Positions 1 through 30,294 of a DNA stretch of 30,294 nucleotides are shown here, in pieces. Within the stretch, counting starts at the first letter, position 1, and every line of letters starts with the position of its first letter. The notes beneath the pieces were generated by a model, which was not told the origin of the DNA, ran no database searches, and saw nothing but the letters and a program-made list of their open reading frames with translations. The translations under genes and the position numbers were made by a program. The stretch comes from a virus. The stretch is taken from IMG/VR virus record IMGVR_UViG_3300003410_000002, positions 1 to 30,294 of that record. One strand, given 5' to 3'.

Positions 1-75
1 GAGTAGCTTTAGCTATACTAGAATATATTAGAACTAATAAGAAAGATATTCTTAAGAAAGAGAAAGAACTAAATC
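1..75. repeat. 75-bp terminal direct repeat, left copy
   Basis: Bases 1-75 are identical to 30220-30294. A 55-codon gene reads without interruption from 30150 across the join to the stop at 96-98. This shows the contig closes on itself, giving a unit of about 30,219 bp. Whether the overlap is an assembly artefact of a circular or permuted genome, or a true short terminal redundancy, cannot be told from sequence alone. Confidence 0.95.
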
Positions 76-98
76 GCTATACGAATAACAATGGCTGA
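1..98 (+). CDS. 3' part of a small gene that crosses the contig junction
   Basis: This is the end of the 55-residue protein that starts at ATG 30150; its frame is entered at base 3 and stops with TGA at 96-98. The complete protein begins MKTPIEELLELESNLTNMF and ends in a Lys/Glu-rich helical tail (KKDILKKEKELNRY). It has no domain I recognise and its function is unknown. The next gene starts inside it, at ATG 91, so the two are probably translated together. It should be read as one gene with the 30150 entry. Confidence 0.7.
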   Translation, partial: VALAILEYIRTNKKDILKKEKELNRYTNNNG

Positions 99-258
99 TA
101 TAACGATGTGCGAAGGTGTAGGGTGTAAATATAAATTAACTTGTTATAGATTTACGGCACCGCGAAATAAATATAGACAAACTTACTTTAAGGAAACTCC
201 TATTGTAAATGAGGGATGTAAATATTATTGGAATAATAAAGAATATTTAAAAAAATAG
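91..258 (+). CDS. Small four-cysteine protein, probable zinc-binding
   Basis: A 55-residue protein starting at ATG 91, overlapping the end of the previous gene by 8 bases. Cys7, Cys12, Cys18 and Cys43 lie in a pattern C-x4-C-x5-C-x24-C. Around them are aromatic motifs (CYRFTAP, QTYF, CKYYW) like those of small Cys-rich proteins that recur in Bacteroidetes and other phages. Cysteine is rare in this genome, so four in 55 residues points to metal binding. Function is unknown. It is too short to place in a named family with certainty, but the motif pattern makes a real gene likely. Confidence 0.7.
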   Translation: MADITMCEGVGCKYKLTCYRFTAPRNKYRQTYFKETPIVNEGCKYYWNNKEYLKK

Positions 259-312
259 TATTCGTTAATAAAATGTTTACTATATTAGCGTATAACTTTA
301 AAACAAATAATT
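259..312 (+). promoter_or_regulatory. Probable promoter P1
   Basis: The gap after the stop at 258 holds GTTAATAAAATGTTTA (264-279), which matches 15 of 16 bases of the element at 5550-5565. It is followed by TATATTAG (281-288), one base off the Bacteroidetes -7 form TAnnTTTG. It lies 25 bases before ATG 313 and probably starts the exonuclease and DNA-modification operon. Confidence 0.5.
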
Positions 313-459
313 ATGTATCGAACGTATTACGAAATGATGACTAACGCGGAACTCTTAGAGGACGCAACTAACGAGAGCCTTTTAGATTACTATAGAAAGG
401 AATGTAAAGCGGTTTTATTATCTAGACTAGAATCTGAAAAAGAAATTATAGAGCTATGA
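313..459 (+). CDS. Small acidic helical protein, unknown function
   Basis: A 48-residue protein starting MYRTYYEMMTNAELLED and ending EIIEL. It looks fully helical, is rich in Glu and Leu, and has no recognised domain. Its start follows an A/T-rich leader (aaacaaataatt) typical of Bacteroidetes starts. Its TGA stop overlaps the ATG of the exonuclease gene (ATGA at 456-459), so it is probably the first gene of that operon and translationally coupled to it. Function unknown. Confidence 0.6.
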   Translation: MYRTYYEMMTNAELLEDATNESLLDYYRKECKAVLLSRLESEKEIIEL

Positions 460-1217
460 TAACCTTACTAAATAACGAGTCATACGGTAGAGACGAGATC
501 CTAGCTATGATGTACGACGACGAATTTTACTACGGCCACTTAGGTAAAAACGCTTTAAGTAGTAGCTCTTTAAAAACTTTACTTAAATCTCCTAAGACTT
601 ATAGGAACGTAATTAAATACGGTTCGGGGGATAGTCCCGCTCTTAGATTAGGTAAGTTACTTCATTGGATGGTATTAGAGCCGCATAAGATAGATAAGCT
701 TAATATAGTAGAAGCTAGTTCTAAGAATACTAAAATATATAAAGAGGCTTACGAAAAGGATAACGAAGTATTTCTAAGAAAAGAAATAAGCGATAGCGAA
801 AGATTATCGGACGCTTTACTAAGAAACGAAGAAGTATTAAGATTATTAAGTAAATCTGAGTTCGAAGTTCCCGAGATAGCGATGATAGACGGATTACCCT
901 TTAGAGCTAAAGCCGATATACTAAAGGACGATATGATAGTAGATATCAAGTCTACGGCCGATTTATCTACCTTTCGTTTTTCCGCTAATAAATACGGATA
1001 TGATTTACAAGCTTATCTTTATCTTAAGATATTCGGAAAGAAGAAATGTAAGTTTATAGTAGTAGATAAAGCTTCTACGGACGTAGGTATATTCGAGACT
1101 AGCGATGAGTTTATAAAATCGGGAAAGGCTAAATTTATACAAGCCGTATCGATATATAAATACTTCTTTAGAGAAGATAACGATATAGACCAATACGTTT
1201 TAAGAGGAATATTATGA
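456..1217 (+). CDS. RecE-like (exonuclease VIII) PD-(D/E)xK exonuclease
   Basis: A 253-residue protein of the phage exonuclease VIII / PDDEXK type, expected to resect double-stranded DNA for recombination or replication. Visible marks are the N-terminal S-S-S-S-L-K and A-L-R-L-G-K-L-L-H blocks (residues 36-70). The nuclease core follows: Asp154 in KADIL, Asp163-Ile-Lys165 in VDIKST, and Gln185 in DLQAYLY. This D...DxK...QxxxY order is usual for the family. Such exonucleases normally partner a single-strand annealing protein; none is evident next to it, though an SSB is coded at 26945. It overlaps both neighbours by 4 bases. The nuclease fold is clear; the exact role is inferred. Confidence 0.85.
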   Translation: MITLLNNESYGRDEILAMMYDDEFYYGHLGKNALSSSSLKTLLKSPKTYRNVIKYGSGDSPALRLGKLLHWMVLEPHKIDKLNIVEASSKNTKIYKEAYEKDNEVFLRKEISDSERLSDALLRNEEVLRLLSKSEFEVPEIAMIDGLPFRAKADILKDDMIVDIKSTADLSTFRFSANKYGYDLQAYLYLKIFGKKKCKFIVVDKASTDVGIFETSDEFIKSGKAKFIQAVSIYKYFFREDNDIDQYVLRGIL

Positions 1218-1867
1218 GTAAGTTTAGCTTCGATACCGTTAAGGATTTCGATAAGCATATAGATAAAAGTATACCTTCCTACTCTACTCTTTTAAATATA
1301 ATAGAAAATATATCTTCTTATTTTATAAGAGATTATTATAACGTATACGATCTAGGATGCTCTACGGGAACTCTTATTAAAAGACTTTACGCTAAAGATA
1401 AAACGAAGGCTAATTTTATAGGCTACGATATATCTAATAATCTTTTACCCGAGATAGAGGACGATAGAATATACTTTTATAATAGAGATATTACTAAGGA
1501 CGTTAATCTAAATAGAGCTTCTTTAATATTTTCTATATTTACTTTACAGTTTATAGATTATTATAAAAGAGAGAGAATACTTAAAAACGTATACGACTCT
1601 TTAATTAAAGGAGGAGCTTTTATAGTTACGGAAAAGATATTTTTAGAGGACGCGAGACTACAGGATATTTTTACTTTTTCTTTATACGATTATAAGATAA
1701 ATTCTTTTACGGCTTTAGAGATATTAGATAAGCAGAGAGACTTACGGAAGATTATGTTTCCTATTAGCGAGAAAGAAAACTTAGAATTATTTAGAAAAGT
1801 AGGATTTAAAACTATAGAACCTTTTTTTCAATCTCTAAATTTTAAAGGATGGATTCTTTTAAAGTAG
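1214..1867 (+). CDS. cmoA: CmoA-like carboxy-S-adenosyl-L-methionine (Cx-SAM) synthase
   Basis: A 217-residue class I SAM-fold protein that follows E. coli CmoA along nearly its whole length. Shared blocks are the N-terminal S-I-P-S-Y (CmoA SVPGY), VYDLGCS at residues 44-50, FTLQF at 109-113, GGA...TEK at 133-141, the LEI helix near 168-170, and a final FFQSLNF (CmoA WFQCFNF). CmoA converts SAM and prephenate to Cx-SAM; its only established use is by CmoB in tRNA wobble-uridine modification. No CmoB is present. Instead the gene overlaps the DNA cytosine transferase by 19 bases, so Cx-SAM supply to that enzyme is the likely role. One oddity: the Cx-SAM-binding Arg199 of E. coli CmoA aligns with Gln174, with Arg175 next to it. 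A plain methyltransferase remains the alternative. Confidence 0.85.
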   Translation: MSKFSFDTVKDFDKHIDKSIPSYSTLLNIIENISSYFIRDYYNVYDLGCSTGTLIKRLYAKDKTKANFIGYDISNNLLPEIEDDRIYFYNRDITKDVNLNRASLIFSIFTLQFIDYYKRERILKNVYDSLIKGGAFIVTEKIFLEDARLQDIFTFSLYDYKINSFTALEILDKQRDLRKIMFPISEKENLELFRKVGFKTIEPFFQSLNFKGWILLK

Positions 1868-2949
1868 AATATAAGCCTTTACTACTAGAGGAGGTAATAG
1901 CCGAATCTAATAAAAAACTATTTAACGTAGTATCTACTTTCGCGGGAGGAGGAGGTTCTTCTTTAGGCTATAGATTAGCGGGAGGTAATATATTAGCTAT
2001 TAACGAGTTCGTAGAAAGTGCTAGAGATACCTATAGATCTAACTGGCGAGAGACTAAGATATATCCTAGCGATATAAGAGAACTAAAAGGAAGTACTATC
2101 TTAAACGATCTAAACTTAAAAGAAGGAGAGTTAGATATATTAGATGGCTCCCCGCCTTGCGCCTCCTTTTCCCTTTCGGGTAATAGAGAAAAAGATTGGG
2201 GTAAAGAAAAGAAGTATAGCGATAAGACGCAAACGACCGACGATTTATTCTTCGAATACGCTAGACTAATAGACGAAATAAAACCTAAGACTTTTATAGC
2301 GGAAAACGTTAAAGGGCTACTTATAGGAAGTGCTAAGAATTTTTTCGGGAGTTCGCAGTTAGGCTTATTCGGAGGACATAGCGATACGATATACCATACC
2401 CTTACTAACCTAGGTTATAAAGTATATTATAAAGTTTTAAACGCTAAGAATTACGGAGTACCTCAGTCTAGGGAAAGATTAATTATAGTAGGAGTAAGAA
2501 ACGATATAGATATACCTTTTAAGTATCCTAAGGCTAACGATTATATATTTTCTTTACGAGAAGCTTTCGAGGGTTTAGAACATAGTAAAGAGGAATTAGA
2601 GGAGGTTAATATAGATAGGTTCGCTATATATAAAGAGGCTATTAAATTAGAAGAGGGGGGTCAGAGCGAAAAGTATTTTAACCTAATAAAGTCTAATAGT
2701 AAAAAGCCTTCGGGAACGCTAACGCAGACGGCGGGATCGGTAGGAGCAGCTTCGATAATACATTGGGATAATAGAAAGTTTACCGTAAAAGAAGCTAAAA
2801 GGATTATGTCTTTTCCCGACGATTATATCTTAAAGGGAACTTATAGAGAAAAAGTAGAAAGACTAGGGAGAGCCGTACCTCCTTTATTAATGAGCGCGGT
2901 AGCGAAACAAGTATATAATTTAATTTTAAAGAAATGGGAAAACAATTAA
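1849..2949 (+). CDS. C5-cytosine DNA transferase with Arg in motif X; candidate DNA carboxymethyltransferase
   Basis: A 366-residue C5-cytosine DNA transferase with motifs in order: I, FAGGGGSSLG (31-40); IV, GSPPCASFS with catalytic Cys104; VI, ENV (152-154); VIII, QSRER (206-210); IX, near FTVKEAKRIMSFPDDY (311-326). Between VIII and IX is a short target-recognition region of about 100 residues. Motif X normally reads G-N-[SA]-V; here it is L-G340-R341-A-V-P-P. From recall, the engineered Asn374-to-Lys form of M.MpeI, which I place at this position, accepts Cx-SAM and makes 5-carboxymethylcytosine. A natural Arg here, with a CmoA homologue directly upstream, strongly suggests transfer of a carboxymethyl group. 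The target site is unknown. Ordinary methylation is the alternative. The ATG lies inside the upstream gene. Confidence 0.9.
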   Translation: MDSFKVEYKPLLLEEVIAESNKKLFNVVSTFAGGGGSSLGYRLAGGNILAINEFVESARDTYRSNWRETKIYPSDIRELKGSTILNDLNLKEGELDILDGSPPCASFSLSGNREKDWGKEKKYSDKTQTTDDLFFEYARLIDEIKPKTFIAENVKGLLIGSAKNFFGSSQLGLFGGHSDTIYHTLTNLGYKVYYKVLNAKNYGVPQSRERLIIVGVRNDIDIPFKYPKANDYIFSLREAFEGLEHSKEELEEVNIDRFAIYKEAIKLEEGGQSEKYFNLIKSNSKKPSGTLTQTAGSVGAASIIHWDNRKFTVKEAKRIMSFPDDYILKGTYREKVERLGRAVPPLLMSAVAKQVYNLILKKWENN

Positions 2950-3470
2950 ATATCTACGGAAACGTAGAAGAAGGAAGTCTCTTAAGAGATAATATAGATA
3001 AAATAATATCTATACTAGAAAAGTATAAAATAGATAGCGTAGATAAACTAGAGAATATATTTAAAGGTCAAGAGGGAGAGAGAACCGTTAAAAAATATCT
3101 TAATAACGAGATAGGAAACTACGGAATGCAGATAGACGACTTTAGAATAAATAGAGAGGGAGGGTATCAGTTAAGCGAAATTAAAAGTCAATATAAGGTA
3201 AATAAAGGAGATTATTACTCCCCTATAGAGGGTCATGGGTTACACCCTGCGCAAGTAGAGGCTAGGGTAAGACTTTCCGAAAAGTACGGCTGGACCCCTA
3301 TGTTATATATAAACTGTCTAACCGATAAAGTTATATATTACGGAGATCTTAGAGAATTACTAAAAACGGAGACGCATACTTTTTCTAAGGGAGACTTTAG
3401 AAAAGAAAGAATACTTTTTAATATAAAATACTTTAATAAATCAGTACTTGGATCGGAATATTATAAATGA
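2934..3470 (+). CDS. PD-(D/E)xK nuclease, VRR-NUC / resolvase-like
   Basis: A 178-residue protein starting at ATG 2934, overlapping the DNA transferase gene by 16 bases. It has a restricted nuclease-like core: acidic residues near 47-50 (QEGER), Asp68-Asp69, then Glu82-Ile-Lys84 in YQLSEIKSQ, and a helix with Gln107 in HPAQVEARVRLSEKYGW followed by a strand TPMLYI. This E-x-K...P-x-Q layout resembles VRR-NUC and Holliday-junction-resolvase-like members of the superfamily. Tight coupling to the modification genes suggests it may act on unmodified host DNA or on replication intermediates, but this is inference. It could also be a structure-specific nuclease unrelated to modification. Confidence 0.6.
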   Translation: MGKQLNIYGNVEEGSLLRDNIDKIISILEKYKIDSVDKLENIFKGQEGERTVKKYLNNEIGNYGMQIDDFRINREGGYQLSEIKSQYKVNKGDYYSPIEGHGLHPAQVEARVRLSEKYGWTPMLYINCLTDKVIYYGDLRELLKTETHTFSKGDFRKERILFNIKYFNKSVLGSEYYK

Positions 3471-3684
3471 ATTTTATTTACTAGCTTTACAGGATCTTTC
3501 GGAGGGAGCTTCTATAGAAGAGTTAGAAAAAACTATAAACTACTACGAGGCTTTAGAAGATTACGAGGCCTGCGAAGGTATTCTTAGAGCTATAAAAGAA
3601 GTAAAAAAAAGTACTATTAACGCTATAAAAGATAAAATTAATGAAATTAGAAGAGATAATAAAGATAGTAGAAGAAGAGACTAA
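3448..3684 (+). CDS. Small charged helical protein, unknown function
   Basis: A 78-residue protein with an acidic first half (ASIEELEKTINYYEALEDYEACEGIL) and a very basic tail (RRDNKDSRRRD). No in-frame ATG precedes the conserved-looking part, so the start given is TTG 3448, 23 bases inside the previous gene; another non-ATG start cannot be excluded. It overlaps the next gene by 44 bases. The long overlaps at both ends and the helical sequence suggest a real, translationally coupled gene. No domain recognised and no function offered. Confidence 0.5.
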   Translation: MDRNIINEFYLLALQDLSEGASIEELEKTINYYEALEDYEACEGILRAIKEVKKSTINAIKDKINEIRRDNKDSRRRD

Positions 3685-4054
3685 ATATAATTTAGTAAAT
3701 AGAAATAGAAAAAGAGAGATAGTTTACTCTAGAGCCATATACTATAAACTAGCTAGAGTACATACTAGGGAATCCTTAAACTCTATAGCTAAGAAAGTAA
3801 AAAGAGACCACGCTACGGCTTTACACGGTATAAAAGTATTCGACGAACAGATAAGCGTTTATAAAGACGCTATAGAATATCTTAAAGTATACGATAAACT
3901 AGATAATATTATTAAAAGATCTACGAATACTAGAGAGAGAGATATAAACCCTGGGCCGTATTATCGTAATAAATTCGCGAACGCTTTACTAGAACTAAGA
4001 GAAGAAAGAAAAGCTAATAGGTTATTAAAAGAACAATTAAGAATTAACAGTTAA
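3641..4054 (+). CDS. DnaA domain IV-like DNA-binding protein
   Basis: A 137-residue protein whose residues 22-70 match the DNA-binding domain IV of bacterial DnaA. It has the pattern R-K-R-E-I-V-Y-S-R-A-I-Y-Y-K, then S-L-N-S-I-A-K-K-V-K, then the signature RDHATALH at 55-62, which in DnaA contacts the DnaA box. The AAA+ domain of DnaA is missing. The remainder is a charged, helical tail ending ELREERKANRLLKEQL, possibly a coiled coil. Proteins of this shape occur in Bacteroidetes phages near terminase genes. It may bind the phage origin or a control site, or titrate host DnaA boxes. DNA binding is well supported; the biological role is inferred. Confidence 0.75.
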   Translation: MKLEEIIKIVEEETKYNLVNRNRKREIVYSRAIYYKLARVHTRESLNSIAKKVKRDHATALHGIKVFDEQISVYKDAIEYLKVYDKLDNIIKRSTNTRERDINPGPYYRNKFANALLELREERKANRLLKEQLRINS

Positions 4055-4099
4055 ACCTTTTTTTTATTATATAATTAATAATAATCTTTTTTAATTCTA

Positions 4100-4339
4100 A
4101 TGGACGGAAGAAAAAATAACGGAGGGCATAAAACGGCGGGACGTAAATCTAAGTCAGAAGAGGTAGCTTTAGTAGAAAAGTTAACGCCCTTAGAACCTAT
4201 CGCATTCGAAGCTTTAGAAGAAGGATTAAAGAATAAAGATTTTAAATTCGTGCAGTTATTTTATAACTACTACGCGGGTAAACCTAGAGAGACTAAGGAT
4301 ATAAATATATCCGAGGACTTACCTCTATTTATGGATTAA
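4100..4339 (+). CDS. terS: Terminase small subunit-like protein
   Basis: A short (79-residue) protein beginning MDGRKNNGGHKTAGRKSKSEE, with KLTPLEPIAFEALEEGLKNKDFKFVQLFYNYYAGKPRE after it and ending NISEDLPLFMD. The N-terminal GG-H-K-x-A-G-R-K basic region, the middle helical L-x-x-L-x-x-I-A-x-x-A-L-x-x-G segment and the KPRETKD tail follow the small terminase or terminase-associated proteins of Bacteroidetes phages. It sits 32 bases before the large terminase gene. It should bind the packaging start and load the motor. Length is at the low end for TerS, so some caution is due. Confidence 0.7.
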   Translation: MDGRKNNGGHKTAGRKSKSEEVALVEKLTPLEPIAFEALEEGLKNKDFKFVQLFYNYYAGKPRETKDINISEDLPLFMD

Positions 4340-4371
4340 GAGATAACCTAAGCTCTTATCTGTAATTTTAT

Positions 4372-5541
4372 ATGCGGATAAAGAAAACCCCAGCTTTTTA
4401 TAAATTAAAAGAACTAACCGAAAGAACTCGAGTAGTTAAAGGTGGTACCTCTGCGGGAAAAACTATCTGTATTCTAGCTATACTAATTAACGACGCGATT
4501 ACTAACTCGGGAAAAGAAATAAGCGTAGTAGCGGAGTCTATACCAGCCGTAAGACGTGGTGCCTTAAAAGACTTCTTAAATATACTTAAAGGCCTTAATA
4601 GATATAAGGAAAACCAGTTTAATCGTAGTACCCTTAAATATACTTTTACTAATGGAAGCTATATCGAATTTTTTAGTACCGATCAGCCCGATAAATTGCG
4701 AGGTTCTCGAAGAACTGATCTCTTTATTAATGAGTGCAATAATATTTCTTTTTCTAGTTACGGTGAATTATCTATACGAACGTCTGGGACTATCTGGCTA
4801 GATTATAACCCTTCCCATATATTCTGGGTAGATAAAGAAATAATAGGAGAGCCAGACGTAGATTATATAACCCTTACTTATAAAGATAACGACGCTTTAG
4901 CTCCTTCTATAGTAAAAGAAATAGAAAAGGCTAGAGAAAAGTCTAAGACTTCTACTTACTGGGCTAACTGGTGGCGAGTCTATGGTCTCGGAGAGCAGGG
5001 AACTCTTTCGGGTGCGTGTATTCCCGATTGGAAAGAAATAGATAGTATTCCCGAAGAAGCTAGACTTATAGGATATGGCATGGACTTCGGCTATTCGGTA
5101 GATCCGAGTACATTAATCGCTTTATATAAATGGAACGAAGCCTATATATTCGATGAGGTTCTCTATAAGAAAGGAATGCTAAATAGAGATATAAGTAGAT
5201 TCCTAAAGGATAATAATATTAAAGAAAATATTACGGCTGATTCCGCAGAGCCTAAGAGTATCGCAGAATTGGTAAGTTACGGCCATAACGTCTTTCCTGT
5301 TTCTAAAGGAAGAGATAGCGTAGTATATGGTATAAACCTAATAAACCAAAACGAGATATATATAACTTCTAGAAGTAAGAACTTAAAGCGAGAGTTAGAA
5401 GGCTACGTTTGGGCTAAAGATAAAGACGGTAATACGTTACAGAAGCCTAGCGGAGCGCATCCTGACTGTATAGATGCGGCTAGATATATTCTAACCGATA
5501 CTCTAGAGAACCCGAATAAGGGTGAATATTTTATTTACTAA
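4372..5541 (+). CDS. terL: Terminase large subunit
   Basis: A 389-residue DNA-packaging motor of usual length. The ATPase half has Walker A GGTSAGKT (24-31), Walker B DLFINE (116-121) and the coupling segment IWLDYNP (141-147). The C-terminal RNase H-like nuclease has Asp238 in GYGMDFGYSVD, Asp290 in ITADSAEPKSI, and Asp365/Asp368 in HPDCIDAARY. Together these are the full set expected for an active enzyme that cuts and translocates DNA into the prohead. It follows the small terminase gene directly and is followed by a promoter-like region instead of by portal, which is coded far away at 19199. Confidence 0.95.
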   Translation: MRIKKTPAFYKLKELTERTRVVKGGTSAGKTICILAILINDAITNSGKEISVVAESIPAVRRGALKDFLNILKGLNRYKENQFNRSTLKYTFTNGSYIEFFSTDQPDKLRGSRRTDLFINECNNISFSSYGELSIRTSGTIWLDYNPSHIFWVDKEIIGEPDVDYITLTYKDNDALAPSIVKEIEKAREKSKTSTYWANWWRVYGLGEQGTLSGACIPDWKEIDSIPEEARLIGYGMDFGYSVDPSTLIALYKWNEAYIFDEVLYKKGMLNRDISRFLKDNNIKENITADSAEPKSIAELVSYGHNVFPVSKGRDSVVYGINLINQNEIYITSRSKNLKRELEGYVWAKDKDGNTLQKPSGAHPDCIDAARYILTDTLENPNKGEYFIY

Positions 5542-5593
5542 TTTTTTTAGTTAATAAAAAGTTTATATATTTGAACTATTAAAACAATTTATT
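5542..5593 (+). promoter_or_regulatory. Probable promoter P2 (Bacteroidetes-type)
   Basis: GTTAATAAAAAGTTTA (5550-5565) is directly followed by TATATTTG (5566-5573), an exact match to the Bacteroidetes -7 consensus TAnnTTTG. The start ATG of the next gene lies 21 bases beyond. The upstream part matches 15 of 16 bases at 264-279, so the two are probably read by the same sigma factor. Which sigma factor, host or phage, is not known. Confidence 0.65.
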
Positions 5594-5794
5594 ATGAGAA
5601 ACTATAAAGAGATTAATACCGATAATTGGAGAAACGACTTTAGTACCGAGTACTATTTAATTAAAAAAGCTACTTCTAGGGAGCATAGAAAAAATAGCTT
5701 AAAGATAATAGGCTATGCGGCCTTATTTATAGCCCTTAGCTTTTTATCTATGTACGCTACTCTAGACTTAGCACTTTGGATATACTATGCGTAA
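5594..5794 (+). CDS. Small single-pass membrane protein, unknown function
   Basis: A 66-residue protein with a polar, charged N-terminal half (MRNYKEINTDNWRNDF...SREHRKNSLK) and one hydrophobic segment at about residues 38-64 (IIGYAALFIALSFLSMYATL). It is predicted to cross the inner membrane once, N-terminus inside. It is the first gene after promoter P2 and overlaps the next gene by 8 bases. No family recognised. A role at the host membrane early in infection is possible but there is no direct evidence. Confidence 0.6.
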   Translation: MRNYKEINTDNWRNDFSTEYYLIKKATSREHRKNSLKIIGYAALFIALSFLSMYATLDLALWIYYA

Positions 5795-6020
5795 CCCTAG
5801 TATGCCTTGGTGTTTAGATAACGATATAAAGATATATCCTATCGTATGGAAAGAGGCTAGTCCCGAGAATCCTCCTAGATTAGCTATACAAGTAGATTAT
5901 AAGGGTTTTAAAAGAACGGGAGATATTATTTGGAGTCAAAAGAATAAAAAAGAGAATTTAGATATGTATAAAAGAATAGAAGATCTTTACGATTATTATT
6001 ATAAAAGAGATAAAGAATAG
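5787..6020 (+). CDS. Small conserved-looking protein, unknown function
   Basis: A 77-residue soluble protein starting MRNPSMPWCLDNDIKIYP. It contains a mixed segment WKEASPENPPRLAIQVDYKGFKRTGD followed by a helical, Tyr/Lys-rich end (YKRIEDLYDYYYKRDKE). The proline- and tryptophan-containing first half suggests a small folded domain, but I do not recognise it. It is translated with the membrane protein before it (8-base overlap) and is followed by a terminator, so the two form a small operon between terminase and tail genes. Confidence 0.6.
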   Translation: MRNPSMPWCLDNDIKIYPIVWKEASPENPPRLAIQVDYKGFKRTGDIIWSQKNKKENLDMYKRIEDLYDYYYKRDKE

Positions 6021-6052
6021 TTTTTTTTTTGATTTAGTTAGTTAATTAGTTA

Positions 6053-6084
6053 GGAGTCGTAGAAATACGGCTCTTTTCTTTTTA
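6053..6084 (+). terminator. Rho-independent terminator after the P2 operon
   Basis: GAGTCGT (6054-6060) pairs with ACGGCTC (6067-6073), with one G-T pair, around a 6-base AGAAAT loop, and is followed by a T-rich run (TTTTCTTTTTAT). It separates the terminase/P2 block from the tail genes. Confidence 0.8.
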
Positions 6085-6115
6085 TACATATTTAAGAATA
6101 AGTTATTATTAATAT

Positions 6116-6778
6116 ATGAAGCTAGAAATAAACGTACCCGAGAATCTTAACGAGATTACTTTAGAGCAATACCAGAGATTCGATAAGATAAATACGGAAG
6201 AAAACCAAGATTCTAATTTCTTACTACATAAGACTGTAGAGATATTTTGCGGCCTAGAATTAAAAGATATAGCTACGATTAGAGTTAATAGTATAAAAGA
6301 AATACTAGGAGATATAGATAAAGTATTCTCCGAGAAAACCGACTTAGTACCTACGTTTACTTTAGACGGTATAGAATACGGATTTATCCCTAACCTCGAC
6401 GATATGACTATAGGAGAGTTTATAGATCTAGACGAAAACCTAACGGAGTGGGAGACTATACATAAAGCGATGAGCGTACTCTATAGACCGATTAATTATA
6501 AAAAAGAAGATAAGTATCTTATAGAAGATTATACGGGCTTAGATAAAGCCGAGCTATTTAAGAAGATGCCTCTAGGTATAGTAATGGGAGCGATGGTTTT
6601 TTTTTACCGTTTAAACAACGAGTTACTAGAAATTACCCTGAGTTATTTGAAGAGGGAAGCTCCGAACCAAATGAATACGGAATCATTAGCAGCTTTGGAA
6701 AGAAGTGGGGTTGGTTCCAGTCGATTTATGGACTCGCTAAGGGTGATGCTACCCGTTTCGATGACGCAACGAAATTAA
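6116..6778 (+). CDS. Tail assembly chaperone, zero-frame product
   Basis: The zero-frame protein has 220 residues. Its body (MKLEINVPENLNEITLEQYQRFDKI... to the FFYRLNNELLE region near 162-173) resembles the short tail assembly chaperones coded just before the tape measure group in Bacteroidetes siphophages. These keep the tape measure soluble during tail assembly. The last 40 or so zero-frame residues (ending SRFMDSLRVMLPVSMTQRN) look unlike the family. A much better C-terminus lies in the -1 frame (see 6616-6864), so the full protein is probably made by frameshift. The zero-frame product alone may also be functional, as in gpG/gpGT systems. Confidence 0.7.
   Translation: MKLEINVPENLNEITLEQYQRFDKINTEENQDSNFLLHKTVEIFCGLELKDIATIRVNSIKEILGDIDKVFSEKTDLVPTFTLDGIEYGFIPNLDDMTIGEFIDLDENLTEWETIHKAMSVLYRPINYKKEDKYLIEDYTGLDKAELFKKMPLGIVMGAMVFFYRLNNELLEITLSYLKREAPNQMNTESLAALERSGVGSSRFMDSLRVMLPVSMTQRN
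6597..6616 (+). promoter_or_regulatory. Candidate -1 ribosomal frameshift site
   Basis: T-TTA-AAC (6610-6616) is a canonical X-XXY-YYZ slippery heptamer in the exact zero-frame phase: TTA is codon 166 (6611-6613). Just upstream, a run of nine T (6597-6605) gives a second possible in-phase slip, T-TTT-TTT. Either shift leads into the open -1 frame that ends at 6864. I did not identify a firm downstream stimulatory structure. Confidence 0.6.
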
Positions 6779-6864
6779 ATATGCATCAGGCTTTACTATT
6801 CTTAGCCTTCGAGAAAGAAAAGATAGAATTAGAAAAGAAACAGTTAGAAAAATTTAAGAAATGA
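6616..6864 (+). CDS. Tail assembly chaperone, -1 frame C-terminal extension
   Basis: In the -1 frame relative to the 6116 gene, reading is open to TGA 6862-6864. It codes for about 82 residues including SFGKKWGWFQSIYGLAKGD and a helical, charged end (ALLFLAFEKEKIELEKKQLEKFKK). The F-G-K-K-W-G-W-[FY]-x-S-[IL]-Y-x-L-A motif is a typical C-terminus of tail chaperone proteins. There is no obvious independent start that would include it all, and it ends with an ATGA overlap with the next gene. A slip at 6610-6616 would yield a fusion of about 249 residues. A genuine inactivating frameshift or sequencing error is the alternative. Confidence 0.65.
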   Translation, partial: QRVTRNYPELFEEGSSEPNEYGIISSFGKKWGWFQSIYGLAKGDATRFDDATKLNMHQALLFLAFEKEKIELEKKQLEKFKK

Positions 6865-7316
6865 AAGCCTTTTACGAATTAACAGATAAAATAAAAGATA
6901 CCCTAATAGCCGAGCCTTTCGTTAATACGGTTACTTTCGGTAGCTTAGACGACGTAGATCTTAATAAGTCTACTATCTTTCCTTTATCTCATATTATAGT
7001 AAATACGGCTACGGTAAACTCTAATTTTATAACGTTTAATATTAGCGTTCTTTCTATGGACGTAGTAGACGAAAGTAAAAAAGAAACTACGGACGATTTT
7101 ATAGGTAACGATAACGAGCAAGACGTACTTAATACGCAGTTAGCGGTACAGAATAGATTAATAGCTTTATTACAGAGAGGTACTTTATATCAAGAAAAAT
7201 ATCAAGTAGAAGGAAGCGTTACTTGCGAACCTTTCGTAGATAGATTCGAGAATAAATTAGCAGGCTGGGCCTCTACCTTAGATATAGTAATACAAAACGA
7301 TATGACGGTATGCTAA
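6861..7316 (+). CDS. Tail completion / tail terminator-like protein
   Basis: A 151-residue protein whose plan (N-terminal helix MKAFYELTDKIKDTL, then a region of alternating strands with HIIVNTATVNSNFITFNISVLSMDVVDES, then a helix LNTQLAVQNRLIALLQRG and terminal strands) matches the tail-terminator or completion proteins coded at this place in Bacteroidetes siphophages. The FNISVLSMDVVDE segment before a linker of acidic residues is characteristic. It overlaps the chaperone extension by 4 bases and the next gene by 7. It probably closes the tail tube at the neck. Assignment rests on position and pattern, not on a catalytic motif. Confidence 0.6.
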   Translation: MKAFYELTDKIKDTLIAEPFVNTVTFGSLDDVDLNKSTIFPLSHIIVNTATVNSNFITFNISVLSMDVVDESKKETTDDFIGNDNEQDVLNTQLAVQNRLIALLQRGTLYQEKYQVEGSVTCEPFVDRFENKLAGWASTLDIVIQNDMTVC

Positions 7317-7849
7317 CTAAGGGAGAAGGTAGAAAGTTCTTAGAAGAGTTTAGAGATAAGGTCGTAAGAGAGGCTAAGCATAACTTATCTAAGAAAAGAA
7401 AAAGGGTAAGTAAAAAACTATACGAAAGTATAGACGGAGAGTTCGAGGTATTCGAAAATAGCTTTTCTCTTAGTTTCTCTATGGAAGAATACGGCTTATA
7501 CCAAGATAAAGGGGTTAGCGGTACGGAAAGAAAATATAATACTCCTTACTCTTATTCTAGTAGTAGTAACTTAGTAGGCTTAGAATATCATACGGGCTTT
7601 CTATCTAAGTGGGCAAGAGCTAAGGGATTACAACCTAGATTAGGTAACGGTAAGTTTGGCTCTTATAAAAGTATGGGATATATCCTAGCTAGGAGTATAA
7701 AGAAGAAAGGTATAAAACCTAGTTTATTTTTTACTAAGCCTTTCGAGAAATACTTTAAGAAATTACCAGACGAACTTATAGAGAGGTTCGGATTAGACGT
7801 AGAAGATTTACTAGCCTTTTCGCTTAACGAAAAAAGATTAAGATCATGA
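7310..7849 (+). CDS. Neck / head-tail completion protein (HK97 gp10-like)
   Basis: A 179-residue basic protein. Residues about 57-70 (MEEYGLYQDKGVSGT) and later LSKWARAKGL and MGYILARSIKKKGI...LFFTKPF follow the plan of phage neck or HK97 gp10-like completion proteins: Y-x-x-Y-x-D-x-G-V, then a helix with W-x-x-x-x-G, then A-R-S-I-x-x-x-G-I. It lies between the tail terminator-like gene and the Ig-repeat gene, with short overlaps on both sides. It probably joins head connector to tail. Family membership is inferred from motif order. Confidence 0.6.
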   Translation: MLTKGEGRKFLEEFRDKVVREAKHNLSKKRKRVSKKLYESIDGEFEVFENSFSLSFSMEEYGLYQDKGVSGTERKYNTPYSYSSSSNLVGLEYHTGFLSKWARAKGLQPRLGNGKFGSYKSMGYILARSIKKKGIKPSLFFTKPFEKYFKKLPDELIERFGLDVEDLLAFSLNEKRLRS

Positions 7850-9348
7850 GTACTAAAATAAACGTAAGAAGCCCTTATTACTTAAGCTATAGCGAACCGC
7901 CCGAACCGTTACCCGTATTTAATTGTAGTTACGCGAACGCGGTTAATTTTTCCGTAGACGAAAGCGGTACTATATCTTTACCTACTTTAGATTACGGAGC
8001 GATAGAATCCTATACTTCGGACGCAGCTGATTTTTCTAACGGTACATTTAACGAGGTTAGTAGCGATACTTTAAGAACTCTAAAACTTACTATTATAGCT
8101 CCCGAAGGTTTTGATAATCAAGGCGACGGGATTATTTGCGAAGTTACGGCGACTCAACCTTTAAAACCCGTAGACTGTCCTACCGTAGTAAGTCCTAGCG
8201 GATCTATTCCTAGCCAAGCTTTAAATACAGGAGGCTCTTCGGTTACTATAGACTACTCTAGTTATTTTACGGGTACTACTTCTGACTTTACGGATTATCT
8301 TATAAATAATAACGGATCTTATCTAGATGTAAGTATAAATAGTACGGATGAAGAAATAACTATTACCTCTAAATCAACCGCGGGAGTCTTTACGATACAA
8401 TTAGAAAGAATAGATAATTCTACGAGCTGTAGCGCAAAACAAACTATAAGTACTACGCTTACTTCTTTAGCTACTTTTAACTGTACTACCGCTAATTTAT
8501 TAGGAGGGGCTATAGGCGCAGACGGAAGTCTTACTACGCCTTCTTCTATAGGAACGATTACCGCGACTAAAGAAACGAGCGGAGGAGCTTCGGTAACTAG
8601 TATAGCAGCTAATAATACGGGATCGGATATAAGCGTAACTTTATATTACGACGTCTTAGTACCTGCGGGTTATTCTAATACGGGATCTACGATAGAATGT
8701 AACGTAACTTATACGCAAAGATCTAATATAATAACCCCTACTTTTACTTGCTCCGACGTAGACTTAGACGATCAAGCTATTTTAGTAGACGGTAACGTAA
8801 CTGCGGGAGTCGCTAAATATTATGGCCCTAACGGAAGAGAATATTTAACTATAGAAAGTTTTACTCCTACTAATTTTCCTCAAGTAAGCGAAATTACTCG
8901 AAGAGATGTAACTTATACTATAGAAGTTCCTAGCGGTTTTACGAATACGGGAAGTACTATAGACTGCGAAGAAAGAATAAAACAACCTGCGGCAGATATT
9001 CCAGTAGCTGGGCCTTGTGATAATAAAATTAATACTTGGTATATCGGAGTAAATACCGGAGATAACTATACTAATTTTGACCGAAAAAATATAGCAGCCG
9101 TTACATTCCCAATTAATGCTGAAGACGTATTATCTCCTAATGGTAGTTGGGAAGGTAAAACTTTATGCTATAATGGAAGCGTAATTAATGTTCCTAACGG
9201 TAATCATACCTATATAAGAAAGACAAAAGGAAGTTTATATGCGCAGCAAAGTACTCAATTTGAATACGTTATAGTTTTTGGTAGTGCTAATACTATTAAG
9301 GCTGTATATTTAAAGGACTGGAATACTAGACAATTAAGAAGATTATAA
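7846..9348 (+). CDS. Ig-like repeat virion protein, probable tail adhesin
   Basis: A 500-residue beta-rich protein. Three repeats of about 80 residues can be aligned (25-104, 211-291, 300-380). Each starts F-x-C and ends [IVL]-x-[VA]-P-x-G-[FY]-x-N-x-G-x-x-I-x-C-[EN], with one Cys near each end. A separate beta domain (about 108-205) sits between the first two. The N-terminus MSTKINVRSPYYLSY is a pattern I recall from Bacteroidetes phage virion proteins. The last 110 residues (from about 390, base 9010) have clearly different base usage (TG and CA no longer avoided), so this end looks newly swapped in and may bind the host. A decorated tail-tube component is another option. Confidence 0.6.
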   Translation: MSTKINVRSPYYLSYSEPPEPLPVFNCSYANAVNFSVDESGTISLPTLDYGAIESYTSDAADFSNGTFNEVSSDTLRTLKLTIIAPEGFDNQGDGIICEVTATQPLKPVDCPTVVSPSGSIPSQALNTGGSSVTIDYSSYFTGTTSDFTDYLINNNGSYLDVSINSTDEEITITSKSTAGVFTIQLERIDNSTSCSAKQTISTTLTSLATFNCTTANLLGGAIGADGSLTTPSSIGTITATKETSGGASVTSIAANNTGSDISVTLYYDVLVPAGYSNTGSTIECNVTYTQRSNIITPTFTCSDVDLDDQAILVDGNVTAGVAKYYGPNGREYLTIESFTPTNFPQVSEITRRDVTYTIEVPSGFTNTGSTIDCEERIKQPAADIPVAGPCDNKINTWYIGVNTGDNYTNFDRKNIAAVTFPINAEDVLSPNGSWEGKTLCYNGSVINVPNGNHTYIRKTKGSLYAQQSTQFEYVIVFGSANTIKAVYLKDWNTRQLRRL

Positions 9349-9349
9349 G

Positions 9350-10336
9350 ATGGCATTTGATAATATAGTTTTAGATATTTATATATATACGGGTTTAGCT
9401 TCTAGTTATACGGGAAGTGATAAAAAATATACTCTAAATAAATCTTTAATAACGGGGGAGACTAAAATTAATTTCGAGATAGCGGAATTAGTAAGGGATT
9501 ATATAAATATAGAATTTAACGATAACTATCTTAGTTATACCGTTTGGGTAAGAACCGACGCTATTATAAGAGACGAAAACGATACCGAATTTAGTTACGG
9601 TAGCCCAGAGTCTAATACGTTTATAGCTTTCGACGGCTACGGATATTTCGAAGAAGGAATAAACCCCGAACTAGATAGAGACGCTTTAATAAGTACCTCT
9701 ACTTTATATATACCCGAAGATACGGCGGGTAAGCTTCCTATATTCGCCGAAGGAGTAGGAAAAGTAACTATAGATAGTAGCGATACCGAAATAACGGATA
9801 ACGGTAATACTAACCAAAAGATACAGTATATAACTATACCCGCTAATAGTTCTATTATTAGAGTTTACGATACGGACGATTCTACTCTTTTAAAAACTAT
9901 AAATATAAATAACGTATGCGAACCTAAATTTACTCCTTATAAAGTTACGTTCGTAAATAAGTTCGGAGCGTTTCAAGATCTATACTTCTTTAAAAAGACT
10001 ACGGAAAGCTTTAACGTAACCGACGAAACTTATAAGAGAAATATCTTCGAGAATAATAACGTTACCTACGATACTTATAGAGGGCAGAGAGAGAGATATA
10101 ATACTAACGCGAAAAGTAGTATAAGTCTTAATACGGGATTCGTAAACGACGACTTTAATAGTACTATAGAGGAGCTATTCTTATCGGAGAAAGTCTGGAT
10201 TCGTTGGAATAATAAAACCTTACCTATTATACCTAAAAGTAAAAACCTAGAATTAAAAACGAGCTTAAATAATAAACTTTCTAACTATACGATAGATTTC
10301 GAATTTGCCTTTAATAAGATTAATAACGTAAGATAA
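9350..10336 (+). CDS. Distal tail-like protein
   Basis: A 328-residue protein lying between the Ig-repeat gene and the large tail-tip gene. The first half (LDIYIYTG...YTLNKSLI, EIAELVRDYI, LSYTVWVR) is beta-rich. The second half has CEPKFTPYKVTFVNKFGAFQDLYFFKKTTESF and later SISLNTGFVNDDFNSTIEELFLSEKVW, a combination I know from Bacteroidetes phage tail proteins coded before the tape measure. By position it is likely to sit at the tail tip, like a distal tail (Dit) protein. It starts 2 bases after the previous stop and shares its last base with the next ATG. Exact equivalence to Dit is inferred. Confidence 0.55.
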   Translation: MAFDNIVLDIYIYTGLASSYTGSDKKYTLNKSLITGETKINFEIAELVRDYINIEFNDNYLSYTVWVRTDAIIRDENDTEFSYGSPESNTFIAFDGYGYFEEGINPELDRDALISTSTLYIPEDTAGKLPIFAEGVGKVTIDSSDTEITDNGNTNQKIQYITIPANSSIIRVYDTDDSTLLKTININNVCEPKFTPYKVTFVNKFGAFQDLYFFKKTTESFNVTDETYKRNIFENNNVTYDTYRGQRERYNTNAKSSISLNTGFVNDDFNSTIEELFLSEKVWIRWNNKTLPIIPKSKNLELKTSLNNKLSNYTIDFEFAFNKINNVR

Positions 10337-13161
10337 TGATTAATCTACAGTTATATATATTAAACGAGAACGGGAAGTCTTACGACGAAGTAGAACTCTA
10401 CGATAACGAAACGGTTAGTTATACGCAATCGTTACAAGACGTTAGGGATATTTCTAAAGTCTTTTCGGATTTTACTAGGACTTTTAACGTACCCGCTTCT
10501 AAGACTAATAATATAATATTTAAACATTTCTATAATTACTTTATAGACGGATTCGATCCTAAGAGAAGGCATAAGGCTAAGATATACCTAAACTACGAAC
10601 TATATAAAGAAGGCTATATAAAACTAGAAGGGGCTACTACTAAAGATAATAGGCCTTTTACTTATAGACTTACTTTCTTCGGTAGCGGAGTTATTCTAAA
10701 GGACGTATTTAGAGAAAAGAAACTAGCCTCTTTATCTTATCTTATTAGTAATTTTAAATTCGATTATACTTCGAGTAACGTAAGAACTTACTTACAAGAC
10801 GGTAAGGACGAAAATTTTTATATCCCTATAAAAGGCTCTAGTACTACGGTAGATAATATAGATATTAAGGACGCTATAGTTTTTCCTCTTATATCTCATA
10901 CGGATAGAATGATATACGATAGTAATCCTTCTTATACGGGTGTATCGGGAGAGGCTAACTTAGCAAACGTAAGTAACGGAGGACTAAGTATAACTCAATT
11001 AAAACCCGCTATTAGAGTACACGCTATTATAAAAGCTATAGAGGCACAATATAAGGAAAGCGGTATAGAGTTTACTACGGACTTTTTTAACGAAACTAAC
11101 CTACCCTACTATAATTTATATCTCTGGCTACATACTAAAACGGGAGGTTTATTTACGGACCAAGAAGGGGGAACTTATTTCGAGAACTTTACTGTTTTAT
11201 CGGGTTCGGATACGGGAGCTACGGGAGTAGGTATAATACAAAACGGTAATACTTTTACGACGCCAGATCCTGCTCAAGTTATTAGTAATCCTACTAGAGC
11301 GAATAAACAAAGAAGCTTAAGTCTAAGCGTAGAAACTAACGTAAGTGGGCCTTTTACCGTTATAATATACGACGAACAAGGTAACGAGTTCGCTAGTTAT
11401 ACGGGTAGTCAAACTAACGGTGTATTTACTCCTATAGCAGAGAAAGACGAAATAGAGATAGATCAAGGTTCTTATAGATTCGCGGTTAGATCTAATACTC
11501 CTTCGGACTTTACTATTAAAGTAAAAGTTACTAGGAAAGCTACCGTAATAGGAAAAAGAGAGATTAATTTTACTGGTACGGCTACCGTAGGAGCGGATAC
11601 GGAATTATACGCTGCTAATCAAATGCCCGATATAACTATTTTAGGATTTCTTACGGGGCTTTTTAAAATGTTTAATCTTACGGCGTTTCAAAACGACGAA
11701 GGTAAGATAGTAGTACAGACTTTAGATAAGTTTTACTCGGATAGCGATAAGATTTACGATATAACTCCTTATATAGATAAAGATACCGTTACCGTAGATT
11801 CTATAGTACCTTATAGACAAGTTACTTTTTCTTACGAAGGGAGAGATACTTTTTTAGCAGCTACTTACGAAGATCTAAATAATAAAGACTGGGGAGGCCT
11901 ACATTATAAAGAGAACGATAATAATCTAGGTACGGAGTATAAGATAGTAGCTCCTTTCGAGCATATGTTATTCGAGAAACTTACGGACGCTAACGATAAC
12001 TCGGATACGGGTATACAAATAGGTTGGAGCGCAGACGAAAAACAAGAGCCTACTATAGGAAAGCCTCTTTTATTTTACGCAGTAAGTAAAGAAATAAGTG
12101 AGCCTATAAAACTTATAAACTTCGATAGTAGTACTACTACTTTAACGGCAAATACTAAAGTATATATGCCTTCTAACTCTATAGAATTAGGAGATAACTT
12201 AACAGATTCGATAAATATTAATTTCGCTTCCGAGATAAACGAGTACGCGGAGATACCCTTTAAGAATACTTTATTTAATCAGTATTATAAAAACTATATA
12301 TTAGATATATTCGATAAACAGAGAAGGTTAACTAATACTTCGGCGTATTTACCTCAGAGGATATTATCTAATTTAAAGTTAAACGATAAAGTTTTAATTA
12401 CGGATAGGCTCTATAAGATAAATAAGCTAACGACTGATTTTCAGAAACTACTTACTAATTTAGAGTTAATTAATACTACCGCCGTAGAAGGAAAGACTAT
12501 AATTAGAGATACTATTTATAGAGAAGAGGAGATAGTTTTAAGTAATAAATGCGCTACTGCTGATTTCGATACTATTAAGGTAGACTCTACTATAATTAAA
12601 ACAGACTGTACCGATTCTAAGAGTAATGACGGTTACGTCTTTATAAATAATTCTAACGACGGTACGACGGCCGTAGATAATAATCCTCCTACTAGCGTAA
12701 ACGGAGACCCCGTAGAGGTTACTCCTCCTACTTTATTCGACCCGCATATTACCGTAGATAGTACTTTAATTAAGGCAGATACGATAGATTATAAAGCAGA
12801 CGCTAATTTAAGAGAGGTAACTTCTTCTACGTTTAGAATAGGTTATCAAGTTAAAAGTCTAGGTAAAATAGGAACGGCTGATAATATTGACGAATACGGA
12901 TTTTTATATAGTACTACCTCTACCGATTTAGTAGGTACGGACGTAGACGATATAGCAGCGATCGCGGGAGTAACTAAAATAGACTATCCTACGGCTAGTA
13001 ATAATAAAAGGCCTACCGTTCCCTTTAGTTCTAGTTATCAGAAAAATAACGCGACCTCTACTACGACTTACTACTTTAGATTCTACGGTAGAACTAATAC
13101 AGGTTTAGCTTACGCAGAGGCGGACGCTCTAAGTGAAATAGAAGAAATTACTACGTTATGA
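10336..13161 (+). CDS. Large tail-tip / baseplate protein
   Basis: The longest protein here (941 residues). Its N-terminal region (MINLQLYILNENG... TQSLQDVRDISKVFSDFTRTFNVPASKTNN, then AKIYLNYELYKEGYIKLEG and TYRLTFFGSGVILKDVF) follows a baseplate-hub or tail-tip family of Bacteroidetes phages. The middle is beta-rich with a segment AANQMPDITILGFLTGLFKMFNLTAF. The last 170 residues or so resemble a fibronectin-III-like domain (IDEYGFLYSTTSTDL, TYYFRFYGRTNTGLAY) and may touch the cell surface. No peptidase motif was noticed. It overlaps the next small gene by 4 bases. Confidence 0.6.
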   Translation: MINLQLYILNENGKSYDEVELYDNETVSYTQSLQDVRDISKVFSDFTRTFNVPASKTNNIIFKHFYNYFIDGFDPKRRHKAKIYLNYELYKEGYIKLEGATTKDNRPFTYRLTFFGSGVILKDVFREKKLASLSYLISNFKFDYTSSNVRTYLQDGKDENFYIPIKGSSTTVDNIDIKDAIVFPLISHTDRMIYDSNPSYTGVSGEANLANVSNGGLSITQLKPAIRVHAIIKAIEAQYKESGIEFTTDFFNETNLPYYNLYLWLHTKTGGLFTDQEGGTYFENFTVLSGSDTGATGVGIIQNGNTFTTPDPAQVISNPTRANKQRSLSLSVETNVSGPFTVIIYDEQGNEFASYTGSQTNGVFTPIAEKDEIEIDQGSYRFAVRSNTPSDFTIKVKVTRKATVIGKREINFTGTATVGADTELYAANQMPDITILGFLTGLFKMFNLTAFQNDEGKIVVQTLDKFYSDSDKIYDITPYIDKDTVTVDSIVPYRQVTFSYEGRDTFLAATYEDLNNKDWGGLHYKENDNNLGTEYKIVAPFEHMLFEKLTDANDNSDTGIQIGWSADEKQEPTIGKPLLFYAVSKEISEPIKLINFDSSTTTLTANTKVYMPSNSIELGDNLTDSININFASEINEYAEIPFKNTLFNQYYKNYILDIFDKQRRLTNTSAYLPQRILSNLKLNDKVLITDRLYKINKLTTDFQKLLTNLELINTTAVEGKTIIRDTIYREEEIVLSNKCATADFDTIKVDSTIIKTDCTDSKSNDGYVFINNSNDGTTAVDNNPPTSVNGDPVEVTPPTLFDPHITVDSTLIKADTIDYKADANLREVTSSTFRIGYQVKSLGKIGTADNIDEYGFLYSTTSTDLVGTDVDDIAAIAGVTKIDYPTASNNKRPTVPFSSSYQKNNATSTTTYYFRFYGRTNTGLAYAEADALSEIEEITTL

Positions 13162-13316
13162 TAAGTAATATATTAGATATGCTAGAAATAGCTAAGAACG
13201 AAGATAATATAGGAGACTATACTTTTATAGCTCTAGGTAAGAATAAAGCTCCCGAGAGTATTAAGGAGGCGTATAAACAACATAAGAGAGAGGTATGGCA
13301 GTTAAAAAGACAATAG
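13158..13316 (+). CDS. Small protein between tail tip and tape measure
   Basis: A 52-residue protein starting at ATG 13158 in an ATGA overlap with the large tail gene and overlapping the tape measure gene by 22 bases. Sequence MISNILDMLEIAKNEDNIGD... ends with a basic helix (KEAYKQHKREVWQLKRQ). The snug fit between two tail genes and the A/T-rich, TG-poor codon pattern it shares with them support a real gene. It may be a tail-assembly helper. No family recognised. Confidence 0.55.
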   Translation: MISNILDMLEIAKNEDNIGDYTFIALGKNKAPESIKEAYKQHKREVWQLKRQ

Positions 13317-14884
13317 AAATAGACGTAAACGCTAAGTCTCTAGGTCAACTAGAGGGTATGCTAGAGGACGTAAACCAAGAACTAAAAGACCTAGATAGAA
13401 ACTCGGACGCTTTTAAGGAAGCTGCTAAGAAGTCGCAGTTACTTACTAAAGAGATAGAAAAGGTTAATAATCAGATAGAAGGCTTTAATCTAGACGATAA
13501 ATTACAAGCTGCGGACGGTGCGGCCAAAGTTTTCGGGGGTTCTCTCTCCGCCGTAGTAGGTACTCTAGGTACTTTAGGTATAGAGTCAGAAGTTTTCGGA
13601 GAGTTCGAAGAAAAGGCAGCCTCTGCTATCGCCGTAGGTTTAGGAATTAAAGACGTATCGGAAGGATTTGGTCAAGTAGCACAAGCTGCTAAAAAATCTG
13701 GAGTAGCTGCTAAGCTATTCGGATCTACTACTAAGAAGGCAATATTAGCTACTGGCGTAGGAGCTTTCGCAATATTATTAGCTGCTATAGTAAATAATTG
13801 GGATAGTATTACTAAGGCCGTTAAAAGATTCGCTAGTAACGTACCATTTATAGGTAAGGCTATAGACGCAGTTAAGACTACTTTTAATAATCTATTCGAT
13901 GCCGCTCGACCCGTATTAGAGTTTTTAGGTATACTACCCGACGAAGCCGAAAGAGCAGCGATAGCGACTAAGAAAGCGGTAAGTAATTCTATAAAAGAGT
14001 TAGAAAGAGAGATAGCGGTAGCCGAAGCTGCGGGAGAGTCTGCTAAAAAGATTTTCGATTTAAGAAAAAGATTACTAGAAGCGGAGTTACAACAATTAAG
14101 AGATAGTAACGCGGAGAAGGAAGAGATATTTAAAAAAGAGACCGAACTTTTAGCTTTAGAAGCAGCGGAGCAGAAGAGAATACGAGAGGGTAAAGTAGAC
14201 GTAGTAAAAAGAGAGAAAGTAGAAACGGTAAACGTTATAACTTCCGAAGGACTTAGAGAAGTAGAGGCCGAAGGAATAAAAACTCAGCAAATAAGTATCT
14301 TTAATAAGGACGCTGCGGATCAAAACGCTGCTTTACTACAAGCTCAGATAGAAAATCAACTTAAATTAGACGCTGCTAGACAATCCTCTTTAGATAACGT
14401 AATAGCTATAGCGGGGGCAGAAAGTGCGGTAGGTAAAGCTGCTCTTATAGCAAAGTCGGTATTACAAGCTAGGGAATTAGTATTAGAGGCTACTAAAACT
14501 ATTAGCTTTGCGACTCAAGCAGGTGCTAGAAGTACGGTAGCGGTCGCGGAAGGAACGGCACAGACGGCTAAGGTAGGTTTTCCTCAGAATATACCTTTAC
14601 TTATAGGATATGCGGCTCAAGCTGCGGGTATCTTTATGGGTATTAAAAACGCTATAGGCGGTGCTAAAACCGCTGCGGGAGGAATAGGCGGAGGAATGCG
14701 AGGAGGTAGATCGGAGTCTCAAGCCCCTTCGTTTAATATCGTAGGAGCTGCTCCCGAAAACCAACTAGCGGAGGCTTTAGGACAAAACGAATCTAAGCCT
14801 ATAAAGGCCTTCGTAGTAAGTAACGAGATTAGTAACCAACAAGAATTAGATAGAAATATTACTAACGAAGCTTCGATAGGATAA
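13295..14884 (+). CDS. Tail tape measure protein
   Basis: A 529-residue protein with the typical make-up: an N-terminal helical region (SLGQLEGMLEDVNQELKDLDRNSDAFKEAAKK), Ala/Gly-rich hydrophobic stretches that could span a membrane (AILATGVGAFAILLAAIVNNW near 150-170, and IPLLIGYAAQAAGIFMG further on), a long central coiled coil (about 235-310) and a Gly-rich segment (GGAKTAAGGIGGGMRGG). It sets tail length and is ejected ahead of the DNA. At 529 residues it is short, pointing to a tail of roughly 80 nm if the usual 0.15 nm per residue applies. It lies downstream of the other tail genes, immediately before the head genes. Confidence 0.85.
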   Translation: MAVKKTIEIDVNAKSLGQLEGMLEDVNQELKDLDRNSDAFKEAAKKSQLLTKEIEKVNNQIEGFNLDDKLQAADGAAKVFGGSLSAVVGTLGTLGIESEVFGEFEEKAASAIAVGLGIKDVSEGFGQVAQAAKKSGVAAKLFGSTTKKAILATGVGAFAILLAAIVNNWDSITKAVKRFASNVPFIGKAIDAVKTTFNNLFDAARPVLEFLGILPDEAERAAIATKKAVSNSIKELEREIAVAEAAGESAKKIFDLRKRLLEAELQQLRDSNAEKEEIFKKETELLALEAAEQKRIREGKVDVVKREKVETVNVITSEGLREVEAEGIKTQQISIFNKDAADQNAALLQAQIENQLKLDAARQSSLDNVIAIAGAESAVGKAALIAKSVLQARELVLEATKTISFATQAGARSTVAVAEGTAQTAKVGFPQNIPLLIGYAAQAAGIFMGIKNAIGGAKTAAGGIGGGMRGGRSESQAPSFNIVGAAPENQLAEALGQNESKPIKAFVVSNEISNQQELDRNITNEASIG

Positions 14885-14913
14885 CAAAACCTCTTAAAAT
14901 TTATTATAATAAT

Positions 14914-15852
14914 ATGGATATAGTAGAACTTTTTATAGACGAAGAAGATGAGATTTCGGGAATCGAGGCAGTATCTATAGTAGAAAACCCAGCGATTGAA
15001 GAGGACTTTATAGCATTAAAGAACCACGAGGTTAAATTTGCGGAAGTGAACAAAGAGAAGCGTATTCTAATGGGTGCTGCTCTTATTCCTAATAAACCGA
15101 TATATAGAAGAAGCGAAGAAAACGAATATTATATTTACTTCTCTAGAGATACGGTAAGAAAAGCTAGTGAACTATTTTTTATAAAAGGTAACTATAATAA
15201 ATCTACTTTAGAACACGGAAAAGCTTTAAGCGGTTTAGTAGCCGTAGAGTCTTGGTTAGTCGAAGATTCTAAAAAAGATAAAAGCGCAGCTTACGGTATG
15301 GATATGCCCGTCGGTACCTGGATGCTCTCTATGAAAGTACTAAACGACGACGTTTGGGAAAATTACGTTAAAACGGGTAAGGTAAAAGGATTTAGTATAG
15401 AGGGATATTTCGCGGATCGTTTAGAAAGACCTAACGAACCTAATAAATTAAGCGATTGGGAAGAAGAAGAAGCGGAATACTTATTAAGCGAGATAAAAGG
15501 TATAATTAAAAAGGATAAAAGATTTAAAGACGGTAAGACTATAGAAATGGAATCCTATAGAGACTACCCCGATAGTGTAAAAAATAACGCTAAAAGAGGT
15601 ATAGAGCTAAACGAGAAAGTAAATAATAAATGCGCTACTCCCGTAGGTAAGATTAGAGCGCAACAGTTAGCTCAAGGTAAACCTATAAGCGTAGAGACTA
15701 TAAAAAGAATGTATAGTTATCTATCTAGAGCGGAAGAGTATTACGATCCTTCGGATAACGAAGCTTGTGGTACTATAAGCTATTTACTTTGGGGAGGTAA
15801 GACCGCTAAGTCTTGGGCCGAATCTAAACTTAAATCTCTAGACTTAATTTAA
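14914..15852 (+). CDS. XkdF-like prohead protease with extra C-terminal domain
   Basis: A 312-residue two-part protein. Residues 1-170 resemble XkdF-type phage putative serine proteases: the start MDIVELFIDEEDEISGIEAVSIVENPAI, His101 in STLEHGK, and VKGFSIEGYF with Ser161 at the end of the fold. Residues about 214-310 form a second domain (DYPDSVKNNAKRGIELNEKVN, CATPVGKIRAQQLAQG, ETIKRMYSYLSRAEEYY, CGTISYLLWGGK) often found appended to Bacteroidetes phage head proteins. The protease should mature the head before packaging. Catalytic residues are suggested by pattern only. It follows the tape measure gene and precedes scaffold and capsid genes. Confidence 0.75.
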   Translation: MDIVELFIDEEDEISGIEAVSIVENPAIEEDFIALKNHEVKFAEVNKEKRILMGAALIPNKPIYRRSEENEYYIYFSRDTVRKASELFFIKGNYNKSTLEHGKALSGLVAVESWLVEDSKKDKSAAYGMDMPVGTWMLSMKVLNDDVWENYVKTGKVKGFSIEGYFADRLERPNEPNKLSDWEEEEAEYLLSEIKGIIKKDKRFKDGKTIEMESYRDYPDSVKNNAKRGIELNEKVNNKCATPVGKIRAQQLAQGKPISVETIKRMYSYLSRAEEYYDPSDNEACGTISYLLWGGKTAKSWAESKLKSLDLI

Positions 15853-16055
15853 TGAGAGATTATAACGAAAAAGCTCCGAGTCCTAAAAACGATAGAAGAG
15901 GATGTCTCTGTAAAGACGGTACTTATTCTAGAAAATGCTGCGACGGTTCTTTTCAAGCACAAGGTATCGGGAATATAACTAGATACCGTTTTTTTCTTTA
16001 TACGGAAGAAGGAGAAAAATTTATTCAAGAAAACGAGAGTAAACTATATCAATAA
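15852..16055 (+). CDS. Small cysteine-rich structural-like protein
   Basis: A 67-residue protein sharing single-base overlaps with both neighbours. The central motif RRGCLCKDGTYSRKCCDGSFQAQGIG carries four Cys (two CxC/CC groups); small proteins with this C-x-C-x-D-G-T-Y-S-x-x-C-C-D-G-S core recur in Bacteroidetes phage head regions. It ends in a helix rich in Glu. A role in the virion or as a head-assembly cofactor is likely from position, but no function is established. Confidence 0.6.
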   Translation: MRDYNEKAPSPKNDRRGCLCKDGTYSRKCCDGSFQAQGIGNITRYRFFLYTEEGEKFIQENESKLYQ

Positions 16056-16510
16056 TGGCAGATAAAAAAATAAGCGAACTTACGGACGCTACTACCTTAA
16101 CAGGTACGGAGATAGTCCCTTTAGTACAAAGTAGCTCGACTAAAAAAGCTACTATAAACGATATTACTAATCATATTATTACGGTATCTAAAACGGTTAC
16201 GGCAGGAGAAACGGTAGACTTAGGAGACTCTGCCTATACTAACGCTATGATGGTTAAGCTTACTTGGAGCGGAGCAACGGGAACGGCTACTTATACGTTA
16301 CCAGACGCTACTTCTTCTAACTCTACTAATAGGGTTTTAAGATTTATTACCAATAGTACATTCTCCGCTAGCACTAGAGTAGACTTAACCCCAGCTAGTG
16401 GGCAAAACCTAGACGGTAGTACCTCGGCCTACGAAATCAATAAAGATTACGAAGGTATAGCGGTTTGGTCAGACGGTAGCGAGTGGTTTATTATACAAAA
16501 GAAAGCGTAA
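16055..16510 (+). CDS. Head decoration or minor virion protein
   Basis: A 151-residue protein starting MADKKISELTDATTLTGTEIVPLVQ, an N-terminal pattern common to many phage fibre, spike and decoration proteins. The rest is a beta-rich domain with Thr/Ser/Gly (YTLPDATSSNSTNRVLRF, VDLTPASGQNLDG) and a final WFIIQKKA strand. It stands between the protease and scaffold genes, which favours a capsid-decorating or minor structural role over a tail fibre. Sharing the ELTDA start with fibres makes the exact place uncertain. Confidence 0.55.
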   Translation: MADKKISELTDATTLTGTEIVPLVQSSSTKKATINDITNHIITVSKTVTAGETVDLGDSAYTNAMMVKLTWSGATGTATYTLPDATSSNSTNRVLRFITNSTFSASTRVDLTPASGQNLDGSTSAYEINKDYEGIAVWSDGSEWFIIQKKA

Positions 16511-16547
16511 AAATCTAACAAAGTATTTATTAATTTATTATAACTAT

Positions 16548-17156
16548 ATGAAAGCAACCGAAGTACTTAAAAAAGCAAAAGAGCTTCTTTCTATCGAAAC
16601 GGAAGAAGTTAAACTAGCGACGGCTACTTTAGAAAACGGGACTATTATCGAAGCAGAGTCTTTCGCTGCGGGAGAAGAAGTCTTTATCGTCACTCAGGAC
16701 GAAAAAGTAGCATTACCCGTAGGGGATTATACTCTAGAGGACGGAAACGTTTTAATGGTCAAAGAAGAAGGAATTATCGATTCTATTGGCGAAGCTGTAG
16801 AGGAAGAAGAGCCTAGCGAGGAAAGTCTTAACGAGGAAACAGAACTCGAAGAAGATAAAGAAGAAATGGGATACGCTACTAAAGAAGAACTTGCAGAAGT
16901 TAAGTCTATGATCGAAGAGATTAAGGCTATGATCGAAAGTAAGGAAGAAATGAGCGAAGAAGTTTCTGAAGAGCCTAAGGAAGAACTTAGCGAAGAAATT
17001 AAAGAGGAAGAAATTAAAGAAGAGCTTTCCGAAATTCCTAAGGTTAAACATAACCCCGAGAAAGAAGAAGATCGTAATTTAAATCTATTTGCTCAAAAAA
17101 GAGTATCGACTACTTACGATAGAGTATTAAGTAAAATATCAAAAATTAATAATTAA
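16548..17156 (+). CDS. Capsid scaffold protein
   Basis: A 202-residue, strongly acidic protein coded directly before the major capsid gene. The first 85 residues form a small beta domain (VKLATATLENGTIIEAESFAAGEEVF...). Residues 85-170 are a Glu-rich helical or coiled region with repeated EEL/SEE segments. The end is basic (KVKHNPEKEEDRNLNLFAQKR), as expected for a scaffold tail that touches capsid protein. Proteins of this shape shape the prohead and are then removed. Its start follows a TTTATTATA-N5-ATG leader. Assignment rests on position and composition. Confidence 0.75.
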   Translation: MKATEVLKKAKELLSIETEEVKLATATLENGTIIEAESFAAGEEVFIVTQDEKVALPVGDYTLEDGNVLMVKEEGIIDSIGEAVEEEEPSEESLNEETELEEDKEEMGYATKEELAEVKSMIEEIKAMIESKEEMSEEVSEEPKEELSEEIKEEEIKEELSEIPKVKHNPEKEEDRNLNLFAQKRVSTTYDRVLSKISKINN

Positions 17157-17161
17157 ATAAA

Positions 17162-18115
17162 ATGGCAACAACAACTTCAATTACGAGTACATACGCGGGT
17201 GAGTCAGCTGGTCAATATATTAGCGCAGCTTTACTTAGCGGATCTACTATCGAAAATGGCGGGATTACGGTCAAGCCTAACGTTAAATTTAAAGAGGTAA
17301 TTAAGAAGGTATCTACTAACGATATCGTAAAAGACGCTTCATGCGACTTCGACGCGACTTCTACTATTACCCTTACCGAAAGAGTTCTTCAACCAGAATT
17401 TCAGCAGGTCAACCTACAGTTATGTAAGAAAGACTTTATCTCTGATTGGGAAGCGATTCAGATGGGATATTCGGCGCATCACGACTTACCTCCTTCTTTT
17501 AGCGATTTCTTAATTTCTCACGTAGCTGCTAAAGTAGCGCAGAGAACAGAAAACTCTATTTGGGCGGGAGATACTTCTACTAACGGACAGTTTAACGGTT
17601 TAACTACTCAAATCGCTTTAGACGCAGATTTACCTTCTGGTCAAGAAGTAGCGGGTGCTACCGTAACTGCTTCTAACGTAATTACAGAGCTTGGTAAAAT
17701 CGTAGACGCTGTTCCTTCGGCTCTTTACGGTGCGGAAGATCTTAACGTATATGTTTCGCAGAATATCGCGAGAGCATATGTACGTGCTTTAGGTGGATTC
17801 GGTAGCTCGGGCTTAGGCGCAGCGGGTACTAACGCAATGGGTACTCAATGGTGGAATAACGGATCTCTTACTTTCGACGGAGTAAAAATCTTCGTAGCAA
17901 ACGGATTAGCGGATAATACAGCTATCGCCGCAGAGAAAAGCAACCTATTCTTCGGGACTGGTTTATTAGCAGATCATAACGAGGTGAAGGTTTTAGATAT
18001 GAGCGATCTAGACGGTTCGGATAACGTTCGCGTAGTAATGCGATTTACGGCTGGAGTTCAGTACGGGATAGTAGAAGATATCGTAACATACGGTATTACT
18101 AACTCTGCTAACTAA
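17162..18115 (+). CDS. Major capsid protein
   Basis: A 317-residue protein of usual length for an HK97-fold capsid subunit, coded right after the scaffold and followed by a strong terminator. Recognisable segments are the N-terminal MATTTSITSTYAGESAGQYI, IDIV-like strand NDIVKDASCDFDAT, the helix FSDFLISHVAAKVAQRTENSIWAGD near 117-140, and the C-terminal VRVVMRFTAGVQYGIVEDIVTYG strand. These occur in Bacteroidetes phage major capsid proteins. Codon choice is less strictly TG-avoiding in a few places but still typical. High expression is likely from its A/T-rich leader and position between terminators. Confidence 0.85.
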   Translation: MATTTSITSTYAGESAGQYISAALLSGSTIENGGITVKPNVKFKEVIKKVSTNDIVKDASCDFDATSTITLTERVLQPEFQQVNLQLCKKDFISDWEAIQMGYSAHHDLPPSFSDFLISHVAAKVAQRTENSIWAGDTSTNGQFNGLTTQIALDADLPSGQEVAGATVTASNVITELGKIVDAVPSALYGAEDLNVYVSQNIARAYVRALGGFGSSGLGAAGTNAMGTQWWNNGSLTFDGVKIFVANGLADNTAIAAEKSNLFFGTGLLADHNEVKVLDMSDLDGSDNVRVVMRFTAGVQYGIVEDIVTYGITNSAN

Positions 18116-18138
18116 GAATTAGAATAGTTTAACTTAAA

Positions 18139-18176
18139 GGGGTAGGTAAGCCACGGAGCCTGCCTACCCTTTTTTA
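18139..18176 (+). terminator. Terminator after the major capsid gene
   Basis: GGGTAGG (18140-18146) pairs exactly with CCTACCC (18163-18169), followed by six T. The loop is long (16 bases) but contains smaller pairing. It should limit read-through from the capsid gene into the tail tube gene. Confidence 0.85.
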
Positions 18177-18189
18177 ATATAGAAAAGAT

Positions 18190-18768
18190 ATGGCATGCGA
18201 GTTAACAAGAGGGCGTAAGGAACCATGTAAGGACGTAGTCGGTGGTCTAAAAAATATTTACTTCGTAGACTTTGGAGATCTAGGAACGGTAACTAAAACA
18301 GACGACGAAATTACTAACCTTACGGGAGATAGTTCTAACGACCTTACGGCTTTTAAATATGAATTAAAAGGTAATAGTAGCTTTGAGCAAACGGTAACGG
18401 CTTCGAGAGAAAACGGTACGGTATTCTACGAGCAGATTTTAAACCTTACTCTTAAAAAACTTTCTAAGGAAGATAATAAAGAGTTAAAATTACTGGCTTA
18501 CGGGAGACCTCACGTAGCGGTGGAAGATTATAACGGTAACGTTTTTATGATGGGTCTAGAACACGGAGCGGACGTTTCTGGAGGTACGATAGTAAGCGGG
18601 GCATCGATGGGTGACCTTAGCGGATATACTCTTACGTTAACGGCTCAAGAAAGAGAACCAGCTAACTTTATGGCTTCGGCTACGGTAGACGCTGACTATC
18701 CGTTCTCTGTAACTGATTTCGCAGGATTAGTCGGATCGATTACGATTACGGAAGGTACGAACTCTTAA
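18190..18768 (+). CDS. Major tail tube protein
   Basis: A 192-residue protein starting MACELTRGRKEPCKDVVGGLKNIYFVDFGDLG. This C-E-L-T-[RK]-G-R-x-x-P-C-K-D-x-x-G-G-[IL]-K-N-[IV]-Y-F start is the pattern I associate with major tail tube proteins of Bacteroidetes siphophages. The remainder is beta-rich (FEQTVTASRENGTVFYEQILNLTLKKL, TLTLTAQEREPANFM), as expected for a ring-forming tube. It is flanked by terminators on both sides, which suggests its own high expression. It lies in the head gene cluster, unlike in lambda-type phages. Confidence 0.75.
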   Translation: MACELTRGRKEPCKDVVGGLKNIYFVDFGDLGTVTKTDDEITNLTGDSSNDLTAFKYELKGNSSFEQTVTASRENGTVFYEQILNLTLKKLSKEDNKELKLLAYGRPHVAVEDYNGNVFMMGLEHGADVSGGTIVSGASMGDLSGYTLTLTAQEREPANFMASATVDADYPFSVTDFAGLVGSITITEGTNS

Positions 18769-18792
18769 ACCGAGTTTTTATTTGATTTAAAA

Positions 18793-18821
18793 GGGGGTAG
18801 CTATATAGTTACCCTTTTTTT
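18793..18821 (+). terminator. Terminator after the tail tube gene
   Basis: GGGTAGCTA (18795-18803) pairs with TAGTTACCC (18806-18814), with one G-T pair, and is followed by seven T (18815-18821). This is a strong intrinsic terminator. Confidence 0.9.
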
Positions 18822-18857
18822 ATTATAACAAATTAGACTTTTTTTTATTATATAAGT

Positions 18858-19199
18858 ATGATAATATTAGAAGAGTCAGCGAGTAGTCAAACGTTTAGTT
18901 TTATTCCTAGATCCTATACGTCGGGAATAACTTATACTATTAAGATAACTAACGAGACGACTAATAAAGAAGTATACGCTTCTACGGCAACTTCTTTTAC
19001 GGAAGTAGATTATTACTACGAGCATAGTGATATATTTACTCTAAAAGAAGATACTTACTATACTATAGAGATTACCGCTAGTAGCGAAGTAGTATTTAGA
19101 GATAAAATATTCTGTACTAACCAAACAGTAAGTACTTATTCTATAAATAATAACGCTTATATAGTAAATAGCGACGATAACGAATTTATATTAATATAA
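18858..19199 (+). CDS. Small beta-rich virion protein, unknown function
   Basis: A 113-residue protein with a strand-rich sequence (FSFIPRSYTSGITYTIKITNETTNKEV, YYTIEITASSEVVFRDKIFCTNQ) and an end YSINNNAYIVNSDDNEFILI. The R-x-K-I-F-C-T-N-Q and N-E-F-I-[IL]-I blocks recur in a small protein family coded beside portal genes in Bacteroidetes phages. Its last base is the first base of the portal ATG. It is probably a virion component at the head-tail region; no function is established. Confidence 0.55.
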   Translation: MIILEESASSQTFSFIPRSYTSGITYTIKITNETTNKEVYASTATSFTEVDYYYEHSDIFTLKEDTYYTIEITASSEVVFRDKIFCTNQTVSTYSINNNAYIVNSDDNEFILI

Positions 19200-20947
19200 T
19201 GGATAACTTACATATAGTAAACCTTTCTTCTTATAATAGGCCTAAGGTTCAAGAAGATAAAAAAAAGGACTGGGTCGCTTACGGCTCGGATAATAACTAT
19301 TATCAATACCTAATAGACCTTTATACTAATAGTACTACTAATAACGCTATTATAAACGGAGTAAGTAATTTAATTTACGGTAAAGGCTTAGACGCTTTAG
19401 ATAGTTCTACTAAGACGGACGAATACGCTGCCCTTAGATCGATCTTTAAGAACGAATGCCTTAAGAAGGTAGCCTTAGACTTAAAACTCTTAGGAGAGGC
19501 TTCTTTTCAAGTATTATATAAGGACGGAAGGGTTTATAAAGCGGAGCATTTTCCGAGACAGACCTTAAGATCCGAAAAGTATAATAAAGACGGAGATATA
19601 GAAGCTTATTACTATTCTCCTAACTGGTCTAAAGTAAAAAATACAGATAAACCCGAAAGAATAGCAGCTTTTGGTATGGGTAACGGAATAGAGCCAGAGA
19701 TTAAAATAATTAAAAAATACGTTTCGGGTTACGATTATTACTGCCCCGTCGATTACGCGGGATCACTAGCCTACGCCGAGCTTGAGAGCGAAGTAGCGGA
19801 TTACCTGATTAACGATGTACAAAACGGGTTTTCGGGCACTAAAGTCGTAAACTTTAACGCAGGGATTCCAGATAGAGAGAAGCAGCTACAGATTAAAAAC
19901 GACGTAATGCATAAGCTTACGGGTTCTAGAGGAGAAAAAGTAATTATAGCTTTTAATAATAGCGCAGAGCAAAAGACTACTATAGACGATATACCTTTAG
20001 ATAACGCTCCCGCACATTACGAATATTTAGCTAACGAATGCTCTACTAAACTAATGGTAGGTCATAGAGTTACTTCTCCTTTACTTTTAGGGATTAGAGA
20101 CGGTAATAACGGACTAGGTAATAACGCAGACGAAATAAGAACGGCTTCTTTATTATTTCAGAACGTTACGATTAGACCTTACCAAGATTTAATTATAGAT
20201 TCTATAGAGCAGATTCTAGCGATTAATGGGATTAGTCTAAAATTATATTTTAAAACGCTTCAGCCTTTAGAGTTTATCGAAACAGATAACGCTATTACGG
20301 ACGAAGCTAGAGAAGAAGAAACGGGAGTAAAGCTTAGTAAAGAAGAGCCAACGGACGAAGAGTTATTAGAGAGCCTAGAAGGATTAGGCGAAACGGAGGA
20401 GGAGCTATTAGAGCAGGGCTGGGAACTTTTCGACGAAAGAGCGGTAGATTACGAGCAGGAAGAGGCCTTAGATAAAATGCTAAGCTTAGCTTCCGTAGTA
20501 CCTAGTAGAGCAACGGCTAAAAGTGGATTAGACGGAGAGACGGAAACAGGTAAAAGATACTTAGTAAGATATCAGTACGCTCCTTTAATCGTTAGCGGTA
20601 ACTCTAGAGAGTTCTGCCGTAAAATGGTAAGAGCTAAAAGAGTCTATAGAAAAGAGGACTTAGATAAAAATAGTACCGCGAATAGCGAACTAGCTGCTAA
20701 AGGAGAATCTAGCTATAATATATTTTTACATAAAGGCGGGGCTAACTGTAAGCATTACTTCTTAAGAAAGACTTATATATTTAAAGACGGCGTAAAACCC
20801 GATCCTAATAGTCCTAAGGCAGATAGAGCTTATAAGAGTAAAAGAGAAAAAGAAGGAATTAAAGACCCCACCTCTGCGGAAGAACCTAACCTAGTTTCTA
20901 CGCGACCTATAGATACACCTAATAAAGGATATAAAAACCCTAGATAA
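19199..20947 (+). CDS. Portal protein with extra C-terminal domain
   Basis: A 582-residue protein. Residues 1 to about 370 follow phage portals: WVAYGSDNNYYQYLIDLYTNSTTNNAIINGVSNLIYGKGL near the start, then a core with GEASFQVLYKDGRV, DYLINDVQNGFSGTKVVNF and IRDGNNGLGNNADEIRTASLLF. This ring is the DNA gate at the capsid vertex. After an acidic linker (about 380-440) comes an extra domain (452-530: YLVRYQYAP, REFCRKMVRAKRVYRKEDL, GGANCKHYFLRKTY). A domain of this sort is also found after portal or Mu F-like proteins in related phages and has no known role. Portal is coded after capsid and tail tube, an unusual place. Confidence 0.8.
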   Translation: MDNLHIVNLSSYNRPKVQEDKKKDWVAYGSDNNYYQYLIDLYTNSTTNNAIINGVSNLIYGKGLDALDSSTKTDEYAALRSIFKNECLKKVALDLKLLGEASFQVLYKDGRVYKAEHFPRQTLRSEKYNKDGDIEAYYYSPNWSKVKNTDKPERIAAFGMGNGIEPEIKIIKKYVSGYDYYCPVDYAGSLAYAELESEVADYLINDVQNGFSGTKVVNFNAGIPDREKQLQIKNDVMHKLTGSRGEKVIIAFNNSAEQKTTIDDIPLDNAPAHYEYLANECSTKLMVGHRVTSPLLLGIRDGNNGLGNNADEIRTASLLFQNVTIRPYQDLIIDSIEQILAINGISLKLYFKTLQPLEFIETDNAITDEAREEETGVKLSKEEPTDEELLESLEGLGETEEELLEQGWELFDERAVDYEQEEALDKMLSLASVVPSRATAKSGLDGETETGKRYLVRYQYAPLIVSGNSREFCRKMVRAKRVYRKEDLDKNSTANSELAAKGESSYNIFLHKGGANCKHYFLRKTYIFKDGVKPDPNSPKADRAYKSKREKEGIKDPTSAEEPNLVSTRPIDTPNKGYKNPR

Positions 20948-20949
20948 TT

Positions 20950-21450
20950 ATGGCAGAGGCATTATTAATATCGAGAAAAGACGTAGTAAAGTTTACCTCT
21001 ATGAACGGTAATATAGATACGGATCATTTTATACAATACGTTAAGATTGCGCAGGATAAGCATATAGAAAACTATCTAGGAAGCGACTTAATAAATAAAA
21101 TAAAAGCGGATATAGTAGCTACTAGTTTATCGGGAGATTATCTAAGTCTAGTAAATAACGAAATAAAACCAGCGTTGTTACATTGGACTATGGTAGAATA
21201 TTTACCTTTTAGTAATTATACTATCGCTAATAAAGGGGTATTTAAGCATACGAGCGAAAACGCAGATAGCGTAAGTAAAGAGGAGATAGACTACTTAATA
21301 GAAAAAGAAAGAAATACGGCGCAGTACTATACGGATAGATTAATAGACTATCTAACCTATAACGCTCCTTCTAAGTTCCCAGAGTACTATAGTAATACTA
21401 ACGAGGATGTATATCCAGATAAGGATTTATTCGGTGGATGGGTTATTTAA
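20950..21450 (+). CDS. Head-tail connector protein
   Basis: A 166-residue, mostly helical protein starting MAEALLISRKDVVKFTSMNGNIDTDHFIQYVKIAQDKHIENYLGSDL. This I-S-R-x-D-[IV]-x-K-F-[TS]-x-[ML]-N-G-N-[IV]-D-x-D-x-[FI] start and the later ALLHWTMVEYLPF helix match a connector-like family (DUF6712-type) that follows the portal in Bacteroidetes phages. It should sit below the portal and take part in DNA retention. It begins 2 bases after the portal stop. Confidence 0.7.
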   Translation: MAEALLISRKDVVKFTSMNGNIDTDHFIQYVKIAQDKHIENYLGSDLINKIKADIVATSLSGDYLSLVNNEIKPALLHWTMVEYLPFSNYTIANKGVFKHTSENADSVSKEEIDYLIEKERNTAQYYTDRLIDYLTYNAPSKFPEYYSNTNEDVYPDKDLFGGWVI

Positions 21451-21554
21451 GAGAAAGAAAAGTAAAATATAAACCAAAGGAAAAAAATATAGTTAAATTA
21501 GAAAACTATATTAAAAACCTAGATAACAAATTGGTGAAAAAATTATTAATATAA
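21438..21554 (+). CDS. Small basic protein
   Basis: A 38-residue reading frame, MGYLRERKVKYKPKEKNIV to KNLDNKLVKKLLI, starting 13 bases inside the connector gene and ending just before ATG 21556. It is strongly basic, with about 12 Lys/Arg. No family recognised; its tight fit between two genes is the main support. It may be a real peptide or only a spacer that happens to be open. Confidence 0.4.
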   Translation: MGYLRERKVKYKPKEKNIVKLENYIKNLDNKLVKKLLI

Positions 21555-21555
21555 T

Positions 21556-21765
21556 ATGGCAGGTAGACCTATAATAGATTGGTACGGTAGAAATACTATA
21601 GGATGGGGTCAGACCTACGAAGTATCGCATGCGGGTAACGTAAACGAAGCTAATTATTGGGGTTATATATACCCTTTTAATTACGACGGAAGTACTTTCG
21701 ATATATCGAGTACGGCGGTAACGGCAGATAATAATATATATACGGCAGATCAAACACAATTTTAA
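21556..21765 (+). CDS. Small virion-type protein
   Basis: A 69-residue protein MAGRPIIDWYGRNTIGWGQTYEVSHAGNVNEANYWGYIYPFNYDGS... The G-W-G-Q-[ST]-Y-x-V-S-x-x-G-N-V-N-E-A-N-x-W-G-x-I-Y-P pattern occurs in small proteins coded near fibre genes in marine phages. It is probably part of the virion, near the fibre. Antisense frames here are shadows. Confidence 0.6.
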   Translation: MAGRPIIDWYGRNTIGWGQTYEVSHAGNVNEANYWGYIYPFNYDGSTFDISSTAVTADNNIYTADQTQF

Positions 21766-21775
21766 ATAAAAAACA

Positions 21776-22735
21776 ATGGCTAAACAACCTATAGATATCG
21801 GTAGTAGCGCAAACGACGGGACAGGAGATGCTCTTCGAGTTGCTTTCGATAAAACTAACGATAATTTTAACGAGATCTACGCAGACGATTTCGTAACTAC
21901 GGCTAGGATAGCAGACGACGCTATTACGGAAGCTCACTTAGACGCGACTAATGCTCCTACCGATAACTACGTTTTAAGTTACGATACTGCTACTAGTGGT
22001 TTTACTTGGGTCCAACAATACGACGGAGATATAACTGGCATCGTAGCTGGTGGAGGTCTTACTGGAGACGCTACTTCTGGAGATGCTTCTTTAGCAGTAG
22101 GAGCAGGAACTGGTATAACAGTAAACGCAGACGACGTACAAATAGCAGACGGAGGAGTAGATACTTTACAACTAGCTGCAGACGCAGTAGACGGCACTAA
22201 AATAGCAGACGATAGTATAGATAGCGAACATTATGTAGACGGCTCAATTGATTTAGCACACCTTTCCGCTGATTCAGTTGATGGAACAAAAATAGCTGAC
22301 GACTCAATCGATTCCGAACACTACGTTGATGGGTCTATCGATACTGCACATATAGCGGATGACCAAGTTACATACGCTAAACTAGAAGGAAGATATACGG
22401 CGGTACAAAATATTTCTACTACGAGTGGAACTATTAATTTAGACGCTTCTTCTTACGCTGCTTTTAATCTTACAGGAAACCTTACTACGGCTACGTTAAA
22501 TATTCAAAATATGAAAACGGGCCAAGTAATAGATATTTTACTTTCGGGTACTTTATCTAGTGCGGCAATAACTTTAGCGGACGATTTTACTACTTCTTCT
22601 ATTAATAAAGTAGGAAGTAATGATTTAGATACAGCAGAAACTAATTTAATTCAAGTTCTTTGCGTAGACGATACAGATTCGGATGCAATATTAACTTGGG
22701 CAGTAGCAACTTATACAACCGATACAAGCGCATAA
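21776..22735 (+). CDS. Tail fibre protein with internal repeat
   Basis: A 319-residue fibre-like protein. The N-terminus (IDIGSSANDGTGDALRVAFDKTNDNFNEIY) is a widespread phage fibre attachment region. The middle has low-complexity Asp/Ile-rich repeats: the 22-residue block VDGTKIADDSIDSEHYVDGSID occurs twice, identical in protein but written with different codons (22187-22252 and 22277-22342). Such repeats are typical of trimeric shafts in marine phages. The end is beta-rich (NISTTSGTINLDASSYAAFNLTGNLTTATLNI). Base usage becomes less TG-avoiding from the second repeat on. It should link the tail to a receptor-binding protein coded next. Confidence 0.7.
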   Translation: MAKQPIDIGSSANDGTGDALRVAFDKTNDNFNEIYADDFVTTARIADDAITEAHLDATNAPTDNYVLSYDTATSGFTWVQQYDGDITGIVAGGGLTGDATSGDASLAVGAGTGITVNADDVQIADGGVDTLQLAADAVDGTKIADDSIDSEHYVDGSIDLAHLSADSVDGTKIADDSIDSEHYVDGSIDTAHIADDQVTYAKLEGRYTAVQNISTTSGTINLDASSYAAFNLTGNLTTATLNIQNMKTGQVIDILLSGTLSSAAITLADDFTTSSINKVGSNDLDTAETNLIQVLCVDDTDSDAILTWAVATYTTDTSA

Positions 22736-22737
22736 TT

Positions 22738-23208
22738 ATGAAAGCAATACAAATAGACGGATTAATAAAAAAATATAATAGTATTCCAAGTTCTTGGGGT
22801 AGGGTAATAGCAGGATTTGATTTACTATCTTCTACCGAATGGGAGGCAGCTGGATTTTATGACGTAGTAGTTCCTGCGGTAGATAATAATACGCAGTACT
22901 TAGGAAGTTTAGAATGGGATGCGGATGCTTCTGTATTTACTTACCCTATAATAGATAAGACTTGGACAGAAACTGTATCTGAATTAAAAGAAGCTAAGAT
23001 TAAGGAATTAAAAAGCCTTTATAATAATAAGCTTTCTAAAACAGACTGGTATATTATAAGAGAGTCTGAAAACAGTACTGAGATACCTCAATCTATATTA
23101 GACGAAAGAACGTCTTTACGAACTGAATGCGGAACTAAAGAAGAAGAGATTAATGCTTTAACTACTAAAAAAGCTGTTGTTTCTTATCAAATAGAAAGTT
23201 TTATATAA
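22738..23208 (+). CDS. Fibre-associated protein (DUF4376-like)
   Basis: The real start is taken as ATG 22738, giving 156 residues beginning MKAIQIDGLIKKYNSIPSSW; the frame is open upstream but only over the fibre gene's end. A beta-rich first half (WGRVIAGFDLL, GFYDVVVPAVDNNTQYLG) is followed by a helical part starting near WTETVSELKEAKIKELKSLYNNKLSKTDWYIIRESE, a layout seen in phage fibre-associated and fibre-assembly proteins. It does not avoid TG/CA as most of the genome does, so it looks newly acquired along with the next gene. Confidence 0.6.
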   Translation: MKAIQIDGLIKKYNSIPSSWGRVIAGFDLLSSTEWEAAGFYDVVVPAVDNNTQYLGSLEWDADASVFTYPIIDKTWTETVSELKEAKIKELKSLYNNKLSKTDWYIIRESENSTEIPQSILDERTSLRTECGTKEEEINALTTKKAVVSYQIESFI

Positions 23209-24228
23209 ATGGGATTTAATAAAAAGTTTTTTACAACAGGTGGTATCGTAGCTTCTACACCCTCAGTAGTAGTAGGTGGTAGAATCCCAGCCTGTAGCGG
23301 AGCTAAATGGGTAACCGCAAACGGAGATGGATCGATAGGATATACTACAAGCGAAAGTTTATCTGGAACTTGGTCTAAAACGTCGATGTTTACTTCAGAA
23401 GCAAGTTGTGTTTTATGGAACGGAACAGCTTGGGTAGTAGGTGGCGCAGGGACTTATACTTTAGCTTATTCTTCTAACGGAACTTCTTGGACGGGAATTA
23501 ATTTAAGTGGGCAAAATGGTGTTACTATTGGGTATAATGGTACCTATTGGTTTTTAGGAACTAACAGTTCTGCTTGGTATACTACAGATGCTACAGCTTC
23601 CTCTGGGTGGACTCAAGTAACTAATGGTATAAGTTGTGGTATGTCCAATGGTGGTTCAAATGTTATTTGGGATGGTACTAATTGGGTTATAGGTGCCGCA
23701 CCCAATTTATATAAAGTAGCAGGAGTTAATCCTAATGGAACTAAAACAACATTATTAAGTAATGTTTGGTCTGTAGTAGACTGGGGAGGGCCTAACGGTA
23801 AATATGTTATTAGTGAAAGAGGAGGTAGTCAATACGTTAGAACTATGGATGATAGTGATGGTACTAATATGACTAATGTAGTAACTAGTTGGGGTTTAGG
23901 AATTATGGCGGCAGCAACTCCTAACGGTGCTTACGCAGTAGACTGTTGTGGTTTTAATTTTGCTTATTCTCCCGATTACACTAATTGGACTAAAATAGGT
24001 GGTAATGGCTCTTATAGTAATGTAGGACAAGGACAATATAACGGAACTGTATATGGGGCACAATCTGGGGCATCGACGGATTCTATATATATTCAAGGTA
24101 ATGATAGTATAGGGGTTAACCTAACCTCTGCAAGTATTACTAATACAGGTATGGGTACTGGTACGAATATTCAATATATAGGCTCAGATAATGATAGAAA
24201 TAGATTTTATCCTTACGTAGATTTGTAA
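23209..24228 (+). CDS. Probable receptor-binding tip, propeller-like
   Basis: A 339-residue protein with repeated Gly/Asn/Trp/Tyr-rich blades of about 40-50 residues: AKWVTANGDGSIGYTTSESLSGTWSKT, AWVVGGAGTYTLAYSSNGTSWTG, YWFLGTNSSAWYTTDATASSGWTQV, NWVIGAAPNLYKV, and FAYSPDYTNWTKIG. The S-x-[ND]-G-x-x-W-[TS] signature resembles BNR/sialidase-type beta-propellers found on fibre tips. It probably binds the host surface. Base usage is sharply unlike the rest: in 23521-24120 I count 46 TG, 22 CA and 10 CG, against 8, 6 and 33 in 601-1200. This points to recent gene exchange. Confidence 0.6.
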   Translation: MGFNKKFFTTGGIVASTPSVVVGGRIPACSGAKWVTANGDGSIGYTTSESLSGTWSKTSMFTSEASCVLWNGTAWVVGGAGTYTLAYSSNGTSWTGINLSGQNGVTIGYNGTYWFLGTNSSAWYTTDATASSGWTQVTNGISCGMSNGGSNVIWDGTNWVIGAAPNLYKVAGVNPNGTKTTLLSNVWSVVDWGGPNGKYVISERGGSQYVRTMDDSDGTNMTNVVTSWGLGIMAAATPNGAYAVDCCGFNFAYSPDYTNWTKIGGNGSYSNVGQGQYNGTVYGAQSGASTDSIYIQGNDSIGVNLTSASITNTGMGTGTNIQYIGSDNDRNRFYPYVDL

Positions 24229-24233
24229 AATTA

Positions 24234-24374
24234 ATGGAAAATTTGAAGATATACGGATTTAACGCAATAGCATTAGCATTATCTATAACAGAAATTAACC
24301 CTATTCTTCAGACAATTTCATTACTATTGGCGATAGGTTATACTGTAATACAAATAAGTAAAAAACTTAAATAG
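24234..24374 (+). CDS. Small membrane protein of the lysis region
   Basis: A 46-residue protein MENLKIYGFNAIALALSITEINPILQTISLLLAIGYTVIQISKKLK. It has one or two short hydrophobic segments and a basic tail; closely similar tiny membrane proteins occur before lysis genes in flavobacterial phages. It ends right before the next ATG. It could be a small holin or anti-holin but nothing proves it. Confidence 0.6.
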   Translation: MENLKIYGFNAIALALSITEINPILQTISLLLAIGYTVIQISKKLK

Positions 24375-24668
24375 ATGGCAAAGATTGATTTAGATGGTGA
24401 TGGTAAAGCGGACGTAAGCATTAGCGTAACGCAAATAGTAACCTTGTTAGCAATGTTCGCTTCTATAGTAGGATCTTACTATACGCTAAGCGGTAAGATC
24501 GAAGCTAATAATGTAGGTATTAAAAAGCTAAAAGAAAACGAGCAAAAATATACTTGGCCTAATCAGAGAAAAACGGAAGAAGAGGTAAAGCAGCTAGAGG
24601 CTGAAATGCGAGCTTTTATGAAAGATATAGAATACCTAAGAAGAGATATAGATAATAAAAAAAGATAA
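24375..24668 (+). CDS. Membrane protein with DxDxDG motif and coiled coil
   Basis: A 97-residue protein. The N-terminus MAKIDLDGDGKADVSIS contains an EF-hand-like calcium loop (D-x-D-G-D-G-x-x-D), then a membrane segment (about 19-41, TQIVTLLAMFASIVGSYYTL), then a long charged coiled coil (NNVGIKKLKENEQKY to LRRDIDNKKR). The plan fits spanin-like or holin-accessory proteins of the lysis region. It lies between two other small membrane genes. Calcium binding and lysis role are inferred. Confidence 0.6.
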   Translation: MAKIDLDGDGKADVSISVTQIVTLLAMFASIVGSYYTLSGKIEANNVGIKKLKENEQKYTWPNQRKTEEEVKQLEAEMRAFMKDIEYLRRDIDNKKR

Positions 24669-24669
24669 T

Positions 24670-24837
24670 ATGAATACTCTATTAATTATAATTACTATTT
24701 TAATGTTCGCTACCGCTATAATGATGGGGCTTACTATTTACGGACTTTTTACCGATAAAGATAAGGACGGTATACCCGACGCTATAGAAGATAAATTTAA
24801 AGAACTTAAGGTAGAGATTAAGAAATTAAAAAAATGA
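24670..24837 (+). CDS. Small membrane protein with DxDxDG motif
   Basis: A 55-residue protein: an N-terminal hydrophobic segment (LLIIITILMFATAIMMGLTI), then FTDKDKDGIPDAIEDKF, a calcium-loop-like motif of the thrombospondin type 3 / EF-hand sort, then a basic helix KELKVEIKKLKK. It overlaps the endolysin start (ATGA at 24834-24837). Together with the previous gene it gives two membrane proteins with acidic D-x-D-x-D-G loops. Function unknown, lysis-related by position. Confidence 0.6.
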   Translation: MNTLLIIITILMFATAIMMGLTIYGLFTDKDKDGIPDAIEDKFKELKVEIKKLKK

Positions 24838-25199
24838 AGTACTTTACTCTTAACGAGTTCGATTGTCCTTCTCTTAGCGAATCGGGAATTAATATGGATA
24901 GATCCTTCCTCGAAAAACTCGAAGAGGCTAGAGAGTACGCTAATATCCCATTTAGGATTACGAGCGGATATAGAACTAGGGAGCATAACGAAAAAATCGG
25001 AGGTGTCGAAAATAGCTCACACCTTATCGGAAAGGCCGCAGATATCGGAGTCGGTAGCGGAAACGAAAGATATATTATTCTTAACGCTCTTATTAAAGCG
25101 GGATTTAAACGTATCGGGATCGCTAAAACATTTATCCACGCCGATACAGACTCTATCGATCAAGGAGGAACTAAACCTAACTCGGTCTGGACTTACTAA
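24834..25199 (+). CDS. Endolysin, M15-type peptidase
   Basis: A 121-residue peptidase of the M15 (D-Ala-D-Ala carboxypeptidase / L-Ala-D-Glu endopeptidase) type. The zinc site is complete: His63 in SSHLIGKAAD, Asp70 at the end of that block, and His102 in FIHADTD. The preceding RITSGYRTREHNEKIGG is also typical. It should cut peptide cross-links in cell-wall peptidoglycan during release. There is no signal peptide, so it needs the holin coded next. The length is normal for minimal phage M15 endolysins. Confidence 0.9.
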   Translation: MKYFTLNEFDCPSLSESGINMDRSFLEKLEEAREYANIPFRITSGYRTREHNEKIGGVENSSHLIGKAADIGVGSGNERYIILNALIKAGFKRIGIAKTFIHADTDSIDQGGTKPNSVWTY

Positions 25200-25217
25200 T
25201 ACCGTAGGTAGTACGCT

Positions 25218-25592
25218 ATGCTTAAACTTTTATTAGGATTACTTAAAGGAGGTGACGGAAGAAAATCGGTAGCGGGTAACCTAGCTTGGGAGATACGAGA
25301 AGCTATAAAAGGAAAAGAACTAGATCCTAACGAGCTTATAGCGATACAAACTAAGATTAACGAAATAGAGGCTAAGCATCGAACGGTATTCGTAGCGGGA
25401 TGGAGACCTTTTATCGGATGGGTATGCGGTATAGCTTTCGCGTTTCATTATATAGTAATGCCTTTACTTTTAGCCTATACGGATATAAAACCTATAGAGT
25501 TCGATACTAATAGCTTATTTACCGTCCTAATGGGTATGTTAGGTCTCGGAGGTCTAAGAACTTACGAGAAGCTTAAAGATAAGTCTAGTTAG
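25218..25592 (+). CDS. Holin, 3TM type
   Basis: A 124-residue protein with a cytoplasmic helical start (LLGLLKGGDGRKSVAGNLAWEIREAIKGKEL) and the pattern EAKHRTVFVAGWRPFIGWVCGIAFAFHYIV followed by further hydrophobic segments (MPLLLAY, SLFTVLMGMLGLGGLRTYEK). The H-R-[ST]-x-F-V-A-G-W-R-P-F-I-G-W block is characteristic of the three-transmembrane holin family also found in gene-transfer agents. It should form the hole that frees the endolysin. It lies 18 bases after the endolysin stop. Confidence 0.85.
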   Translation: MLKLLLGLLKGGDGRKSVAGNLAWEIREAIKGKELDPNELIAIQTKINEIEAKHRTVFVAGWRPFIGWVCGIAFAFHYIVMPLLLAYTDIKPIEFDTNSLFTVLMGMLGLGGLRTYEKLKDKSS

Positions 25593-25594
25593 TA

Positions 25595-25723
25595 ATGAAG
25601 AAAATAGTTATTAACTACGAAAAAAATAAAGTACAAAGAAAGGGAACGCATAGTAAATCTAAATCTTCGGCTTTAAAATCCTCTAAAAATTATAAGAAAA
25701 AATATAGAGGCCAAGGTAGGTAG
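25595..25723 (+). CDS. Small very basic protein
   Basis: A 42-residue protein MKKIVINYEKNKVQRKGTH to KNYKKKYRGQGR with about 15 Lys/Arg. The K-N-Y-[KR]-K-x-Y-R-G-Q-G-R end recurs in tiny basic proteins next to lysis genes in flavobacterial phages. Likely binds nucleic acid or is disordered. Function unknown. Confidence 0.55.
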   Translation: MKKIVINYEKNKVQRKGTHSKSKSSALKSSKNYKKKYRGQGR

Positions 25724-25758
25724 TGTTAAAAAGTTTATTTTACAATTTAAAAAAATAA
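25724..25758 (+). promoter_or_regulatory. Possible promoter P3
   Basis: GTTAAAAAGTTTA (25725-25737) shares the AAAA-n-GTTTA core with the elements at 264 and 5550, but the following bases (TTTTACAATTT) are only a poor match to TAnnTTTG. It precedes the hairpin pair and the 25816 gene. Confidence 0.35.
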
Positions 25759-25798
25759 CCTCTACCTTTGGCGGGTGGAGGCTACTAATATAGTAACC
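25759..25798 (+). other. Two adjacent RNA hairpins in a 92-base gap
   Basis: CCTCTACC (25759-25766) pairs with GGTGGAGG (25774-25781), with one wobble pair, around TTTGGCG. A second stem uses TACT (25783-25786) with AGTA (25792-25795), extended by GG/CC at 25780-25781 and 25797-25798, sharing two bases with the first. No T run follows, so a simple terminator is unlikely. The two stems compete for GG 25780-25781, a layout fit for an RNA switch or a leader control element. Confidence 0.45.
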
Positions 25799-25815
25799 TT
25801 AAATAAATAAAGTAA

Positions 25816-26055
25816 ATGAGTGAAGATATGACTATTAGAAAATTAGCGGAGAAAATAGCTAAAGACTTTCAATTATCGGTAAAAGAACGTACCGACGCTA
25901 TACTAGAACTAGACGCTATAAGTTATACCAACGTAGGTTTAGATTCTTCTAAAAAAGAAAAAACTAAAGTAAAAGCTGATAGTAAATATCTTTACAGACT
26001 TATAAAAGGATTTAACGAAGTAGATGGTAATTTATTACTAAACCATTTAGACTAA
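25816..26055 (+). CDS. Small helical protein, unknown function
   Basis: A 79-residue protein MSEDMTIRKLAEKIAKDFQLSVKERTDAILELDAISYTN..., probably helical at the start and end, with a Lys-rich middle (SKKEKTKVKADSK). It leads the operon with the NinG-like gene 7 bases further on, so it may belong to DNA processing. No domain recognised. Confidence 0.55.
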   Translation: MSEDMTIRKLAEKIAKDFQLSVKERTDAILELDAISYTNVGLDSSKKEKTKVKADSKYLYRLIKGFNEVDGNLLLNHLD

Positions 26056-26062
26056 TAAAATA

Positions 26063-26461
26063 ATGTCTACTAAAGCTAAAAAACCTCAGAGAACTAGAGT
26101 AATAAGAAGATTAGACGAAGTATTCTCTAAGTATATACGACTAAGTAACTCTGATAAATACGGATACTGTACCTGCGTAACTTGCGGTAAAAAAGGACTC
26201 TGGGAAAAAGACATTATCGACGCGGGACACTTTATAAGCCGAAAAGCTATGGCAACGAGATGGGACGAACGAAACGTAAAACCGCAATGCCGATACTGTA
26301 ATAGATTTAGAAACGGGATGCAGTACGAGTTTAGTAAATATCTTGGTAATAACTTAGCCGAAGAATTAAGCTTAAAGAGTAAAGAAATAACTAAATTTAC
26401 TATCGACGAATTAGAAGAAATGATATCAGAGTATTCTAGTAAGTTAAAGAGTTTTCTCTAA
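26063..26461 (+). CDS. ninG: NinG-like recombination protein
   Basis: A 132-residue protein of the NinG (Rap) type. The signature is complete: LDEVFSKYIRLSNSD near the start, CTCVTCGKK with Cys36, Cys38 and Cys41, AGHFISRKAMATRWDERNVKPQC (54-76) and CRYCN (76-80), giving a zinc-bound HNH-like fold. Lambda NinG aids RecBCD- and Red-mediated recombination and acts on branched DNA. Here it may process recombination intermediates made with the RecE-like exonuclease. A terminator follows. Confidence 0.85.
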   Translation: MSTKAKKPQRTRVIRRLDEVFSKYIRLSNSDKYGYCTCVTCGKKGLWEKDIIDAGHFISRKAMATRWDERNVKPQCRYCNRFRNGMQYEFSKYLGNNLAEELSLKSKEITKFTIDELEEMISEYSSKLKSFL

Positions 26462-26487
26462 ATTAATTATTTGTTTTAATGCGGAAG

Positions 26488-26520
26488 AGGGTAAGGTTTA
26501 ATCTTTACCCTTTTTTTTTA
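26488..26520 (+). terminator. Terminator after ninG
   Basis: GGGTAAGG (26489-26496) pairs with CTTTACCC (26503-26510), with one G-T pair and a terminal G-C closing a 6-base loop, followed by nine T (26511-26519). Confidence 0.9.
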
Positions 26521-26569
26521 TTAAGAATTTTTTAGTAACTTCGTAAAAGATAACTTTAAATAATTAATT
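26521..26569 (+). promoter_or_regulatory. Possible promoter P4 upstream of the SSB operon
   Basis: Between the ninG terminator and ATG 26570 lies AT-rich DNA with TTTTTTAGTAACTT and, further on, GATAACTTTAA. TAACTTTA is one base off TAnnTTTG. A promoter is expected here because a strong terminator precedes it, but the boxes are not a firm match. Confidence 0.35.
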
Positions 26570-26896
26570 ATGAGCGATAAAACTCAAGTTTACATTATAA
26601 GGCAAAACGCCTTAACTAACGCGAACGTATTTTGGGCTAAAGAAGAATCTAAGACGGAAGATAAAGTTTTAGAAACGGCCGAGAAATACGCTAACTGGGT
26701 ACTAGGAGGAGAAGTAAAAAGTAGTTTACCTCCTTTACCTAAGGTCGAAGATGACGATAAAAAGCCTTGGCTTAACTTTAATACTCCCGACTATAATAAA
26801 GCTATAGATCTTATAAAAGAAGGGTATACTATTAAAGACCTTAGAAACTTATATAAAGTAGGTAATAAAGTAGCTAATGAACTCGAAAAGATCTAG
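26570..26896 (+). CDS. SSB-associated protein, unknown function
   Basis: A 108-residue protein. The first part (VYIIRQNALTNANVFWAKEE...DKVLETAEKYANWVLGG) matches a short region often coded beside phage single-strand-binding or annealing genes (R-Q-x-A-L-x-x-A, then T-A-E-x-[YF]-x-x-W[VL]). The end (YNKAIDLIKEGYTIKDLRNLYKVGNKVANELEKI) looks like a small helical DNA-binding or helix-hairpin element. It leads the SSB operon. A role in single-strand DNA handling is inferred from this alone. Confidence 0.5.
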   Translation: MSDKTQVYIIRQNALTNANVFWAKEESKTEDKVLETAEKYANWVLGGEVKSSLPPLPKVEDDDKKPWLNFNTPDYNKAIDLIKEGYTIKDLRNLYKVGNKVANELEKI

Positions 26897-26944
26897 TATA
26901 TCAAAAACGTATTTTAATAATAATAATTTAAAAGTAGAAATAAA

Positions 26945-27265
26945 ATGGAAAAAAAGACAACCGCGATTATATCAGGAAGTATTGAACTTACTGCTATCGA
27001 TAAATCAAGACTAATAAACGGTAAGAACGGAAAGACTTATCTTAATTTTACCGCTATGGTACAGAACTCTTCTTCTTACGGTAATAACGTTTGGGTTACT
27101 CAAACTATATCTAAAGAAGATAGAGATAATAAGGTAAAGGCTATTACTCTAGGTAACGCAGCCGTTAAATGGATAGGAGAAGGAGGTATCTCCGTAGCCG
27201 AAAGAAACGAAGTAACGAATCAAGAGCAGAACTCGGATAGAGCTTCTATTGATTTACCTTACTAA
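26945..27265 (+). CDS. ssb: Single-strand DNA-binding protein (OB fold)
   Basis: A 106-residue OB-fold type protein: ISGSIELTAIDKSRLINGKNGKTYLNFTAMVQ at the start, with the I-D-K-S-[RK]-L-x-x-G-x-x-G-[KT]-[TY]-L-[ND]-[FL] pattern of phage-type SSBs, then the aromatic strand NVWVTQTISKEDRDNK. It ends in an acidic-hydrophobic tip, DRASIDLPY, resembling the partner-binding tail of SSBs. It should protect single strands in replication and recombination. It is followed by a strong terminator. Confidence 0.75.
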   Translation: MEKKTTAIISGSIELTAIDKSRLINGKNGKTYLNFTAMVQNSSSYGNNVWVTQTISKEDRDNKVKAITLGNAAVKWIGEGGISVAERNEVTNQEQNSDRASIDLPY

Positions 27266-27269
27266 TTAA

Positions 27270-27294
27270 GGGGGCTTATAGCCCCTTTTTTTTA
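27270..27294 (+). terminator. Terminator after ssb
   Basis: GGGGCT (27271-27276) pairs exactly with AGCCCC (27280-27285) around TAT, followed by eight T (27286-27293). It is one of the strongest terminators in the window. Confidence 0.95.
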
Positions 27295-27306
27295 TATATT
27301 TATATA

Positions 27307-27453
27307 ATGAAAATAAGAAGTGGAGAAATGCCAGAAGATTTTTGGAATTATCTAGTAAATCCTATAGTAGGATATTATATAGAAAAGGAAGATTATCATT
27401 CTAGGAAAATAGAGAAAAAATATAATAGACTACCGCAAAGTTTAAATAAATGA
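27307..27453 (+). CDS. Small protein before the helicase
   Basis: A 48-residue protein MKIRSGEMPEDFWNYLVNPIVGYYIEKED... with a basic end. It starts 42 bases after the ssb stop and has an ATGA overlap with the helicase gene, so it is coupled to it. It may help load the helicase, but that is a guess from position; no family recognised. Confidence 0.6.
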   Translation: MKIRSGEMPEDFWNYLVNPIVGYYIEKEDYHSRKIEKKYNRLPQSLNK

Positions 27454-28364
27454 TAGCTGAAACAAATAAAATAAAAGAGAGAATTTTCGATATAAAAAAC
27501 GGAAAAATAGTAGAAGGATTAAAAGTAGGAGTACCCGATATAGACGAATATATAAGATATAAGCAAGGTAATTTCTGCCTCTGGATAGGCCACGCAAATG
27601 TCGGAAAAAGTTCCGTTATGATATATTTTTTAGTACTCTGGGCTTCTATACATAAATTAAAATTCTTAGTATGGTCTAGCGAAAATACGCCTGACTCGAT
27701 AGTAAGAAAAATAATAGAGTTTAAAATGGGTAAGCCTATACATACCGCTTCCGAAGAAGAAATAGCTAATACTATAGAATGGTCTAACGAGTATTTTAAA
27801 GTAATAGACGTAGAGGATCTATATACTTATAAAGATTTACTAAAAGAAGCTAAAGCTATAAAAGACGCTTGGGGTTACGACGCTCTTCTTATAGACCCTT
27901 ATAACTCTCTTACGGTAGACTCGCAAATACTAAGAGGTATAGGTTCGCATTTATACGATTATAGAGTCGCTTCCGAATTTAGGCTCTTCGCTAAGAAAGA
28001 AAATATAACCGTATTTCTTACGGCTCACGGAGTAACGGAAGCTTTAAGAAAGGTTTACCCTAAAGGCCACGAGTACGAGAACTTACCTCAACCTCTAGGT
28101 TTAGCCTCCGTAGAAGGTGGCGGTAAATGGGGTAATAGAGCCGACGACGTAGTTTGTTGTCATAGAATGACTAACCACCCTACCGATTGGATGTTCTCCG
28201 AGCTTCACGTTTTAAAGGTCAAGGAAACGGAAACAGGCGGAAGATGCACCCCTTATCAAGAGCCTTTGCGTCTACGAATGATAAAAAATAATGTAGGATT
28301 CGAATTTTTAGGTAAGGATATACTACATAGCAAAAAGTCTAATTTAGAAGAGGTTTTATTTTGA
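27450..28364 (+). CDS. DnaB/Twinkle-type replicative helicase (RecA-fold ATPase)
   Basis: A 304-residue RecA-fold ATPase like the C-terminal half of DnaB and Twinkle helicases. Walker A is GHANVGKSS (47-55), then WSSEN (76-80, catalytic Glu region), Walker B ALLIDPYNSL (145-154), a TAH motif (191-193), and GGGKWGNRADDVV (223-235) in the place of the DnaB motif 4. The N-terminal primase-binding domain of DnaB is missing, so it is a compact form. It should unwind the phage fork. No polymerase or primase was found here, so host enzymes probably finish the fork. Confidence 0.8.
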   Translation: MIAETNKIKERIFDIKNGKIVEGLKVGVPDIDEYIRYKQGNFCLWIGHANVGKSSVMIYFLVLWASIHKLKFLVWSSENTPDSIVRKIIEFKMGKPIHTASEEEIANTIEWSNEYFKVIDVEDLYTYKDLLKEAKAIKDAWGYDALLIDPYNSLTVDSQILRGIGSHLYDYRVASEFRLFAKKENITVFLTAHGVTEALRKVYPKGHEYENLPQPLGLASVEGGGKWGNRADDVVCCHRMTNHPTDWMFSELHVLKVKETETGGRCTPYQEPLRLRMIKNNVGFEFLGKDILHSKKSNLEEVLF

Positions 28365-28570
28365 TTACTTTATTATATATACTAGTAGTATTAGCAATTT
28401 TTAAAATCTTTATAGGTTTAGTATTTAACGCGGAGATTTCTTTCGCTCCTATATTCGGAGTTATGGTAGGTAGTCTTTACGCTTATACCGACTACGAGGA
28501 AGGAAGAGAGCATACGCTACAGGTTTGTATAATATTTTTAAGTATAACGGTAATTTGGATAGAGACTTAG
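28361..28570 (+). CDS. Small multi-pass membrane protein
   Basis: A 69-residue hydrophobic protein with three likely membrane segments (TLLYILVVLAIFKIFIGLVF; FAPIFGVMVGSLYAY; TLQVCIIFLSITVIWI). The start is TTG 28361, overlapping the helicase stop (TTGA), which supports coupled translation. Such genes after replication helicases have no known role. Confidence 0.5.
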   Translation: MITLLYILVVLAIFKIFIGLVFNAEISFAPIFGVMVGSLYAYTDYEEGREHTLQVCIIFLSITVIWIET

Positions 28571-29115
28571 ATTGGTTAAATATAGTAGCTAAAAGGCATA
28601 AGTATTGGGTAGGAATAGTCCGAAGTATTATAGGTGATTTTTACGCCGAGGATATAGTCCAGGAAGCTTATATTGCCTTAACTAAGTATAGCGATCCCGA
28701 TAAAATAATAAAAGACGGTAAAGTAAGCGAGGGGTATATGTTTTTTACCTTAAGATCTTTAGCTTACCAATTTTATAATAAAAAGAAAAAAGTAAGTATA
28801 ATAAGTATAGATATAGACGAAAGTTTTTTACAATTACCCGATAAGGATAATATAGAGGAAAACGAGGCGTTTCATAAAATTTGCCTTCTAGTAGACGACG
28901 TAGCTAAAGATTGGCATTGGTACGATAAAAAAATCTGGAGACTCTATAGTCAGACGGATATGAGTATAAGAAAACTCGCAGCAGAAACTAAAATTAGTTG
29001 GGTTAGTATATTTAATACTTTAAAAAATCTTAAATTAGATATTAAAAATAAAATAGAGGAAAATTATGAAGACTACAAATTCGGAGACTGGGAAAGAATC
29101 GATACCGACCGATAA
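28525..29115 (+). CDS. Sigma-70-family (ECF-like) factor
   Basis: Up to 196 residues from TTG 28525; TTG 28555 would give 186 and a 16-base overlap with the previous gene instead of 46. No ATG is available near the start. Region 2 is seen in HKYWVGIVRSIIGDFYAEDIVQEAYIALTKY, with the D-[IV]-[VI]-Q-E-[AT]-[YF] core-binding motif. Region 4 is DKKIWRLYSQTDMSIRKLAAETKISWVSIFNTLKNLKLDIKNKI, a helix-turn-helix. This is the ECF-like make-up and suggests a phage sigma factor that redirects host polymerase to phage promoters. Its target promoters are not known. Confidence 0.7.
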   Translation: MYNIFKYNGNLDRDLDWLNIVAKRHKYWVGIVRSIIGDFYAEDIVQEAYIALTKYSDPDKIIKDGKVSEGYMFFTLRSLAYQFYNKKKKVSIISIDIDESFLQLPDKDNIEENEAFHKICLLVDDVAKDWHWYDKKIWRLYSQTDMSIRKLAAETKISWVSIFNTLKNLKLDIKNKIEENYEDYKFGDWERIDTDR

Positions 29116-29509
29116 GAGAACAAAAGAGTATAAGGAATGGGTTAAGAACCATACCGCTATGACTACGGGACTAGGAACTAAAATAGAGAAGGTAACTAAA
29201 GCTACGGGTATAAAAAAAGTAGTAGATACCGTCTTTGATGCCTTAGGAAAAGACTGCGGATGCGACGCTAGAAAAGAAAAACTTAATCAGCTTTTTCCTT
29301 CTAGAAAGCCCGAGTGTTTTACCGAAGAAGAGTTTAATTTAATTAAGACCGCTATAGATACTAAAAAGAATAGGTTTAGCGGAGAAGAGGTTAAAAGGTA
29401 CGCAGCTATCTACGAACGTATCTTTAGAACTAAAGTAGAATGTACTCAGTGTTCTTTTAAAAATACCGTTTGGAACTCTCTAGTTAGGATATATAAAGAA
29501 TATTCTTAA
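29066..29509 (+). CDS. Conserved-looking cysteine-containing protein
   Basis: A 147-residue protein overlapping the sigma gene by 50 bases. It has GLGTKIEKVTKATGIKKVVDTVFDALGKDCGCDARKEKLNQLFP, a block (GIKKVVDTV...GKDCGCDxRK-x-KLN) I recall from many Bacteroidetes phages, followed by a helical region and a C-terminal CTQCSF. The two Cys pairs (CGC, CTQC) may bind a metal. Function unknown. Confidence 0.65.
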   Translation: MKTTNSETGKESIPTDKRTKEYKEWVKNHTAMTTGLGTKIEKVTKATGIKKVVDTVFDALGKDCGCDARKEKLNQLFPSRKPECFTEEEFNLIKTAIDTKKNRFSGEEVKRYAAIYERIFRTKVECTQCSFKNTVWNSLVRIYKEYS

Positions 29510-29530
29510 ATTTAAAACAAATAATTAAAA

Positions 29531-29830
29531 ATGGAGAAAGTTAAATTACTTAAAGAAATAGAGTTTAGTAATAATTTCGCTATAGTCTCTTCTAGACTCC
29601 TAGAATGGAATAAGAAAAAACCTATGCCCGAATTAACCGAAATGATATCTGCGGTAACTAAATGGTATTTCTATACTTTCGAACTAGAAAATAACGATAA
29701 TATTAGAGATAAGATAATAAGCGAATATAGAGCGGATAAACTTAGGGCTATAGAAAGAGCTAGAAAGGCAGAGGAGAAACTAGAAAAAGTAGAAAAGGAA
29801 TTAGAGAAATATAAGATCGCTTATGGATAG
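29531..29830 (+). CDS. Helical protein with C-terminal coiled coil
   Basis: A 99-residue protein. The first half (LLKEIEFSNNFAIVSSRLLEWNKKKPMPELTEM) may fold; the second half (ADKLRAIERARKAEEKLEKVEKELEKYKIAYG) is a strongly predicted coiled coil that could form a dimer. It starts after a short A/T-rich gap. No function recognised. Confidence 0.55.
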   Translation: MEKVKLLKEIEFSNNFAIVSSRLLEWNKKKPMPELTEMISAVTKWYFYTFELENNDNIRDKIISEYRADKLRAIERARKAEEKLEKVEKELEKYKIAYG

Positions 29831-29909
29831 TCTACTAGCTGGTTATATAGCCTTTAGGATATTAGAATACTTATTAGTTAAGTTATATTATTTTATAGTA
29901 AATGAGTAA
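29823..29909 (+). CDS. Tiny membrane peptide
   Basis: A 28-residue frame, MDSLLAGYIAFRILEYLLVKL... , that overlaps its neighbours by 8 bases on each side and is hydrophobic enough to sit in a membrane. It fills the gap between two genes exactly, which argues for a real gene, but the length makes this uncertain. Confidence 0.4.
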   Translation: MDSLLAGYIAFRILEYLLVKLYYFIVNE

Positions 29910-30153
29910 TTATATGGATAATTTAAAAGGATACGTTACCGATACTACTACGGGTTTAGTATACGAAGGAAGAAAAGACGGAATAGTAGAAAAGGTTAAG
30001 AACCTTCTAGACTCTAGGTCTAAGAAAGGTATTAAAGAATACGGTATTACTTTAGAAGATAACCCCGACGGGTTTTATAGATGGTTAAGGGAACTACAAG
30101 AAGAACTTTTAGACGCTGCTTTATATATAGAAAAGATAAAGGCTCAGAAATGA
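29902..30153 (+). CDS. MazG-like nucleotide pyrophosphohydrolase-related protein
   Basis: An 83-residue protein. The motif K-G-I-K-E-Y-G-I-T-L-E-D-N-P followed by WLRELQEELLDAALYIEKI (61-79) recalls the all-alpha MazG/dUTPase-like fold of phage NTP pyrophosphohydrolases, with E-x-x-E-E-x-x-D in the metal site. Such enzymes shape the host nucleotide pool during infection. The fit is short and moderate, so activity is not certain. Its stop overlaps the next ATG. Confidence 0.5.
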   Translation: MSNYMDNLKGYVTDTTTGLVYEGRKDGIVEKVKNLLDSRSKKGIKEYGITLEDNPDGFYRWLRELQEELLDAALYIEKIKAQK

Positions 30154-30294
30154 AGACTCCGATAGAAGAATTACTCGAATTAGAATCTAACTTAACTAAT
30201 ATGTTCGACTCAGACGTAAGAGTAGCTTTAGCTATACTAGAATATATTAGAACTAATAAGAAAGATATTCTTAAGAAAGAGAAAGAACTAAATC
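30150..30294 (+). CDS. 5' part of the junction-crossing small gene
   Basis: Starts at ATG 30150 (ATGA overlap with the MazG-like gene) and runs off the window end; its last codons are those at 3-98, giving 55 residues in total. It is annotated there in more detail. The open frame across the join is part of the evidence that the contig is circular. Confidence 0.7.
   Translation, partial: MKTPIEELLELESNLTNMFDSDVRVALAILEYIRTNKKDILKKEKELN
30220..30294. repeat. 75-bp terminal direct repeat, right copy
   Basis: Identical to bases 1-75; see the left copy. One copy should be removed when the genome is drawn as a circle. Confidence 0.95.

Follow-up and report, generated by a model that had tools for sequence, protein, structure and literature searches.

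Genome-wide avoidance of the TpG/CpA step in a phage that carries a CmoA-CmoX-like cassette

We analysed a 30,294-nucleotide stretch of viral DNA, here called the window, in which a variable slot lies between a PD-(D/E)XK exonuclease-like gene at its upstream edge (456-1217, + strand; Pfam DUF3799, PHROG exonuclease VIII) and the gene for the terminase large subunit at its downstream edge (4372-5541, +), the latter being our query for relatives. The slot is occupied by a cassette of three + strand genes whose reading frames overlap in an operon-like manner: a gene for a CmoA-like carboxy-SAM synthase (1214-1867; TIGR00740, 4gek), a gene for a CmoX-like cytosine C5-carboxymethyltransferase (1849-2949; PF00145, PDB 8yf3, Arg in motif X), and a gene overlapping cmoX (2934-3470) that, on motif reading, may encode a PD-(D/E)XK nuclease. 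Downstream of the terminase gene lies a gene for a 77-aa protein (5787-6020, +), which is confined to the clade with extreme avoidance (the window, G007, L083, G001, G003, L085 and L087); its carriers avoid CA/TG or CpG.

CmoA and CmoX make up a published 5-carboxymethylcytosine system, in which CmoA produces carboxy-SAM and CmoX carboxymethylates cytosine; the characterised enzyme, SpCmoX, targets GC (PMC12783734). The first-pass annotation had read the corresponding genes of the window as a CmoA/transferase pair, and this reading is good, since the pair matches the published system, although its activity is putative and read from sequence. Specifically, the CmoA-like gene has TIGR00740 as its best match (120 bits, under the curated cut-off of 193), and its protein matches 4gek (E 3e-23). 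The CmoX-like protein matches PF00145 (E 6e-58), carries the SPPC catalytic motif (as GSPPCASFS), and aligns with SpCmoX (8yf3) over its full length (E 7e-72, 40% identity). Its motif X, GRAVPP, aligns with GRMVPP of 8yf3, with the Arg at the position for the Cx-SAM carboxylate (R350 of SpCmoX); this Arg recurs in every near relative whose motif X is readable. Thus, the window has the C5-MTase fold with SPPC, the Arg in motif X and the adjoining CmoA that mark a CmoX, and no CmoY-type ligase was seen beside cmoX or among the window genes profiled. In the third gene of the cassette, a D69...E82-x-K84 pattern is conserved in four sequences and the product matched no family or structure, leaving it as a possible PD-(D/E)XK nuclease. 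We rejected this gene as the reader of TG/CA, because it is absent in a second biased phage, G009, and has a 30%-identity homologue in the unbiased L137/L142.

The window is severely depleted of TpG and CpA. Our recount of positions 601-1200 (8 TG, 6 CA and 33 CG) agrees exactly with the hand counts of the first-pass annotation. Over the whole window, raw odds are 0.375 for TG, 0.357 for CA, 1.51 for CG and 1.35 for TA, and symmetrised rho* values are 0.36 for CA/TG, 1.47 for CG, 1.32 for TA and 1.33 for AG/CT. By comparison, CA/TG rho* averages 1.09 (sd 0.12) in 226 random viral contigs, a sample slightly tilted because its second sampling 14-mer has TA twice; the two contigs below 0.5 in this set (L455/L472) are one other lineage. 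We compared the window with codon-shuffled controls, which keep the same proteins and the same codon pool, and the signal survived: we observed 564 CA compared to 1076 in the controls (z -36), 626 TG compared to 1405 (z -44), 1356 CG compared to 904 (z +30), and 3877 TA compared to 3173 (z +38). Thus, strong depletion through synonymous choice, as first claimed, is upheld. So is the claim that the rule crosses codon borders, since at the 3|1 codon junction observed/expected ratios are 0.07 for CA, 0.25 for TG, 1.93 for CG and 1.58 for TA. In two-fold NNY codons of the window, the probability of C is 0.019 if the next base is A and 0.85 if it is G, while in relatives it is ~0.25 before A and before G alike. 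We conclude that the TG/CA bias is real and genome-wide.

The bias had been assigned to positions 456-21450, where it is indeed present, but this range stops too early: the bias is as strong at ~24.4-30.2 kb, the exception being ~21.8-24.2 kb. Strong avoidance, assigned to neither strand, spans 1-21770 (per-gene rho CA 0.13-0.60) and a second region at 24250-30294 (CA 0.17-0.52 and TG 0.35-0.60 in 1-kb windows; helicase gene rho 0.41). Between them, the + strand tail-region genes at 21776-24228 show weak or no bias (rho CA 0.69 for 21776-22735, 0.71 for 22735-23208 and 0.89 for 23209-24228; CG down to 0.63). These genes are probably recent imports, and, as near-normal genes inside a purged genome, they could be used to date the selection. 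Major capsid genes are also less biased (0.60 in the window, 0.87 in G014 and 0.58 in G009), which may reflect competing codon constraints.

To define what is avoided, we fitted a conditional-logit model to synonymous codon choice. A single CA/TG term gains 1902 log-likelihood units with a coefficient of -2.52, corresponding to ~12-fold avoidance of the TG/CA step per site, and all four CAN contexts are avoided (coefficients -2.1 to -2.9). In contrast, a CG term alone gains 261 units and adds just 5.7 once CA/TG and two further terms are in the model. Thus, the CpG excess claimed in the first-pass annotation is real (CG 1.47), but it is not half of the signal (5.7 compared to 1902): like the excess of TA and AG/CT, it is a by-product of TG/CA avoidance. 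The CA/TG term alone explains the pattern. The earlier suggestion that the genome evades a TG/CA-reading system stands as a form of explanation; we identified no enzyme known to read TG/CA as a 2-bp target.

Several observations indicate that selection acts on the DNA. At four-fold sites, the third base is A, C, G or T with frequencies of.44,.18,.25 and.13 before G, compared to roughly.24,.14,.11 and.52 before C/T, such that T before G gives way to each of the other three bases, at roughly proportionate rates. The T of TG is avoided and so is the C of CA, such that both base pairs are affected, by transitions as well as transversions. Intergenic DNA is also depleted, with 32 CA and 28 TG among 1847 dinucleotides (~0.4 and ~0.3 times the expected numbers), and TG and CA are equally low though the genes are almost all on the same strand. 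Furthermore, the proteome is depleted in Gln, His and Met, and Met, Trp, Cys, His and Gln together make up 6.2% of residues, compared to 8.1-8.9% in unbiased relatives. Because the loss affects both base pairs, by transitions and transversions, and extends to intergenic DNA and the proteome, it points to selection on DNA and not to the directed TG-to-CG bias that had been proposed; directed CA-to-TA mutation was likewise rejected, as it leaves the loss at both base pairs and the transversions unexplained. Our conclusion is that selection on the DNA itself disfavours the TG/CA step. As in restriction-site avoidance, the under-representation goes beyond composition and codon usage, is strand-symmetric, and affects coding and non-coding DNA. 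The window does not display the signature of 5mC deamination (CG down, TG/CA up) or a strand-asymmetric, transcript-only depletion of the ZAP or RNase type. Vertebrate-type CpG loss through 5mC deamination shows a trade-off among CG, TG and CA like that of the window, but the direction here is opposite and the routes include transversions.

Within the terminase family we made the comparison that the first-pass annotation had named as a possible refutation of the link to the modification genes, and the link is partly supported. Contigs with a cmoX at least 75% identical to that of the window have rho CA of 0.20-0.68, whereas ~100 loci without CmoA/CmoX are normal, at 0.93-1.31, which speaks for the link. 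However, a sister group (G007, L244 and L246), in whose incomplete contigs no CmoX was seen, keeps a weaker bias (rho CA 0.50-0.63), and most CmoX carriers outside the clade are unbiased, including L017, although the target-recognition region of its CmoX resembles that of the window. We therefore rejected the CmoA/CmoX pair as a sufficient cause, since most carriers are normal. In the G007 group, synonymous differences into CA/TG are still suppressed (5.5% compared to 21% in the control), and the slot of G007 and L246 holds a ParB-like gene. G007 is nested between the CmoX-bearing L007 and the window in the terminase tree, but the exonuclease tree disagrees, such that a recent loss of cmoX from the sister group is possible. 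A terminase search of genome contigs for the host found distant relatives only (at most 63% identity).

Independent lineages also avoid CA/TG; they are few, and the compared contigs are fragments. G009 and G010 have a GC content of 46% and a Mu-type capsid, and the terminase of G009 is unrelated to that of the window. Both contigs display the signature of the window, with a CA/TG coefficient of -2.62 for G009, compared to -2.52, and G009, like the window, avoids every CAN context; G009 and the window have only CmoX and CmoA in common (phmmer, E<1e-3). G009 was found via CmoX and is not an unbiased sample, and a search for G009-type CmoX in other backgrounds yielded nothing beyond the two known contigs. 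Group B (G013-15) nearly exempts CAA (-0.40, compared to -1.7 to -2.0 for other CAN), a pattern resembling that of a protein reader whose flank preference evolves. The CmoX and/or CmoA genes of the biased genomes tested exceed the remainder of their genomes in depletion, and in some, though not all, the difference is significant: TG/CA occurs at 0/66 Y|R codon junctions in the CmoA-like gene of the window compared to 216/2681 for the window, and at 11/99 junctions in the G013 CmoX compared to 821/3150. A Bacteroidetes-type lineage, L575/L576 (G033/G034), shows CA/TG of 0.39, GA/TC of 0.58 and TA of 1.7; its ~24 kb of available sequence contain no CmoX, the early genes lying outside the fragments. 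We rejected G011/L041 and L055 as further cases, because their signature differs, avoidance of C before A not being clear in them.

Other dinucleotides are avoided elsewhere. In sister clades of the window, G001 (L211+L212) has 2 CpG in 31,003 bases and G003 has rho CG of 0.13, and in clades A2/A3 CpG avoidance stays while slot genes change. The related contigs L248, L085 and L249 and the G003 group are also nearly CpG-free despite differing accessory slot genes. AG/CT is low in FPSV-S2 of Flavobacterium psychrophilum (0.43) and in PD491P1 of Parabacteroides (0.45), compared to 0/226 random contigs below 0.67. Both encode homologous C5-MTases (38574-39641 in FPSV-S2, L210; 35208-36266 in PD491P1, L589) with Met in motif X (GMSVPP), a site at which Asn or Arg is usual, and these 'GM' MTases may use a different SAM analogue. 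In both phages, the gene immediately upstream encodes a DnaQ-like exonuclease. However, 4/6 phages with a 'GM' MTase have normal AG/CT, and the two avoiders also have structural genes in common. The published F. psychrophilum phages FpV4 (L580/L583) and Fpv1 (L581) have rho CG of 0.05-0.08 and were isolated on the same strain, 950106-1/1, as FpV9, whose type is represented here by FPSV-S2 (terminase matches score equally and the MTase is identical). Since CpG and AG/CT are thus avoided on one host strain, avoidance is phage-specific, at least there. FpV4 encodes thymidylate synthase, uracil-DNA glycosylase and a 'thiamine biosynthesis' gene, the last of which might serve DNA base modification.

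These phages have also lost 4-bp palindromes: CCGG occurs once in the window compared to 69 expected, G009 has 0 CGCG (122 expected), 1 GCGC (66) and 4 GGCC (85), and in relatives CATG, GATC and GGCC are near zero (CATG and GATC are 0 in G018). Such losses are the fingerprint of restriction enzymes met by each lineage. Cytosines in CG and CC contexts, whose palindromes are purged, therefore look unprotected, and this speaks against CpG being the site of modification. Some CmoX phages are GpC-rich (L018, L021, L022, L074 and L587, the last being Mcat8; 1.37-1.67, compared to 1.13, sd 0.17, in random contigs), which would fit a GC-specific CmoX with selection for modifiable sites.

We infer that the reader of TG/CA is encoded by the phage and is most likely the CmoA-CmoX cassette, such that the phage would clear its genome of its own system's target, much as restriction sites are avoided by bacteria and viruses that encode the matching enzymes; the link of CmoX to the avoidance is circumstantial, and we give this explanation a probability of roughly 0.4. 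CmoA would supply carboxy-SAM, with which CmoX would carboxymethylate cytosine at CpA, and the overlapping candidate nuclease gene may take part. The selection on DNA against the TpG/CpA step leaves CpG, TpA and ApG/CpT as refuges. The system might be a modification/cleavage pair directed against host DNA, in which case each phage CpA would need timely protection, or CpA alkylation might harm the phage itself. Purging of the system's own target is favoured by the difference in rho CA between family members with and without cmoX, by the same signature in G009 with CmoX and CmoA alone in common, by the ability of one CA/TG term to explain the bias in both, by the CAA exemption of group B, as expected of a sequence-specific protein, by the extra depletion of the CmoX/CmoA genes, by the parallel of AG/CT avoidance with 'GM' MTases, and by the differing dinucleotides avoided on one host strain. 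Against it are the biased G007/L244/L246 and G033/G034 with no CmoX seen, the many unbiased carriers, including L017, the persistence of CpG avoidance in A2/A3 through slot-gene changes, the four normal 'GM' phages and shared structural genes of the two avoiders, and the discovery of G009 through CmoX. In addition, SpCmoX targets GC, and Synechococcus phage S-B43, whose CmoA-CmoX(-CmoY) system resembles that of the window in that the CmoA homologue overlaps a C5-MTase bearing SPPC and the Cx-SAM Arg (PMC12783734; 8yf3), lacks strong GC avoidance (0.77 in the stretch examined) and, unlike the window, has normal CA/TG (1.26); the searched text of PMC12783734 makes no mention of dinucleotide bias. 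With exceptions in both directions, we hold this explanation tentatively.

We considered that the step might instead be read by another protein. The reader of TpG/CpA might be a nuclease or some other defence of the host, and phages of such hosts would purge the step, with CmoX as an unrelated or parallel counter-defence. This would account for the bias that continues in G007/L246 and that of G033/G034, and restriction pressure on these phages is real, as many 4-bp sites are purged; but the two phage types on F. psychrophilum 950106-1/1 differ in the dinucleotide that they avoid, G009 probably has another host, since its capsid and terminase class differ, and no host enzyme is known to read this 2-bp target. 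We regard a host reader as doubtful. Somewhat less likely still is a phage factor other than CmoX, for example an unrecognised nuclease or a packaging or replication protein. The phage-specific avoidance on one strain, the candidate nuclease gene adjoining cmoX and the absence of CmoX in G007 would suit such a factor, whereas the window and G009 share no family beyond CmoX/CmoA at E<1e-3, and the candidate nuclease has the distribution that excluded it above.

Explanations that dispense with a reader fare worse. If TG/CA were hypermutable through damage, repair or polymerase bias, few differences at Y|A sites would be expected between the window and the near-identical L002, as is found (1/592 compared to 28/493 for the control), but this strain comparison cannot separate mutation from selection. 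Mutation would need to be elevated at both base pairs and toward every base, and the weaker bias of major capsid genes (0.58-0.87) and the CAA exemption of group B also speak against context-dependent mutation, which we consider improbable. A cause in mRNA or translation (codon preference, tRNA or RNase) is very improbable: most of the depletion is visible in codons, but TG and CA are equally deep despite one-strand genes, intergenic DNA is depleted and codon borders are crossed, and we rejected it for this strand symmetry and intergenic depletion. CpG is a known target of C5-MTases and is in excess here, and the first-pass annotation had offered selection for dense modifiable CpG. This idea is largely refuted and has almost nothing left in its favour, as the CG term is nearly redundant after CA/TG, TA and AG/CT rise too, and CCGG in the window and GCGC, GGCC and CGCG in G009 are purged as if unprotected.

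Readers of such short targets exist in viruses. Chloroviruses encode readers of 2-4 bp that degrade host DNA, including CviJI, Nt.CviPII (/CCD) and Nt.CviQXI (R/AG), with M.CviQII for AG (PMC7019647), and this use of 2-3 bp readers on host DNA makes avoidance of a phage's own target biochemically reasonable. The likeness drawn here is one of function: chloroviruses methylate their own DNA, while the window purges the target, and its nuclease is only a candidate, the D...ExK pattern of 2934-3470 being the one sign of a companion nuclease in the window. A broader proposal, which we consider unlikely though worth stating, is that phage DNA-alkylating systems with 2-3 bp targets (CpA for the CmoX type, CpT for the 'GM' relative) hit host DNA, with the phage's own genome purged. 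The attack would either mark host DNA for destruction or take the form of a 2-bp restriction-modification pair, and the phage would evade it by ridding its entire genome of the dinucleotide, even at the expense of protein sequence.

The dinucleotide bias of DNA phages is usually ascribed to mutation or host mimicry. Restriction-site avoidance likewise involves under-representation beyond composition, on both strands, that tracks a sequence-specific reader, but elsewhere it mostly concerns palindromes of 4-6 bp, whereas the window avoids a non-palindromic 2-bp step with an amino-acid shift. CmoX is already published; the literature searched, which covered few subscription journals, contained no earlier account of phages that avoid TG/CA throughout the genome. 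Here, one step is avoided ~12-fold per site genome-wide, while the avoided step differs among related phages, including phages of a single host strain. If the readers are phage DNA-modifying enzymes, then genome composition would reveal their target, as well as a use for them beyond self-protection.

Follow-up and report, generated by a model that had tools for sequence, protein, structure and literature searches.

The locus studied here raises the question of why a phage should carry its own homologue of CmoA, an enzyme whose classical role is exercised together with CmoB in tRNA wobble modification (cmo5U), directly in front of a gene for a cytosine C5 transferase of the DNA-modifying type. 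The window, by which we mean the whole stretch of DNA that was analysed (IMGVR_UViG_3300003410_000002, positions 1 to 30,294, numbered from its first letter), had been proposed to come from a phage that makes its own carboxy-SAM (Cx-SAM) and writes 5-carboxymethylcytosine into its DNA. This central idea is right, yet not new: the one article that a literature search turned up on natural 5-carboxymethylcytosine, which Yang et al. published on 7 December 2025 in Nat Commun, describes the formation of this base by CmoA and CmoX of Synechococcus phage S-B43 (PMC12783734). We consider it highly probable that the window carries a two-gene cassette for DNA modification that belongs to the published CmoA-CmoX type, with 5-carboxymethylcytosine as the predicted final base and a likely protective role. 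While the core system itself is known, the circular, complete genome free of CmoY, the swapping of the modification slot and the link to chorismate mutase are added here.

According to the proposed mechanism, CmoA would convert SAM and host prephenate into Cx-SAM, and CmoX would flip out cytosines in a short motif, attack C6 of the cytosine through Cys104 and move the carboxymethyl group onto C5, with Arg341 gripping the carboxylate and thereby selecting Cx-SAM over SAM. With no recognisable amide ligase (CmoY) in the complete genome, the final base would be 5-carboxymethylcytosine, and its likely role would be to shield the phage genome from restriction by the host and from further defences that target DNA.

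The gene pair and its predicted clamp arginine

The CmoA homologue and the C5-cytosine transferase gene were found as originally predicted, both on the plus strand and overlapping by 19 bases at positions 1849-1867 (Table 1).

Table 1. Features of the window and of related loci (positions refer to the window unless a locus is named)
Feature	Position	Strand	Basis
Terminal direct repeat, exact 75 bases, left copy	1..75		identical to contig end
Exonuclease VIII (RecE)-like DUF3799 protein, upstream constant flank	456..1217	+	PF12684 E=1.9e-19; phrog_412
cmoA homologue, predicted carboxy-SAM (Cx-SAM) synthase, 217 aa	1214..1867	+	TIGR00740, phrog_4752, PDB 4gek/4iwn/1im8
cmoX homologue, predicted DNA cytosine C5-carboxymethyltransferase, 366 aa	1849..2949	+	8YF3 match; inside Arg-type clade
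Catalytic Cys104 codon (SPPC motif)	2158..2160	+	sequence; invariant in alignment A3
Arg341 codon, predicted carboxylate clamp	2869..2871	+	aligns with SpCmoX Arg350 and M.HhaI Asn304
PD-(D/E)XK nuclease, Hjc-type Holliday junction resolvase fold, downstream constant flank	2934..3470	+	invariant residues; model of relative
Terminal direct repeat, exact 75 bases, right copy	30220..30294		identical to contig start
Chorismate mutase, stand-alone or as a DAHP synthase fusion, by CmoA-CmoX	L018:3833-4819; L022:3287-4228; L024:632-1579; L106:118-1065; L185:5708-5971; L079:5615-5932

The window CmoA matches PHROG 4752 (E=4.5e-55) and TIGR00740 (E=1.1e-34, 120 bits against an equivalog cut-off of 193), and its best solved structures are the CmoA proteins of E. 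coli and Haemophilus (4gek, E=3e-23; 4iwn; 1im8). The biochemically proven CmoA of S-B43 (SpCmoA) likewise falls under the cut-off with 116 bits, which indicates that this threshold leaves out the phage branch and does not define the activity; hence, we rejected it as a test of phage CmoA proteins. In E. coli CmoA, Arg199 binds the carboxylate of Cx-SAM (PMC3663124), and the column that aligns with this residue is not conserved in phage CmoA proteins, the window CmoA and SpCmoA among them. The window protein has arginines one and four positions beyond that column, the second of which is common to SpCmoA. Such neighbouring arginines could replace Arg199, and the phage branch may have moved its carboxylate-binding residue. 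The score under the cut-off and the unconserved Arg199 count against our explanation, and both are true of the proven SpCmoA as well.

The second protein has the C5 motifs and the catalytic Cys104 claimed for it (Pfam PF00145, DNA_methylase, E=6e-58). By far its best match among solved structures is 8YF3, the CmoX of S-B43 (SpCmoX; E=7.1e-72), to which it is about 40% identical, followed by M.HaeIII (E=9e-23). The arginine noticed in place of the motif X asparagine does occupy that position, since Arg341 aligns with Arg350 of SpCmoX and exactly with Asn304 of M.HhaI. In S-B43, CmoA makes Cx-SAM and CmoX carboxymethylates cytosine in GC motifs; wild-type SpCmoX accepts Cx-SAM as its sole cofactor, and Arg350 contacts the cofactor carboxylate in PDB 8YF3 (PMC12783734). 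The window shares with S-B43 the homologous and neighbouring cmoA and cmoX genes, the SPPC motif, the clamp arginine and the absence of CmoB, and by analogy with that pair, whose key residues are kept, it would be expected to form 5-carboxymethylcytosine from phage-made Cx-SAM. It differs in that the two genes overlap with no CmoY in between, and in that its genome is 30 kb long and probably that of a Bacteroidota phage, whereas S-B43 is a 214-kb cyanophage; the GC target is that of S-B43. A basic residue in place of the motif X asparagine also permits the use of Cx-SAM in the engineered M.MpeI N374K (PMC12783734), although that enzyme is a laboratory variant with a lysine and a CG target, whereas the window encodes a natural arginine enzyme next to a dedicated predicted Cx-SAM synthase.

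Yang et al. catalogued 5,615 CmoX candidates and 4,257 CmoA sequences on the same contigs (PMC12783734). The C5 enzymes fetched in our analysis, grouped at 80% identity, formed 95 Arg-type clusters and 21 others with Met, Leu or Asn at the clamp position. CmoA was present in the same fetched locus for 87 of the 95 Arg-type clusters and for none of the 21 others (Fisher p=7e-17, a value that is indicative only, as the clusters are related and the query is itself Arg-type). CmoA and motif X Arg enzymes hence occur together, and their pairing goes far beyond chance. Arg enzymes without CmoA, which had been named as evidence that would speak against it, are few: in one of the eight exceptions CmoA is cut by the contig start (L106), in another it lies elsewhere in the MAG (L123), and the remaining ones come from contigs of viral origin, or pieces of such, that measure 4.7-34.7 kb. 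The Arg enzymes form one assemblage in a maximum-likelihood tree, with the window CmoX inside it. In two members of this clade (L080 and L086) the clamp position is occupied by Leu and the vicinity lacks a CmoA, an apparent joint loss of the arginine and of CmoA.

C5 methyltransferases with Met for the motif X Asn (GMSVPP) occur in L087:2932-4008, L088:2926-3990, L090:3073-4032 and at least 15 mostly Bacteroidota loci, and form a separate clade without a nearby CmoA.

A complete genome without CmoY

The identical 75-base ends of the window, together with an ORF that spans their join, indicate that the record is circular and complete at about 30,219 bp, and in relatives with about 97% DNA identity the end and the start of the window are adjacent on one contig. 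No asparagine-synthetase-type ligase (PF00733, the type of CmoY) was found in this complete genome or in its relatives of 30-46 kb (G001-G004), nor was a CmoY-like gene detected by phmmer. The predicted final base is thus 5-carboxymethylcytosine itself, unless a later enzyme went unrecognised. In S-B43, CmoY adds glycine, and the virion contains only the glycyl product (PMC12783734). The window seems to hold a minimal, two-gene form of this only lately reported modification within a complete genome of small size, and DNA whose end product is 5-carboxymethylcytosine might be obtained from it in a simple way.

The terminase of the window is closest to those of Flavobacterium phages (50% identity), which makes a member of the Bacteroidota, probably a flavobacterium, the likely host. 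None of 151 Flavobacteriaceae genomes has a CmoA at the TIGR00740 cut-off; 10 have a match at E<1e-15, and 141 have none at that threshold. A flavobacterial host would accordingly be expected not to supply Cx-SAM, which would explain why the phage brings its own CmoA.

The modification slot and competing explanations

In sister phages, the place of CmoA-CmoX is taken by other modification genes, with the exonuclease-VIII-like gene kept upstream. An N6/N4-type methylase of 291-293 aa (Pfam PF01555) lies in this slot in L095-L102, and a Mom-family protein (PF25680, E=3e-66) in L103; these are enzymes and chemistries of tailed phages that are unrelated to CmoA-CmoX and share only the genome slot with it. 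L095 and the CmoA-CmoX phage L016 have 94-99% DNA identity in aligned blocks of both flanks; their similarity ends where the exonuclease gene ends and returns where the nuclease gene starts. Such an exchange supports DNA modification as the job of the cassette, and, as it takes place between near-identical phages, it offers a natural comparison of the protection that each modification affords.

The slot exchange also argues against reading CmoA-CmoX and the downstream nuclease as a restriction-modification system, to which we give very little credence even though cmoX and the PD-(D/E)XK nuclease gene overlap and stand in this order in close relatives too. Sister phages that lack CmoA-CmoX also encode this nuclease, 98% identical to the protein of a CmoX phage, and it had no match to defence families or to named phages. 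Its residues E49, D69 and E82-x-K84 are invariant (alignment A2). While the structure model of the window protein is poor (pLDDT 54), that of the relative in L015, which lacks an insertion, reached a pLDDT of 83 and had archaeal Hjc as its best PDB matches (E=1e-5). We therefore rejected the nuclease as a restriction enzyme, and it probably takes no part in the chemistry of modification. Similarly improbable, if slightly less so, is an ordinary SAM-dependent 5-methylcytosine transferase with CmoA as an incidental neighbour: the fold and motifs are indeed those of C5 methyltransferases, but the enzyme has Arg at the position of Asn304, is closest to the Cx-SAM-only SpCmoX and belongs to the type that so consistently accompanies CmoA.

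The least probable explanation is that the phage CmoA serves cmo5U formation in host tRNA and that its link to the DNA enzyme is due to chance. The classical partnership of CmoA with CmoB would favour it, and CmoA is the source of Cx-SAM here as in the E. coli pathway, but the predicted acceptor in the window is DNA cytosine and the transferase is of the C5-DNA type. The absence of CmoB claimed by the original prediction was borne out by a PF08003 search of the genome, which was positive in an E. coli control. In addition, cmoA overlaps cmoX in an operon, the window has no tRNA genes, and the CmoA-CmoX pair recurs in unrelated phages. A more serious, though still unlikely, alternative is that the carboxymethyl group is a mere intermediate which an unrecognised enzyme of phage or host modifies further, as CmoY does in S-B43. 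The purely glycyl DNA of the S-B43 virion (PMC12783734) and the many window genes without known function are in its favour; against it stands the lack of any recognisable CmoY-type ligase in the window genome and its relatives. Against our main explanation as a whole are to be set the CmoX identity of about 40%, the avoidance of CCGG and of GGCC/CATG, and a host assignment drawn from terminase similarity.

This avoidance is strong in the window, where CCGG occurs at one site against about 69 expected. The CmoX-bearing relatives G001-G003 avoid GGCC and CATG instead, and GGCC is avoided in a sister phage without CmoX too; hence, we rejected site avoidance as a guide to the target motif of CmoX. 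The pattern suggests that the modification leaves the window phage and its relatives under some restriction pressure. Among the dinucleotides of the window, CA/TG is strongly depleted (0.36) and CG over-represented (1.47), and the codons GTG, CTG, TTG and TCA are nearly unused; the same skew is milder in a sister phage without CmoX.

A possible prephenate supply in relatives

Prephenate is the co-substrate of CmoA, and several relatives of the window pair come with a gene for chorismate mutase, the enzyme that forms prephenate. A fusion of DAHP synthase and chorismate mutase lies between CmoA and CmoX in four loci (L018, L022, L024 and L106), and stand-alone ORFs of chorismate mutase type, each above the Pfam cut-off, adjoin CmoX in L185, L079 and Verrucomicrobia loci (L130-L144, L163). 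The chorismate mutase of L196 is a weaker case, as the ORF that encodes it overlaps with CmoA. Eight of the 95 Arg-type clusters have a chorismate mutase, compared with none of the 21 others, and the stand-alone protein has matches in only 1 of 50,697 named phage records. The window itself has no chorismate mutase gene. A faecal phage record with a DAHP synthase-chorismate mutase (MT837090) was set aside, as neither CmoA nor CmoX is present on its 11.6 kb.

From this gene clustering, we suggest that the chorismate mutase may be a dedicated prephenate supply for CmoA in these relatives. The link bears on the origin of prephenate, a question left open by the discoverers of the system, and the main text of their article makes no reference to chorismate mutase (PMC12783734). 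Overall, we lean somewhat towards a picture in which CmoA-CmoX is, in the lineage of the window phage, a complete, exchangeable cassette that occupies a fixed slot and yields bare 5-carboxymethylcytosine, with a prephenate supply of its own in several other lineages.

Several Verrucomicrobia MAGs (L130-L144, L170-L171) were also seen to carry at least three CmoX loci each, and in many of these loci CmoX forms an uninterrupted series with CmoA and chorismate mutase.

Follow-up and report, generated by a model that had tools for sequence, protein, structure and literature searches.

The gene at positions 1849–2949 of the viral DNA analysed here (the window, a stretch of 30,294 nucleotides corresponding to the IMG/VR record IMGVR_UViG_3300003410_000002; all window features below lie on the plus strand) very probably encodes a CmoX-type DNA cytosine C5-carboxymethyltransferase, the donor of which would be made by the product of the upstream CmoA-like gene (1214–1867). 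We give this reading a probability of about 0.9, based on the anatomy of the protein, on the match between its mapped carboxy-SAM (Cx-SAM) site residues and those of the characterized enzyme SpCmoX, and on the co-occurrence of an arginine in motif X with CmoA in the sampled relatives. In the proposed mechanism, CmoA would use SAM and prephenate to produce Cx-SAM. CmoX would then flip out a cytosine, Cys104 would attack its C6, and the carboxymethyl group would pass from Cx-SAM to the cytosine C5, giving 5-carboxymethylcytosine (5cxmC). Arg341 in motif X would hold the donor carboxylate, replacing the asparagine of the SAM-using enzymes. We infer the activity and the donor, as well as the purpose, which would be to shield the phage DNA from host nucleases.

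A natural DNA carboxymethyltransferase, SpCmoX from the Synechococcus phage S-B43, was published in December 2025 (PMC12783734) and its structure in complex with Cx-SAM is available as 8YF3 (Nat Commun 2025, PMC12783734). According to that report, the phage CmoA makes Cx-SAM and CmoX puts the carboxymethyl group on the cytosine C5 in a GC motif, while a third enzyme of the system, CmoY, ligates glycine; 5gcxmC, and not 5cxmC, was found in the native S-B43 DNA. In the crystal structure, the SpCmoX Arg350, which occupies the place of HhaI Asn304, contacts the carboxymethyl group; the wild type uses Cx-SAM only and the R350N mutant neither cofactor. The same source describes a search for SPPC together with R350 that yielded 5,615 CmoX candidates, the contigs of which hold 4,257 CmoA and 2,251 ligases. 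Our literature search listed no other report of a natural DNA carboxymethyltransferase. The enzyme, its motif-X arginine and the use of this arginine as a search marker are already in print, and the window provides a further member. Relative to the parts of PMC12783734 that were available, this analysis adds a phylogeny on which the residue and CmoA co-vary, the description of the cassette slot and a probable instance of CmoA-CmoX lacking CmoY. The window enzyme and SpCmoX are around 40% identical and have in common the family, the SPPC motif, the motif-X arginine, the mapped residues of the Cx-SAM pocket and a CmoA gene nearby. Yet S-B43, the target of which is GC, has a genome of 214 kb against 30 kb for the window phage and, unlike in S-B43, no CmoY was found beside the window genes, which are accompanied by an extra overlapping gene coding for a PD-(D/E)XK-like protein. 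With the window, the system extends to a compact phage of 30 kb, distant from the cyanophage in which it was discovered.

The best PDB match of the predicted CmoX (366 aa, ATG start) is 8YF3 (E = 7e-72, residues 10–362 aligned), to be compared with 9e-23 for the second best, HaeIII. The catalytic SPPC motif is found at 2149–2160 (Ser101–Cys104), where Cys104 aligns with SpCmoX Cys98. In a large alignment, Phe25, Glu47, Phe48 and Asp69 of SpCmoX correspond to Phe31, Glu53, Phe54 and Asp75 of the window protein, and the six mapped SpCmoX residues (F25, E47, F48, D69, C98, R350) are all identical in the latter. An earlier note on this DNA had read residues 340–345, encoded at 2866–2883, as G-R-A-V-P-P, which the 1849–2949 open reading frame confirms. 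Arg341 corresponds to SpCmoX Arg350 and to HhaI Asn304: phmmer places it opposite the asparagine of 'FGNSV' in the HhaI chain (10mh), counting out to Asn304, and the HaeIII alignments place it opposite the asparagine of GNAV. The motif-X asparagine of ordinary SAM-dependent C5-methyltransferases is consequently replaced by Arg341 in the window enzyme; M.HhaI, which has the same family and motifs but Asn304 at this place, uses SAM.

The note had also equated this position with M.MpeI Asn374. The SpCmoX arginine is reported to mirror the M.MpeI substitution N374K, a positive residue at the same place that lets a C5-methyltransferase accept Cx-SAM (PMC12783734), but the M.MpeI (4dkj) match covers only residues 94–220 of the window protein and Asn374 falls outside the matched stretch, so that the equivalence rests on the published comparison. 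Moreover, N374K is an engineered lysine in a CG-specific enzyme rather than a natural gene. The idea that the arginine pairs with the Cx-SAM carboxylate and thereby marks carboxymethyltransferases is supported by the SpCmoX structure and assays, as reported in PMC12783734.

The gene at 1214–1867 codes for a predicted Cx-SAM synthase of 217 aa and overlaps the start of the CmoX gene by 19 bases. Its best PDB matches are CmoA/YecO structures (4gek/4iwn/1im8, E from 3e-23 to 9e-21) and the SpCmoA query finds it at 2.6e-37. The best NCBIfam model is TIGR00740, with 120.2 bits, under the equivalog cut-off of 193.3. The E. coli CmoA, to which the window protein is related, serves tRNA modification with CmoB and its Arg199 binds the Cx-SAM carboxylate (PMC3663124). 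Unlike E. coli CmoA, the aligned phage proteins lack this residue: the window protein has a glutamine in that column, with an arginine one place on, and SpCmoA likewise has no arginine there. Since SpCmoA is a proven synthase, the missing Arg199 is no argument against the window CmoA, and Arg199 does not define the phage CmoA.

The association between the motif-X residue and CmoA was studied in several sets of sequences. Of the 456 confirmed IMG/VR stretches related to the window protein, the best 80 were kept. With the two copies of the window itself set aside for the residue count, an arginine is found at the motif-X place in 78 of 80, the others being one leucine (L080) and one sequence ending before the motif; this conservation indicates that the arginine is not there by chance. 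CmoA is present in 74 of these 80 loci and absent from L021, L047, L048, L049, L067 and L080, although a search of the whole L021 record found it at the other end. For the two control sets, enzymes from a Flavobacterium phage and an Aphanizomenon phage served as queries, giving the best 80 of 362 relatives and all 19 relatives, respectively. In the former, all 80 loci have a methionine (G-M-S-V-P-P) and none has CmoA, one of them carrying a second enzyme with asparagine. The latter comprises 15 enzymes with asparagine and no CmoA, three with arginine, two of which have CmoA, and one partial sequence (L190). Twelve regions of named phages, picked from 60 listed among 807 records, include six arginine, four methionine, one leucine and one asparagine enzymes. 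CmoA accompanies all six arginine enzymes (S-B43, S-CRM01, Mcat8, TurkishDelight, PaBG and Yoloswag) and was found in none of the six whole records of the others. The Moraxella phage Mcat8 (KR093632) has the best match to the window CmoX among the named phages listed (49.6% identity), with the arginine and an adjacent CmoA; there, CmoA comes after CmoX, both genes are annotated as hypothetical and the record has no SpCmoY match. Finally, the 24 loci from GTDB contigs consist of 14 with arginine, all 14 with CmoA, seven with methionine and one with asparagine, none of them with CmoA, and two broken genes.

Once the sequences were clustered at 90% identity, 63 of the 68 arginine clusters had CmoA in the fetched locus (five did not) versus one of the 86 non-arginine clusters (85 did not), a strongly favorable outcome for the link with a CmoA-like neighbor that the note had suggested tabulating (Fisher p = 5e-36, a statistic that ignores relatedness, with a CmoA profile built from the genes beside CmoX, which could favor finding CmoA there). 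The single non-arginine cluster with CmoA is L241, a broken and misaligned gene. Two of the five arginine clusters without CmoA in the locus, L021 and L093, have it elsewhere in the record, according to whole-record checks made with a single query, either SpCmoA or the window CmoA. The other three, which count against the association, are L067, L191 and L047 (L048 and L049 being nearly identical to the latter), from records of 16.7, 27 and 9.8 kb, respectively, that are probably fragments. The tally leaves out the window duplicate L001, L094, L194–L217, L289, L319–L324 and the rows gapped at the motif. The motif letters displayed for L190 and L241 come from partial or broken genes and are misaligned, the genes of L238 and L239 (methionine) are split over two frames, and the extra asparagine C5 enzymes in L107, L235 (two) and L245 were counted as non-arginine.

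These distributions bear on a more conventional interpretation, in which the window protein would be an ordinary SAM-dependent C5-methyltransferase whose motif-X arginine results from neutral drift, next to an unrelated small-molecule methyltransferase. PF00145 and TIGR00675 match it as they match any C5-methyltransferase, and methionine and leucine also occur at this place. Mammalian DNMT3 enzymes even have an arginine in motif X and yet use SAM. Nevertheless, the conservation of the arginine in 78 of the 80 relatives and its co-occurrence with CmoA across the sampled sequences speak against simple drift, and the nearest solved relative, SpCmoX, uses Cx-SAM only in the published assays (PMC12783734), all of which makes this interpretation very improbable. 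Given the DNMT3 precedent, the arginine should not be used alone as a marker; a safer one combines it with SPPC and a CmoA in the genome. The proposal that this residue could serve as a searchable marker for a new enzyme family stopped being new in December 2025, when the search with R350 and SPPC was published (PMC12783734). In contrast, the near-invariance ascribed to the motif-X asparagine does not hold for phage enzymes, which include a large methionine class and some leucines. That methionine class (G-M-S-V-P-P; L088 2926–3990, L095–L174 and L232–L236) has CmoA in no locus, and its cofactor is presumably SAM.

In the CmoX of the Erwinia phage Yoloswag (L093, 2998–5106), the SPPC cysteine is directly followed by a long insertion resembling an intein, and the CmoA and CmoY-like genes lie around 13 kb from CmoX. 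Five contigs of the Verrucomicrobia MAG FR_27 carry CmoX genes (L229, L230, L231, L240 and L241), two of them in broken frames.

The phylogeny of the C5 enzymes was reconstructed with FastTree from 133 sequences collapsed at 80% identity, after removing the motif-X column, and was rooted at midpoint; it leaves out L240 and L241 (broken frames), L190, L127, L194, L198, the loci from L319 on, the rows gapped at the motif and those shorter than around 280 letters. The leucine enzyme of the Methylophilales phage Melnitz-3 (L085; MZ577098) groups with the CmoX of S-CRM01 and S-B43 (support = 0.90), and the leucine enzyme of L080 with four arginine enzymes (0.89). The asparagine enzyme of L192 branches inside an arginine group, with enclosing supports of 0.53–0.87, the closest being the weakest. 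No CmoA was found in any of these three records (141, 20.5 and 71.8 kb, respectively), and neither was a ligase of the TurkishDelight type. Eleven asparagine enzymes form a group within the span of the arginine enzymes, beside two arginine sequences (0.77), and 54 methionine enzymes form a group of their own (0.78). Since enzymes with leucine or asparagine that lack CmoA are found among the arginine enzymes, the motif-X residue and the donor gene seem to have changed in concert on more than one occasion, in a direction that depends on the root. This supports the view that a single motif-X residue marks the carboxy-SAM-using enzymes and indicates that this residue and the donor-making gene were gained or lost together. 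The natural leucine and asparagine variants without CmoA are ready comparisons for the switching of cofactor choice.

The window comes from a tailed phage, as it carries terminase, protease, portal, tail fiber and primase/helicase families. A perfect direct terminal repeat of 75 bp (1–75 and 30220–30294) suggests that the genome is complete, at about 30.2 kb. The CmoA-CmoX pair lies in a slot bordered on the left by a DUF3799/exonuclease VIII-like protein (456–1217) and on the right by a DnaA C-terminal-like HTH protein (3641–4054, PF08299), after which come the terminase genes. The large terminase (4372–5541, PF17288/PF04466) served as query for relatives both carrying and lacking the cassette, and the best 80 of at least 598 were compared for the content of the interval from the DUF3799-type gene to the DnaA-C-type gene or the terminase. 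The slot of the window clade, like that of its sister clade, contains CmoA, CmoX and the nuclease-like gene discussed below. In L201, L202, L205, L206 and L211–L213, it contains a protein of around 300 aa, which is PF01555 (N4/N6 DNA methylase) in the two cases tested (L202 and L205), together with the same nuclease-like gene. Many other relatives have other genes there, and in L249, L269, L271, L275, L284, L291, L306, L307 and L314 the slot is nearly empty (177–198 bp). Because the slot holds different genes or almost nothing in the relatives, the CmoA-CmoX pair counts among several exchangeable inserts that occupy this fixed position (456–4054). The bacterial chromosomal CmoX loci L219, L221 and L237 look like prophages, as they have a terminase gene close by.

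The gene that follows CmoX (2934–3470, 178 aa) overlaps its end by 16 bases in the window and also follows CmoX in the sister clade. Its product had no match in Pfam, PHROG or NCBIfam at E 0.001, but D69, E82 and K84 are invariant in 14 aligned relatives, which also keep H101-G-L and Q107. An AlphaFold2 model made from these 14 sequences (pLDDT 75.6) has an order of helices and strands that fits the PD-(D/E)XK fold, and Foldseek matches it best, though weakly, to archaeal Hjc resolvases (best E = 6e-3, TM normalized by the query of about 0.3–0.4); an earlier model from seven sequences, of poor quality (pLDDT 59), led to the same resolvases. On the strength of the model and the conserved residues, this protein is a probable nuclease with a PD-(D/E)XK-like fold. 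It also occurs in relatives whose locus has no CmoX, sometimes beside an N4/N6-type methyltransferase. One possibility is that it forms with CmoX a pair similar to a restriction-modification system, in which the nuclease would cut unmodified host or competitor DNA. The overlap of the genes, the conserved D-ExK residues on a nuclease-like fold and the presence of the same protein beside N4/N6-type methyltransferases in some relatives speak for this pairing. Nevertheless, the fold search points, weakly, to Holliday-junction resolvases, and the protein also occurs without CmoX, which leaves such a pair rather unlikely. Palindrome avoidance was considered as a readout of the nuclease target and discarded, as the pattern is not consistent: CCGG is avoided in the window clade but GGCC and CATG in the sister clade.

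The SpCmoY, PaBG and TurkishDelight ligase queries had no match among the window open reading frames of at least 50 aa. With SpCmoY, the search was extended to the whole window record and to three sister-clade records of 30–35 kb (those of L008, L010 and L016), again with no match. ParB had no match in the window either. Many of the window open reading frames have no family match, which leaves room for an unrecognized ligase. Since no CmoY-type ligase was found in an apparently complete genome, we predict that the end product is unadorned 5cxmC or that a further step is carried out by an unrecognized or host enzyme. In a specific version of the second option, 5cxmC would only be an intermediate, and the 2934–3470 product or another unrecognized phage or host enzyme would add an amine to its carboxyl, as the S-B43 CmoY does. 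The presence of 5gcxmC instead of 5cxmC in native S-B43 DNA (PMC12783734) and the position of the overlapping gene after CmoX in both clades are congruent with such a step. Yet, apart from the failed ligase searches, the 2934–3470 product resembles a nuclease and occurs in loci without CmoX, some with an N4/N6-type methyltransferase, and the published survey counted fewer ligases (2,251) than CmoX candidates (5,615) (PMC12783734); amine addition is thus possible but on the unlikely side. The 2934–3470 product itself was rejected as a ligase, given its nuclease-like model and the lack of any sequence match. As a CmoA-CmoX unit in which no ligase was found, the window offers a system for asking whether bare 5cxmC protects DNA.

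The composition of the window is also peculiar. Relative to expectation, CA/TG stands at 0.36, CG at 1.47 and TA at 1.32, and CCGG occurs once versus 69 expected. The avoidance of CA/TG is strongest at codon boundaries: in 25 genes, C|A is seen there 30 times versus 441 expected from synonymous shuffles, and T|G 233 times versus 876. The sister clade (L008–L016) lacks GGCC and CATG rather than CCGG. Among the terminase matches, the loci with CmoX and CmoA have CA/TG values of 0.26–0.63 (several rows being overlapping pieces of one contig), whereas the others range from 0.88 to 1.42, except for eight without a CmoX match in their records of 4–23 kb (L242, L243, L205, L206 and L210–L213, 0.48–0.65). 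In the loci of at least 5 kb from the control sets, the lowest values are 0.78 (methionine) and 0.90 (asparagine). Among distant CmoX contigs, L065 and L075 (0.23–0.25) and L041 (0.47) are low but most others are not; the avoidance is common to the window clade, the sister clade and the distant L065/L075. Deamination was rejected as the whole cause of this loss because NNT|G is also purged at codon boundaries, where a C-to-T change in the complementary strand would affect the first base of the codon, which is fixed, and not the T. The target specificity of CmoX is an unsupported cause as well: L017, whose CmoX is 61% identical and similar by eye at the end of the target-recognition region, has 0.88, L065 has 0.23 with a different region, and the relatives without CmoX have 0.48–0.65. 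The link between CA/TG and CmoX is therefore suggestive but not specific. In one scenario, the end product of this lineage would be free 5cxmC, the cassette would be swapped as a block for other DNA-modification cassettes and the CA/TG avoidance would reflect selection tied to the cytosines on which the cassette, or a nuclease that it guards against, can act; we regard this as a decidedly doubtful conjecture. As a separate observation, two terminase relatives (84–85%), L244 (1–14644) and L245 (1–14539), are almost devoid of CpG, with rho values of 0.00 and 0.02.
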